A stretch of DNA of 64,000 bases from Mesodorylaimus sp. YZB2_4. Its lineage: Eukaryota > Nematoda > Enoplea > Dorylaimida > Dorylaimidae. Positions 1 to 64,000 of this stretch are shown piece after piece. The translations under genes and the position numbers were made by a program. Location of the stretch: the NCBI GenBank assembly GCA_030248295.1, contig JASANH010000949.1, positions 42,727 to 106,726 of the forward strand. The letters are read 5' to 3'. The stretch's first letter is position 1. The number at the start of each line of letters is the position of its first letter. The notes under the pieces are model-generated. The model was given only the letters and a program-made list of their open reading frames with translations, was not told the DNA's origin and did no database searches.

Positions 1-765
1 AGGAAGCCGAGCGTTGTGGAAAACATGCAGAATTCTTTTCAAACTCAGTTTTTAGGTTCCAGGCTCTGAGTTTACGCCTCCAACATTCTGGCTCAGGGAT
101 TTTTCCTGAAACCACCAAAAAATCCAAAAGAATTGAAAAATTTCCCTGTACTCTAAGCGCTGACCACTACTGACCAGTAGGCCAGACGACTCTAACATTT
201 TGCACAGAGCTTTCTTTTGGACCCTCGAACATAATACAATTTTTCGTTTCCCAAAGTCAAATAAGCCCTGAGCTGAAAGGCTCACCTGATCCACAATTCG
301 GATGTGGGGCGCGATAGCATATGCAGCTCTTTTGATGTGTGAAGCTCTTTTGACAAACAGGTCTTATCTATCTTCTAGATTTACACTTCTGATCGAGTTG
401 ACCGATATTTGCACTTTTTGGCACAGTAAAGTTAGTCACTCATCTTAGATGCCATATATTCGAGGGGACACTTACAGCTTATATAGAATTGTATATATGC
501 GAAGTCACGTCAGAAATACAGGCGTGTGCAGGAGAATAAGCTTGGCGCACAATTTTTTACTGTCTGCTGTAGGTGACACCGATTAAAAAGGTATACTTTT
601 ATCTGTGGAATATATTTATGTTTAAACCTAAATATCAATATTCGTATCTTATATTACGTAAATGGGTCCTTCTCTATATTATTTATCTTACAATACTTTG
701 TTTCTAATGTGAACATATTTCAGAGTTCCAGCCAAAATTTCAGCAGCAAATGCAGATATACTTAC
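1..765. other. Unassigned DNA at left edge, downstream of transporter copy 1
   Basis: No coding exon could be recognised here. The fifteenth (last) exon of transporter copy 1 should lie in this direction. In the other copies it encodes a C-terminal tail containing LVALYFGV and EQWYFGV, and no similar stretch was found. Either that exon lies beyond the left edge or it has diverged too far to recognise. The segment is AT-rich, and an 80-codon open frame on the minus strand (52-294) has no recognisable content. Confidence 0.5.
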
Positions 766-3700
766 ATAATGCAGCTAGTGAATAGGCTAATCCATAAGTG
801 TCGTACAATAAGCACGTTGTCTTTTTCGAACAAATCTCTTTCCATAATATGCAGTTATAATCGACTATGCGTCCAAAAATGGTGGCAGCAGGCAGAACAC
901 CTGAGATAGGAAGTCACTCCATGCAATGAGCCTAAAAAACAACAAAGCATGGCCTACGCACCAAATAGATCTATGGCAACAATCTGTATGCCCAAGGCCA
1001 GCGTGCGCACATTAAACGAGACGCCCCTAAAAAGCGATTTCAAAAAAGTTTTTATTAAAAGATGTGTGACAGATTGAGCTTACACGAGGTTCGACTGGGT
1101 GATGAGATACCCTGCAGAGCTTCCCACCAGGCTATGAAAAAATGTGCCAATACAGAATATTATCGTTCTCCAGGACGAAACGCAAGGCGAATGACATTTG
1201 CCGGGTGATATGATCGGGGTGACAGGTGTCATATTGACTTCCTTCTGGCGGTCGAGGCAGGCGCAGTTGAATAACGACTGACAAAAAGTAATAAAAGAGT
1301 AGAGAAAAGTATATTATCAGGCGCGAATGACTTTACATCTGTTGCATGTGGGTGTGGGCACCCCACGCTGTATTGAAAGAATATGAGGGTGACACGTTGA
1401 ACCTTGTATTTTACGTGAAGTACAGTAGGTACAGTGAGCCTGGGGCAAATAATATGCTTTGCCGACACTCTTATGACTAATATATATATTATGTCACATG
1501 TGAAAATTACTATCCAGTTGCGAACTTGTGCCAGCAATGAGCTCCGACAATTTCTTTACCTTACATCCAGCATGACATGGTGAATAATAAGTTACTCCAT
1601 CCATGCTACAGTGAGGGTCGTAAACACCCTTCGAACAATGGCAATGCGCATTACACGAATGACTCAGGTCCCGACCACCCCATGGAAAAAACCTGAATAA
1701 ACATTGCGTATAAATGTCAAAGGAATCTTGTTTTGTGTTCTTACTGATTGCCCAGATTGTCAAAATCTGTGCGATCATACGGCATAGTAATCCCAGCCAA
1801 TGGATCGCTCGGGCATGGAAACAAGAAAGGGATAGTAAACAAGAAGGCAGCTGATGTTGACATAAATGCCATAATGTAAATCCCTCGGATCTGCAGATTT
1901 AATCGTGCGGCAATTACACCGCCTAGAACTGTCCCAATTATGCCAGGTATCAATCCGATTGCACCTAAAAAAGCTAATCCATTTTAGAGGCTAGCAGTAA
2001 CATTACTACAGTATGCATGCTGCTGATGTACTGCCAGCCGGACCTGTTATCAGATCACTCTTGCAATTCTACTCGTCATGCCCAGATGCGGCGAGTGAAA
2101 CCAACACATATGTATATGGGAATATCACTGCATGCACACGGTTGATATACTTCCAGCCGGGCGCTATCAGGTCATTCTTGCAATTTTCTGTTCGTTCGTT
2201 TACTCGCTTCAGATGCTGCTGATGTTCGTGCTGCCCAGCCGCTTTCCATTCTACTGCATGATAGATCACGTACACGAGCTGATGCTTCAGTTTGTTTTCA
2301 TAAGGCACGCAGAAACATGCTCTAAATTATTTCCTATGATTGGACCGTACCCTTACAATATGATCATGTGATTATTGAAACAAATATAAGCTCGATTCCA
2401 AACACACAGAAATGGCCATGCTCACACTCACCTGGCAATACAGCAGCAATTTCTGTCCTAAATCCATATTGACTTTCGAGAAAGACAGGGAAAAACATGC
2501 TGAATCCAACTAATATTATGGCTTCTGTTATTTGTCTTATGGTGCCGAAAATAAAAATTCTTGAGGATAAAATCGTCTAAAAAATTTTTCATCGATTATT
2601 AGAATCGTAAGCTCATTTCTACAATAACTTGCCCTCGCTTTCATTGCCAATGACACATTTTTTATCGACCCACTTGTTTCTGTGGCTTCATAATTTTCGT
2701 CTGCTGTCTCCCTCGAATCAGCTGCTGAAGATCCTGCGTGATCGTCATTCGCATGAGGCTTGCGATTCCTTCCTGAAAATGTAATGAAGTCATTTTTGTC
2801 AGAAAAAGATCACGGTCTGCGCCTCAAATGCTAAATATAAACTCAGGATCAGAATGTGGGTTACCTGTTAAAAAATGCTTGGGGAACCCGCTGTAAGGCA
2901 CAGTAACGAGAATGCCTAAAACGCAGATGAGTAGACCTGGCAGCCACCAAGCGCCGATCCAGTTGGTATCGCCTAATTTTACATTCAGTCTAAAACATAA
3001 CGAATTCAAAGGGATAACAAAATCTCTATGTGCTAGCATACTTGGAAGCATCAATTCTATCAAAATCTTCGTTCAATGTCAGGCAAATTCCGCCTAGAAC
3101 AATGCCAACGCCGAGGGACAAGCCTTGAACTGCCAGCATGATGCCTGCATATTGCACACACAGTTGGATATAAGTATTGGAGGGGCTCTCAGGTTGGCTT
3201 ACTGGTGTAGACCATGGATGCGCCATGGGCCACATTCTCGTGCACATAAGTAAGCATGGTACTGCCATGGGTGACCAAGCCGATACTGATAAATACACGG
3301 CCCAGGGCGAACAATAACCAAGCCACGTTCTTGTATTCATTTGCCTGTTGACCAATCACACATTCCATTTCGGCGGGCTTTCCTAAACGGCAATCGCATA
3401 AGTCGACAATTCCTTCAGGGCCTTTTTATGGGTTAACTCGACTGAAAGTTTTGACCATGTGAAAGTTTTTGCTGGCAAAGATGGCTCATGAAAGCCTGTG
3501 AGTGTAAGAGTATGATGTACTGTAGGTTTTTGGGGTCTGTTTTTCTCCACCAAGCCACCTCAACTCCAGTATTATATGAGCGGAAAACTGTCAGATTTAG
3601 CTATAATATACAGACTATTACGATCAGTGGTAAAATGTTGATAAGATTTTGAAAAACACACAAAGTAGAGTAGGGCAATATATGATACATATAGCCCTTA

Positions 3701-6700
3701 TCTTTTGTCTTAAAAACAAGCTGAAATGATTGAAAGACCCCGCATACAGTATATTACAGCCAAATCTGACAATTTTCCGCTCATAAAATACTGGACTTGT
3801 GGTGGCTAGGTGAAGAAAAACAGATCAAAAAAATTAGATCGTGAGCCCTTGGGCGAAGGTTTCCAGAAAATGGCCAAAATAACGAAATTACGATAAGTTT
3901 TTTTAGATTCCACAAGCAAAAATTTCTTTTTTCCTTCCTCGAGTCTTCTTTACTAAAACTGGAAGATGACGTCCAACTCTTGGATCAATAGCACCAACCT
4001 ATCTTATAACACAGGGCGAAATGGTCGATCTGCACATCTCCACAATCGGCCATTAAAATGTAAAATCGTGTTATATGATCATAGGAAAGGCAGGACATGC
4101 TATTACCAATAATTATCGAAATCTTTTTCGCGGCTCTCAAATTGCGGCCCAAAAAGTGCACAAAAAACCCCCAATACACGATACACGAAAACATTAATGA
4201 CTGCAATTGAAACATGAGTCGTACAAAAGAAAGACCTATCTTCTAGCGGGCATCGTACAGTTGCAACTTGATGCTGCAAACAGTTGGACAAACTAAGGAA
4301 ATACAGAAGTCCTCTATTGCCAACGTGAGCAGCGAGCATGGCGATGGCTTATAGAAAACGAGCTCATCAATACAATGAAGGCGCGGAGGGCAGAAATACG
4401 CCCTCCGCTAATTTTTCCTTGCGCGAAACGTATTCTCACATTTTTTCCGAGTGTGCTTGAGGTGCACATGTGGATCGAATGAAAGATATTCGTTGTCTCG
4501 AGAACAGAGACCTAATTCAGTAATATGAACATTTGAATCAGAAAAATCGGGAACTCAGCTGGTTCTCAGTCGAAGCTGAAGAGTCGTGAAAAAGAAACTG
4601 TGCGATTTTGAGCCTGTCATGTAAAATACATAGGATACAGGATCAGAATTTGTGTCAGAGACTTTCCGAAGGCACAGAAAATATGATAATGTTAGACAGA
4701 CTCATAGTTAGGAGTATGCGGGATACAGCATGTACTCGAAATGTCATATCCTCCTGTGAACGATCATTTTACAAAAAACTCGATGCTCTGCGGCTACCAT
4801 ACCTCTGCACATCGAATCAAGGACAGCGTCTGTGTTGTTGGTGTATTTGTGGAATGCCATGACTTCTACTCGAGGCGATGCGTAACGAATAATAAATGGC
4901 GCCAACCGACCGAATGAGCCGATGACTGAAGTGTAACTTATCCATCTGACCTTGTTGCCTTAAATTAATTTTTTTCCGTTTTCTTCTAAATTGACGAGGA
5001 TGTACGAAATGGATTCTGATGTGAGAGACATGACATTTTTGGGGCTGATTTAACTCTCATCAGTACCCTTGAGTGCTATCTTCATGGCCCTCCATGGTAA
5101 CCTGGGAAGTCAGTTACATATTCATAGGATCACTCTCTGGTCGAGGCTCTCAGAGCCCCTGTCTACTGTACAGTTCACTTCTCTGTCAGAGCCCTCGGCC
5201 ATTATCAATTGCCCTGGCGACTTCGACTTACCGTGCTCGCTGAAATGAGAAATAAAGAAAACGGAGAATAAAGCAAGAACGCTAGATGGGATCTGCAGTA
5301 AAGAAAACACGCTATGTAAGATGAAGCCGATGAGACCAGAAAAGTGAATCGCTTTACCCCAATCGTGCCAATATCTGTAGACGAAAAATGAAATCGTCGT
5401 TCAAGAGTTTGAGTTATGACGCCACCAAGCTCGATTGATGTCATGAGCAGCAAGATGCTGGACCAGAAAACCAGCCAGAATGGTGTATTCATAAATTGGA
5501 GACAGTTTGGACGAAATCTAAAAATATAAGAGCGGTAATATCAAGTATTCTTTACTTTTGTAACTCTCGTGTCGTAGGTCATGGCGAGTGGGTGAGAATA
5601 CAGTTGTTCATCGATCTCCGCATGGCTGGGAGACGTAAACCTCGGGTTGATGGAGACGTTGGCCGACGGCCACACTACCCTGCGCCTGACAGATTGGCTA
5701 CACTTTTTTTCTGTTTAAAAATTAGCCAGATGTTCGCCCTTAAAAGAATATACAGACTGTACAGTTTTTTTGAGAGTACCGACCTAACTCAAACAAGTAA
5801 AAGTTTTGACCCCTTTCACTCCTCTGTATGAATTTTTTGGCGCAGCATTCCATTTTCATTGTTCCATTTTAATCCTTCGCTTCTCTTTGCTCTTCAGAAT
5901 TTGCGGGCAAAAAATGAAATATTCTTTTTAATTTTCAAATGACAGACTCATCGAAGGGGGCCAACCCTTCGCTAGTAAAAGTTGCGGGACCCCTATCATG
6001 CAGTACTGTACTTGGTCCACACTAGAAGGTGTTCTTGATCGATATCTCCCTAACCCATCAAAATTTCGCGAAATCCCATCGTAGCGTTCTCGGGCACTTT
6101 GTCCGCATGCTAAGCTCAAAAATCATCGAAATCCATAGCCCCGCGAGAACTATCTTCTAGCACAGGCATCGTATACGATTTGACTCGCCATTTGAGCGCT
6201 AATTGAAGGATTTCGATGATTTTTGACCCCGCATGTGGGACACGGTACCTGACAACCCTACGATTATACTGTATTTCGCAAAATTGTGATCAGCTCGGGA
6301 GATATCGATCAAAAACACCTTCTAGAGTGTGGGCCAAGTGGGCTAGCATATGTATGAGTCCACAACTTTTACCTGGGAAGGGTTAAGTTTTGGAATCAAA
6401 GTCGACAGTTTGGATTTTGCAGAATCTTCTGCACATTTTGTCCAAATACAGAAATACATAAATCAAGACTCATCAATCAGCTACATCCGCTGGGCTTTGA
6501 TTGCTCGTGTGGATTCGTTACCTGCTGTGAAAGCATTCTCGCCAGCAGTGGACAAATAGAAACTCTGGACATTCCTTAGCCGTACTTGGCATTTAGGTAA
6601 AGTTTTGAACCTGCTCACTTAAATTTTTTAAGCAAAATTTTACCTGCCCTAGTTTTGTCTTTCAAAATTTAAAGACACCCCTCTTATTGTAAATCGCTAG

Positions 6701-6892
6701 GTATTCCTCTTACCGTCCCCATCCGTATCTGCAAAAATAGTCTTTCTCGTGATCACCCGAATCAATATCGTTCACATTATCGTTTTTGGTTTCTCTTTTA
6801 TTGGAGTATTCCACAAATTCGTTCAATAGGCAGATGTTCTCTTCTTTTGCCTTTTTCGTCATGCCCTCCTGTATCCGCCTTGATGCCGTCAC
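766..6892 (-). CDS. OATP/SLCO-type organic anion transporter, copy 1 (divergent; 3' end missing)
   Basis: A 12-helix major-facilitator transporter of the OATP family, which moves amphipathic organic anions across the plasma membrane. Fourteen exons join in frame: 6714-6892, 5358-5517, 5232-5292, 4803-4958, 3203-3382, 3042-3144, 2865-2989, 2633-2772, 2432-2576, 1745-1964, 1560-1692, 1084-1277, 962-1026, 766-900, giving about 665 residues. Exon 2 carries the first helix region (NTPFWLV, LERRFHF). Exon 7 has the OATP family signature as DTNWIGAWW, with Asn where the consensus has Arg. Exon 11 is a Kazal-like extracellular domain (CSKGVYDPHC, DGVTYYSPC). Exon number and phases match the three copies to the right, but the sequence is clearly divergent, exon 10 is six codons longer and exon 8 appears to use a GC donor. 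The ATG at 6892 is the most upstream in frame. The last exon was not found, so the gene is partial here. Confidence 0.85.
3966..4300. repeat. Diverged copy of MITE family a (piggyBac-like) in intron 5/4 region of copy 1
   Basis: This stretch aligns by eye with the element at 16,062-16,391. Both contain the blocks TAACACAGGGCGAAA/TAACACATGGCGAAA, AGGACATGCTA, GAAACATGA, CTATCTTCTAGC and GATGCTGCAAACAG, with GTCCAACTC near the left end and a GTTGGAC end on the right. Its terminal repeats and TTAA site are decayed. It sits in the intron between exons 5 and 4 of transporter copy 1. Confidence 0.6.
5570..5705 (-). repeat. Fragment of a dispersed SINE-like repeat (family 2)
   Basis: It shares GGTCATGGCGAGTGGG, GGCTGGGAGACGT and CCTCGGGTTGATG with the repeat at 58,190-58,330, and more weakly with those near 22,750-22,930 and 59,450-59,620. 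It lies in the first intron of transporter copy 1. It is probably a truncated retroposon. Confidence 0.5.
5961..6386. mobile_element. piggyBac-like MITE, family b, diverged copy
   Basis: The left end reads CCAACCCTTCGC. The right end reads GGGAAGGG followed by TTAA at 6383-6386. The interior shares GATCGATATCTCCC, AAATTTCGCGAAATCCCATCG and CGAGAACTATCTTCTAGCAC with the element at 16,396-16,725. Part of the interior recurs in inverted orientation (GGGAGATATCGATCAAAAAC near 6,297), so this copy is itself partly palindromic. It lies in intron 1 of copy 1. Confidence 0.6.
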
Positions 6893-8289
6893 TGGGTGGC
6901 GGAATCTCGAGTTGGGTTGTGCATCTTCTCTACTCTACTTCGCCTAACCTAAAATTGTGTCACGGAGACAGCCTCCCTCTGCCTACCGGCGGTGAGCATT
7001 TGGGAAAAAGATATGTCTAATACAGTTTGTATTGTAGACTACGGAGTCAACCTGCTGCTCGAAATTGAGAAGTAGTTTTTGCTCGCTTGAGGCCACTAAC
7101 AAACTTGAATAAATTGAAATTTTAGAAAGCATTTCTTAGCAATCCACTAAAATGAATGAATTTTCTGTAACTTTAGATCATGCGCTTACAATCAGTTTAA
7201 ACACAGTAGAATCAACTCCAGTAATGTGCTCCCTGGGGTGATAGAATTTTGATAGCTTTTCGAACAACATTCGAACACATTCAACCCGGGGGGGGGGGCA
7301 TAATCAAAAGCTCTGCCGCAATACTCACGATCAGACATTTAGCATGTGCGGGTGCCAGCAGCTCTTTTTTGCACAATGATAAGGTCTGATAAGGTCGGCC
7401 CTGTCTGGCGATATGGTCACAGATCCGTTGTTACCTGACGCTTCGGTTTTTTCCTAGCAGAGACATGTGTATCATGCAACTTCGCATGAAGAAACAGCTC
7501 GTCATACTGATTCTCAACTTTTCGCTATCCATAAAAATGGGCACATGCAGCATGCGAAAGTTCCTACTCGTACAACGTCTAATCACTAAAGCAAAGGAAG
7601 TTCCTGAAGGATGAAAAACCCAGGCGCCAGTGAGCGAGTAGCACATAGCTGACCAATATAGCTCCTTTTTTAAATCGAAACAATGGAGACTGCCCGATTC
7701 GATTAGAAGAGAGGGAAGTGGATTAGCGATTTATGCCTGACCTCAAGGTTGATGGTAATATACTAGTTATTCATTTAAGAGCCTTTTCGCTATTTTCCAT
7801 ACGCCCTGGCTCCTAAACCACCTCATTGAAGCCACGGGTATTTTTCCGCTACAGTTTTGAATTACCTTGGATTCCATAAAAAATGCTATCTGATCCAGAC
7901 ATAAATAAGGGATTTAACGGAATGTCTGAATAACACAGTCCTCCATACACAATAACGTGATGAGTCGACTCTGTGATGCTGTAAAAACAGAGAATTTTCC
8001 TAATGTCGTTTCGGGTGCGCCATAAAGAATGACCCTCACAGAAATGGTTAGTTTTCTTGGAGAGCAGACGTGTTGTAAACTTTCCACTAACACAGGCAGA
8101 TAGAGCATTCAATTCTGCATGAGGCAGTCCACTTAGTGTCTATCACTCTGTACAGCTGCTCGTACAAAGAAGTGGAAAGTCAACCCCTGAGAAGTTTGGT
8201 TGTCTAAGCGTAAAAAAGATATGGACCCCGAAATATTTTCGAAGAATTGGATGGAGCCGTAAGTCTAAAAATAATATAGCGATAGTGCA
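6893..8289. other. Spacer upstream of transporter copy 1
   Basis: No gene was recognised. There is a run of ten G near 7,289. Several 60-90-codon open frames on the minus strand (for example 7849-8112) have no recognisable domain. This spacer probably contains the 5' flank of transporter copy 1 and the decayed left part of the mariner-type element that begins near 8,290. Confidence 0.4.
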
Positions 8290-9145
8290 AAATGATCGCC
8301 GAAACTGGCACTGTCGACTGCATAAATAGCCTGGTCGTCCGCGCAGTGTTCGCACAAAAGAAATGATTCAAAAATTGAAGGATCCACTGCGGAGGAAAAA
8401 GGAGTGACCGCTGCAAAATTGGCTGGCGAGCTCAAATCATCGAAAAATCGTACATCCATTTCTTCCTGACAACCATAAGATTAAACGAAAAAAGTTTTCT
8501 AGGTGAATCTGGAGTGGGTACAGAAAATCTGATTCCATGCGCGCGTTGTTTTCTGATGAGAAAATGTTTGATCTGGACGGAATTTTCAACTCCCAGAATG
8601 ATCGCATGTGGGCTCCAAACCGTACAGCAGCCAATAGGAAGGGTGGGATCAAGCCAAAGCAGAAGTTTTCTCAAAAAATTATGGTCTGGTTTGGCGAATG
8701 CACTGAGGATTTTACATCGCTGGTCATTTTGGATAAAGGTACAGTCAATCGTTCCGTCTGCATAGAAATGGTATTGCAAGTAGCCGAAAAATATGGAAGA
8801 AAGGTATTTGGGAGCAACTGGATCTTTCAGCAAGATGGCGCGAAGGCTCAAACCCACAAAGACTCACAGAAATAAGGCGGGGATCATTCTCCTGATTTCA
8901 TCGAAGCTGAGCGTTGGCCTCCGAATAGCCCCGATTCGAACCTATTAGACTACTCATCGTCAGTTTGGAAAGAATTTGCTCATGCAATGAGCTGGGATCG
9001 AGTCAAGTCCAAAGCAACTCTAAAAGCTGAATCAAAGATTCCCGTGAAACGAATTCGTTTAGATATTGTGAAAAAAAGTTGTGAAAGTTGGTACTCCCGA
9101 CTGTATCGCATTTTGAAAACGAATGGTGAATATATTGGCAAGTAA
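8290..9145 (+). pseudogene. Tc1/mariner-family transposase, degenerate
   Basis: A broken transposase of the Tc1/mariner superfamily (IS630-like DDE enzymes). An N-terminal helix-turn-helix region is visible from about 8,333 (GRPRSVRTKEMIQKLKD), then the frame shifts near an in-frame stop around 8,404 and continues as AAKLAGELKSSKN. The catalytic part is open at 8,537-8,875: FSDEKMFDLDG with the first Asp/Glu region, MVWFGECTEDF, LVILDKGTVNRS, and WIFQQDGAKAQTH with the second Asp. After another break, PDFIEAERWPPNSPD, YSRLYRILKTNGEYIGK and a stop at 9,143-9,145 complete the C-terminus. With at least two disruptions it cannot make a full enzyme. Terminal inverted repeats were not located. Confidence 0.85.
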
Positions 9146-9254
9146 AAAAGGTCAAGTTGACTCAGAATTGAATGCTAAACACAATGGTATGAAACTCTAA
9201 TAATACGAATGTAGCCGAGTTCAGATTATCTATCGTCCTCGCTTCAGAATCCTT

Positions 9255-9410
9255 GCTTATCACTAGTTATCGCCGTCATCACCAAACTGTCATCATCCTA
9301 ATCTCAATGACGGCCAAGTTTCTTGGACTACCTGCATGAACCGAATAGATCATTCACGTTGCTTCCTCCATCATCCGTCCCACGATCAGAGCTAGCTGAA
9401 CACTATGTCC
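9255..9410 (-). pseudogene. Decayed copy A of the SLRPSLRL-amide peptide gene (last coding part)
   Basis: This segment is recognisably homologous to 37,741-37,880. The conserved pieces are the tail-encoding end, AGTTTCTTGGACTACCTGC and the stretch encoding GGSNV-DLFGS. On the minus strand it carries a stop in place of the residue before SKK and a frameshift through the peptide core, so no amidated peptide could be made. It lies beyond the 3' end of transporter copy 2, the same relative place as copies B and C. Confidence 0.75.
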
Positions 9411-9734
9411 TAGCGACACACGTACTGTACACTGTGCGTATGAAAAATTGGGTTTACGGACATTTCGACCCCAGTTTTTCGCCCCCGCTGTTCCACCCCT
9501 GACCTATCCGCCCCACGGCAGAGAAGTACTGCATGGCAACACAGTATATACGAGTGCGGGACAAAGCGCTTGTATGAGTGTGATGGTCTTTCAATGAATC
9601 TTCTTTCAGAAACAATGCAACGACATTAGCTTGGTTGCTCTAGAATTTCGTATCTCGGATTGTAGACGGGCTTCTAAAAAGGCGAGGCTGCTCGTGAGAT
9701 CAGAAAGCGTTAGTGGCTGCCAACGGATCAGACC

Positions 9735-9900
9735 GGGGTCGTAGCTTAGCGGTTTAAGGCGTCTGCCTTTCACGCTTGGTGCGCACTTAGAGGGGAGGGT
9801 TCGACTCCCGCCTCGATACAAAATGATTGTCAAATATGTGTTCCTTAGCCCTCGAGTGCGCCTTATGTGCTTGTCTTTGGATACAGTATGACATGACATG
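9735..9900 (+). repeat. tRNA-derived SINE, full-length copy
   Basis: The head looks like a tRNA gene: an A-box-like TAGCTTAGCGGTTTAAGG, then a B box GGTTCGACTCCCG near 9,799. The body holds CCTCGAGTGCGCCTTATG and the tail is ATGACATGACATGTC. The acceptor-stem ends do not pair well, so this is a retroposon head and not a functional tRNA. Related copies lie near 12,400, 22,610, 24,070, 33,150, 48,640 and 56,330. Confidence 0.75.
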
Positions 9901-10647
9901 TCAATTGATAACTATCCTCGAGGCGTGGGGTTAATCATTCCTTTCGGGTAATCATCATATCATCCACCGTCTCTGCCCCTATTGTTGTCTTGGAAAGCTG
10001 TGACCCGTTTGGTCTCAGCTTTCCAAGCTCGTTTGTGGGATTGCTCGTGGGATGGCTCGTGGGATGGCTCGTGGGATTGCTCGTGGGATGGCTCGTCAGT
10101 CATGGCCGCTCGCTCTTTCACATTGTTGACCACTCTAATCGCTTCAGGTTTGGCAGCTAGCGCGGTATGAATGTGATTAGACTATCTTGACGACTTCTCG
10201 ATCGATACTCGCCGCTTACACGCTAGCTTTAAGCGATGATCGCAATCAAATCTGTGATCGTCGGCAGCGCGAAAGTGATTTTAGACTATACCCTCCCGCA
10301 GCAACCAGAAAAATGAGCGAAACCATGGACTTGCAAAGATCACATGTAGACGGCGAGGATAGATCCAGAAGTCGTCAAAAGTCAAGGCGGGGGCGAAGAG
10401 TCCGAATGCCGAAAAGGTGATCCAGTAGTTCTCATCTTACCCTACTCTTGCAGTATCCCATTGCTGTAGTCCCTCAGAAAACTCGTAGCAAATGCGTGGT
10501 CAAGTCTGGATACTGCGTATATTTCTTACGACCTTATACGTGAGCTAAAAACCAAGTCTTCTTGGGTGAGACGACAAAACGTCGATATAATCTTCGAATT
10601 TTTTTCCATAAAATTGGGCGTAGAGTATCTGCACTAAAATAACCGCG
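9901..10647. other. Spacer downstream of transporter copy 2
   Basis: Apart from the minisatellite, nothing recognisable was found. A 77-codon plus-strand frame (10,187-10,420) is rich in Arg and Ser (RSRSRQKSRRGRRVR), but it has no matching splice context and is probably chance. Confidence 0.4.
10027..10096. repeat. 12-bp minisatellite (GCTCGTGGGATG)n
   Basis: About six tandem units of GCTCGTGGGAT followed by G or T. On the plus strand they would read as repeated SWDG/SWDC, inside a 62-codon open frame that shows no other coding sign. Confidence 0.8.
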
Positions 10648-13600
10648 TCAAGGCTGCCTAACATCTTTACCATAAGCATTTTTTGAAACACCAAAATACC
10701 ATTGCTCAAATTTCTGCATCCTTATCACATACCACTTGGTTTCTGTCGAGGAAATAGGTGAGGGCGTGGAACTGCGGACGCCGAAGTATAATGCAACCAG
10801 TTGCACGATTCTTAGAGTTCCGCCTATAAGCACAGGTACAATATCTGTAAGGGCACCAGGAGACCCTCGAATGGCTCTAATCAAGACCCGCGTTGAAAAC
10901 TCATAAGCTCCTAAATTTGTTTTGAAAAGCAAGCACATCAGCTTACAAAAAAGCGTAGGCGTCGCGTTTACCACCCCCCCCCCGCATCACGGCTGCATGA
11001 AATTTTTACCTACCTACATAGGGAACATGGGCTTATTTTAAGGCACAGGCACCTCACTTACATAATCCGCATAAGGAATAAGCGAGACCGGAGGTATCGT
11101 ACAAAAGGCAGGTAGCCTTTTCAGAGCATATTTCTTTCCACAATATGCAATTAGCGTCAAAAATTCTCCCAAATAATGGGGCTCCTGGCAGCCAGCCTGA
11201 AAAAATTTGAGCAAAAAATGCAATAAAATTCTCGATTATGTCTCCCCAAAGAATCTTAATGAACCATGGTGGGAAATCCCAGGTCCCACCGACAAATATG
11301 AATGGAAGTAGAAAAATAAAGCTAACATGTAAAATAAAGGGGTGGGATGGATTACAAAAAATACTTCAGCTTTTGTATCCAGGGAACAAAAGCGCTCCCA
11401 ATAACCCACATTGTGCTTACCAAACAGATCGCAAGCAACTAATTGCAATCCTAATGCCAGTGTTCGCAAATGGAATGGAACACCCCTGCAAAAATGCAAC
11501 TGTACTGTACTATCAGAAGAATAGCCCAATCGAATCTTGCTTACACTAAATTTGACTGCGTGATCATATATCCAGCAGAACTGCCCAGCAAGCAAGCAAC
11601 GGCCATCATGACACAGAACAGAAGAGGTCTCCACGGGCAGCTCGGATCACATTTACCGAACGTGAGTGCTGGATGGACTTGACTTGACGCCTGCTCGACT
11701 TGATCTCGCAGGCAAGTGCAGTTGGAGACGGATGACTGCAATGACAGGCATGGCCAAGACTGACTGCTATTCTACAGTGCTTACCCTGCATCCGGCGAAA
11801 CATGGCGAATAGTAGGTCACACCATCGGAGCTGCAGTGCGGGTCGTATATGCCTTTCGAACATTGACAGTCCTCGTTGCATGCATGGGTGAGACTCGGTG
11901 GTAGCGATAACCTACTTGAGCATCAGTAAAATTCTGCTGATCCAGTTTCAGTAATGCTTGCCTTACCTCTCGCCTTTATGATAAGGAGTACTGATGCCAG
12001 CTAATGGCAAAGTGGGGCATGGCAATAAATACGGAAAAGCAAAAATCAATCCAAAAAAAGTTGAAAAATAAGCTAAGACGTAAATTCCCCGTATTTGCAA
12101 ATTGAATCGACTGGCGATCGCTCCACCCAACAATGTGCCTATTATACCAGGTAACAAGCCGACGGCACCTGCAACAGAGACCAGTTTCTTCACCCTCAGT
12201 CTTTCACTTTTGATCCGGAAGGAAGTGGCAAATATACGATTAGGATTAGTCATGGCCTTGGACTCAAAATTGAGTTGCAACAAAGTACAAAATCTGGCGG
12301 CTTGAATCGCAATATGAACATAGGCTCCATACAGGCAGTCCTTAGAAACCTACTGTATATGCGGTGTGATGCACTTCCAATATAGAGCCTAAGCTTTTGA
12401 GTGCACCTTATGGTGCTTGGCTATGGATAAAGTATGACCTGACATAAACTTGTGGGGATAAGCATTCTGTAGCATTATTTAGGCCTCAATAGCCAGTATC
12501 CAGCCGTATAGTAATATTCATTGGATTAGTGAAATTTTGTTTTAAAAAAGTTGACGCATGGTTCATCAGAAAACAGCGCCAAATACATACAGTATACTAA
12601 CTGTATGTTATTAGACAATGTAAATACTTATATTATACTGTATTTTCTTCAACAGAGTATATTCATGTGTTTAAATGCGCACATGGCTTAATATTTTACG
12701 TTTTTTCAAAAGTATATTTTCCCTCAATTTTTGAATTTGAGCTGGTATCGAGTCAGAAATTTTGCAGCTCCTTCGTTTTTCTTGTGTATTGTACAAGCCC
12801 TATGATCCGGTCATGTACACAGAAGACACAACTACATACAGAACAGGTTAAAGTCATATCCGTTAGTGTTCCAAAAACCTGAGTCTCTGCTGTCTGACCT
12901 GATCCTGACCTTGACCAGCCCATTTTTTACAGGCCCCGACCCTAACAATGACCACAGGTCAAAAAATTCTCTGACTTTACTTGACCTTTATCAGGATATG
13001 AAAAATTTGTGACCTTGACCATGCTTCTGGTGCATAAAGCACTCATACAGTAAGCAGTGAGTCACTGCAGAATGCAAAATGTTGAAAAGCCTGAAAAACC
13101 AATTCGTTGCAGCGTGACGGAAGAGCCCCCTGGTTTTGGTATTCGAAGTGAGACTGGTAGGATAGGTGCGTGCGTGCATGAGTGGAGAATATGCCGCACG
13201 GTGGTCTATGATTGCGAAGTATAAGAGTGGCCCGAATGATTTAGTACAGTACTCAATGCCCGCTTATTATTATTATTATTAAAGCAGCAGTCATGGCAGC
13301 AGCAATCATTCTCTTAACCAGGCCGTAAGTCTATCATTGAAATCGCCTCTGGAATCTAAAATCTAAAAATCATTCAGCATTTACTGTAAGGGCGAAGTCA
13401 GGTAAAAAGGTTGGGTTCAGGGACATTTATCGTCTAGCCTATGCAGCCCTTAGCGGCCAGGAATCATGCACAGTCATATGTTCTTGCAGTATTGCAGGAA
13501 GGGTTATTTTGCAAAGTGGAGATCATTAGTCGAGAGGTCTTTCTGTTGCGGTCACTTTTAAATACTCTTACAGTATACCCCCGCCATGCTTTTGGCGATA

Positions 13601-16600
13601 TAGAAAACCAAAAGGAGGCAAGAAGAAAAGAAGACATCAAAACATTGCCTAAGGAGGGTGAAATTCAGACCCGCTAAAAACTCATAATATTATTCAGAGT
13701 ACAGCATACATATCACAAAAATTTTCCGGTACAGCAACAATTTAAAATTTGTAGCAACTTAAGATAGATCTGGTTGGTTCTAGGACGAGAGAGAGAAAAT
13801 ATTTTAAGAAAACTAAGGGAACAGAAAATTAATTTTAGTATATTCAAACGCTGATCTTGAGTTTAGGTCAGAAAATGCTCTGACCGCCAACAAAACTTGA
13901 CCTTGAGTCAGTCAAACAAGAGTCAGTCAAACAGGGTTTCGACAGATTTCTGACCTTGACCTTGAGGTCATTTTTAACCTTATATCTGATCTGCATGATC
14001 TACAATTCCCCTTACCTGGTAATACAACCGAAATTTCAGTCGAAAATCCGTATTGACTTTCCAAAAACTTGGGAAGGAACATGATAAAACCAGACATCAT
14101 TAGAACCTCGATAGACTGACGAATGGTTCCGCATATGAAAATGGGAGTGCGTAATATAACCTGTAAAACCTCCCAGTAACTCTTTGTTTGTTCAACCTGG
14201 CTGTTGTCTTACCATGATTGAATTATACATTTCTTTTATGGCCGCTTTCTTTCCGTTAGAAGAAGAAAGCTTTCCCAATTTTTGTTCTGCGTCTTTTTTA
14301 GCCGATCTTAAATGGCTGGCAATTGAATGAGGTTTTCCCAAGTCTTTTTTGGCTGCAATATGAGATTGATCGCTCATCAATCCAGCAAGTTGTCATAGAA
14401 AGCCACTCACAAGCGGGCATTCGTTTTGGGAATCCACTGAAGGGTATGGTGATAACAGCGACTGATACAGCTATAATGAGATCAGCCAGCCACCACGCCC
14501 CGATCCAGTTTGCATCGCCAGGTTTCACACCAAGTCTAAACATACGTCAACCCGTTGTGTGTGTGTGTCAACAAGCAAGCAGAGACTGACTTTGATACGT
14601 CCAGACGATCGAAGTCTTCGTGTAGTCTGAGGGTGAATCCCGCCAGAACCACAGCCACCGCAAGCGACAAGCCTTGCGCTGCCAGAAGGATTCCTAAAAC
14701 ACAATAAGCTTAATTGACTTTTACTGTACTATAGGAAAATGCTGACATTTCAAAAATATGAGCGCAAGAGTCAGGCGAAAAGGGAAGTTTCGGTTTTTCA
14801 ATTTTTTTAGCTTTTTCATACTTTTGCTGTACTTTTTTCAATCTTATTTTCTTCCTTCGAAATATCTGCCATCTGCTAACTAAAATCTATCCTAATTTAC
14901 TTGTAAAATAAAAATATCTTACCAGTATAGAGCATGGAAGAGCTACGTTCAACATTCTCATCAACGTAAGATATACTCGTCGTTCCATGAGTGACTGAGC
15001 CGATAGATCCAAGTATACAAGCCATACATCCGATATACCATGCAATATCGCTGTTGCGGCTCGATTTTTCGCCAATCATGCATTCGACGTCCTGTTGGAC
15101 TTGACCACCTGCTTGCATTTCTTTTTTTACGGCAACAGTTATAAAGGGTGTCCAAGAAAATTACCTGTTTTACACATCGAATCGACGATGGAAGCATTCG
15201 ACATGCGTTCGTTGTTGATTGACATGACTTCGGTGCGAGGCGAAGCGTATCGGTTCGTTATTCCCACTATATGCGAGCCAATCATAAAAAATGAGGCACC
15301 CACAATCCATCGAACTTTGTTTCCTAAAAACAGATTCTACGGGCCCAAATGCTTTAGTTTACTGAGTTAATTTATTCAATTTTAAGCGCGACTTTCGTTG
15401 AAACCATGCAGAAAAGGTCCTGCTGATCAGCGCATCTGGGTTTCCTACTAAGTTTTGCTGTTTCAGGTTGCGCATGTTTTTTACGTCATATGTATCAAAG
15501 TCCCGGAGGGACAGGGACCAGAAATGGTTTTAGATCTAGCAGGTCTGCATCAGGTTTTATTCCAGTAATACTGGTCCTCTACGACCTTTTTTGTGCGACC
15601 TTGCAGCTTTTGGTATGCGTATAAGTGATTGTATATCAATATAAGGAGGAGCATTATCTTGCGAGAGATACTGTGCAAAGTTGTGTTAGCTCGCGCGAAG
15701 ACACTACAATTAGCGTTGGTTAACTTCACCAACTGACGATGACTGTTCTTTCTGTATTCAAGCGACTTCATCCATATCAAAGACCCGGCAGTGGTCTTCG
15801 ACCATATGGATGAAGTCGCTCGAATATGGTCAGTGGCGAGCAATAAATTGTTTGTGTGAGGTGACGATGAAGAAGGAGTTGATACCTTATCTGCACCTAT
15901 CAGCTCACTGGTTCAGGGAACCGCCCGCCTCTCTTAATCGTAAGTCAGTATGCGCGGCTGGCAGAGCCACTTGCACCAAACGGCCGCGTACAAACCCAAT
16001 GAAAACAGATAATAAGTGATGCCCCTCTTGATCAGACTATGATAGACTATGATAAACTTAACCCTTAGTTGGTCGAACTCTTGGGTCCACAGACCCAACG
16101 CATGTTATAACACATGGCGAAACGGTTTTATCTGCATATCTCGACAACCAGCCATTATTTTGCAAAACCGTTTGGTAGTATCATAGGTTGATAGGTAGGA
16201 CATGCTAGTACCAAAAATTATCGAAATCGATCAAGCGGTTCTCAAACTGCAGCCCGAAAACCCCAAAAAAGTGCCCCAAAACAATAATAACTTCGATTGA
16301 AACATGAATCGTACGAGAAGAAGAACTATCTTCTAGCACAGGCATCGTACAGTTGCTACTTGATGCTGCAAACAGTGAGACCAACTAGGGGTTAACCCTT
16401 CCCCGGTCAAACTTGCGGACCCGTATTCTCCAGTGCGGGGTCCACACTTCAGAAGTCGTTTTTGATCGATATCTCCCGAACCGATCAAAATTTCGCGAAA
16501 TCCCATCGTAGGGTTCTCGGGTGCCATGTCCCGCATGCTTGGGTCGAATTTCATCAAAATCCGTCGAGCGGTGCCCGAATGGCGCCGAAAAAACCTTCCC

Positions 16601-17641
16601 GGAACTATATAGACCTCGTTTGTAACGTAAAGTACCGTAGTTCTGTAGAGCCGCGAGAACTATCTTCTAGCACAGGTAGCGTACAGTAGCTACTTGATGT
16701 TACTTACAGTTTGACCAGGGAAGGGAACAGAGGAAATTTGGTTCAGTTCGACCAGTTTTAGTCAGTCTGGTGTGGGTTTGGAAAGGAAAGGGTTCAGTGC
16801 AAAAAATCGGGTTGTCAATGCCGGTATAGCGTGGTAAAATAAAGTTTTAGCTCAGGTAGGCACATGAATAGACTACGTCGGAAGCACACTGCGCAAGGCA
16901 GCTACATAACCAAAGCAGACTGTGAAAGGCTTACCTCTATCACTGTGGTATGAGGCAATCAGCATTGCGAATAATCCAACTACGCTTGCAGGCATCTGAA
17001 CAAATTTAATAAGGCAGTTTTCTTATTTCCAGCCGAATGCATAGTTGACTTACACCAACAGTACCCATTTCAGTGGAAGTCAGATGAAAACGTCGTTCGT
17101 ATGTTTGGATCATCACTGCTGCAAGGTTGACAGATGTCATCAGTAGCAATAGACTTGATAGTGTAACCAGCCAGAATGGGGTGTTCAGAAATTGTAACCA
17201 GTCGGGTCGAAATCTAAAACATCGCCCGTGCTAGCGCATGCTAGAACCCGCCGCATTAGGAAACACACGTAATCTTCTCGCTGAGAAGTCGTAAGCACAA
17301 AGCTAAAAGTTTTTTAAAGTCTTCATCGACTTATCGTTTGTAGAAATCTGCAGCGGATGCCTTCTTTTGTGTCTCATGGTTGGAACAGAGATTACGAATT
17401 ACGACTGAAGCTTTCTGTTTCTGAAGCCTAGGGTCCCCAAAATACTGTACTGTACAGTAATTTAAGGAATTTAAGGAGCATCATACCTTCCCCAACCATA
17501 TCTTGAATAGAAATCTGCTTCCCTGGCACTTTCCTCTGATATTTCATCGTCGCTGTCACTGTCTTTTATGCTCCTGTCGTGCATATTATGGTGCAATAGA
17601 GCCACTCGATCGTCATCGTTATCGATCACTTCTTCTCCCAT
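10648..17641 (-). CDS. OATP/SLCO-type organic anion transporter, copy 2
   Basis: A complete 15-exon gene reading 709 residues: 17487-17641, 17054-17213, 16935-16995, 15165-15323, 14923-15108, 14591-14693, 14411-14535, 14213-14352, 14016-14160, 11967-12168, 11785-11911, 11545-11735, 11421-11485, 11062-11196, 10648-10823. All phases agree and the stop is at 10,648. Residues 1-52 form an acidic cytosolic N-tail ending YSRYGWGR. The first helices follow (NTPFWLV, YERRFHLTS), then GNKVRWI of the MFS loop. The OATP signature region at 282-291 reads DANWIGAWWL. A charged cytosolic segment spans 317-363. The large extracellular loop has a Kazal domain with cysteines at about 490, 494, 496, 505, 516 and 520, followed by more paired cysteines. 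Late OATP motifs are LRTLALGLQLV (exon 13) and FGRIFDANCILW (exon 14). The role is uptake or efflux of organic anions at the plasma membrane; the substrate is unknown. Confidence 0.93.
12395..12455 (+). repeat. SINE 3' fragment
   Basis: TTTTGAGTGCACCTTATGGT, GGCTATGGATAAAGTATGAC and CTGACAT match the body and tail of the tRNA-derived SINE at 9,735-9,900. The tRNA-like head is missing. It lies in the long intron 9 of transporter copy 2. Confidence 0.6.
12885..13990. repeat. Pair of TGACC-rich arrays in intron 9 of copy 2
   Basis: Near 12,890-12,990 and again near 13,860-13,980 the sequence is packed with TGACCTTGA-like words, such as CTGACCTTGACC and TTGACCTTGAGGTC. Two arrays of one short motif about 0.9 kb apart resemble subterminal repeats of a hAT-like element, as at 43.1 and 44.2 kb. 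Clear terminal inverted repeats or a target duplication were not found, so the assignment is tentative. A short ATT run lies at 13,264-13,280. Confidence 0.4.
16062..16391. mobile_element. piggyBac-like MITE, family a
   Basis: A 330-bp non-coding element flanked on both sides by TTAA (16,058-16,061 and 16,392-16,395), the piggyBac target duplication. The ends are inverted: CCCTTAGTTGGTC on the left and GACCAACTAGGGG on the right. It carries no transposase. It lies in intron 3 of transporter copy 2. Another copy, decayed, lies at 3,966-4,300. Confidence 0.8.
16396..16725. mobile_element. piggyBac-like MITE, family b, abutting family a
   Basis: It begins directly after the TTAA that ends the neighbouring MITE. 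Inverted ends are CCCTTCCCCGGTCAAAC and GTTTGACCAGGGAAGGG. The right flank reads AACA instead of TTAA, so one site has mutated. The interior shares long blocks with 5,961-6,386, including GATCGATATCTCCC and AAATTTCGCGAAATCCCATCG. Confidence 0.7.
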
Positions 17642-17860
17642 TGTCGTACGCTGATAATATTACAGCTTCCCTCCTTTCGAAACAATATCAAGAAATGCAG
17701 GATTCGAATTTGGTGCAGAAAACACTACGGATGCTCAGCACAGCCTTCAGAACAAAACGACTGGCTGTGAGATTGAGGATGCACGTCCGACGAGTCGCAT
17801 TGGACGTGCATACAGAACAGGTTTCTTACTCGAGCCGAAATTTAGTCCATATGTAGTTAG
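17642..17860 (-). promoter_or_regulatory. Conserved upstream region of transporter copy 2
   Basis: This block is similar in copies 2, 3 and 4, immediately upstream of the ATG. Shared words are TAATATTACAGCTTCCCTC close to the start and CAGAACAAA, GACTGGC and ATGC further out. Because it is retained in all three young copies, it probably holds the core promoter and 5' untranslated leader. No clear TATA element was singled out. Confidence 0.4.
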
Positions 17861-18474
17861 AGTCCATTGACGTCTCAGAACTTACCGCTTTGCTCCACGG
17901 AAGGATCAATTTCACCAGCAAACGTCGTGATGATATGCCGCAAAACACCCTTTTTGCCATTGCATTTACTCAGAGAATACGCACTTTTCTCTTATGTTCG
18001 AACCAAAAATTTGCACAACGTATATCAATTTTGCTGATGTGAAGTGATGATTGTTTTCGCATGCAGCGAGTTTGTCAGCGGCACGCAAGGCCGCACTGCA
18101 AAATACTATATTAAACTTTTAGGTTCTGTAATGTGCAGACAAATAAATTTACACCACATCAATGCTACTGTATATGCAAAAATATATGTAAGTTTGAGCA
18201 CAATCAAGGATAAAAGACTGTCTAGTGAAGTTAAAACTAGAGACATACTGGGTGTTGATTGAAGTCTCCAGTTTTAAAGCATGCTGTTGATAAATCAGAG
18301 GCTCTGATAAATCAAGTATGCTGAAAAAGAGCATGCGCGCGTGAATAGTTGACTCTTCACAAAAAAATTTATTAGTGCATTTGGTTTTTTGGTTTTCCAA
18401 GCGTCTAATCTGCTTACTGTTATTCTGATAAAGAAACAAAAAATACAGCACAGCATATCCTAGTCATGGCTTAC

Positions 18475-18645
18475 CTATCAGCTCATCACTCGTTATCACC
18501 GTCATCACCAAATTGTCGTTTTCATGATCTCAACGACGGCCGCAAAGATTTCTTGGACTGCCCGGCTCAACCGAATAAATCACTTCCACCAACGTTGCTT
18601 CCGCCTTCATCAGTCGCATGATCAGAGCAATAGCTGGCACCTCAC
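18475..18645 (-). pseudogene. Decayed copy B of the SLRPSLRL-amide peptide gene
   Basis: The best preserved of three remnants. Read on the minus strand, it still encodes GSDLFG, QSKKSLRPSLR, then KRQFGDDGDNE and a stop. A stop replaces the Ser after LFG, the terminal Leu codon is TCA instead of TTA, and the Gly needed for amidation is TGA. The amidation site is therefore lost. It lies about 240 bp beyond the stop of transporter copy 3. Confidence 0.85.
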
Positions 18646-18884
18646 GCGACACATACACTCCTGTGTGAGTATTTGTAGTTAGGGAAAATTAGTCATTTTT
18701 CAGGCTCCTCATGATGACAGTTTATCCCTAACCGTAGTACCTTAGAAGATCTCTGCGTAGCAGATGCGATACTTGAGATATTGCAAGGCCTGATACATGA
18801 TTCATACCATTTACTAAGCAGCCCATTTTTATTGTTAACGGAGCTCTCTGTCCATTCTAATTTTCCTAGCATGAGAGCATCATT

Positions 18885-21800
18885 TCAAGGCTGCCTAACA
18901 TCTTTATTAAATACACTTTTTGAAACACCAAAATACCACTGCTCAAATCTCTGCATCCTTATCACATACCACTTGGTTTCTGTTGAAGAAATGGGTGATG
19001 GCGGGGAACTGCGGACGCCAAAGTATAAAGCAACCAGTTGAATGATCTTTAGAGTTCCACCTGTAAGCGCAAGTATTTGTAGAGACACAGGACTGTGCCT
19101 TAACTGCCCCAAAGAGTCGTCAGGACCTGCGTTGAAACTCTTATGAGTATCATGAGGTCGTGGCAGTACCAGTAAGGCCACTTAGAGGTCTTGGCAAAAG
19201 TTTTTTCGAGCAAGAGCGCAAAAACATCCTCCAAGATGCATCTGACTACACCAGAAAACGAAACAGCCATGATGGCAATTGATCGACCAACTATATCAAA
19301 AGTGAAATGATCGGTAAAGCAGATTCCCGAAAAAAAAGATTTTTAGGGTATCTCAGATAAAATACCTTCTGCTTCGATCAGTGCCTGTGAAAATGGCTCA
19401 GGTTTCTGTGTCTGCCCCTCAGAATGAATACCTGTTGTGATTTCTCAGGAAAAGCTTATTTGAGGCACGGTCAGACACAAATAAACTTCTCTGTATGAAA
19501 TTTCTCAGGGGCATTTGATCAAGAGGGGGCATCACTTACATAGTCCGCATAAGGAATAAGCGAGACCATAGGTATCGTAAAAAAGGCAGGTTGCCTTTTC
19601 TGAGCATATTTCTTTCCACATTATGCAATTAGCATCAAAAATTCGACCGAATATTGTAGCTCCAGGCAGCCAACCTGAAAAATATTTGCTCGATTTTGTC
19701 TCTCCACAAGAACTCCACGACCCATTCAAAACATATCCCGGGGTCTGCAGCCGAATATATCAGCAACCCGAAATTGCACTTACCAAACAAATCACTAATA
19801 ACTAGCTGCAATCCTAATGCCAATGTTCGCAAATGGAACGGAACACCGCTGAAATAGTGGGCACGTATTATCAAAAGAATAGCCCAATCGAATCAGTCTT
19901 ACACTAAATTTGACTGCGTGATCATATATCCAGCAGAACTGCCCAGCAAGCAAGCAACGGCCATCATGACACAGAACAGAAGAGGTCTCCACGGGCAGCT
20001 CGGGTCACATTTACCGAACGTGAGTGCTGGATGGACTTGACTTGACGCCTGCTCGACTTGATCTCGCAGGCAAGTGCAGTTGGAGACGGATGACTGCAAT
20101 GACAGGCATGGCCAAGACTGACTGCTATTCTACAGTGCTTACTTTGCATCCGGCGAAACATGGCGAATAGTAGGTCACAACATCGGAGCTGCAGTGCGGG
20201 TCGTATATGCCTTTCGAACATTGACAGTCCTCGTTGCATTCATGGGTGAGACTCGGTGGTAGCGATATCCTACTTGAGCATCTGTAAAACTCTGCTGATC
20301 CAGTTACTGTAATGCTTGCCTTACCTCTCGCCTTTATGATAAGGAGTACTGATGCCAGCTAATGGCAAAGTGGGGCATGGCAATAAATACGGAAAAGCAA
20401 AAATCAATCCAAAAAAAGTTGAAAAATAAGCTAAGACGTAAATTCCCCGTATTTGCAAATTGAATCGACTGGCGATCGCTCCACCCAACAATGTGCCTAT
20501 TATACCAGGTAACAAGCCGACGGCACCTGCAACAGAGATCGTTTTCTGCATCTACTAGCCTTATTTTCGATCAGTGCAAATTCGATCGAGCAGTTCGATC
20601 AATCAGTATGGACTCGATTTTGCAAGAAAGATACGCAATTGGGTAGAGATTCACCAATACGCATTCGGGGGAGTCGGATAGAAAACTTTTTGCACGATGA
20701 GCTATTTTCGCGTTATCGAACATAAGATATACGAAAAAGCAACGAATTTGTAAAAGTACGCAGCTGTGCAGCCGGGTTTTACATGGTCATCACTATCAGG
20801 AAATAAGGGCACGTGTATATCGATGCAGACAGGGCTGAAAACCCGCTTCCATATCGGCTATCATCGCCGCAAGCGGGGGTTTGTCCAGACTTAGTAACCA
20901 ACACGGAGATGGTGATGACTTCAGTATTGTACCTTGTGGATCTGGAGCCCAGGAAACCACCGCGACAGAGGATGATCTGTTTAGATACAGGCTCTATTCC
21001 CATCCTGGGTTCAGCTCGCTGAATAGCCTACCAGTGCATTGGAGACCTCTCGCTTCTCCCAGACTCACACTCCTCCCATTAGCGCGAGTGACGGTCATCA
21101 GCTTATCGCGTCTTCTCGTCGCCACGCGTGTGTCTAACAAGTGCTGGGAAGGCCTCTGAATGGTGGTACGCCCACTGCCCACCGCGCTTATGCCCACAGC
21201 CATATCGATCTACCTGAGTGCACGCAGGAAGAGATGCTGTCGTGTGAGAAATGATGGTGGTTAAAAGCAGATCGAGAGATCTGTCTTGCGACAAGACTCC
21301 AATCTGTGGTTTCTATTTCAGGCAACTCGTTCGAAAGGCGCACGGCCATAAACTTATTGAAGAAGCTATATCCAAGACAAGATTGGACTATCATGGATTA
21401 GGTAGTCGATGACTCCACGTATCGAAACATCGAAGCGGAAGCAATCACGAAGGAAGAAAGTGGAATTATCAAAGTGTCTCAACAATTTCACCGATGCCGA
21501 AGGCGATAAGGAAAAATAGGATAACTGGTTGAATACTCGATGCGGTGTGAATATTTGATATTTTGATTTGCTTTATGGATGTGTATGCTAAGTCCTTTAC
21601 TATACGTAATTGGTCATGCTTGTCGAAAAGGGAGAGTATCACTTGCAGTGATGAGTGATCTTATAAGGTGGCCTTCTGTGGTTCTTGTAAGTCACTTACA
21701 GATTTGACCACTTCTTGTAATTAGTATAGCAGCTCTTAGCACTTCTTGTAAGTAATCTCGCTGCTCTGACAATTTCTTGCAAGGAGTCTTATAGGATTTT

Positions 21801-24800
21801 CTAGCAAGTAAACTCAAAAGACTTATGTGCATTTTTTGAAGTCTTGCCCGCTATTTTCAGCGTGGGTGGTAAAGAGACACACGATGGAAGCAAGGATTTG
21901 GCAAAGGTTTGGACTAAAAATTAGATCTTCATATTTTAGGCTCAATATATTAGATATTTCGCGTAATATTGTCTCCATCTTGGATTTTTAAAAATGATGA
22001 CGTAAGGATTACAAATACACACAGTGCTGCTTTGATGCCTGACGCTTGCCTGAGACTCGCAAAGATGTCATTGATCGACCTCGATCTCTCTCCCTTTCTA
22101 TTCTCAATGAGTAACACAATTCAATTACCAACATCACGGCGTTCCAGTTTTGTCTTTTTCCCTATCAAAGAAAACCCCAAACGTGCTCATTCGTGCATAG
22201 AACCTCGTTCAACACATAACACGTCTACGTTCTCATTGATTCAACGCGTATGAGCGCATAAGTAGAAAATATTTTAGGGTGTTTTTTATATTTCAGGCGC
22301 AAGTGTCGAATAAATTTTGCATGTCATGCTTTCAATTGATTGCCTCACAGATCGCAAAATTTTAATTAGTTGCTGCAAGTCGCCTATGGCAGTTATATAT
22401 ACGTCCCTCACTTCAAAAGTTGTGATCGTCAAGCTCAAGCAGAATAGCAGAATTTTTCAAGCAGAATAGAAAAGCAACCACTTATGGCCACTTTTCTTAC
22501 CAGAAAAAAACAATCAGAGCCAAAAATTAATTAAACTGTACAACCGAAAATTTCTGTCAATACAGTACTATACGCGCGCACACGCTTTAATTAAAGTGAG
22601 GGAATTATCATCTATATAATCGGTAATCGGTAAATCATTTCGTGTAAAATGTGTCCCTTCACCCTCGAGTACGCATAAGCGTTTGGTGATGTGGGAAAAC
22701 ATGAACATGAACATGAACATGAACATGATATAAAATTGTCTCAAGCGCAAATGACCAGCGCACCCAGGCGGCGGGAGAGAGTCGAACCCGACGTCTCTAG
22801 GCATGACACTGCGCCTGGAAAAGGCAAGTCTCGCGAGTATACCTGCCCTAGGAACATCAACCGAAGAGGTTGACGTCCCAGCCAGGGGAGCGTATCGATT
22901 ACTCCCATCAGCTAGGGATGCTGGTTACAGCAATGCGGCGAGAAATTCAAATTTATGAGATGGTCTATATTGCAGATGCGACATAGCACACTTGGTGTGG
23001 TATTTGCTCACCTGGTAATACTACCGAAACTTCAGTCGAAAATCCGTATTGACTTTCCAAAAGCTTTGGGAAGAACATAATAAAACCAGATATTAATAAG
23101 GCCTCGACGGACTGACGAATTGTGCCGCATATGAAGATTGGAGTTCGTAATATAATCTGCAAAAAACTCCCAGTAACTCTCTTTTTCTTCAACCTGGTTG
23201 TTGGCTTACCATGATTGAGTTATACATTTCTTTTATTGCTCCTACTGTTTCCTTAGGAGAAGGCAATGCTCTCGATTTTCCTTCTGGTTCATTTTTGCCT
23301 GCTCGTGAATGGCTGGCGGTCGCATGGGATTTGCCGACGTGTGATTTGGCTGAAATATGAGATTGATCACGCATCAATCGAACGCGGTCAAATAAAACTA
23401 CTCACAACTGGGCATTCTTTTTGGGAATCCACTGAAGGGTATGGTGATAATGACGATCGAGAGAGCTAATATAAGATAAGCCAGCCACCACGCCCCGATC
23501 CAGTTCGCATCGCCAGGTTTCACATTCAGTCTAAACATAATTCAACCCGTTGTGGGTGTTGTCAGTGTATCAAGTCCATCGGCTACTTTGATACGTCCAG
23601 ACGATCGAAGTCTTCGTGTAGTCTGAGGGTAAATCCCGCCAGAACCACTGCCACCGCGAGCGCCAAACCTTGCGCTGCCAGAAGGATTCCTAAAACGCAA
23701 TAACTGAAATATGTTGGCTCTTCAGTAGCGCGCCGGTGCGGTGTGAAGTGAAGCACGCCATTAGATAGAGCTTACATTTCATTAGCCTAGCATGTGGTGC
23801 TGAGCCGCTTACCTCAAAACTATATTTGTAAAATACCTGGAAATTTTCAAATTGACCACAAAGCTATGGGGCGTAAAAATCGACATCCAACCCATGCATA
23901 AGTCAGTCCTTGACTTTCCACAGCACTCAAAGATTATTATAAAGCCAACTTATCGCCAGACATCCTCTAGAAGAACATGAGAATCTTTTCCCTCAACTTT
24001 TTTCTAACTTGTACTGTACAGAACTGTATTCTTTTTTCTGTATTATCTGTCTCTGGTAAGTGCAGTAAATCATGATGTCATGTCATGCCATGTCGTACTT
24101 TATCCATAGCCGAGCACTACGCAGCGCACTCAAGGGTTAATGAACACATATTTGGCAATTCTTTTCTACCCAGGCGAAAGACGAACCCTCCCCCCGTAAG
24201 TGCGCGCCCACTGTGAGAGGCAGACGCCTTAACCCCGCTAAGCCACAGACGTGGGCAAGACTGTAATACTAACATGGAAATATAAGAGATATCTTACCTG
24301 TATAGAGCATCGAAGAGCTACGTTCAACATTCTCATCAACGTAAGATATACTCGTCGTTCCATGAGTGACTGAGCCGATAGATGCCAGCATACCCGCCAC
24401 ACATGATATATACCATGCAATATCGCTGTTTCTACTCGATGTTTCGCCAATCATGCATTCGATGTCCTGCTGGACTTGGCCACCTGCTCGCACATTGTAT
24501 TTAAGCCAGAAGCTATAAAAAGTGGCCGAGAAAATCACCTGGTTTACACATCGAATCGACGCTGGAAGTATTTGGCATTGGGTTATTATTGAAGGAATAA
24601 ACCTCAGTGCGAGGCGAGGCGTATCGACTCGTTATTCCCACCATGTGCGCGGTACTAAGGAAGAATGAGGCGGCCACAATCCATCTAACTTTGTTTCCTA
24701 AAAATGGAATCGCCGGAGTCAGAGGCCTGCCATTAGCCCACGCTGGAGGATACGAAAAGTCAATTGTATGAAACTAGCTGCTTTTAGAACCTTTGCCACT

Positions 24801-27800
24801 GAAAGAATAATGCAAAGGTACCCGTTGGCCGTACCTATGATTTTCGAACACCAGTAAATTGTTTCGCACTGTAGCATGACTGTTGGCCAAGGTGCATTAT
24901 TGGTGCACAGAGTAAATGCCAGCTAGGTAGGCCCCTGCTTCATATTCAGGAATGACATGGAGTCGTATCACAAGTCCTACAAGTCCTGCAAGTGAACCCA
25001 CACCCAACCAAATAAAAACCCTTTTTTTTGAAAAAATTGATTACAACCCAAAAACACCACTTTTTTTCAGTGAAGTATATTATCACTGTGACGCACATTT
25101 TTGCTAATATGCTGTCATTCTTTACTAAACAGCCTGATCGTGAGAGAAAGCGATCTTGGAATGGTGGCTTGCAGCGACTCGAATATTTTCCCTGAGAGAG
25201 AAATTGTGAGGATAATGGAAGAGTCTCCCCTGGCCTCCCGAGGGCTCTGGGTAGCACACTTTGACAGCGCACATACCTGAATGTTGTCCTTTCGATGAAT
25301 GCAGTTTTGAGCAGTTGATGAAGTCGTGTCCCACTAGCATCTTTCATCTACCTTTAAAAAGATCTCCAGGGATACCAGAAGCAGCTTGTCTTGCAGGTGA
25401 TAAACCGGCATGAGCTGATCTGACTGCACCTCCAAATTCGGTTTTTTGATCCCGTCCCGCACCCCAACCCCGCACCTTTTTGCCTCTCGCAGACATAATT
25501 TCTCACTAGTCCATGAATAAATTTGCAGGGAATACCTTTCTCAAGGCAAGAAATCACACTATTAAGCCCAGTCAAAAACGTAAGCCCACCCCTGCCGAAA
25601 AGCAAGAGGCTTCTTCATAGATTCCAGCTGACCAAGCCTTCAAATTTTTAAAAATCAGGACCTGACTAACCTTAATTCTGACTGCGAGTCGACAAGAGAT
25701 GGTCAGAGCTCAATATCATCATCTGACAGATGATTTCTCAGTCCTGTCCCGTCACAGTAAGACTGACACGTCGAATCAGACTAGCTTAGGGCACTGGGTA
25801 CGTTTAAAAAAAGTAGGATCTGTCGATACTAAACCAATGGACATCATATCGCAATGGCTCCAAAACGATGTTCCGATCAACCACATACTCATGCTGACGA
25901 ATAAGGCGCCCCAAGTGGAAAAGTGGTTTCTCGGGTTGGGTTTGGAAAAGGTCAACTCACACAACCAAAAACCACCCTGCCTATAAACCCGACCCAACCC
26001 AACGCAAAAACCCAAAAAATGGGGATTTGTGACCCAATATCGAACCTGGGATTATAATTAGCCTGACATTCTTCGAAGTTGCGCAGGATGAAAGTCTGGG
26101 AATGGAAGGCTTTATGCGTATTTATAGTGTACAGTCTTGCATTTCCACGCTGTCATTCTTGCAGAATTTGCTTTATGCGTACTAGCTGTTTTCTTCGGGA
26201 ATGTACACGCGGTCTATGAGTTAACGAGGAGTGCGTGTATATTCTCAAAGAAAACAGGTTATATATGCATAAAGCAAATTCTGCAAATCCTGGAGTTTAA
26301 CAGAGACGAAAAGGATTCTGTTGCTGCGTGAAGTCGGAACTAGCAAATTTGCAGTATTTTTTACCCGTTTGACCCAATCGTAAAAAAAATGACCCAACCC
26401 GACCCGATCCAGGGTCTAGTCGGGGTAAGGGTCTCGTAAAACCTATTCACTTGACCGACTGTAACGCATGATGCCTCACCTGCACAAACCTAGACCCCGG
26501 ATCGGGTCAGGTACCAATCTCGTGTTGAGTCGGGTAAAAATCAATGTTTGGGTCACTGTTTTTAAAGATCGGTCAAAAATACAGCAACCTTGCAAGTTTC
26601 TATTAGCAGTCCTTCTCATATCTTTTCAACTCCAGGATTTACAGAATTTACTCATGCGTGCATGTAAGATGTGACAATGACCAAAGTTTCTGAGTAATTT
26701 TTGCGTAAGGAAGGGTCCATATCTGAGTCTTGGCAACGCTGATGAAAGGGTGGGTAGCCATAGTCAGATTTTTAGCAGGTCGTAGGCGTAGTTACAATCG
26801 CATTGATTCCTAAATATCACAAACAAGCTCTTGGGTATAGCAGGCCAGAAAAGCCTGGTATTTAGTCTGCGTCCAAACACTAAATCTGCACCAATAGTAA
26901 GTGATCTCCTCGATCGCCATTCATGTAACCACTGCAAAACAGTTTCAAGTGTCTTCAAAAGTCATAGGCACCCTTACATTCCTCCATCAGTGGTGGAGGT
27001 TCTGACAAGGGGTAGTTTCCAGCACAACATGACTTTGTAAGTTGTGCTTTTTGTAAAGACTGGATGCATACTCTAAGCGCGGGTTTCGATATCGTTCAGG
27101 TATTCCTTTGTTGAAGCAGTAGCCTACCTCTGACTCCAAAGGTAATGCAAGGAGTCTTTATTATTAGGATTGGTTCAATGTTGCCAAAGACTAGCGGACA
27201 GACCCTAGTCGGTGTGAGATCTAATTACTGAGGTATCTTCCAATCACTTGACCACCATCGTAAGAAATATGCAGGAATGCTGCTTTGGAAGTATTTACCA
27301 AGAATTACCATTAAATAACAAAAGATGAAAATTCAGGTGCGCATAACAAGAGGTTCTCATCGAAATATTTTCTTAGATTCACCTTCACAGCAAAGTCACA
27401 AGGTTCTGAGGATTCATTCAAGGCTTTTATCGCGAGGATCGTAGCTATTTATAACAAATTCGGGTCAACCTGACCCGAAATTTCATGCCAGGAATTTTTG
27501 GGTCGGGTCCGGTCAGGTTGAACCCAACCTGATCTAATGTCTACAGGTATCTTTAAGCAAGCAGAATGTTCACACTGATTTGCTTTTTTATCTGATTTTT
27601 AATCTCAGACCTTCAATCAGAGCAGGCTATGTTTTCTGGCGCCTCTGAAGTTCAAGCTTATTATTCAGCCAAGCAACTTGAGTGATACCTCGCAGTTCGT
27701 TAGTCTGATATTGATATCGCGATTGTTTTTTCCGACTGGTATAAACCTTTTTGAGAGTATTGCTGAATGGTAAGCGCAGTTTTGTGGTAAAATGTAATTG

Positions 27801-28462
27801 CAGGTCAAGTAGGCACATGAACGAACTATGTTAGAAGCACATGGTGCGAGGCAACAACTACAAAGACATTCCCCCCTTTGAAACACTCACCTTTATCACT
27901 GAAGTATGAGGCAATTAACATGGCGAATAATGTGACTACGGTCCCAGGAATCTAAACGAGTTGCTACTGTAGCAGTTTTTCGCACATATACTATCCGACT
28001 TACAGTAGCAGTACCCATTTTAGAGGATGTCAGATGGAAACGTCGTTCAATAGTTTGGGTCATCACTGCTCCAAGGTTGACAGATGTCATCAGCAGCAAC
28101 AAACTTGACAGTGTAACCAGCCAGAAGGGGGTGTTCAGAAATTGCAAGCAGTCGGGTCGAAATCTAAAACATGGTCAATCATAAAATAAAGCCGACAATA
28201 CCCGTATTATAAAATTAGTCATAAGTCTTCCTGGGTTTGCTCTTCGGCTAGTGAGCAGCGTATGCTTATGTTGTCCGTATATAACAGCAAGGGGATTTCA
28301 GTTTTACCTTCCCCAACCATATCTTGAATAGAAATCTGCTTTTCTGGCAGTTTCCTCTGACATTTCATCATCGCTATCACTGTCTTTTAAACTCTTGTCG
28401 TGCTGATGATAAGTCAACAGAGCCACTCGATCGTCATCGTTATGAATCACATCTTCGTCCAT
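18885..28462 (-). CDS. OATP/SLCO-type organic anion transporter, copy 3
   Basis: Fifteen exons, same plan and phases as copies 2 and 4, encoding 709 residues: 28308-28462, 28004-28163, 27891-27951, 24539-24697, 24298-24483, 23587-23689, 23406-23530, 23210-23349, 23012-23156, 20325-20526, 20143-20269, 19903-20093, 19784-19848, 19540-19674, 18885-19060. The start is the ATG at 28,462 (MDEDVIHNDDDR). The OATP signature region reads DANWIGAWWLA. The Kazal exon differs from the other copies at one conserved place: DVVTYY instead of DGVTYY. Exons 4-8 resemble copy 4, whereas exons 10-12 are nearly identical to copy 2. The gene is long because introns 3 and 9 (about 3.2 and 2.5 kb) have taken in repeats. 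No stop or frameshift was found in the joined exons. Confidence 0.9.
20760..21640. other. Unclassified insertion in intron 9 of copy 3
   Basis: This stretch, absent from the matching introns of copies 2 and 4, has open frames of 70-92 codons on both strands but no recognisable domain. It may be a fragment of an unclassified repeat or processed transcript. Confidence 0.3.
21670..21800. repeat. Short tandem repeat, about 31 bp, CACTTCTTGTAAGT core
   Basis: About four imperfect units share CTTCTTGTAAGT or CTTCTTGTAATTA followed by a GCTCT-containing spacer. Each core looks like a 5' splice site on the plus strand, but the host gene runs on the minus strand. Confidence 0.55.
22608..22735 (+). 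repeat. SINE body with (CATGAA)n tail
   Basis: TGTGTCCCTTCACCCTCGAG, TACGCATAAGCGTTTGGTGA and a hexamer tail ACATGAACATGAACATGAAC match, in reverse, the SINE at 56,330-56,500. The tRNA-like head is mostly missing; only GGTAAATCATTTCG remains from the junction. Confidence 0.7.
22736..22935 (-). repeat. SINE-like repeat, family 2, tail-to-tail with the preceding SINE
   Basis: On the minus strand a B-box-like GGGTTCGACTCTCTCCCGCC is visible. The stretch shares CATCAACCGAAGAGGTTGAC, CAGGGGAG and TATCGATT with 59,450-59,620. Its tail side joins the same hexamer run as the SINE on its left, so the two elements meet tail to tail. Confidence 0.55.
24070..24262 (-). repeat. tRNA-derived SINE in intron 5 of copy 3
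   Basis: Reverse orientation relative to the copy at 9,735. From left: tail CATGTCATGCCATGTCGTAC, body with GCGCACTCAAGGG, then a head whose complement holds the B-box-like GGGTTCGTC and an A-box-like GGCTTAGCGGGGTTAAGG. It sits at the same intron position as the SINE in copy 4. Confidence 0.7.
25880..27540. repeat. GACCC/GGGTC-rich repeats in intron 3 of copy 3
   Basis: Several clusters of GACCC or GGGTC words lie at 25,930-26,040, 26,365-26,440, 26,495-26,570 and 27,465-27,535. The two central clusters are inverted relative to each other: GACCCAACCCGACCCGATCC on the left, GGATCGGGTCAGGT and GGGTCACTG on the right. They probably are remains of DNA transposons with subterminal repeat arrays. 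Confidence 0.45.
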
Positions 28463-28760
28463 TGTCAAACACTGGTAATATTACAGCTTCCCTTCTTCCC
28501 AATCGATATCGAGAAAGTACAGGTTTCGAGTTCAGTACAGAAAACACTTTGGATGTTCGATGCAACCTCCAGAACAAACTGACTGGCCCCAGTGAGGCTG
28601 AGAGTAAATGTGCGACGCACAGGAAGGCAGAACAGGTTTCTAAGTCGAGACGAAATGTAGTCCGTATTTGGAGTCCTGGAACTTGACTGCTTCACTACGC
28701 CTATGAAGGTCTTGTTACATGGGCAGACGTCGTATACAACGACGCTGAACACCACTTTGC
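28463..28760 (-). promoter_or_regulatory. Conserved upstream region of transporter copy 3
   Basis: Closely similar to the block upstream of copy 4 and recognisable upstream of copy 2. It starts with GTAATATTACAGCTTCCCT next to the ATG and continues with AAACACTTTGGATGTTCGAT and AACAAACTGACTGGCCCC. Candidate promoter and leader. Confidence 0.4.
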
Positions 28761-29889
28761 CAGCATTTACCTGCCGTTTAATAAAATCTATCCATTGTAC
28801 ATTTTTTCATAGCAGAATTTAAACTGAAAGTTTATACCCTGATTTGCTTGATTTGCAGGTTGATCTGTTCCTGTCTGGTGGTTCGAATGCGGTTGTCTAG
28901 CGTAATGAGAAAAGTTTCAAAATCAAGTAGTGCTGAGGCCATGTATTGCTGGATGTCGCTGATTGTGTTATTCGGCAGAAAGCGAATGTGAGATGAATAT
29001 TTGTGGTTTAAAAGGAGCTGTATATCTCACATTCATATCGCATTGTTAAAGTCTTTTTCCTTTTTTTTAAATTTTTGTGGGATGGGCCCCGTGCTGCCCC
29101 AGTTCCCCACGGGACTTCCAACCCGTTTTTGCTTATAACCGGCCAGCAGTCTCGATATGATAAGCGAGGCCGTGGGGTGACCAGCTCTCGCGGCAGCTTC
29201 CCTCTGTGTGTCACATCTAGGAGCACCTCCACACGAGGGCATTCTGTGCCAGCACCAGCGTCCCAGGATGATACTAGGCGAGAAGGGAGGGCCCCTCCGG
29301 ACTGGTGTTCGAGGACCAGTTTCTTGATTCTCTACTCGTTAGGCGTCCCCCACTTGACAGTACCGATCACAGCCAGGCTTGCAAGGCGAGCGACCGACTT
29401 ATTAAATGCTGTCGAAGACCGGTTCCCACTCTGAGAACAGGCTTACTAACGATAAGCCGGAACAGAACTGCGGCCTCCCGGTCAGGGTATCGGTAAATTC
29501 TTGAAAATTTTTTAAATAGGTTGTTTGAATTTCTCTCATACTTTCCAGCAAATTCTGGCGACTCTCGGCGCAGTCACGATATCAATCCGCTCAATTATCA
29601 GGCTATCCATAAATTTCCAAGTAGGGATTGTGATGGCCGATTAACTTGTTGTTCCATCCTCCCACAGAGTTGTTGGTTCTACGCAGTACATCCAGCATGG
29701 AGATGTGTAACACCTCCAAATTTGATGCGCAAATAAAGGAGAACATCTGATTTTCAACATCTTGGAAATAAGCGATAAAAGGTTGTGCCTCAATAGGGCT
29801 GTGCATCAGTGCTATCAGTAATGAGCAACTACTGTAATTCTGATTTAGAAAACATGAATATACCACAGCTCATATCCTCATCTTGGCTA
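28761..29889. other. Spacer between copies 3 and 4
   Basis: Contains a GC-richer stretch at about 29,075-29,480 with open frames on both strands but no recognised domain, perhaps an unclassified repeat. The segment 29,815-29,890 (CTACTGTAATTCTGATTTAG, CATATCCTCATC) matches sequence next to the intact peptide gene at 37,665-37,740 and belongs to the duplicated unit. Confidence 0.4.
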
Positions 29890-29970
29890 ACACTTGTTAT
29901 CACCATCATCACCAAACTGTCGTTTTCCTTAAATCTTCATGAAATGGCTGTAAAGACTTCTTGGACTGCC
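29890..29970 (-). pseudogene. Decayed copy C of the SLRPSLRL-amide peptide gene (shortest)
   Basis: It keeps TTATCACCATCATCACCAAA, CTGTCGTTTTCCT and CTTCTTGGACTGCCTGCG from the last coding part. On the minus strand it reads RQSKKSLQPF and then loses frame. Everything upstream of the SKK region is deleted up to a point also present at 18,768 (GATACTTGAGATATTGCAAG). It lies about 110 bp beyond the stop of transporter copy 4. Confidence 0.75.
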
Positions 29971-30081
29971 TGCGATACTTGAGATATTGCAAGGTCTTTC
30001 TTATAGAGTCTACTGTACCGTTTGCTAAAAACCCCTTAGTTGACCTCTTTATCGATTTAAATTTTCTGGCATAAAACCATT

Positions 30082-33000
30082 TCAAGGTTGCATAACATCC
30101 GTGTCACATGCAGTTTTTGACACACCAAAATACCACTGCTCAAATTTCTGCATCCTTATCACATACCACTTGGTTTCTGTTGGAGAAATGGGTGATGGCG
30201 GGGAGCTGCGGACGCCGAAGTATAAAGCAACCAGTTGAATAATCCTTAGAATTCCACCTGTAAGCACAAGTATTCGTGGAGACGCCAGAAATTCGATTTC
30301 ACGGGAAGCTGCTGTGTGCGCTGGTAAACACCCGAGCTTAACATTATAAGCTTGGGTGCTAGCTGCCTTTAGCAAAAACGAGCTACGGCAAAAAAACTTT
30401 AAGAAATTCCTTTTTACAAAAGACGTTTTCCAACGGCACTAGAAAAAGTATGTCTCCCACCCCACCCACAGAATCACGACGTGATGTAATATCGCAGGAA
30501 AAGTTTTTTTGAGGAATGGGCTCAAGCTTCTGTCCCACCCTCAGAGGCAAATAGCTCTCCGAATGGAATTCATCAGAAAAAAAATTTGAGCAAGAGGGGG
30601 CATCACTTACATAGTCCGCATAAGGAATAAGCGAGACCATAGGTATCGTACAAAAGGCAGGTTGCCTTTTCAGAACAGATTTCTTTCCACATTATGCAAT
30701 TAGCGTCAAAAATTCGACCGAATATTGGGGGCCCAGGCAACCAACCTGAAAAATGATTGCTCGATTTTGTCACTCCACAAGAACCTCCAATACCCATTCA
30801 AGAAATATCCCTGGGTCTGCCGCCGAATATATCAGCAACCAAAAATTGCACTTACCAAACAAATCACTAATAACTAGCTGCAATCCTAATGCCAGTGTTC
30901 GCAAATGGAATGGAACACCGCTGAAATAGTGAGCACGCATTATCCAAAGAATAGCCCAATCGAATCTTGCTTACACTAAATTTGACTGCGTGATCATATA
31001 TCCAGCAGAACTGCCCAGCAAGCAAGCCACGGCCATCATGACGCAGAACAGAAGAGGTCTCCACGGGCAGCTCGGGTCACATTTACCGAACGTGAGTGCT
31101 GGATGGACTTGACTTGACGCCTGCTCGACTTGATCTCGCAGGCAAGTGCAGTTGGAGACGGATGACTGCAATGACAGGCATGGCCAAGGCTGACTGTTAT
31201 TCTACAGTGCTTACCCTGCATCCGGCGAAACATGGCGAATAGTAGGTCACACCATCGGAGCTGCAGTACGGGTCGTATATGCCTTTCGAACATTGACAAT
31301 CCTCGTTGCATGCATGGGTGAGACTCGGTGGAGATGATATCCTAGTCGATCATATGTGAACTCGACTGTTACAGTACCTAAGTTTTTTAAATCTTACCTG
31401 TCGCCTTTGTAGTAAGGAGTACTGATGCCAGCTAATGGCAAAGTGGGACATGGATATAAATACGGAAAAGCAAAAATCAATCCAGAAAAAGTTGAAAAGT
31501 AAGCCAAGACATAAATTCCCCGTATTTGCAAATTGAATCGACTGGCGATCGTTCCACCCAGCAATGTGCCTGTTATACCAGGTAACAAGCCGACGGCACC
31601 TGCAACAGACACCAGTTTCTTTATACAGAAGCCCTATGTTCGATCAGTGCGGTGAAAATACACACGATGGAAGCGAGGATTAGGCATAGAATTGGACTAA
31701 AAATTGTCTTCATCTTTTTGGCTTAATATAGTAGATATCCCGGTAAAAGTAATATTGTCTCCATCTTTGGGTATTTAAAAACATGATGACAAAAATGAAA
31801 TGCCGACAGAGACAATACAGCTTTGAATCACACATGTATCATCATGTGTGTCCTATCCGTGTACCATTTGCTCACCTGGCAATACTGCCGACATTTCTGT
31901 GGAGAATCCATATTGACTTTCCAAAAACTTAGGAAAGAACATGATGAAACCAGACATTAATAATGCCTCGATAGACTGGCGAACGGTTCCGCATATAAAA
32001 ATCGGAGTCCGTAATATAATCTGCAAAAAACTCCCAGTAACTCTCTGTTTCTTCAACCTGGTTGTTGGCTTACCATGATTGAGTTATACATTTCTTTTAT
32101 TGCTCCTACTGTTTCCTTAGGAGAAGGCAATGCTCTCGATTTTCCTTCTGGTTCATTTTTGCCTGCTCGTGAATGGCTGGCGGTCGCATGGGATTTGCCG
32201 ACGTGTGATTTGGCTGAGATATGAGATTGATCACGCATCAATCGAGCGCGGTCAAATAAAACTCCTTACAAGTGGGCATCCGTTTTGGGAATCCACTGAA
32301 GGGTATGGTGATAACGACGATCGAGAGAGCCAATATAACATAGGCAAACCACCACGCCCCGATCCAGTTCGCATCGCCAGGTTTCACATTCAGTCTAAAC
32401 ATAATTCAACCCGTTGTGGGTGTTGTCAGTGTATCAAGTCCATCGGCTACTTTGATACGTCCAGACGATCGAAGTCTTCGTGTAGTCTGAGGGTAAATCC
32501 CGCCAGAACCACTGCCACCGCGAGCGCCAAACCTTGCGCTGCCAGAAGGATTCCTAAAACGATATAGCTTGGCAGACTATGAAATGAGTTTGCTCTTTAG
32601 TAGCGCGCCGGTGCGGTGTAAAGTGAAGCACACCATGAGATAGAGCGTCCATTTTCCATCCAATTTAAAGGCTACTTGGGGCGGCAAACACGGTGAAATT
32701 CACCACCGAGCTGTCACTCGATATCTGATGCGAAAGAATAAATCTGCGTGGTGGCATGCTCCCCGTGAACAGTCATGAGATCATCATGGATCTCTGTGTC
32801 AGCTTTCTCCTCTCATCAGATATCGAGTCGGATCGCTGCTCAGTTTCCAGGCTTCCAGGCCTTTCTCACGGCAAGCAACCTTTTTAAGAAAGCGACTGGC
32901 CAGTCACTTGGACAAGACTCATCTAAACCGCCATAGGGCCGTCAAAATGTACATCCAACCCAAAAGTGACTGACTTGACTTTACACACCACTCAGGCAAT

Positions 33001-36000
33001 ATTATAAGACCCTCATTGCCTCTAGATGAACATGAGAATCGGGCGGGAGATTCGACTTTTTTCCGCAACTTTGTTCTAACTTGTACTGCACAGAGTTGTG
33101 TTGTTTTTCGTATTATGGATGGACTGTCTCTGGTAACTGCTATAAATCAGGATGTCATGTCATACTTTATCCATAGCTGAGCACTATAGAACGCATTTTT
33201 TCGACAGTCATTGTTTACCAAGGCGGGAGTCGAGCCCTCCCCTGCAAGTGCGTGCCCAGTGTGAGAGGCAGACGCAGAGGCAGACCGCTGGTCCACAGAA
33301 CACGGGGCAAGGGTCTGATACGAACATGGAAATATAGTAAATATCTTACCAGTATAGAGCATGGAAGAGCTACGTTCAACATTTTCATCAACGTAAGATA
33401 TACTCGTCGTTCCATGCGTGACCGTGCCGATAGATGCCAGCATACCCGCCACACATGATATATACCATGCAATATCGCTGTTTCTACTCGATGTTTCGCC
33501 AATCATGCATTCGACGTCCTGTTGGACTTGGCCACCTGCTCGCACATTGTATTTAAGCCAGAAGCTATAAAAAGTGGCCGAGAAATTCACCTGGTTTACA
33601 CATCGAATCGACGCTGGAAGCATTGATCATGGGGTTATTGTTGACTGACATAACTTCGGTGCGGGGCGAGGCGTATCGATTCGTTAATCCCACCATGTAC
33701 GCAGTACTAAGGAAGAATGAGGCGGCTACAATCCATCTAACTTTGTTTCCTGAAAATGGAATGTTAGCGGTCAAATGCTTCATATTTAAGACAGACTTTC
33801 TGTAAGAATCGACTATTTGCTGGACAACCTAAAAAATAAAATTGCGATTTTTGGTGTTGAATCGATGGGGTATACCGTGTAGGTGTGCTCATTGCTATTC
33901 TTTCCGCCTGGAGCCCGCCCGTTGACTTTATATTGGGATTAGAGTGATTTTGTAAAACATGAAAATTTTTGTAAAAAGTAGGATGGGCGATATCGCCCAT
34001 ATCTGGTCAATCATTAAGCTGACTAACATTTCCTTAGCTACGCTGATAGAGAATTGAACGTAGAATCCGAATCTGGCTTTAAAATTTGTCTATCTCGAAA
34101 AGTGTTTGTGCGCTATCTAACATTTTCGCGCGAAACTCAAATTTTCGACATCTGGGTCACTTTACACTGAGCCCCGCCAAGCGAGTGCAAAGAAGAGGTC
34201 ACCTCTATATCTCTCATATATCGTACAGAATTCAATGGGCTTTCGAACGAGACCAGTCGCGCCTTTTTTTATAATGACAAAGGTGTGCTAGGGTTTCTCA
34301 AAGTTCCCCGATGACCTAGATTTTTGAGCAAAAATAGCTATTTCCCTTCTCCCTCCAAAATTGTCGAATGAGACACGTCTTTTTTCACGCCAGTCTAGTG
34401 CAGAATTCAAAGACGAGTCGAATGAGCGTACACAGAGCTTTGTAGTTTGCCGGGATCGTGAAATACACAAGAAAAAAGGACTTGGACTTGGACGAGGGCT
34501 TGGTACAAATAAGCTTTTCCTCATTCCTAGCAGTCACATGACAGTTTTGTTTAGCGCATACCTCACATTTTTATGTTGGCCCTCTCCTAATCACAGACTC
34601 TATAGACTTATCAATGCGCTATTCAAATGTAGATTCATCGACACCTTGATCAAAAATATCTGCACAGCGACTCGACGACGTTCTGAACGTTTTGCTCAAA
34701 CATGCGCTCCAGAAAGTCGTCAGAACCAATGTTATTGTCGTAACTTGGGTCCATATTATCGTCATTGGCTGCCGCCTGACTGTCAGATGCCATTGCTTCT
34801 TCACGGCTTAGTGCAAGCCTGGTCCAAAAGCTTTGAGTCTGTGCAGCTGTCTGCCAGTCCTCTTTAGAAGGGAAACAGTGGGCTGTTTCTCAGGAGCTTG
34901 GCGACGTCTTTGGGCTCATTTCCTTGCGCCTGTAATGCCTTCGTTGAACTTCTCCAACAGATACTGTTTCTGGGCTTCAGTAAAGCGCTTCACTTGTTTC
35001 CTATCTTTCAGAGCTCAGCCTAGCTCTAATGGATGAATAGCATCCATGGTTGAATCCTCTGCTCGCTGGCTTTTTAGCGCTATGAATACACTGGATGCAC
35101 TGGAAAATAGCTGGGCTCTTTCGACATTGCTTACACAGCTCTTAATGCTGTAGTCCCTCAAATGCTGCCGCTCTGCTTGCTTTGTGTGTTTCCCAATGCT
35201 CACGTGCTTCCACCAATCGTGACCACGTGCTTTCTAGTGATTCTGAAGTTCGAGCTTATTATTCAGCCAAGCAACTTGAGTGATAGCCCGCAGCTTGCCC
35301 TAAATGGGAAGCGCAGTTGTGCGGTTACATATAATTGCAGGTTAAGTGAATGGACTATGTTGGAAGCACATTATGCGAGGCAACAACTACAAAGACACCC
35401 CCCCTTTGAAACACTCACCTTTATCACTGAAGTATGAGGCAATTAACATTGCGAATAATGTGGCTACGGTTCCAGGAATCTAAACGTGTTGCTATACTGC
35501 AGCTATAGCTATGCTATGTTGCTATACTGTTGCATTATTGATATTCGCACATATATTACGTATTTTACTTACAGTAGCAGAAGCCATTTTAGAGGAGGTC
35601 AGATGGAAACGTCGTTCAATAGTTTGGGTCATCACTGCTCCAAGGTTGACAGATGTCATCAGCAGCAACAAACTTGACAGTGTAACCAGCCAGAAGGGGG
35701 TGTTCAGGAATTGCAAGCAGTCGGGTCGAAATCTAAAACATGGTCAATCATAAAATAAATCCGACTATACCCGTATTAGAAAATGAGTCGATAGTCTTCC
35801 TGGGTTTGCTCCACCGCTAGTGAGCAACGGATGCTTTTGTTGTCCGTATATAACAGAAAGGGGATTCCAGTTTCCTACCTTCCCCAACCATATCTTGAAT
35901 AGAAATCTGCTTTTCTGGCAGTTTCCTCCGACATTTCATTATCGCTATCACTTTCGTTTATGCTCCCGTCATCCTGATGATCAGTTAATAGAGCCACTCG

Positions 36001-36033
36001 ATCGTCATCATTATCGATCACTTCTTCGCCCAT
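30082..36033 (-). CDS. OATP/SLCO-type organic anion transporter, copy 4
   Basis: The most compact complete copy: 35879-36033, 35573-35732, 35419-35479, 33591-33749, 33350-33535, 32451-32553, 32270-32394, 32074-32213, 31876-32020, 31398-31599, 31215-31341, 30975-31165, 30856-30920, 30611-30745, 30082-30257. Exon lengths equal those of copies 2 and 3 throughout, giving 709 residues from the ATG at 36,033 (MGEEVIDNDDDR) to the TGA at 30,082. The OATP signature region reads DANWIGAWWFA. The Kazal exon has all its cysteines (CSKGIYDPYC, DGVTYYSPC). Exon 8, in the cytosolic loop after helix 6, is identical in protein sequence to copy 3 and very different from copy 2. Exons 10 and 11 are the ones that differ from copies 2 and 3. 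Expected location is the plasma membrane; substrate unknown. Confidence 0.93.
33150..33310 (-). repeat. tRNA-derived SINE in intron 5 of copy 4
   Basis: Tail GATGTCATGTCATACTTTAT, then GAGCACTATAGAACGCA, then a head whose complement contains GGGCTCGACTCCCGCC. It has the same orientation and intron as the SINE at 24,070-24,262, just 3' of exon 5, and there is none at this place in copy 2. Confidence 0.7.
34650..35205 (-). pseudogene. Degenerate zinc-finger-associated ORF in intron 3 of copy 4
   Basis: On the minus strand, pieces of one protein can be read in changing frames: GKHTKQAERQHLRDYSIKS, then QVKRFTEAQKQYLLEKFNEG, then NEPKDVAKLLRN, then SKEDWQTAAQTQSFWTRLAL and NDDNMDPSYDNN, ending at a stop at 34,650. 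The order (a GKH segment, then FT-EQK-L-EKF, then LTAQQI-SFWSRL-like) resembles C2H2-finger proteins that are widespread in invertebrate genomes and often tied to transposons; that resemblance is from memory. Several frameshifts and a stop after EKFNEGITGARK show it is dead. Matching introns of copies 2 and 3 lack it. Confidence 0.5.
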
Positions 36034-36380
36034 TGTCAAACACTGGTAATATTACAGCTTCCCTCCTTCCCAATCAATATCGGGAAAATACAGGTCGAGT
36101 TAAGTACAGGAAACACTTTGGATGTTCGATACAACCTCCAGAACAAACTGACTGGCCCCTGTGAGGTTGAGAATAAACGCCCGACGCACGGGAAAGAAGA
36201 GCAGGTTTCTTAGTCGAGACGAAATATAGTCCATATTCAGAGTACATTCACATCCTGGAACTTGACTATGTAATTCACTCCGCCGAAGAAGGCCTTGTTT
36301 TACTGGCAGACGTCGTATACAATGATGCTGAATACCTTTTTCGCAAGCACCTACCTGCCGTTTAATAGAATCTGTTTTTT
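36034..36380 (-). promoter_or_regulatory. Conserved upstream region of transporter copy 4
   Basis: Shares a long stretch with 28,463-28,760, including GGTAATATTACAGCTTCCCT beside the ATG, AAACACTTTGGATGTTCGAT and CAGAACAAACTGACTGGCCC. Candidate promoter and leader. Confidence 0.4.
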
Positions 36381-36419
36381 TCACTGTAGAATTTGAAGTA
36401 AAAGTTTGCACATACAGTA

Positions 36420-37741
36420 TATCCTACTTTGCTGATTTGCAGGTTGATCTGTCACTTGTACCTTATACACATCTGCATCGCTTTTTCCTATATATACAGT
36501 GTTATGTACCTCCTGCTGCTACAACAGAGACTCATCAGCAGGTTTCGATGCGAGTGGACACTTTTCGAACTAAGCTTTGAGGAATTTTTGGTGATATTAC
36601 TGTTGGTGTCAATGAAAATCGTTATGGATAGTGGCACATTTTTAACGGTCGTCTTATAAATTTCTTAAAATGACGTGATACAGTAATAATGGACATCTAA
36701 TTTTTCTGTGGAAGGGCATAGTTTAACTAATCACGTTTACCGCGCCATTCATCCAGCCAACAAAGTATTATTATTTTCTCTTCTGACGCGTCTTTTCCAT
36801 CTAAGCCATCGAGGTATCTTATTAATATAAAAATGGTGTTAGGACACATCAATCATATTTTTATGAGCTGTGACGGTGAGAAATCGGAAGCAAAAAACAC
36901 CTTTGAGGACATATGCAAAAAGGTCTTCACATAGAAAAATAGAGTGCATTTGTTTTGTGGTTTGCGAAATCTGATCCTCTTATCTCGAATCACATGCTTT
37001 TTTAATCAGGAGGTAAAATCCATTACATAAAATGATTATTCACTTATAACGCCAGTATTCCCATAAAAATCTACAGTACTACTGCAATTCTGACTTGAAA
37101 AGTTCGAATATGGCCGGTACATATCTGCATCCTAAGTTAGCTATACTGGTTCAGTGAGCTTTCGTCTTTCATGATAATTATTTTGTACTTGTTGCTGTTA
37201 CAATAGCCGCTTATAAGCAGCTCCTGATGCTTTATTAAACTTGGGGTTTATTTGATTCTGAATGCCATTATCATTAGTTGTGACAATGACAGTATTTTTG
37301 GCGGTCCTCTCAGAAATCTACAGTGTAAGAATGAAGCTTATTACAGAGAGCCGGGTAAACCAAGTGTTCTGGTCTCTTTTACGCCTGCTGCTTTTACTAG
37401 CCAACGAGATACCTCATGCATGTGACGACAGAGATCCTTTTGCTCAGCATGTGTTGATGAGAAATCAGAAGCTGCGTGAAATTATGCGAAAAAAGTGTGT
37501 GTGTGGGTGTGTTTGTGCATTGTTAGTTTTTCACAAAAAAATGGTGAGTTTTGTGGTGTTCGAAGTCTGATCCTGCTGCCCCGACTTTGCTATGTTTAAT
37601 CAGGCAGTCAAATCCATTACATAAAATGATCAGTCACTGATAACACCAGTGTTCCCATAAGAATCTACTACTGTTATTCTGATTTAGAAAGTACGAATAT
37701 AGCCCAGCATATCCTCATCCTGGCTCACCTATCTTAGCTTA
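36420..37741. repeat. Two tandem copies (about 0.65 kb) of the 3' flank of the peptide gene
   Basis: The segment 36,470-37,140 recurs, diverged, at 37,170-37,740. Shared words are CCATTACATAAAATGAT, AATCTAC(A)GTACTACTGCAATTCTGA versus AATCTACTACTGTTATTCTG, and CATATCCTCATCCTGGCT. The last part of the unit is also present beside pseudogenes B and C. No coding exon was recognised; a 102-codon plus-strand frame at 37,262-37,570 has no recognisable content. Confidence 0.6.
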
Positions 37742-38053
37742 TCATTCGTTTTCACTATCGTCACCAAACTGCCGTTTTCCTAATCTCAACGACGGCCGTA
37801 GAGATTTCTTGGACTGCCTGCCTGAACCAAATAAATCACTTCCACCAACGTTGCTTCCGCCATCATCGGCGACGTCGTCAGTTGCTATCGGACTGTTACG
37901 CCATATGCCAGGGATGAACTTGGTTTTCCAGCTTTGATGCCCATAGAAATTTGAAATTCGGCCACCGTCGATTTGCCCCTCGGCCACGTTGCATGTGGAC
38001 ATGAGAAACACGACGGAGAGAACAGCGAGGAGAGCGCGTTTTGTGCAGTGCAT
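37742..38053 (-). CDS. Secreted neuropeptide-type precursor with one SLRPSLRL-amide
   Basis: A 103-residue precursor. The start chosen is the ATG at 38,053, because the sequence just upstream (CCATTCCAG) is a good 3' splice site and the frame from this ATG opens with a signal peptide, MHCTKRALLAVLSVVFLMST. The frame also extends 22 codons upstream to an ATG at 38,119. Residues 84-91, SLRPSLRL, follow a Lys-Lys site (82-83) and precede Gly-Lys-Arg (92-94), the classic site for cleavage and C-terminal amidation. An acidic tail QFGDDSENE ends the protein. The PSLRL core recalls arthropod short neuropeptide F, which normally ends PSLRLRF-amide, but the final RF is missing. An sNPF-like peptide or a distinct family are both possible. 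It would act as a secreted ligand for a receptor. Three decayed copies of this gene lie beside transporter copies 2-4. Confidence 0.8.
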   Translation of the reverse strand: MHCTKRALLAVLSVVFLMSTCNVAEGQIDGGRISNFYGHQSWKTKFIPGIWRNSPIATDDVADDGGSNVGGSDLFGSGRQSKKSLRPSLRLGKRQFGDDSENE

Positions 38054-38066
38054 GATGATGGCGATT

Positions 38067-41000
38067 GCTGGAATGGAAAATGGGTTTAGGTGGAAGCCCT
38101 GTGACCTAACGGACCACATCCGTACATGTGGCCTCTCACGCGCCAGCGATAACTACGTGGATGGACCTCATTTTCCTACGTAGAGCCACTAGAATGTGGA
38201 GCCTGCAGGATCCCGGTCTTCGCACTTTTCACCGCTACACGGATGTAAATCTTAAAAAAGACTAAAAACAGCTAGATTCATGGCCATATAAGAAACAACC
38301 GTATCAATTTTCGATTCTTGTAAATTAGTAAACGGAGCTCTCCGCTGACAAAGGATTGTGCGAAGAAGAACAGATAAAATCAGGTTCCATCTGCTCAAGA
38401 CTAACTAACGAGGGTATGCTCGGAACGTGAAATCGAAAGGTGACTGGGAATAACCATTGATTGACACCTTTCACGTAGGTGGGCATTTTCTGAGATTGAG
38501 AATCGCAGACACGTAAAAGGAGTGTGGTGTGGAGATTGTAGAACTGGGTGTTGCAGTCGGGTGTTTCACCACCTACGAACTTGGGATCTCACTTATCAGA
38601 AGAGGCTGCGTGGGTATGCCACTAGAGTAGGGCTTGAACAACTTTGCATCTGAAAAGAGCTACAAGAAGTAAAACACCTGGTCAGATTAGTGTGTGTCCT
38701 TTACAAAAATCAATGATAAAACAGGTTTTGTTCCCAAAAAATCTTGTAATCGATGATACTGTCTGTCACTCTAACACTTCGAATTCCAATAGTAAATTGG
38801 AAAGGGCACAGAATGGAAGGACGACATGAACTCTCTTAGAGATCCTCAGTCTTAGAAAATTACACATGAACCGCGCTCTTTTTGAAAAACCCGTTATCAA
38901 GCACAAGTCTTCACACAGGCTGGAACTTTTCTGAGATCAGAGGATCTTCGATCAGAAAAAAGCTTTATCAAAAACACAGAACTTCCAAATCATATCTCGC
39001 AATCACAGATCATCAGGCTATTAGTTCTCACCACACCGCTGTCCTCTCTCTTACAAAAGAAAAGATCAGCAAATATCTTTTCTGAAAGATCACCTCACAG
39101 GCTAAGTATCACACTTAGAACATGCCCACGTAAACCGACCGAGTGAAGGAATATCATCCAATTAGGAATCTACTTGTCCTCACCTACTCTCCTTTTGAGC
39201 CTGCCACATTCCCATTGGTCGACCAGTCATCCGGCTAGCCGACAGAAATGGCATTACTGAAGCCGTTTGAGAATAAAAACGTCTTCCCGCTTTTTCACCA
39301 TTCATCATGCATTTACTCTAAATTTTTTAGCAACTTGGCTTTTGTGCAAAAATCCTATTCCCAAGTCGAAATCTCATTTTACTAACGAAAAAAGAGATTT
39401 CCTAACCGTCTTGCACGAAAAATCGCAAAGAGTAGCTGACAAACCTTCTGGACCGCATCACTCACAATCAGGCTCCTTTCAGAATAACTTAAGAGAGAGG
39501 GGTACGTGCATGCCTCTCAGCACATTCCACTCACCCACCAACCCATTACACATTTTAACTGGCATTGGCCAAGGGCGGGAATACCAAATGGAGTGATGGG
39601 TGGGTGGGAAGAAAAGGCACTTCTAATCAACCCTTTAAACAATTTTATAGCTTTTGGCCATGCCAGCTTTCGCAAATTAGCATGCACGTTTCCGAGTAAT
39701 CTTCAATTTCTCTTCTAATCTTCTTCAATGCTGTACCCTCTCCAACTCTTGATGGGCCATTTTGCAACTCTCAAGAATAATATTTATCTTTCCTTCCACT
39801 TCGGCGGTCATTGGACAACGAACGAGCTAGACACAATGGCCTCACTTCGCTACCTCAATGCAGCAATGTGCCCAAATTGCTTTATGTTAGCGGCCTACGA
39901 TGGCCAGCGGGGTGTACGGTGCAATAATTTTGTCCCTAAGCAGGGGTAATGTTGATTACGCACTCATTTTCCTACTCGGCGTAAATATAACCTTTCATGG
40001 GCCGAGGGGCAGAGTCGGTCGTGTGGGCCGCCCATAACGTTTGCACTATTCGAGGAGGAAACGGCGAGGTGGGCAATTTTTATTGACGACTACAAATGAC
40101 GTGAGAAATCGAAGTCTTTAGCGGATCTTATAGCATATTAAAATGGCGAATGAACGATGGGAGACGAAGGAGCAAAGGGCCAAGAGTTTGAGGAAAATAA
40201 GAGTTTTGAGACTTAGGAATCGTGTTTCAGCAACATAGGGCAATTCAAGTAAAGGAAGTGTAAAAGCTGGAAGAAACGCTTTTGTGGCGTATAATAGCCC
40301 ATTATAATTTACTAAATTGGCCTGGTAAAATTATAAGGTGTAGGAAGTAAGTTCCTGAACACCCAAAAAGGCTACTTGAAAAATACCCTGACTTTTGAGA
40401 GGATTACTTCCTGGTACCGACAGAAGAGCGAGCGGCAGAAGCGCGACACTACATGCGAGTCATACAAATAGTGATTAGGAGAGTCGTGCGTAGTGGCTAC
40501 AGGATGCTGCTGTATTCTGTCCCAGCATGGTAGGGAATGTAAAGTGAAAGTGGTCGAAAAATCAATGCAGGGACACTCTGCAGTAATATATCTGTAAGCT
40601 CTGTGTGAAGTTCTCTGTAAGCTTCTAAATGGCTGATTTTTACTCGGTCATGCCGAATCCTGTACTGCAGCTCACCCCAATGGCCAATATCTCGTCAGCG
40701 GCACGAGCAGGCTACAGAATTTTTATCATGGGCCTTGAAGTCAGCTTGATTTTTTTGCACCTCTGTTAGCTTTTATTGTCGGTTTTAGATTCTCATGCTC
40801 ATAGTTTACTCGTGCCTAAACGCGAATGCGCTCTCTGGAGGTAGGAGACACGATCACTAAACCAATACAGACAAAACTCACCGAACTTCAGTGCAGACAC
40901 GGCATGTTTAAAACGAGTTAGTGACGATAAAGCTGCATGAGATATTTCCATAAAGAAGTAGCTGAGAAAATAAAACTTTGTTTATACGACCCCCCTGATC

Positions 41001-41637
41001 CCCCTGATCCTTCCCCACTCGCATGCTTTGATGCATGCCAGAGCTGAATAAACACCTTTTGATCTTTTGTTGGGCCCTCATTTGTCTTTCTGCGCACCAT
41101 AATTTGTCCCGCCCTGTGCATTTGTCGAAATATCGAATTATTCCTTGTTATGAGCAACTATTTTATTGCCACTGAAAAATGTTTCATTAGTGCACTTTGT
41201 AACTTGGAGTTTTAACTTCAGAGTTTGCGGGTAGTTCAACTTTCGAATAAGACACTTTGAAATAAAAATGAGGAACACGCTAGGTAACAATTACGTTGAT
41301 TGGAAGAAGGAGATAAAATGCACGTTATTAAAACGCCAACTTATTGCCGGACACCCCTTGCGAATATGTCTCAATCTCTCTATGCATAAAATATGACATG
41401 ATGACATGACATCCCAAATTGGCAATTTTGTGAGCTAACCATCATGTTGATGGTACCGACGAATAGGCGGATCTAATTTCTCAGTCTCACGAGGGAACCT
41501 ATCTGATTGTGAGAGTATGTGTCTGCGTGCCATGAGAGCCATCTGGTGGAAAGAAGGGATAACACCACCAGGTTGTGCCTGGTGACAAATCTTCAAAGGA
41601 GAGAGATGAAATCTGATCGAGGCGGCGCTTCCAAGCC
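38067..41637. other. Long spacer without recognised genes
   Basis: The 5' exon of the peptide gene probably lies in the first part, since a splice acceptor is seen just upstream of its start. Otherwise no splice-compatible coding exons or known repeats were recognised. A short SINE tail (ATGACATGATGACATGACAT) lies at 41,392-41,411. Open frames such as 39,267-39,596 show no recognisable protein. Confidence 0.4.
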
Positions 41638-41763
41638 CCTGGGGCCGGTTTCACAAGGACATGTCCTAGATATTAGGACACCCAAAGTCCTATCCTACAT
41701 CACTGCGATGTTATCGTCCTAACTTCAGGACATGTCCTAGCTGATTGTGAAACCGGCCCCAGG
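41638..41763. mobile_element. Near-palindromic MITE (GGGGCCGGTTTCACAA ends)
   Basis: 126 bp. The ends CCTGGGGCCGGTTTCACAA and TTGTGAAACCGGCCCCAGG are perfect inverted repeats, and each arm also contains the palindrome GGACATGTCC. The whole piece can fold into one hairpin. GGGGCCGGTTTCAC ends are known from Harbinger/ISL2EU-type elements. No direct target repeat was seen. Confidence 0.75.
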
Positions 41764-42189
41764 AGTCGAAACCAGAATAGTTCGTACGTTCAAAGTTTTA
41801 ACCACGCGCAGATGGCCAGGTTTCACCAAGTTACACAAGCAATACAAGTCACAACTTCGCATGTGACAAGCTCACAAGTTACATGTCCACAAGCGACTCG
41901 AGCTTCACCCAAGCGAATGGGCCATTGGCAGCTCCTAGTGTTACAAGACTTGCTGTGGGAGCACTAGCACGACTACGAGCAATTTGACTTCATGAACTTA
42001 AAGCTCTCAGAAAAAGTGAACTCGTAAACTGCTAAGAATTTTCTAGGAGTCAGAACGAAACTCGTAGGACTCAAGGCATTGTTGGTTTTCATCCATTCGA
42101 TTCCTTTCTTATCGTCTTCTGGCAGGTCACTGAGGCAGGTAACCAGAAGCTATCTGCCCTGCGAAAGGAGCTTAACTTATCAAAGCACC

Positions 42190-42370
42190 TTACCCCGTCA
42201 CCTTCCGAAAAATCAATGCGCTGCAGCCTCCTGAGTTGGGGCTCCTTTGCAAGTTCTGCCTCGATCTTTCTCAAGTCGCTCTCTACAAGTCCCCTTTTTA
42301 CAAGGTCTGGAAAAGTCGCGGTGAAAAGCTCGTCTGTCAGATTTGTGACTCCTTCTTGCCCATATTTCTT
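42190..42370 (-). CDS. Possible exon of an unknown gene, abutting a transposon end
   Basis: On the minus strand an open stretch reads KKYGQEGVTNLTDELFTATF, continues through SDLRKIEAELAKEP and QRIDFSEGDG, and ends at a good 5' splice site (GACGGGGTAAGG). Composition and splice site look coding. Upstream the frame runs straight into the terminal repeat of the composite element at 42,375, so the exon appears cut by the insertion. No family was recognised. It could be a live exon with its true upstream edge hidden, or a remnant. Confidence 0.35.
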
Positions 42371-42460
42371 CATGCAGGGTTGGCAATAAAGGCCGCGGAT
42401 TTTCAACTCAAATAATTCGCGGGTTTTTTAAATTTAAAAGCGATTCTTGACCATCACTTA

Positions 42461-42924
42461 CAAGGCATGTGCACATCGCTAAAAGTTTTTGGAAGCATCC
42501 AGACAAGTGCTGAAACATAGGCCGGGACAAGAAGAAGCTGTTCAAACTTTTAGTTGCACCTGAGCGAGTGGTCATGTGTCTTTCTAATGAAAAATTCTTT
42601 CTGTCTGAACGACACAGACCAGACACAGACCGACTTTTCATACAGCCGAGAAATCGATCTGCAGTCCACGTTTCTCTTTTTCTGTCTGCTCTTGCACACA
42701 GGTAGACTTGCCCAGAATCCTGGTTCTGACAATCAGGTACACTTAATCAAACAAACAAGTCCCTACAGTATTCAAGTTGTGGTCATTTTTTAATCGCTTG
42801 CCATTCTTGACCACTCGCTCAGGTGCAACTAAAACTTTGAAAAACAGCTTCTTCTTGTCCCGGCCTATGTTTTAGCACTTGTCTGGATGCTTCCAAAAAC
42901 TTTTAGCGATGTGCACATGCCTTG
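42461..42924. mobile_element. MITE with about 115-bp inverted ends and TTA target repeat
   Basis: The ends CAAGGCATGTGCACATCGCT and the inverted AGCGATGTGCACATGCCTTG extend for about 115 bp each, through GGGACAAGAAGAAGCTGTTC and GCACCTGAGCGAGTGGTC. TTA precedes and follows the element. A 3-bp TTA target repeat fits PIF/Harbinger. It interrupts the left end of the 42,375-47,287 element; the uninterrupted right end serves as the empty site. Confidence 0.75.
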
Positions 42925-43083
42925 TTAGTACGCAGGGCGGGATTTTGTTTTTTGACAAAATTTTAAAAAATTTCATTGTCAAAAATTTTTAAATATTGCG
43001 CGCTCATTGACTTAAAACCTACATCAATGTGGATTTTGTCTGCTAAACCGCGCGAACAGCTTATTATATCCCAGTATGAGTGG

Positions 43084-45403
43084 CAGCGTTGCCAGACGTA
43101 GTGGAATCAGTGTTGCCAACTTCGCCGGAAACCGGCGATTTGTCGCCGGTTTTTGACCCTGTCGCCGGTTTTTCGCCGGTCGGGTACCTTCGCCGGTTCC
43201 GTTCGCCGGTCAGCCTCAATATCGCCGGTTTTGTCGCCGGTTCTGGAAGCTTCCCTCTCCAGCACTACAGTGTGTAAACTTTGGCATTGACCGCCAGCTT
43301 TGATATTGACGCATTCTCTTTTTCTGTGCCAAGTACGGACATATCATTTAAACCCAGTCCACAAGCTTGCTTGGTATCTCCTTTCTCCTCTTCTCACCCT
43401 TTTTTTTGCGTCAAAATTTGGAAACGCTTATCTAGTTATTTTTTTATTTCGTTTCGAACTTTCTGGGCAGTACATCGTTAGATGCCCTGCAGCCCCATCA
43501 CTTTAGGTTATTATACCTACTGGCTAAGTCATGCCTGAGCATTTCGTCCATTCTCTTGGATAATTTGCAAAAATACGGCTCATACAAGGTTGGAACACTT
43601 TTCAAGGGAATTTCCTATTTTCCCCGTAAAACTCAGGGAAAATGGTAGGTTCAGAGCCAAATTTAGAAGAAACTGAGAGGCTGCATTTTAAGGCTTAAAG
43701 TTTGGCGTTTTTACAATATGAAGTGGTTTAAAGGACTGGTATCGCTTCATCTTCTTCAACGGCTTCATCTGTAAATGTCATGATTAGGAGATGTAACCAG
43801 TTAAAAATTCTTCTACCAAGTCTAGGTCAGGGTAAAAATGTTAGGGGAAAGATCGGATTATTGTCTCAAAAACCTGGGAAAATCAGGGAAAATCATTCCC
43901 CAATAGTTTGAACCCTGAACAACGACGAATCTGCCATCAAAAACCTCCTAGGTCGCTTTTAGGAAAATATATACGATCATAAGAGAGGTCAGAAGAGTTG
44001 GTCGTTGACGGAGACAGTTTTAAAATTTGGGAAAGAATTCATGATTACAGTGCTTGTTGAAACAGTCCTATAGGAAGTGGCAGCAGAAGGCGATTTTTGT
44101 TTTTCGGTAATGCGAAATGCACGAGTTGCTGATGTGAAGTAAAAGTATACAAAGTAGCACTGTGTTTTGATGCATTTTATGATCGCCGGTTTTCTGTCGC
44201 CGGTCACTTATTTTGTCGCCGGTTTTTCGCCGGTTTTTATCTCAGCTTTCGCCGGTCGTGTTGTTTCAGGTTGGCAACACTGAGTGGAATTCCACTACTT
44301 TGGTGGATGTAGGGTGTCCGTAGTGGCGTAGTGGCCACTATGGTGGTTTTTTATGTGTGATGGTCACGCGGTGAATCGTAGTGGTTCGGGTAGAGTGCCC
44401 AAATCCGAAACACCGAGCACCCAAGTCCTCTTATTGCCCAAAAATTATGAAGAGAGCGATGTTTTTTAAATATTGTTTGACTGGGGAGGATCCCCCGCGA
44501 CGAAAACTGCTCTAAATTATGGTTTAAGCACAGCTGCACGCGAGAAAAAGGTAATTTTTAAAACCTGCGCACTCGTCCCGCCGTAGGCTCACTTCGGTCC
44601 AAATACGGAACACCCATAGGCTTGGGGGTTTTAGTCGATCTTATTGTTAAGAGAATAGATTCTAACGTACAGTAGTTACAGCTTTTTTTAAAAACCAAGA
44701 TCGAAACAAAATCGTTTCTGTCTTCTGTTTTGGCCAAAACCGAGTTTAACATCGTTTTGTTTTAAAAAATGAAACCCTCTTCTACGCCTTCACCGTTTCC
44801 GTGCAAAAATAAGTGACGTTGCCAAGACCGACCAGATCACTTTGCCGTTGCCGTAAATTTTTTGCCATGAACACGTATGCTCGCCTGCTGCGCCAGCCGA
44901 AAAGCCTCGTCAAAAACAGTGAGGCATCGGATCAGATTGGCAATCGAGGTGTTCTGGTTTAGAAACCGTTCCGGATTAGGGCATTTCACCCTACTTATTA
45001 TTGGGAGATTGCCTTGGGAAGATTTCCTTAGTCATGATCAGATTCATGATTTATGATTATGATTAGGTATTTCCCTTTTCATCATTCGAAACGTCCAAAG
45101 CAGAACTTTAAAAAGGTGCTAAATCTCTGCGAGGCGTCACGGGCTGTACCGACTGGCCCGGCTGCTGCGCGGCATCACGTACGTACGCCAATCGATTTAT
45201 CAATCAGCCCACCTAAACTCTAAATTTTGATAGATTGAAAGCTACTTTGTATCCAGAGTGAACCAAAAATGTTGCATTATCGCTCTGTTGCGATGAAAAA
45301 TTTTAGTGGCTGTTTTAGTGGTTTTTTTAAAGATGTGTAGTGGCTGGTAGTGGATTTCAGGTGTCCTGTAAGTGGAATTCTTTTTCCGCATCTGGCAACG
45401 CTG
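43084..45403. mobile_element. Non-autonomous hAT-like element (outer)
   Basis: 13-bp inverted ends CAGCGTTGCCAGA and TCTGGCAACGCTG. Flanks are ATGAGTGG on the left and GTGAGTGG on the right, an 8-bp target repeat with one mismatch, typical of hAT. Many GTAGTGG / CCACTAC words cluster inside both ends (near 44,290-44,390 and 45,305-45,355). No transposase frame. Another hAT-like element is inserted 24 bp inside its left end. Confidence 0.8.
43108..44282. mobile_element. Non-autonomous hAT-like element (inner), CGCCGGTTTT arrays
   Basis: 1,175 bp. Inverted ends CAGTGTTGCCAAC and GTTGGCAACACTG. Perfect 8-bp target repeat AGTGGAAT on both sides (43,100-43,107 and 44,283-44,290). Subterminal arrays of CGCCGGTTTT occupy 43,122-43,245 and 44,183-44,257. 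The ends are related to those of the outer element. The interior has no convincing transposase. Confidence 0.9.
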
Positions 45404-45652
45404 GTGAGTGGTACGAGTCGCGCTGTTTCGCAGGCGCTGCAAGCTGACAGAAATCGGTCACACCTTTGAAGCGCGCTAGATTTGAGGCGCTGTTTGCGAG
45501 GGATGGTAAACCAGTAGAAACCCTGGTGCAGCAGACTTGTTTGTGTTTCTAGCCGTAGCCTCGTATTCTTTCAGTGCCAATCGTTTTGGCAGATTTCTAA
45601 TAACCAGCATGAACCAAAGAACTGACAGGGATTGTAGGGAAGGTGTTTGGGT

Positions 45653-46321
45653 TAGCGTTCGTTCGGGATCATTATTTTCGGGTCGTTCGGGTCGGACTCG
45701 CTTTCCCCCGGGTCGGTCGGGCAGGATCGGGATTTTGTGAGAGAGCGCTTTTCATTGCTATAGTGACCTAAACCCACCCTAGTAGCAGCAAATTAAAAGC
45801 CACAGATTCCCTTTCCTTGGATAATTTTTAGTGCAGTATTTATCATTGCATTCAAAATCAGGCAAGCGAAGAATCAGTTACAAATCAGCAAACAAATCCC
45901 TTCCTTCCCCTCTATCAATTCAATCATCCGCCAAGGTCTCTATATTTCCCCTTCTGAAATATTTTGATGGCCATGACCATCTGAGTCAGTGTCAAGCAGA
46001 ATGTCGCCAGCTTCTGCAGCAGGCCCACCATCTAATGATGGCAAATGCGGGCTGTTACTGTATCCAACTGGGCGCAAATCGTACATCAGAAAAAGCAGGA
46101 CTTGTGCATTTTATGGGAGTAGTTTCATCCGATCATGCCATTATCACCCCTACAGCTCGTTTCCCATACACCAGCCCCATTCCCTGTTGCAATAAAAACA
46201 TTCTATCACCACAATATTCAGTCCCCAATCCCGAACACTTTTTATCGGGATCGGGATCGGGTTCGGGAGGGGCAATCCCGACCGGGATCGGGATCGGGAC
46301 CGGGATCCCGAACGAACGCTA
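45653..46321. mobile_element. hAT-like MITE, GGGATC family, copy 1
   Basis: 669 bp, with inverted ends TAGCGTTCGTTCGGGATC and GATCCCGAACGAACGCTA and an exact 8-bp target repeat GTTTGGGT at 45,645-45,652 and 46,322-46,329. Inside both ends are runs of CGGGATCGGGATC-type words. A 163-codon open frame inside is not conserved in the second copy and is probably chance. Confidence 0.88.
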
Positions 46322-46594
46322 GTTTGGGTTACTGTTTGTGACTGTGTGCTAGGCATCACTTATTGCAGCAAAAAGCACAATTACGGCACTGAATATTTGC
46401 AACTGATATGACGTTGATTCCTGCTGCATGCATTCTGTAACATGTTTGGTGGAATGCACGACAACGTTCGGCGTAACTGCGACTTATCACTCTGTCCGCT
46501 ACGTTACCATAGCTGCAGAAAGTACAGTAGGATTTGTAACAAGAGTAGGGGCACCATCCTGCTGTAAACAATAATGGTCAATAAATGCGCAATA

Positions 46595-47129
46595 CAGTCG
46601 AGTCCACTTATAGTCACACCGGATAATGTCACAGTCCGGTTATTATCACAGGTTTTTAAAGCCCCGAATTTGTCCCCTATACTTTGTGTGTATTTTGAGT
46701 TTGCTTATTATCACTCTGAAATTGGCTTATTGTTAGTCCGCTTATTGTCACATAAATTTCTTGACTAGACCAGATAAGTATTAAAAAAGAGTCACATTTC
46801 ACCTCTTGGCAGTCTGAAACGAGTGCGAAATCGTCAAATACTAGGATTTATCGTAAGAAAACGCTTGTATGAAGGCGCATGGCACCTCTATGCTTCAGCT
46901 TTGATCTGACTGATCTTCATAATTTTGATTTCTTTGGTTACAAAAAGCTTTGAAAAAGCGTTTCGTCTTTTAAAACGCTTGGAGTATTTGAAAATGATAC
47001 GAAATGGCGATAAAACGCATAAAAGTTAAGATTTGGCCATTTTAAAGTGTTCTTCGGTTTTAGTCACAGTCCGGATATAGTCACAATTTCTTCCCGTCCG
47101 GAGCTAGTGATACTAAGCGGACTCGACTG
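46595..47129. mobile_element. pogo/Tigger-like MITE
   Basis: 535 bp, with ends CAGTCGAGTCCACTTA and TAAGCGGACTCGACTG and TA on each side, the Tc1/mariner target. Subterminal words TAGTCACA and AGTCCGG recur at both ends. No transposase. Its right end abuts the inner edge of the right inverted end of the 42,375-47,287 element. Confidence 0.8.
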
Positions 47130-47370
47130 TATTTAAAAAATTTTGGACAGTGAAATTTTTTAAAATTCTGTCAAACAAACCACATCCCGCTCTGCATACT
47201 ATGCTATACTCAAGTATCGCGTTTAAATTTTTAAAAACGCGCGAATTATTGGAGTTGAAAATCCGCGGGCCTTTATTGCCAACCTTGTACTTGCAACATG
47301 ATTGTACTGGCCTCAGTGAAACCGGGCTCAGCAGCCATTTAGGACCCTCAAGATACTTGCGAAACCGAAC

Positions 47371-47791
47371 CAAAGCACCAGCTTCAAATCACGTATAGTG
47401 TAAGCTGGTGCTTCGGTATAGTGTAAGCTTATACCAAAGCACCAGCTTCAAATCACGTATAGTGTAAGCTGGTGCTTTGGTATAGTGTAAGCTTATTCCA
47501 AAGCACTAGCTTCAAATCACGTATAGTGTAAGCTGGTGCTTTGGTATAGTGTAAGCTTATTCCAAAGCACTAGCTTCAAATCACGTATAGTGTAAGCTGG
47601 TGCTTTGGTATAGTGTAAGCTTATTCCAAAGCACTAGCTTCAAATCACGTATAGTGTAAGCTGGTGCTTTGGTATAGTGTAAGCTTATTCCAAAGCACTA
47701 GCTTCAAATCACGTATAGTGTAAGCTGGTGCTTTGGTATAGTGTAAGCTTATTCCAAAGCACTAGCTTCAAATCACGTATAGTGTAAGCTT
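47371..47791. repeat. 64-bp hairpin satellite, about 6.5 units
   Basis: Units start at 47,385, 47,449, 47,513, 47,577, 47,641, 47,705 and 47,769. Each contains AAGCTGGTGCTTTGG and, after a 17-nt spacer, CCAAAGCACTAGCTT, which can pair into a 15-bp stem with one G-T wobble (perfect where the arm reads CACCAG). The word GTATAGTGTAAGCT occurs twice per unit. The later units are nearly identical, indicating recent amplification. Confidence 0.92.
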
Positions 47792-49398
47792 TTGAGCGGG
47801 AACTGAACACAAGTTATACCAGTTCAGCTAACCATACTTGGCACTTTTGCTGCTCTAGGCCATGGCTAGATTGCGCCTCTCTCCTGTCTAGGGAACTGTC
47901 CACCCGAAGCAGATGGTAAGTACTGTCCTTTGGTGTTCAAGAGTACAGTATAGAACAAGACAACCTGCTACGCATCATTGTTTTAGAGTCGATCAAAGAC
48001 GTTTTCATCTAGGGTTTATCTGCCCGATCAGAACCAACTGTGCTGTACATCCTCGCCTTAAGCCCCCTATCCCCCTTTTAGCCACGCTCACATGCGCCTT
48101 TTGACATGCTATCGAAATGCTGCAGCGGGAATGCAGATATGCCTGTGTCAAAGAACACTGTAAAAGCAGACGTATTTGAAGTTTACTTTATAAGCTTGTC
48201 ACATTTACCCACATTCGTTTGTATATTTTTCATACTAAAGTCAGTAAGACAGGCAGAAGTATAGTCAAAGTGAAATACGTCTAGGTTAAGGTTCGAAGGG
48301 CTTTTTCACATTCTACCAAACCCCTCATTTATAAACCCATGGTCAGACAAGTTTGAAAACTTCTGCGTGCGTGTCAAACTAACTTTTCGACAGTTGAGAG
48401 ATCTGTTCAGTGTAGCAATTAGTAGAGCGCAGAAATGAAGAGAAGGAATGAGGGGGAGCAGAAAGGTCAGAAGCTGATGCCAGGCAGTTCTCACGCTAAT
48501 AACTTGGGCCAACGACCCGACACCCCCGGCGGACGAGTTTCTATCAACAAGCAATAACATCGATTAATTATGTAATGCATGATTTTACTCGCAATTACTT
48601 CCTTCTTTCGCAAATGCAATCATGGCAACTATTCTTGTGCTCATGTCTTACCACATCATCAAACACAGATATGCGCTCTCGAGGCGAAGAAACTGAAAAC
48701 ACAAAACACAAAATGATCATCCCGACCGAGAGTCGAACACTTACGAGTGGAGCGCACTTATCATGGGTTAGATGCGGACTTACCCCGCAAGGCCACGAGC
48801 CAGACCTTTTTAGATTTTTTGAAGGGATGTGGTCTTCTGTCGGAAGGCAATGGCTCGCCTCGGACGCAGTGGTCTGATGATGTGCTACATGGATTTAAAG
48901 GGGTTGATGGGTCGATTTGTAGGGGTGCAGGGGTGTCTTCTGTGTTGGTAAGATAAAGCATGCATTCCGTTGGCTGAACGTAATGCGCCCATTTTACTGC
49001 TTTGGAAAACAGTCCGAGACCGGTGCGAATCAAACTGTCTTGATTTGCGGCTTTCTTGACCTATACAAGCCTATGCGTAAAAGGAGGCACTACAGTTCAG
49101 TGAGCCAGGCATGACCGCACTGACACTGGCCAAAGTTCGTTTTTGTGCTTTATGTGAAGAATTCCGTGTTTCATCTCAATTTTATTTTTCGAGATATATT
49201 TTTAAAATTTTGCGATTAGTGCTTTTTAAAAACACCAAGTGAAAACAAAGTTATTTGCTTGCACTTAGCTCTAATCGGATCTTATCATCGATGTGTGCAC
49301 TTTGAAATCATGGAAACTGTGCCACAAAAACAGTATCTCCATCTAAAAACAAAAATCTTCGTTGATCTCGAAATCTATTTTCTTCTTGCCCAAAATCT
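47792..49398. other. Spacer with one SINE, no recognised gene
   Basis: Apart from the SINE at 48,640-48,800, no coding exon or known repeat was recognised. A frame on the minus strand (48,761-49,033) and the overlapping plus-strand frames look like chance. The part next to 49,398 would hold the 3' flank of the RF-amide-type precursor gene. Confidence 0.4.
48640..48800 (-). repeat. tRNA-derived SINE
   Basis: Reverse copy: ACCACATCATCAAACAC, ATGCGCTCTCGAGGCG, then a head whose complement holds the B-box-like AGTGTTCGACTCTCGG. It closely follows the layout of the copy at 56,330-56,500. Confidence 0.65.
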
Positions 49399-49812
49399 TT
49401 ATAATCGCACGAAGTCGACATAAATCCGGTAATAAATCCGGCCAGGGTTCTTGTTCTTGTAATTGGGTGTAATATGATCACTCCAATGAATTTCACGGGG
49501 ACCCCGATCATTTGGCATGATGACACGGATCTCTGGCATCGATCTTTTCCCAAATCTGATCGGCTCTCGCAATCGGGTTTTAATTGTGACAATTTTTCGT
49601 CTGACTGGTGCTGGTTGAAGTGGCGAGGAGAAAAGACGCCGTATATCTTCCAGGAATAACTTAGTGTTCAGCGTATCTATCCGTTTAGAATACTGATTGG
49701 GCAATATCAGTCGAATGGTTGGCTCAGGTGACTGGATTAACGTGGATGAATCGGATGGGCGAGCGGAAATTATGACAGGGAAAGCGAAGAGAAAGAGGCA
49801 GAAAATACTCAT
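49399..49812 (-). CDS. Secreted RF-amide-type peptide precursor
   Basis: A single-exon, 137-residue frame from ATG 49,812. Residues 1-17 form a signal peptide (MSIFCLFLFAFPVIISA). Arg-Arg-Lys at 71-73 and Gly-Lys-Arg at 88-90 bracket a segment ending TRLREPIRF, which after cleavage and amidation would end in PIRF-amide. Two further segments resemble each other: PTIRLILPNQYSKR (31-44) and MPEIRVIMPNDRGPR (92-106), the first ending at Lys-Arg. RF-amides are neuromodulators acting through GPCRs; the exact family is not recognised. An AT-rich TATAAAT-like motif lies about 120 bp upstream on the minus strand (near 49,931). It could also be an unrelated secreted protein that happens to contain FGKR. 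Confidence 0.65.
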   Translation of the reverse strand: MSIFCLFLFAFPVIISARPSDSSTLIQSPEPTIRLILPNQYSKRIDTLNTKLFLEDIRRLFSSPLQPAPVRRKIVTIKTRLREPIRFGKRSMPEIRVIMPNDRGPREIHWSDHITPNYKNKNPGRIYYRIYVDFVRL

Positions 49813-50410
49813 TTTGACGAGTTCAATATGATAGAAGCAGAATCAACTTGAATTTGTAAATCACGTTTATATTGACCACAAATCATGCGGCTGACTTTTG
49901 TAACTAAAAATTCAAAATTTTTTGTATAGCTTATAAATATCGAAAACCAGCAAATGCAAAAATGCACTCGACGATGGCATTTTTGGTTTTTCCCCAAGTA
50001 AGAGCGCTATACGAGTAATATGACTAACTGCCTCTTCCACTGACTAAGCTCTGAACCACCAGAAAACGGCGACACTACCCTTCTGCTAACTGAGCTCTTA
50101 GCATCCAACCAAACCTATTCGCCAGATTTCCCAGGGTAGCAGAGCATGGTAATCGGGGACTCTCGATCAGCGTGTCATTTCGATTAGCAGCTTTAAAACA
50201 ACTGACTTTGTCGCCTGACATGCAATGCGAGTATAAGTGCGCAGAAATTGTTGGAATCAAGTTTCTATGCGGGGAAGGAAAGGGCTCTATCGGGGTCTGA
50301 AAAATTAGAACACAGAACTCGCATTCGACAAAACAGGATGACTGCAGTAGGTGCAGTCAGAGCACGGAAAAACCACATGCAACCAACTGATCTTGAATGA
50401 ACCATGACAC

Positions 50411-50862
50411 TAGCATTCGTTCGGGATCCCGATTCTGCTCCCAATCATGGTCGGGATCGCCCCTCCCAAAGCTGACCCCGATCCCGATGACAAATGCTTG
50501 GGATTGAATTTTTGTGGAGATGTGTGAAAAAGGGGAATGGTAGAGGAAGGGAATGTTGCAGAGGGAAATTGAAGAAAATTTGGCGGATGATTGAACTAAT
50601 GAAGAGGAAGGAAGGGATTTACTTTATGATTCGTGACTGATTATCTGCTTTTTTGCTTGCCTGATTTTGAATGCAATGATAAATATTGAACTAAAAATAA
50701 AAGCAAAGAATAGAGTTTTCTGCTCTATATTTGCTGGCTACTCAGGGTAGGCTACAGCGAATAAAAAAAGCACTCTAAAAATCCCGATCCCGGTCCCGAT
50801 CATGGTCGGGATTAAGCGAGCCCCCATCCTAATCCCCAAAAAATGATCCCAAACGAACGCTA
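50411..50862. mobile_element. hAT-like MITE, GGGATC family, copy 2
   Basis: Ends TAGCATTCGTTCGGGATC and GATCCCAAACGAACGCTA. Flanks are CATGACAC and AATGACAC, an 8-bp target repeat with one mismatch. It lies in opposite orientation to the copy at 45,653 and is about 220 bp shorter. Both contain GCCTGATTTTGAATGCA (or its complement) in the middle. Confidence 0.82.
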
Positions 50863-51705
50863 AATGACACAAGCCCGATGAGAAATAGCCGGTAAGATCT
50901 ACGACGAAGAGGTCAATGGTGGTGACCGACTTACTGCTCGCGAGGTAGGTACTGTAACTTATGAGAGAATCCGGGTAGACGGAGAGTACCCTATTTTTAG
51001 GTGTTATGTTAGCCTTTTAGAAGATACGGTGATGGCCAATTTTTAATAATTGCAGTTGATCGTAGAAAGTCTACACGTATACATCGCACAGTAAACACAG
51101 AAGTAACCTAATAAGGCCAGTGTTTAGCATAGTTCGGGAAAATTAGCTACTTCTTCAGTAACAAGGCTAATAGCCTTAGCATTCTCCATCCCGAGTCAAC
51201 ACGGGAAACTGAAGGGGCTAGATGCTCGGCTGTTCCGCATTTGATCGTGCTCTGACCCTTTCAAGTTTTGACCGAGTGTTTTTCAGCTGGAACCGACATG
51301 TGACTGATGCACAGGCATAGCCAAAATGCGAGTGCTCAAGTGTCACGTTTTGGGATTTCCGTGAAACGCCATGTTTAAGATCACTGAAGGGGGTGTGTCA
51401 AGTGTGCTGTCCGATGTGAATACTTTTACATAAGCTCGCCTACTCTATGTAGCTCTGCCCCGCCTACGACGGCCTCCGGACCAGGGCCGGTGAGAGCGAT
51501 GCCTCGCAGAGCTTAGGTTTGTGAGTAGAAATTCATGGCACCGTGAAGTCTCCGATTCTAGTAGTCTAAGAGACGAAAGGCATATTGTCGCGCGTGTATA
51601 GCTTCCTGGTCAATCACACTGAAGGGTGAGCGAGAAATTTGAAGTTTCAAGAAGCTATTTGTACAGTATTATAGAACATTTTTCTTTTCCACGCTATGCC
51701 CCTGT

Positions 51706-51771
51706 GCTTTCTCTGCCTTGATCCCACTGGTGCCGCGAGAAACCGGCTATTGGGGTCAAGGCAGAGAAAGC
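51706..51771. repeat. Inverted repeat, 21-bp arms
   Basis: GCTTTCTCTGCCTTGATCCC and, 24 nt later, GGGTCAAGGCAGAGAAAGC. Twenty of 21 positions pair. It could be a MITE remnant, a structured RNA or chance; no small-RNA evidence is visible. Confidence 0.6.
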
Positions 51772-52379
51772 TGTACTAACTCCCCAGTGAAGTGGGTTAG
51801 AACTGTGTGGTTTACAGCTCGACCTCACGATCAGATCAACATATCGGATTGTACAAATCAGCGAGCTTTATCTGCGAAATCAGTAGCGTAAGACATGGTC
51901 GGAGTGCTGTGTGAAACGTCTCCCATCCTCACTCTCCCATCCCGATTCCTGCAAGCGCAGGTTTCTCGTTACAGCATCAGAAGCCTCGGAGAGGGGTACG
52001 GTGATCACTTGTCTGGTAGGGGCCTTCTATTGATGAGCTGGTCACTGGGCAGATGTATTCCTAAATGAAATCATCATTTCACATGGGCCTGGGATGCAAA
52101 ATCGGTGGACACCCTTGCGGTGTTTGGAATCACTAATAGTTTGTCGCTTTCTTTACCCTCTTCTCCACCGGAAATAAAAACATGTCAGTGTGCTCGTGGC
52201 GCGATTGTCTCACTGCAAGGTTATGCGGTAGGTGTCGCACACAGCCTGGTAATTGTTGAGGGAAAATTGTCAAGCCAACTAGACCCTAGGAGGGGAGGAG
52301 ATAAAACGCTATTTATGCGCTATTCGTGAAATTTTAATTCATATGAAAGAAATGGTTGCTAGCTGTTTCCGAAATCCAT

Positions 52380-52450
52380 GATAAACATTTGGACCAAGCC
52401 GGAGTCGAACCCGCGCCACTGAGATTACTGATTTAGTATACCACCAGGAT
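52380..52450 (-). repeat. tRNA-like SINE head
   Basis: The complement contains GCGGGTTCGACTCCGGC, a good B box, but the 5' half (CTGAGAGCCAGATCC) does not form a proper tRNA acceptor stem with the 3' side. Probably a SINE head fragment. Confidence 0.4.
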
Positions 52451-53423
52451 CTGGCTCTCAGTGTCAACATGCTCGCGCATCGTCAAGCGCGGGCGACTGC
52501 ATCACGAGTGTTTTCACCTTTTTGTTGCTGGTACCAACAACGTGATGCTAATGGAGATCATACATGTACACATAAATGTGTGTAAATATGCGCCGCGTTA
52601 GTTTGAGATAACTGCGGTTGGAAAAATCAGAGATTTGATGGATCAGAAATCGGAGATTAGCCAAGTGAAATTCTGTCAAGAACCTGATTTATAAAAAGCA
52701 TAAGGAAAAGGAGAAGGAGGATTTAGAATCATTATTCTAACCATCTCGATTATTTTTTGCAATTTTATGTACCCTCGCAAAGCGATAGCAGTTTCACATA
52801 AAAAGAAGCAGCTGAAATTTTATAGATTGTGAGAAGTCCTCTCCAAATTCAGGTTCTGGCCAGAATTTTTCTCGCCGTTGGAAATCCGCCAGACCTCTGC
52901 TTTTGACAAAAGCAATGAGCAAAAAAATATACTGACAATGAGGGAAAATGTAAAATTGATAGGGCCAGAGGCACTGAAAAACACCGGCAGTCGACTAAAA
53001 AGTCATTTGACAAATTTTGAGCCATGCTCACCGCAGTTCTTTCGTGACCCTTCAAAACTAGTTCTTTGTTATATAATTCCTCAAAGGCACCCGGGACTCA
53101 ATACTTCGCTCTGGTGTCATAACATGCAAATGAGGTACGTCAAGCATAGTCCTGCCTACATAGCAAATTTAATCAAGCGTTACGGAGCCTCAGCGCGTGA
53201 CCAACAGGATAATTATCAGTTGCCTACACCTCGCCAAGATAGGACAGCGAAGTTGTTGACAGGTGCCGTCCTCGAGTCCCATGATAGCTTCCTTTTATAC
53301 CGAATCAACCTTTCACAAATGAGAAGAGTTACTTATCGCCCGAATGGTCGCGCCGTACTGCCCTGATCAGCAGGTCCCGTAACCGTTTTCTGGCCAGTCA
53401 GTGTCTCCGTTTCGCTTGATAAA

Positions 53424-56145
53424 ATGTATCGTCTAAGAGATGCGAGTAAAGAAAATAGAAAACTCAAAATTCCGAAGGACTGCTCCCACGATTCTCAAGA
53501 AGTTGTCGTCCGTATAAATGGTAAGTGGCGATGGTTGTAAAAAAATGACAGGTCCGGTTTATGATTCTTGATTGAAACATAGACCTTTGTGAGCAACAAA
53601 CCTGGTCTGGCCTCCTCCCACTCAGCTATCTTTTATCCAGGGGAGGGGATGCTCGCACTGAAACACATATGAAAGATAATGCCTGGTTGAAGGACTTCTA
53701 ATGTGGCTATGGGTATTCAGTGTTATAATACATGTGCTGCATTATACAGTACTGGTGCACAGTACTGCTGTACAGTACCTACTATGTTTCAAACGTCGAG
53801 GGAACTAGAAGAAGCGAGGAACAATAATCGCAAGGATCACGAAGGGATCATTTTCCTAATCCGATTATCTGCCTGATTTTCGTTTTAGATAAAGTCGAAA
53901 ATCGTCAAAGTGCATCTGTCAATGAAAGCGATACGGAGAATCAAGTATGTCAGCGAGCACGTGATAAACTATGTTTTCTTGTATTTGTGTTACATTTTAG
54001 CACGGTGCATAAAAGAAGCAAATCTGATATTCTTTTTAGGCGCTCTGAGATGAGCGCCAAGAAAATATATTCACACATGCATTCTGGTGCCAATTTTATA
54101 GCACAGAAATCATTATGAAACCACTGTTCTTGAAGAAGAATCGGTTTTTCTATTTACAGGCAGATCTGTCAGAAGGTAGCGAAGTATGGCGAGGAATGTA
54201 TAGCATGTACAAAGCTGCTCATATTGGTGACTATGTCTGGAGCAATGTGAAGATGACAGAGACAGACACCGCTGCATCTACCAGAGGTAGTATTGTGGTT
54301 TTTATTTGTATATTTAGAATGTACAAATTCATATCTTCCTTTAACATTATTTCAGAAACTTCTCCACGCTTACAACCACTGTCCATGCCAATCCCACCAC
54401 CAGCCCCGCATGGGAGACGGATCTCACGGCCACTTAGACGACGACGTAAGCGAGATGATGTCAGGCAAAACTCCACTGCTTCTACTGGAAGCCGGAAGCA
54501 GCAGCCTGAGGAGAACGGTGGTAGTGAATGTGATTCAGGTAGGATGAAGGCAATACAGTGCTTACCACGTGATCAAACAGAGTCTTATACAAATTTAAAT
54601 TGCATTTTTCAGTAAGCAAGGTTTCATCGCCAACAACCAAACAACGCTCCACTGATAACGCTTATCAATCGCTGAAAATACCGACTTCGCCAATATCAGC
54701 TGGCCGACAGCGTTCCCGATCAGCCAATGCGCACAGTCATCGCAAAGAGAATGGGTTGTCTGCGGTCGACAGCATGCGGTGAGTGACAGCGCCTCGTGCG
54801 TGCGTCAGTGACAGTCCAGATAAAATACGGCACAGAAGACAAAAGCGGGGGTGGTGGGAGTGGTTTTCCAGTCTTTTTCTATTCCTTGGGTATAATCTGA
54901 GGGATTTCTGGAGACGGGTCGGGAGTGATACAAGCCGTCTTTACGATGAAGCCAACTCTTACTTTCGCAACCTATTTTTTCAGCGATACGAACAGCTCTA
55001 GACTCAAAGATGGCGATCATATCGATGATTTCCGTCCTCCAATTCCACTAACTCTCTCCTCGTTGATCGCTGCAGCCAAGCTGTCAGCTTCGACTCCACA
55101 CTTGGACAATGAAGACGCAGTGGAAGGAAAAGGAAGCTTGATTTCTGGCTGTGCAAGTGAAGTCAATATTCCACGTCACTCATGGTCCTTAGATGAGGAA
55201 GAAGGAGAGTTGCTCGGCTCGTTGGTCAATAGTGCTCTCTCATCAGATGAAGAAGATCAATTAGAACCAGCCAAACCGAGGAGGTAGGTGAGAGTTGCTG
55301 TTTAATTTAGAGCTAAAGCCTTACTTGAGGCTCCGTATCAATAAAACGCTGACAATAATGAACTGAGGAGATGAGAAGCGTCGTTGTCATTTTAGGCCAG
55401 CTTCTATGAAAAAAAAACAGTTTTAGCGGTGAAAATGAATGCCTGAACACCTTAAAGACAAAGATATCCAACCTTGTACTTTTACTTGACAAGGCCGCGT
55501 CCGATGAGTGGCACATGTGTCATAGATCAAAAAGCCAGTGCGAGCTCGTCAAACGCCAAGCATATGATAGGACAGTACCATTTAGAGCTGGTTGAGGGAC
55601 AGGGACCTGCATGAGCAAATGGGTCAGCCAAAGATTCTAGAGAGATCATGAAGAGCTGGCGTGATTTTGGACCTGATGAACATAAGTGGAGAATCAATGA
55701 ACGCTTCTTCAAAATATCTTTTCACCCCGTCCCATCTTTCAGGCGAATGCCTAAAAAACCATCAAAACCAAAGAAAAAAAACTTTATGCGGAAAGATCCT
55801 ACTCTTCAAAGCACAGGTAAGGGGCTCATGGTTTGCTTTTAATTTTCAAGCTTGTACTGTATTGCTATCTGTCAGTTTTGAAAAAGAATGTTGACTCATG
55901 AAATATTTGCAGAAGACGAAGGTTTCAAGCTGTGCGATAATCTCCAACCGCCGTCGGACTTGGATGAAGACAGTGAAGATGAACTAGAAAAATTTGCAAG
56001 CCATCACAGCTCACCTAGACGTCCAACACCGCCCAGGAATCATAGTTTAACTGATTTCACTAATGAAAGCGCGATTTTGAGCGAGTTCCTGCTAAAACAG
56101 CGCCAGCAGAATGTTGCGAATGAGGATGGGGGGGCTTGCGATTAA
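53424..56145 (+). CDS. Unknown Ser/Pro- and Asp/Glu-rich protein, eight exons, 411 residues
   Basis: Exons 53424-53520, 53889-53944, 54160-54286, 54356-54538, 54613-54778, 54984-55283, 55743-55816 and 55913-56145 join in frame with proper GT-AG sites and end in TAA, giving 411 residues from MYRLRDASKENRK. No known domain was recognised. Residues 52-83 (SEGSEVWRGMYSMYKAAHIG) are the most ordered-looking part. Then come a proline run and a basic patch (RRISRPLRRRRKR), Ser/Thr-rich stretches, a segment LTLSSLIAAAKLSASTP, acidic blocks (LDEEEGELLG, SDEEDQLE, DLDEDSEDELEKF), a Lys-rich linker (KKPSKPKKK) and a C-terminal region with PRRPTPPRNHSLTDF. The make-up suggests an intrinsically disordered nuclear or cytoskeletal protein with many possible phosphorylation sites. 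The start is the first ATG of exon 1; earlier exons cannot be excluded. Confidence 0.75.
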
Positions 56146-56329
56146 TCATAACGTTGCGTGTAAGACTTCTTAATCTACAGTATATATTTTTCGTTCGATG
56201 TTGAAAACTGTAGATAGTACGGATATTGTGTGTGTTCACAGCATGTGTATCGTGCTCAGCACACAACGTTAAAATTTGTATTTATCCGTCATGTGGTGGT
56301 TTGCTCAATGGAAATCAGCTTTTCAAGTG

Positions 56330-56500
56330 TTTATGTTTATGTTTTACCACATCACCAAACGCTTATGCGCACTCGAGGGTGAAGGGACACATTTTACGCG
56401 AAATGATTTACCGGCCCGCGAGTCGAACACTCGCCCGTAACTGCGCATCTGGCGTGAGAGGCAAACGCCTAACCCACCAGGCCACGTCCCACCAGGACGG
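56330..56500 (-). repeat. tRNA-derived SINE, full-length copy
   Basis: Tail TGTTTATGTTTATGTTTTAC on the left. The complement of the head reads GTGGCCTGGTGGGTTAGGCG (A-box side), TTTGCCTCTCACGCC and GAGTGTTCGACTCGCGGGC (B box). The body carries TGTCCCTTCACCCTCGAGTG. This is the clearest copy of the family in the window. Confidence 0.8.
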
Positions 56501-56509
56501 AAAGAAGCC

Positions 56510-57400
56510 GTTCACTGTCGAGTCCCTGATCATCCCACTCCAAGATCATATCGAAACCTCAGAATCCATGGAGAACAGCTCCCGTAATACAACGTCACCT
56601 GCTGATGTCGGAACGTCTGACCGCATCACGAATCGGTCCCCTGCTCAAAACTCAGCTAGCCACCAAAGTCATGGTCGCGTCTTCACAACTATGAATCTCG
56701 CTACAAGTAACCCAGCAAAGAATAGCCATCGAGGCTCTCAACCCTCTCAAACGAAATATCCTATGTGCCAGCTTTGTAACGGTACTAATTGGCCCAGCGA
56801 ACGCTCGAAATATTCGACGCCTAATGATCGCAAAAAGCAATGTTCATCGACAAGGAGGGCTCTTCAAATTGCGCTCTCAACGAAATCCCAGGCGCAAAGT
56901 CCGCCATCGAATTGGCGGAAGCGAAACTTCAGAAATTGTTCGTGGCCTTTGGAACTCGGTACAACGCGTTCGTCGATGCGTCAGAAGATGAACAAGCCAA
57001 TGGCTTCCAGGAAGAAATCGCCCAATTCGACGAACTGTCCTCCCAGTACTACGATCTCGACGCCGAATTCGCGAACGTACTAAAGATCCTCGACAGTCGA
57101 ATCGAAAAGGAAGAACGTCGAGTCGAAGTGGAAGAACGTCGCGAAGATCGGGAACGGCGCTTGGCTGCCGAAGAAGAAGAGAGGAAACGTCGCCACGAAT
57201 TGCACGAACTTCAAACGGAAAACGAACGGCGACGTCTGGCTATTCCTGAAGCTCCCGCCGCGCCTCCAGTGGTCCAAAGGGGAAACAAGGTACGATTGCC
57301 TTCTTTTGAGCCCCCCCCCCCATGTTCGAATGGCCCCCTCCAAGTACCAGGAGTTCATGGACGCCTTTAAGGCTTGTGTGCATAAGCAGGAACCAATGGC
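56510..57400 (+). pseudogene. Bel/Pao-type retrotransposon gag fragments
   Basis: Two pieces of a Bel/Pao polyprotein. The first, to about 56,840, ends with a zinc-knuckle-like YPMCQLCNGTNWPSERSKYS, in which the last cysteine is lost. The second (56,840-57,370) has a coiled coil from about residue 90 (SRIEKEERRVEVEERREDRE) leading to NKVRLPSFEPP, and after a frameshift at the C-run near 57,310 it continues as SKYQEFMDAFKACVHKQEP, typical of the DUF1759 gag region. In intact Bel/Pao elements that region precedes the zinc knuckle, so the order here is rearranged. No protease, reverse transcriptase or LTR was found. Confidence 0.65.
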
Positions 57401-57412
57401 ATGTTGACTATG

Positions 57413-57702
57413 ACGCCTCGTTGGCAACTCTAAATTTTCCTCGTTTGGAAAATCGTAGAAATCGACTGAAACTAATGCATATCTACCGGATTTATCATGG
57501 GCTCACTGCCTATCCATAACATGAACGGCTGATTCATACTGACATGTCCGGTCGTAGGTTCAGTAAACGCACAACGGCTCCTCACCATCTCGAAATCTCA
57601 GCTGGAAGAACTGCATCGTTTTCGCAGGCATTCGAAGTGTCGGCCATAAAACTGTGGAATGATCTGCCGTATGACTTAGTGAATAGTCAATATGACTTTT
57701 AA
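57413..57702 (+). pseudogene. LINE reverse-transcriptase C-terminal fragment
   Basis: The reading LATLNFPRLENRRNRLKLMH, then IYRIYHGLTAYP, a stop, then SFSQAFEVSAIKLWNDLPYD matches the usual end of CR1/Jockey-like LINE polyproteins (L-P-LE-RR-R ... vYKI-HGL ... F..RA...WN-LP). It is broken by a stop near 57,518. It directly follows the Bel/Pao fragment. Confidence 0.7.
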
Positions 57703-58179
57703 ACTTTTATTTATTTCTTTTTGCTGCGCCCTAGTACGGACGTATTGTCTTTGGCTGCAGAAATATACAGATACAGATCCCAACTAGTTAATAAAAAGCT
57801 GAAAATTTTGAAGGTAAAAGAAAAGATTTCACTTTTTACTTTTCCTAGACGGGGTAGTTCAAATCGGCTGAGGTTGCTGCTGCCGCCGATCGAGCAGAGA
57901 AAGCTGCAGTGATCATATATACAACTAACTTGCTTGCCTCGCTCACATTAGAGCTCCAGAAGCTGGGGAGAGGGGGGGGGGGGGTTGTGGATGATCAGCC
58001 TGGCCGGCCAAGCCTGCGGCTTGCTTCTAATTCGTGGCAATGTACATTTACATTGCAGATAGAGAAGTCAAACACTGCGTGCAAGAGCTCGTGAGGGAAG
58101 ACCCGAGCTTGCCAGATTTTAATCATGAAATATACTCTTGGATTTCCGAGAAATCACAGCTGAACACTTTTAGACCATT

Positions 58180-58330
58180 CAAGCCACCTGTGGCTAGGAA
58201 TGTGTAACCCTCATGCCTGGTAGGCCATGGCGAGTGGGAGAGAGTAATCGATACTCTCCCCTGGCTGGGAGACGTCAACCCCTCGGGTTGGTGTTTCAGC
58301 CGTAGGTATAGTCGCAAGACTTGCCTGCTC
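58180..58330 (-). repeat. SINE-like repeat, family 2
   Basis: The complement carries GGGGTTGACGTCTCCCAGCC, AGGGGAGAGTATCGATTAC and CTCCCACTCGCCATGGCC, shared with 5,570-5,705, 22,750-22,930 and 59,450-59,620. Confidence 0.55.
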
Positions 58331-58779
58331 CAGTCGGAATTTTTGTCCCGCCGACCACCTCCCTCCTACGCCTACTAGGACTGGTTACAAGTGCAATCTG
58401 ATGCTGGCTTTCTAGCCCCTTTGATAGAACGCGCCTCACATACGTTGAGTACGGTACTTTAGAGTACGTGCGGATGCTAGCATCAAAAGCGCAATGTAGG
58501 CACGTGCTATGGGACGATATGGGACTGCACACTTACTACATATAGATAGAGATTTGGATATCCGTATCAATACTACTCGAGTAACGTTACGCAAAGAATT
58601 CTTTATAACAAATCGATGAACTACACGAAATCTTGCAGCTTTGTGATGCTGAACTTGGTACTCTGGCGAAACATGACTAGCTTCCAAACGTCGGTCGCAT
58701 AGTTATCGCCCTGTAAGGAAGGTAATACTTGTAATTTTTTGGGCCAAAGCGGCCGTTTTGCCTTTAGCTGGCCAGCTAG

Positions 58780-58870
58780 CAGTCATATAAGCGCGGATCA
58801 GTCATATAAGTCATATAAGTCGCAGTCGCATATAAGTCGCAGTCATATAAGCGAGCATCATGTTACTCTG
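58780..58870. repeat. Minisatellite of GTCATATAAG units
   Basis: About six imperfect repeats of GTCATATAAG alternating with GTCGCA or CGCGGATCA. Confidence 0.7.
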
Positions 58871-58989
58871 TGCGTCTCTTCTAGGAGTGCAGTCACGCCA
58901 GGACATCCTGCTGAACTGGACGCTGACTGGCCCAGACAATGGTGGGCGTTCGGCAGCTGAGACTGCCTCCTCGTTTATTTCCGTCTCTC

Positions 58990-59115
58990 CACCTGGAAGC
59001 ATCCCGACGGCAGCAGATGAGTCGACCACGGCCTGGCGTGCAAGGTGCGAGGGCTTATTGGTCGTAAATTGACCTCCATCACCAAAGATTGAACCTGGAT
59101 CGAGCCCAGCTGCTC
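58990..59115 (-). repeat. Dispersed repeat, family 3 (pairs with 63,800-63,885)
   Basis: The complement of this stretch carries GGTTCAATCTTTGGTGATGG, AGGTCAATTTACGACCA and CCTTGCACGCCAGGCCGTGG, matching 63,800-63,885 on the plus strand. The GGTTCAATC word is B-box-like, so a tRNA-derived SINE is possible. Confidence 0.55.
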
Positions 59116-59429
59116 GCAAGACCGCCTAGACAAGCAATACTGCTAGACATTCCGAACCGCGCATCACCACGGCTGCAGTGATGATGTTGCAGCGATAGGA
59201 ACCAGAAATGTCTCTAGATCTAACACGTGTGCATCAGGCATCAGGCTTTGTGCTAACCATACTGGTTTTCTTTTATGACATGGTTTGTCTGACCTTGCAC
59301 TCTATAGGCATGTGTATAGGCACAATGGCTCGCAGCTTATCCGAATCGTCGTTTTAAGCATATTAATAGGATAATGCTTACGATGGTGCTAGAGATTTGG
59401 GCGGTGATGGGTGAAGGAGAAGTTCGCGC

Positions 59430-59625
59430 AACAGCCACATGTTACCAGCGCAGCCAGGCTGCGGGAGAAGTGAGAGACCGAAGTCTCTGAGACAAAACCT
59501 CCGACTAGAGGCAAATTAAGGTTGGTTTAGCGACTATACATGTCCTAGAGACATCAACCGAAGAGGTTGACGTCTCCCAGCAGGGGAGGTATCGATTCTC
59601 CCGACCGCTAAAGGTGCTGGCTACA
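59430..59625. repeat. SINE-like repeat, family 2
   Basis: ACCAGCGCAGCCAGGCTGCG, CATCAACCGAAGAGGTTGAC and AGGTATCGATTCTCCC match the repeat at 22,750-22,930. Confidence 0.6.
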
Positions 59626-59634
59626 CAAATCGCC

Positions 59635-60012
59635 TTATTTTCCCTGAACTTTAGAAATCAGCAGATCGGCAAAGTGGAATCGAGATAAGAGCACGTTACC
59701 ATATGATATTGTGATAGGGTCGCTTTCTAATTTCAAACAACATGGTTTGTGATACACAGTTTTAGTTTTTTTATTCTTCTTTTGTTCTTTGGACGTTGAT
59801 TTCTGTATGTTTCTATGTACCCTCAGCCTAAGAGCACTGTAAAGCTCGTGGTTGAGGTAAAATAGCAGAGCACAGCATAATGTATTGGGAAAAACGTATA
59901 TGAGCGGGGGCATTTTCGTGTGCAAGTCAGTGTCCAATTTCGTATTGGTCCGTGCGACGACATTCAGTAAATTTTCATAAACGATGGTCGTCCTGTTCAA
60001 GCTCTCGTCCAA
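59635..60012 (-). CDS. Hypothetical protein with a GPCR-tail-like stretch (uncertain)
   Basis: A 125-codon frame. Its middle reads MPPLIYVFPNTLCCALLFYL followed by NHELYSALRLRVHRN and a Lys-rich tail. A Pro-containing hydrophobic segment followed by E-L-x-x-A-L-R resembles helix 7 and helix 8 of rhodopsin-like receptors. It lies 660 bp downstream of the receptor gene on the same strand. It could be a remnant of a second receptor or a chance frame; no splice link was found. Confidence 0.25.
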   Translation of the reverse strand: MDESLNRTTIVYENLLNVVARTNTKLDTDLHTKMPPLIYVFPNTLCCALLFYLNHELYSALRLRVHRNIQKSTSKEQKKNKKTKTVYHKPCCLKLESDPITISYGNVLLSRFHFADLLISKVQGK

Positions 60013-60672
60013 GAGATTTCACCCGAACGACCAGTCACTGGTGAGCGATAGATCGTTTACATATGTGGCGTGGTGATCAATAAGCCGAACCCCTAGACGT
60101 TCTCAATCCAAGCCACATCATAGACGTTTGAGTACCCAATGTGTCCGATGCATCTATGACCTGCAAGCTCGAAGTTCTTTCTCGGGGCGACGCCGCACTG
60201 GTCGTGAAATTAATGGTACAAGGGGCAAAGTCTATCCAGCCCAGGTTGAACACAGATTAAGGAAGCGTACTGTACTAAATTTTCAACCCAGTATGTGCAT
60301 AGACACATGCGCTACAAAACAAACACGCAGACCTGACAAACCGAACATGTGTTTTAGCATCCTGAATGAAGCAAGGGTGAAAAGCGGTTTGCTTTGCCAG
60401 TACACTTCGCGGCATGGATACACTAGAATCCAGCCGCTAATTCCCCATTCCAGTGTATTCATGCTTCGCGGCGTGCAATGAGATGGTGAAAGACATACAA
60501 ATCCTCAGCAAAAGCAATAAAATCGTATAAAGGTCGTAAAGCATAGATTTTCTAGTTGACTATGATGCTTATGATCAGGTTGCTTATAGTCCATGTAAGG
60601 CAAAACTCGAACTGCTTCTGAGCTGATGAACCATTGCTGATGATTCCGAGATGATTCTACGAACTGGCCTTC
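60013..60672. other. Spacer downstream of the receptor gene
   Basis: A 117-codon plus-strand frame (60,128-60,481) shows no recognisable content. Nothing else was seen. Confidence 0.4.
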
Positions 60673-61836
60673 TTATCTTTTAACTCTTCTAACCATTTCC
60701 CAGTGTTTGTCTATGGCATCGTGATGCAGCGTAGCAACCTTGGACACTCCTTGATTCGTTTCCGTCCTATTTAATGCTGATGCTGTCATGGAGGCAGGGA
60801 TTACTTGGGCACCATGACGATTCCAAGGCAGGGCATCTCCAATAGCTTTTCTAATCTGCTCTTGCCTGTAGTACAAAACGAAAGGATATGCAGCTTCGAA
60901 GCTTAATGCTACGAAGTCAACCATGCTTTTGAAGGCGGCTAGTTGATTGGCTAGACTGGTTTCATCCTGCTCGCATCCAGCATCTTCATCTGACTCACAC
61001 TCAATGTCACTTGTGTGGTTGACGATTAGAGCCAACGTGAATGATGCCACCCACGTAAAAACATGCAAAGCGAGCACTCGACCAATGGTCACTGTCAGGT
61101 TGATAGTTTGCTTCACATGAGTCCGCATATTCAACGTATGCTGGGCCCCTCGCAATGCAAAGTCAGCGTCCAAACGATGCGCTATTCGACGCGTACACAA
61201 CAGAGCTATGACCACTGCCGCCTGAATAGCCAAGTGTACGGAATAGCTCGCATAAACTCTCGGATTTGAGTCACAATCACCAGCTTCGGCGTGTGGGTTG
61301 AGGCCGATTGCGAAACTAGCAACAGCCAAAGACCAAACCAGGGTGATAAGCAGGCTGCCAATTAAGGCTCTCCGACATTTTCCAACCTTTTTAATATTCA
61401 ATTTATTCACTTGCTTTGCGCATTGTAATAAATCGCGCAAATTCTGGGCCGCCAGTGCAACTAGTCCGAATGCAACCGCAATATGAGACGTGTCACCTCC
61501 CGCATCCGCCCATAAACCTCCTTCCAAGTCACCATTTCCAGTCATACCGAATTTGGTCACTTGCACTACGCCTTGCACGCAATGTATGGCCGATGTGATA
61601 AGGGAAGCCATTGTCGCATTGAAGAAGAGCAGGCGTTGATAAAACGGCCAATTGTCGGTTTTGATTTGGGCGAAGAAAATCAGAGTATTCCCCAACCAGC
61701 CGATAGCACTGGCAATAACTTGCAGAGACAAGAAAGCAACAAAAAGAATTTGACTTTTAGCTGCAACTGCGCTGTCAGAACAGTCGGTAAGATTGACTGT
61801 AATATTGGCCATACTTGCTTCTCTCTCAGTCCACAT
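60673..61836 (-). CDS. Rhodopsin-like seven-transmembrane receptor, intronless, orphan
   Basis: A 387-residue single-exon frame with seven hydrophobic helices at roughly 30-57, 68-92, 117-138, 157-179, 196-217, 245-273 and 303-324. Class A features: GWLGNTLIFF in helix 1 (Asn50), NLRDL at the end of helix 3 where DRY is usual, a Trp in helix 4, and FEAAYPFVLYYRQEQIRKA in helix 7/8 where NPxxY is usual. The N-terminus has NIT and NLT glycosylation sites. The third extracellular loop is very acidic (ECESDEDAGCEQDE). The ligand cannot be told from sequence; a peptide or small amine is possible. The ATG at 61,836 is used; an alternative is codon 9 (MANITVNLT). Intronless class A receptors are common in expanded invertebrate families. 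Confidence 0.88.
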   Translation of the reverse strand: MWTEREASMANITVNLTDCSDSAVAAKSQILFVAFLSLQVIASAIGWLGNTLIFFAQIKTDNWPFYQRLLFFNATMASLITSAIHCVQGVVQVTKFGMTGNGDLEGGLWADAGGDTSHIAVAFGLVALAAQNLRDLLQCAKQVNKLNIKKVGKCRRALIGSLLITLVWSLAVASFAIGLNPHAEAGDCDSNPRVYASYSVHLAIQAAVVIALLCTRRIAHRLDADFALRGAQHTLNMRTHVKQTINLTVTIGRVLALHVFTWVASFTLALIVNHTSDIECESDEDAGCEQDETSLANQLAAFKSMVDFVALSFEAAYPFVLYYRQEQIRKAIGDALPWNRHGAQVIPASMTASALNRTETNQGVSKVATLHHDAIDKHWEMVRRVKR

Positions 61837-64000
61837 TGATTCTGCATTGAGACGGTCTGGAGTAAAACAAGATGACCAGGAGATGCAAACCCCCTACCCT
61901 TGGACGCACCAGCGCGAGGATGAAACAGATCTTAGATCCGTTGATGAGTGGGGTCTATGAGAAAGATCGAAGAAGACGGGTCCCCGTACTCTGCTTAAGG
62001 TAAGCAGGGAGCTCACAATGCCCACGCGAGACGTGCAGCTGACTATGGGACGAATAGTATCGACTGCGCACAATACGCTGTACCAGTAATAGCTAGTAGC
62101 TAAAGAAAAATGGAAGAATTAACGCACGCTCGGGGCTACCCTCAGCTCTCATCAAGAAGGTGCGGGCGGGGAGCGAAAGGTTAGAAAAATAAAGAAGCCT
62201 TTCAGCTGACGCAGCTTGCCTCTTCGAAAGCAGAGTTTGATATGGGGTCTTCTCCTCTTCGATAAGGAAAATTCTTTGTGCAATGTCGATTCGATATTTT
62301 ACATTTTACCATACAGGCTCGACACGAGATACGTGTGCTCTGTGCGCCGAAGAGAAGCAGAGCGTGCGCGTGACAGAACATGAGCAGATGCTGATTGTGA
62401 ACTAAATTATTATATACAGTAGTAGACTTTCTTCGCACCCATGTGTAGAGTCTGCTGACTGTAGCCTTGCCTATGCTGCCCAGACAACTACGCGCATAGA
62501 CTGCATCGGGGCAGCACAGGAAAGTCTGTTTGCGTGATATTATGTGCAAGAGGAGCGTTTCTTGCCCTATCCAGGGTCTTGGCGCAGACTAACTGGGTCC
62601 CGCTGCTGATCAAACGTGGGTCCCAAGGCCAGTTGATACTCCTGCACTGCGTGCATGGAGGATCGTTCGCAGAAGAAGAGGCTGGAAATGGACCACATGC
62701 GCAGTAGGTTGAGAGTGAGAATCTACATAGATCTGCCTGACCACAGTCCATATAGGCCTCCAGTATGTCGATTATATTCAGTGTACAAGATTCAGGGATC
62801 AGTGTGCAAGATCGTCCGCTCATGATTTCGTCCCGCTGGCGCTTCTTAAATCATGCTTTTCTTTGGAGGGGGGTGGGTTGGGGGTTAAAACTAAGGATGG
62901 AAGGGCGGGTCAAAAACGCCTTTTTGGGGTAAATGTTCTCTGGATGGCTCCGCTTTGCCCGCCATCACTAATGATCAGGGGCGCTCCAGATGCCGCGGCA
63001 GCGCACTGTATAAGTAATTATATATGGCAATATAGCATAGCTGCGCTAGACGTACATGGACGCTAGGTTCACCTTCATCTAGGACGAGTTCTGATATGTA
63101 CTACGTGATGAGGGAGAGGAGCGTGCTTTTGCGGGGAATCAAAACTTTAAATAAGGATTATTATGTGCGAGGCAAAGGGTCAATATTTTATGAGGATTCG
63201 ATTATCCAGGTTTTGAAATAGGAGTGCGTGGGCGACGATCAACTTTTAGGTGTACATACCTGCTGATATCCGTACTAAGCTTATTATAAGAATTTCTCCT
63301 AGGTTCCAGCTGTCATGTGCACGGCGGTAGCCATAACTTCTTTTGTACCTGGTACCTATGCACGCAGACATAACTGATGATCGTTCTTGGTATACGAAGG
63401 GTCCTCGCATATACAGTAGCGATGAATGCGGTGATGTAAAACAGACGAGAGTGAAAGAACTTTTCATTTTGTAGCGATGGGGCCCTATATTTTCTCAAGT
63501 TGCGTCGGCGCAACATTTGTATTTCTCATCACAAGCATTGACGGACAGCTACCTATTTCCTGCGCCGGCAGTAAGTGAAAGTGAATTTACTGCACTCTGG
63601 TTCTCGCTAGCCGTATTCGCATTACCTAAGCCATACTCTTAGAAGCACTACGTGATGAGAAGAAGCGCGCTTTTTAAATATATTTTAAAACTAAAAAAAA
63701 AGGATTACTTTCCTTGCCCATGAGTGCAAATACCTTCGAAAAAGCAATCGTGGTTCGGCATTTGTCTTCTCGTATTGCTTGGTAGCGCGTGGCTTGGCTC
63801 TCCAAGGGTTCAATCCGCGGTGATGGAGGTCAGTTTGCGAACCATAAATCCTCGCTGACCTTGCACGCCAGGCCGTGGGTGACTCACCCGGTTTTTTCTT
63901 TAATTTTGCTTGGGTGGCTAGACTACTCGCCCACTGTCAGAGAGCCTCAATTACTGGTGCTGATATTACCTTGCATACTGTAGAATCAATCATGGTGTTT
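61837..64000. other. Right-edge spacer without recognised genes
   Basis: The minus-strand side next to 61,837 would hold the receptor promoter. Two Cys-rich open frames on the minus strand (62,202-62,549 and 62,488-62,823) have no recognised family. The segments 63,085-63,120 and 63,640-63,680 share TACGTGATGAG and GCGTGCTTTT-like words, hinting at a small local duplication. Confidence 0.4.
63800..63890 (+). repeat. Dispersed repeat, family 3
   Basis: GGTTCAATCCGCGGTGATGG, AGGTCAGTTTGCGAACCATA and CCTTGCACGCCAGGCCGTGG match the complement of 58,990-59,115. Confidence 0.55.

What the first reader, a model, noticed from the sequence alone, without database searches (positions are those of the whole stretch)
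9255..38053. Peptide gene and transporter duplicated together; the peptide copies then died
Three remnants (9,255; 18,475; 29,890) of the last coding part of the amidated-peptide gene lie just beyond the 3' ends of transporter copies 2, 3 and 4. The intact gene lies beside the start of copy 4. The ancestral unit therefore was peptide gene plus OATP gene, amplified at least three times. All OATP copies kept open frames, while each extra peptide copy lost its amidation Gly or its frame by a different lesion. This contrast suggests dosage constraint on the peptide and gain from extra transporters.
Basis: partly seen in the sequence, partly recalled or inferred. Interest (0 to 1): 0.75.

Follow-up and report, generated by a model that had tools for sequence, protein, structure and literature searches.

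The report
Stillborn peptide-gene fragments between duplicated transporters
In a roundworm genome, a transporter gene was copied in tandem and each copy carries a broken-off tail of the neighbouring peptide gene; the tails look like scraps that were never working genes, so they do not show that extra peptide doses were harmful.

Summary
The three remnants are real, far beyond chance, on the same strand as the intact peptide gene (CDS 38053-37742, -), at 9.3, 18.5 and 29.9 kb between OATP genes. All four OATP copies are open 15-exon models of 709-720 aa; copies 2-4 show pairwise dN/dS 0.22-0.30. None of the three remnants has the first ~57-62 of 103 codons (start, signal peptide). The two longer ones stop matching at the same base of the intact gene (37867) and share the same foreign 5' flank: one shared truncation, not three deaths. 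Remnant changes are flat over codon positions (12/11/13); the intact gene's private changes are 2/0/5. Stops and frameshifts are later decay. OATP1 is far older (about 50% aa identity), so the recent amplification holds three transporters and four peptide pieces. This n+1 count fits unequal crossing-over between the peptide gene and a truncated copy downstream of the transporter. Co-duplication is supported; dosage constraint on the peptide is not. Unexplained: on R1 and R2 the block changed less than its 3' flank.

The parts
37742..38053 (-). Intact peptide gene (INT): 103-aa precursor with hydrophobic N-terminal leader, KK-SLRPSLRLG-KR (predicted SLRPSLRL-amide) and short tail
   Evidence: single ORF; no Pfam family above cut-off; INT-private changes 2/0/5 at codon positions 1/2/3
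37868..38053 (-). 5' part of the INT coding sequence (start codon, leader) not found in any of the three remnants; amino-acid similarity fades between 37867 and 37885
29828..29973 (-). Remnant R3: peptide 3' coding part plus 3' flank; 4-nt insertion, deeper 5' truncation joined to the OATP4 3' flank
18407..18626 (-). Remnant R2: 126 nt of coding part without indel, two TGA stops (one at the amidation Gly), plus 3' flank
9204..9393 (-). Remnant R1: 6-nt and 4-nt deletions, stops, KR site lost, PSLRLG kept
18612..18672 (-). 5' flank of R2 shared with R1 and absent from INT (duplication seam)
   Evidence: R1-R2 alignment score 19, 0 of 2000 shuffles; R2-INT not above shuffles
9376..9441 (-). 5' flank of R1 shared with R2 (duplication seam)
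   Evidence: E 2e-5
30082..36033 (-). OATP copy 4, 15 exons, 709 aa, open
18885..28462 (-). OATP copy 3, 15 exons of the same lengths, 709 aa, open
10648..17641 (-). OATP copy 2, 15 exons of the same lengths, 709 aa, open
1..6862 (-). OATP copy 1, exons 1-14 (exon 15 at -512 to -708 in the script's numbering left of the window, in locus L011), 720 aa, open, about 50% identical to copies 2-4: an older paralogue
9450..10380 (.). Dispersed repeat inserted between OATP copy 2 and R1 (with a nested high-copy repeat at 9731-9903); without it R1 and R2 have a similar layout
8011..9194 (.). Dispersed mariner-like repeat (about 1.2 kb) ending next to the 3' edge of R1
   Evidence: the name mariner is by eye, its ORFs gave no Pfam match
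18278..18414 (-). 3' flank of R2, homologous to the INT 3' flank 37446-37577
   Evidence: E 2e-6
36952..37133 (-). Extra copy of the INT 3' flank (37548-37721) in the INT-OATP4 spacer, no coding part
   Evidence: 77%, E 2e-32

Best explanation
This is a tandem OATP array whose seams carry a 5'-truncated fragment of the neighbouring peptide gene. An event placed the 3' part of the peptide gene (from about codon 57-62 on, plus 3' flank) just downstream of the transporter, between it and the older OATP1. Unequal crossing-over between the intact peptide gene upstream and this fragment downstream then multiplied the transporter. The result is three recent transporters (copies 2-4) and four peptide pieces: one intact gene at the outer end and three start-less fragments. 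The fragments never encoded a secreted peptide as separate copies; their stop codons and frameshifts are later decay. The transporters were kept open by purifying selection and partly homogenised by gene conversion. Shown: truncation, shared junction of R1 and R2, flat codon pattern, n+1 count, open OATPs, conversion-like tracts. Inferred: order of events and crossing-over as the motor.
For: R1 and R2 stop matching INT at the same base 37867. R1 and R2 share a 5' flank (score 19, 0/2000 shuffles), while R1-INT and R2-INT there are at shuffle level (1084/2000 and 1748/2000). Once the 9450-10380 repeat is set aside, the OATP2 3' flank (10454-10496) weakly matches the OATP3 3' flank (18723-18768, E 0.003), so the seams have a similar layout. 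R2's 3' flank and OATP2's 5' flank match INT's 3' flank (37446-37577) and OATP4's 5' flank (36298-36448), as a hybrid seam predicts. OATP1 is old (350-357 of 698 aa identical to copies 2-4; third-position identity 0.38-0.39), whereas R1 next to it is young (INT-R1 and R1-R2 each 99 of 116), so R1 belongs to the recent amplification. Codon positions 1/2/3: INT-private 2/0/5, remnant changes 12/11/13; remnant-remnant differences R1-R2 9/6/6, R1-R3 7/7/7, R2-R3 5/6/7. dN/dS 0.22-0.30 for copies 2-4. Runs of agreement between O2-O3 and O3-O4 exceed all 5000 permutations; O2-O4 does not.
Against: Numbers are small: INT third-position 6/7 versus R1+R2 6/21 gives Fisher p 0.023, but the four-sequence tally gives p 0.11. 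Sites where INT differs from all remnants cannot be polarised without an outgroup, so a coding phase of the remnants' common ancestor is not excluded. Pure neutrality of the block is doubtful: private changes on R1 are 14/116 in the coding block and 14/48 in the 3' flank (p 0.012), on R2 7/116 and 8/48 (p 0.040), together p 0.001; R3 shows no such contrast (11/81 and 3/36, p 0.55), nor does the R1-R2 block against the 5' flank (17/116 and 11/58, p 0.51). Gene conversion with INT, misalignment of the gappy flank, or non-coding constraint could cause it. R3 lacks the shared 5' flank, so only two of three seams show it. The fragment's original 3' breakpoint may be hidden by the 8011-9194 repeat. 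The seam flanks find no match left of OATP1's 3' end (best E 0.85), so the first breakpoint is unseen. The gene models rest on no transcripts.
Confidence: 0.69

Rival explanations
1. One reading: a complete peptide gene plus OATP unit was amplified, and each extra peptide copy was lost separately because peptide dosage is constrained.
For: Each remnant bears different stop or frame lesions; the OATPs stayed open.
Against: No remnant has the 5' half; R1 and R2 share the same truncation base and the same flank; remnant changes show no third-position bias.
Confidence: 0.08
2. One complete extra peptide copy existed for a while, lost its 5' half once by deletion, and this truncated form was then amplified with OATP.
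For: Sites where INT differs from all remnants are third-position biased (2/0/5) and could lie partly on the remnants' common branch.
Against: Not needed by the data; no trace of the 5' half found at the seams.
Confidence: 0.15
3. The old unit was peptide+OATP including OATP1, and R1 is as old as OATP1 but was kept similar to the other pieces by gene conversion.
For: R1 sits upstream of OATP1 on the same strand, as INT does of OATP4; conversion-like tracts exist in the array.
Against: The R1-OATP1 spacer shows no match to the INT-OATP4 spacer and only E 0.56, inside the repeat, to the R2-OATP2 spacer (not compared with OATP3's); third positions are near saturation; R1 also shares its 5' flank with R2.
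Confidence: 0.15
4. The fragments are retained as non-coding elements (for example promoter or transcript-end signals of the OATP genes).
For: On R1 and R2 the coding-derived block changed less than its 3' flank (21/232 against 22/96, p 0.001) without codon-position bias; R2 has no indel in 126 nt.
Against: No contrast for R3 (p 0.55) or against the 5' flank (p 0.51); block against both flanks together p 0.063; R1 and R3 have indels and R3 lost about a third of the block. Conversion with INT would look the same.
Confidence: 0.09

Closest known systems
Partial gene duplicates of nematodes (Katju review, PMC3449122; passages seen: 40% complete duplicates in C. elegans against 82% in yeast)
   Same: DNA-level duplication whose breakpoint falls inside a gene, leaving a truncated copy
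   Different: Here the fragment recurs at three seams and sits beside a functional amplified gene of another family
Tandem arrays made by unequal crossing-over between flanking repeats (established mechanism, recalled)
   Same: n units with n+1 copies of the flanking repeat; hybrid seams
   Different: The flanking repeat is inferred to be a gene and its own fragment, not a transposon
Interlocus gene conversion among Caenorhabditis paralogues (PMC3966223; abstract and section list seen)
   Same: Patchy identity among paralogues
   Different: Different genes and species
OATP/SLCO organic anion transporters (PF03137; SLCO2A1 structures such as 9qzo)
   Same: Near whole-length match, Kazal-like loop
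   Different: Nematode paralogues; substrate unknown
Arthropod short neuropeptide F (SGRSPSLRLRFa in Tenebrio; start of abstract seen in the listing, PMC7441091)
   Same: Shares the five residues PSLRL
   Different: Ends RL-amide, not RLRF-amide; a short match that is only a lead

Membership tests
OATP (PF03137) | Match to the family profile over its full length | tested here: met
   O1-O4 E 5.7e-94 to 5.9e-109, profile positions 6-9 to 543 of 545
OATP (PF03137) | Kazal-like cysteine loop | tested here: met
   PF07648 in O2 and O4 and in an O1 exon ORF; whole O1 and O3 gave no hit at E 0.001, though both have the cysteines by eye
OATP (PF03137) | Transport of organic anions | not testable with these tools
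   needs an uptake assay
Amidated neuropeptide precursor (INT) | Signal peptide, dibasic sites and Gly donor | tested here: met
   read by eye from MHCTKRALLAVLSVVFLMSTCNVAEG...KK-SLRPSLRLG-KR; no signal-peptide predictor was run
Amidated neuropeptide precursor (INT) | Peptide present in tissue, receptor known | not testable with these tools
   no expression or peptidomic data
Complete duplicate of the peptide gene (remnants) | Start codon and signal peptide present or traceable | tested here: not met
   0 of 3 remnants
Pseudogene that was once a live separate copy (remnants) | Third-position bias of changes on the remnant's own branch | tested here: not met
   12/11/13; small sample
Partial, start-less duplicate (remnants) | Common breakpoint inside the source gene with a foreign flank | tested here: met
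   R1 and R2, 2 of 3; R3 is cut 46 nt deeper

The most novel reading that the evidence does not exclude
The peptide fragments are not mere scraps: they persist at every seam because they serve as recombination hot spots or non-coding control elements that keep this OATP array expanding and converting, so that a peptide gene's tail became the amplification handle of a transporter. The slower change of the block than of its 3' flank on R1 and R2 leaves this open.
Probability: 0.1. Interest if true: 0.55.

Novelty: new member of a known kind. Interest (0 to 1): 0.27.

Why it matters
It is a clear case in which pseudogene remnants beside a preserved gene family suggest a dosage story, while the breakpoints and codon positions point to fragments that were dead at birth. 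The array also shows how a gene and its own truncated copy can act as the repeats for unequal crossing-over. It sits in a genome with many OATP-profile matches, which may be the more fruitful subject.

Tried and rejected
A hidden 5' half in R1 was considered: a local alignment of 9420-9585 with the INT 5' coding part scored 21, reached by 3 of 500 shuffles. It was rejected because most of that stretch (from 9450 on) belongs to a dispersed repeat found on other contigs.

An ancestral intron boundary at the R1/R2 junction was considered and rejected by eye: no AG directly precedes the block in either remnant.

Constraint on the remnant block was tested with mixed results: R1-R2 block against both flanks p 0.063, against the 3' flank p 0.01, against the 5' flank p 0.51. 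The odds of the non-coding reading were raised a little for this. A seam match to the outer flank of OATP1 was sought: best E 0.85. A further peptide piece in the 19.8 kb left of the window was sought: none at E 0.1.

In print: 'PSLRLG' gave 0 papers; 'PSLRL' and related terms gave 36 papers, 15 listed, the neuropeptide papers among the listed being on arthropods by title; Pristionchus+neuropeptide+amidated+nlp gave 0; a looser form gave 253, 12 listed, none opened; OATP/nematode/family-expansion terms gave 2 papers and OATP/C. elegans terms 508, 10 listed, none of the listed seen to treat this. A first search on tardigrade peptides was a wrong guess at the lineage. One search (duplication breakpoints) gave nothing used; led to the two papers.

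The first set of splice anchors failed for 13 of 45 exons and gave wrong joins; it was corrected from the sequence.

Species: nematode by 133 Col_cuticle_N matches; a diplogastrid was only a guess, and one GH5 match does not settle it.
Full report
Setting. The window is the right end of contig C300 (42727-106726) of a 145-Mb genome in 1067 contigs. It is a nematode: the cuticle-collagen N domain gives 133 matches, and rings in 0 of the 14 control genomes. The species is not known. The peptide pieces and the four transporters lie on the minus strand, read from high to low coordinates.

The observation. The intact peptide gene (INT) is one open frame, 38053-37742, 103 aa, with a hydrophobic leader and one predicted amidated peptide, KK-SLRPSLRLG-KR. 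It matches no Pfam family above cut-off. Its 3' part recurs at 18407-18611 (R2), 9204-9375 (R1) and 29828-29973 (R3), E 2e-58 to 3e-23; none of 1000 shuffles per remnant came near the observed scores. A genome search with the INT DNA lists 3 matches, all on this contig (itself, R2 and R3; R1 not listed).

The transporters. I built gene models from conserved splice sites, without transcripts. O2, O3 and O4 each have 15 exons of the same 15 lengths and an open frame of 709 codons. O1 has 15 exons, 720 codons, one apparent GC-AG intron, and its last exon left of the window. All four match PF03137 over almost the whole profile (E 5.7e-94 to 5.9e-109); the best solved-structure match of O4 is SLCO2A1 (E 3e-63). 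Pairwise dN/dS: O2-O3 0.30, O2-O4 0.26, O3-O4 0.22, with dS 0.28, 0.34, 0.18. Synonymous divergence is patchy: exons 10-12 O2-O3 0.00-0.04, exons 6 and 8 O3-O4 0.00, elsewhere up to 0.56. Runs of agreeing variable sites for O2-O3 (15) and O3-O4 (43) were reached in 0 of 5000 permutations each; that of O2-O4 (4) in 832 of 5000. Gene conversion is the likely cause. O1 is another matter: 350-357 of 698 aa identical and third-position identity 0.38-0.39 with copies 2-4, i.e. near saturation.

What the remnants lack. BLAST of R1 and of R2 against INT ends at the same INT base, 37867, in mid coding sequence; translated similarity fades by 37885. Upstream of that base R1 and R2 resemble each other (alignment score 19 against a shuffle mean of 5.1, 0 of 2000) but not INT (1084 and 1748 of 2000 shuffles score as high). 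Beyond this flank lies the OATP 3' flank, weakly shared between O2 and O3 (10454-10496 with 18723-18768, E 0.003) and clearly between O3 and O4 (18765-19086 with 29971-30283, last exon included). The additional kilobase at R1 is a dispersed repeat, 9450-10380. R3 is cut 46 nt deeper and joined directly to the O4 3' flank. So 0 of 3 remnants hold the start codon and leader, and 2 of 3 show one common seam; the third appears to have lost it by a further deletion.

When did they die? If each copy had lived before dying, changes on its own branch should first have favoured third positions. They do not. Counting columns with at least two remnants, changes on remnants are 12/11/13 at positions 1/2/3, while sites where INT alone differs are 2/0/5. 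In the INT-R1-R2 comparison, 6 of 7 INT-private coding changes are at third positions (binomial p 0.007) against 6 of 21 for R1+R2 (p 0.75); Fisher p 0.023. The four-sequence Fisher test is p 0.11. Remnant-to-remnant differences are flat (9/6/6, 7/7/7, 5/6/7). The sample is small and unpolarised, but it points the same way as the anatomy: the fragments were without a start before they multiplied.

How the array arose. R1 lies between O2 and the old O1 but is as close to INT and R2 (99 of 116 coding-part sites each) as young pieces should be, so it belongs to the recent amplification. That amplification thus has three transporters and four peptide pieces. A simple tandem duplication starting inside the peptide gene would give as many pieces as transporters. 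One more is expected if a fragment already lay downstream of the transporter and crossing-over between gene and fragment multiplied what lies between. Such seams should have the fragment's 5' flank and the gene's 3' flank. R2 does: its 5' flank is R1's, its 3' flank matches INT's at 37446-37577 (E 2e-6), and O2's 5' flank matches O4's at 36298-36448 (E 6e-9). R3's 3' flank is INT-like as far as 29828; beyond that only a weak match (E 0.28) until O3's 5' flank, which matches O4's (E 6e-31). R1's 3' side is interrupted by the 8011-9194 repeat. I hold the shared truncation as well supported, the crossing-over motor as the likeliest of several.

Against this reading. On R1 and R2 the coding-derived block changed less than its 3' flank: private changes 14/116 against 14/48 and 7/116 against 8/48, together p 0.001; R3 shows no such contrast (11/81 against 3/36, p 0.55), nor does the R1-R2 block against the 5' flank (17/116 against 11/58, p 0.51), and against both flanks together p is 0.063. 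One INT-R1 alignment hinted at a 5' half (3 of 500 shuffles), but most of that stretch lies in the repeat. A once-live common ancestor of the fragments is not excluded. No relative's genome was available to me, so order and direction of events are inferred.

Comparison. Partial duplicates are common in nematodes (40% of C. elegans duplicates complete against 82% in yeast; passages of PMC3449122), and gene conversion among Caenorhabditis paralogues has been reviewed (abstract of PMC3966223). The finding is a tidy new case of a known kind. The dosage inference should be dropped; the statement that extra transporters were kept stands.

Context. OATP-profile matches number 114 on 33 contigs, 36 places when joined within 20 kb. 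Some may be other MFS proteins: the same profile also rang in 9 of 14 microbial controls, over the cut-off in 3. ORFs in several of the 12 loci that I printed carry the OATP-type cysteine loop (by eye). That C. elegans has only a few OATPs is recalled, not tested.

Noticed in passing
whole genome (G000): OATP family looks large: 114 exon-level PF03137 matches on 33 contigs, 36 places at 20-kb joining; some may be other MFS proteins.
   Followed up: partly
49399-49842 (-): Second neuropeptide-like ORF: hydrophobic leader and ...TRLREPIRFGKR..., FLP-2-like from memory; no Pfam match.
   Followed up: no
60673-61893 (-): 406-aa single open frame that looks by eye like a seven-helix receptor; no Pfam match at E 1, only weak PDB matches, among them delta-opioid receptor (E 0.39).
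   Followed up: partly
11403-12192 with 19765-20550: 95% identical tract between OATP copies 2 and 3 (exons 10-12 pS 0-0.04 against 0.14-0.46 in the other 12 exons): recent gene conversion is likely.
   Followed up: yes
9204-9393 and 18407-18626: In R1 and R2 the coding-derived block changed less than its 3' flank (together p 0.001) without codon-position bias; unexplained, not seen for R3.
   Followed up: partly
36952-37133: Second copy of the peptide gene's 3' flank (37548-37721), 77%, in the spacer before OATP4; no coding part.
   Followed up: partly
9731-9903: Nested short high-copy repeat: 36 of the 49 listed genome matches of the 9400-10640 query, 91-93% identical (lower bound).
   Followed up: no
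47306-47881: Tandem array with 64-base period; three copies 98% like the reference copy.
   Followed up: no
22628-22713 and 56328-56413: 86-nt inverted repeat, 94% complementary, 33.6 kb apart; perhaps a dispersed element.
   Followed up: no
2577-2632 (-): Intron 8 of OATP copy 1 appears to be GC-AG (GCAAGT), unlike the GT-AG intron at the same place in the models of copies 2-4.
   Followed up: no
37781-37804 (-): The predicted peptide SLRPSLRL-amide shares PSLRL with arthropod sNPF (listing); a lead only.
   Followed up: no
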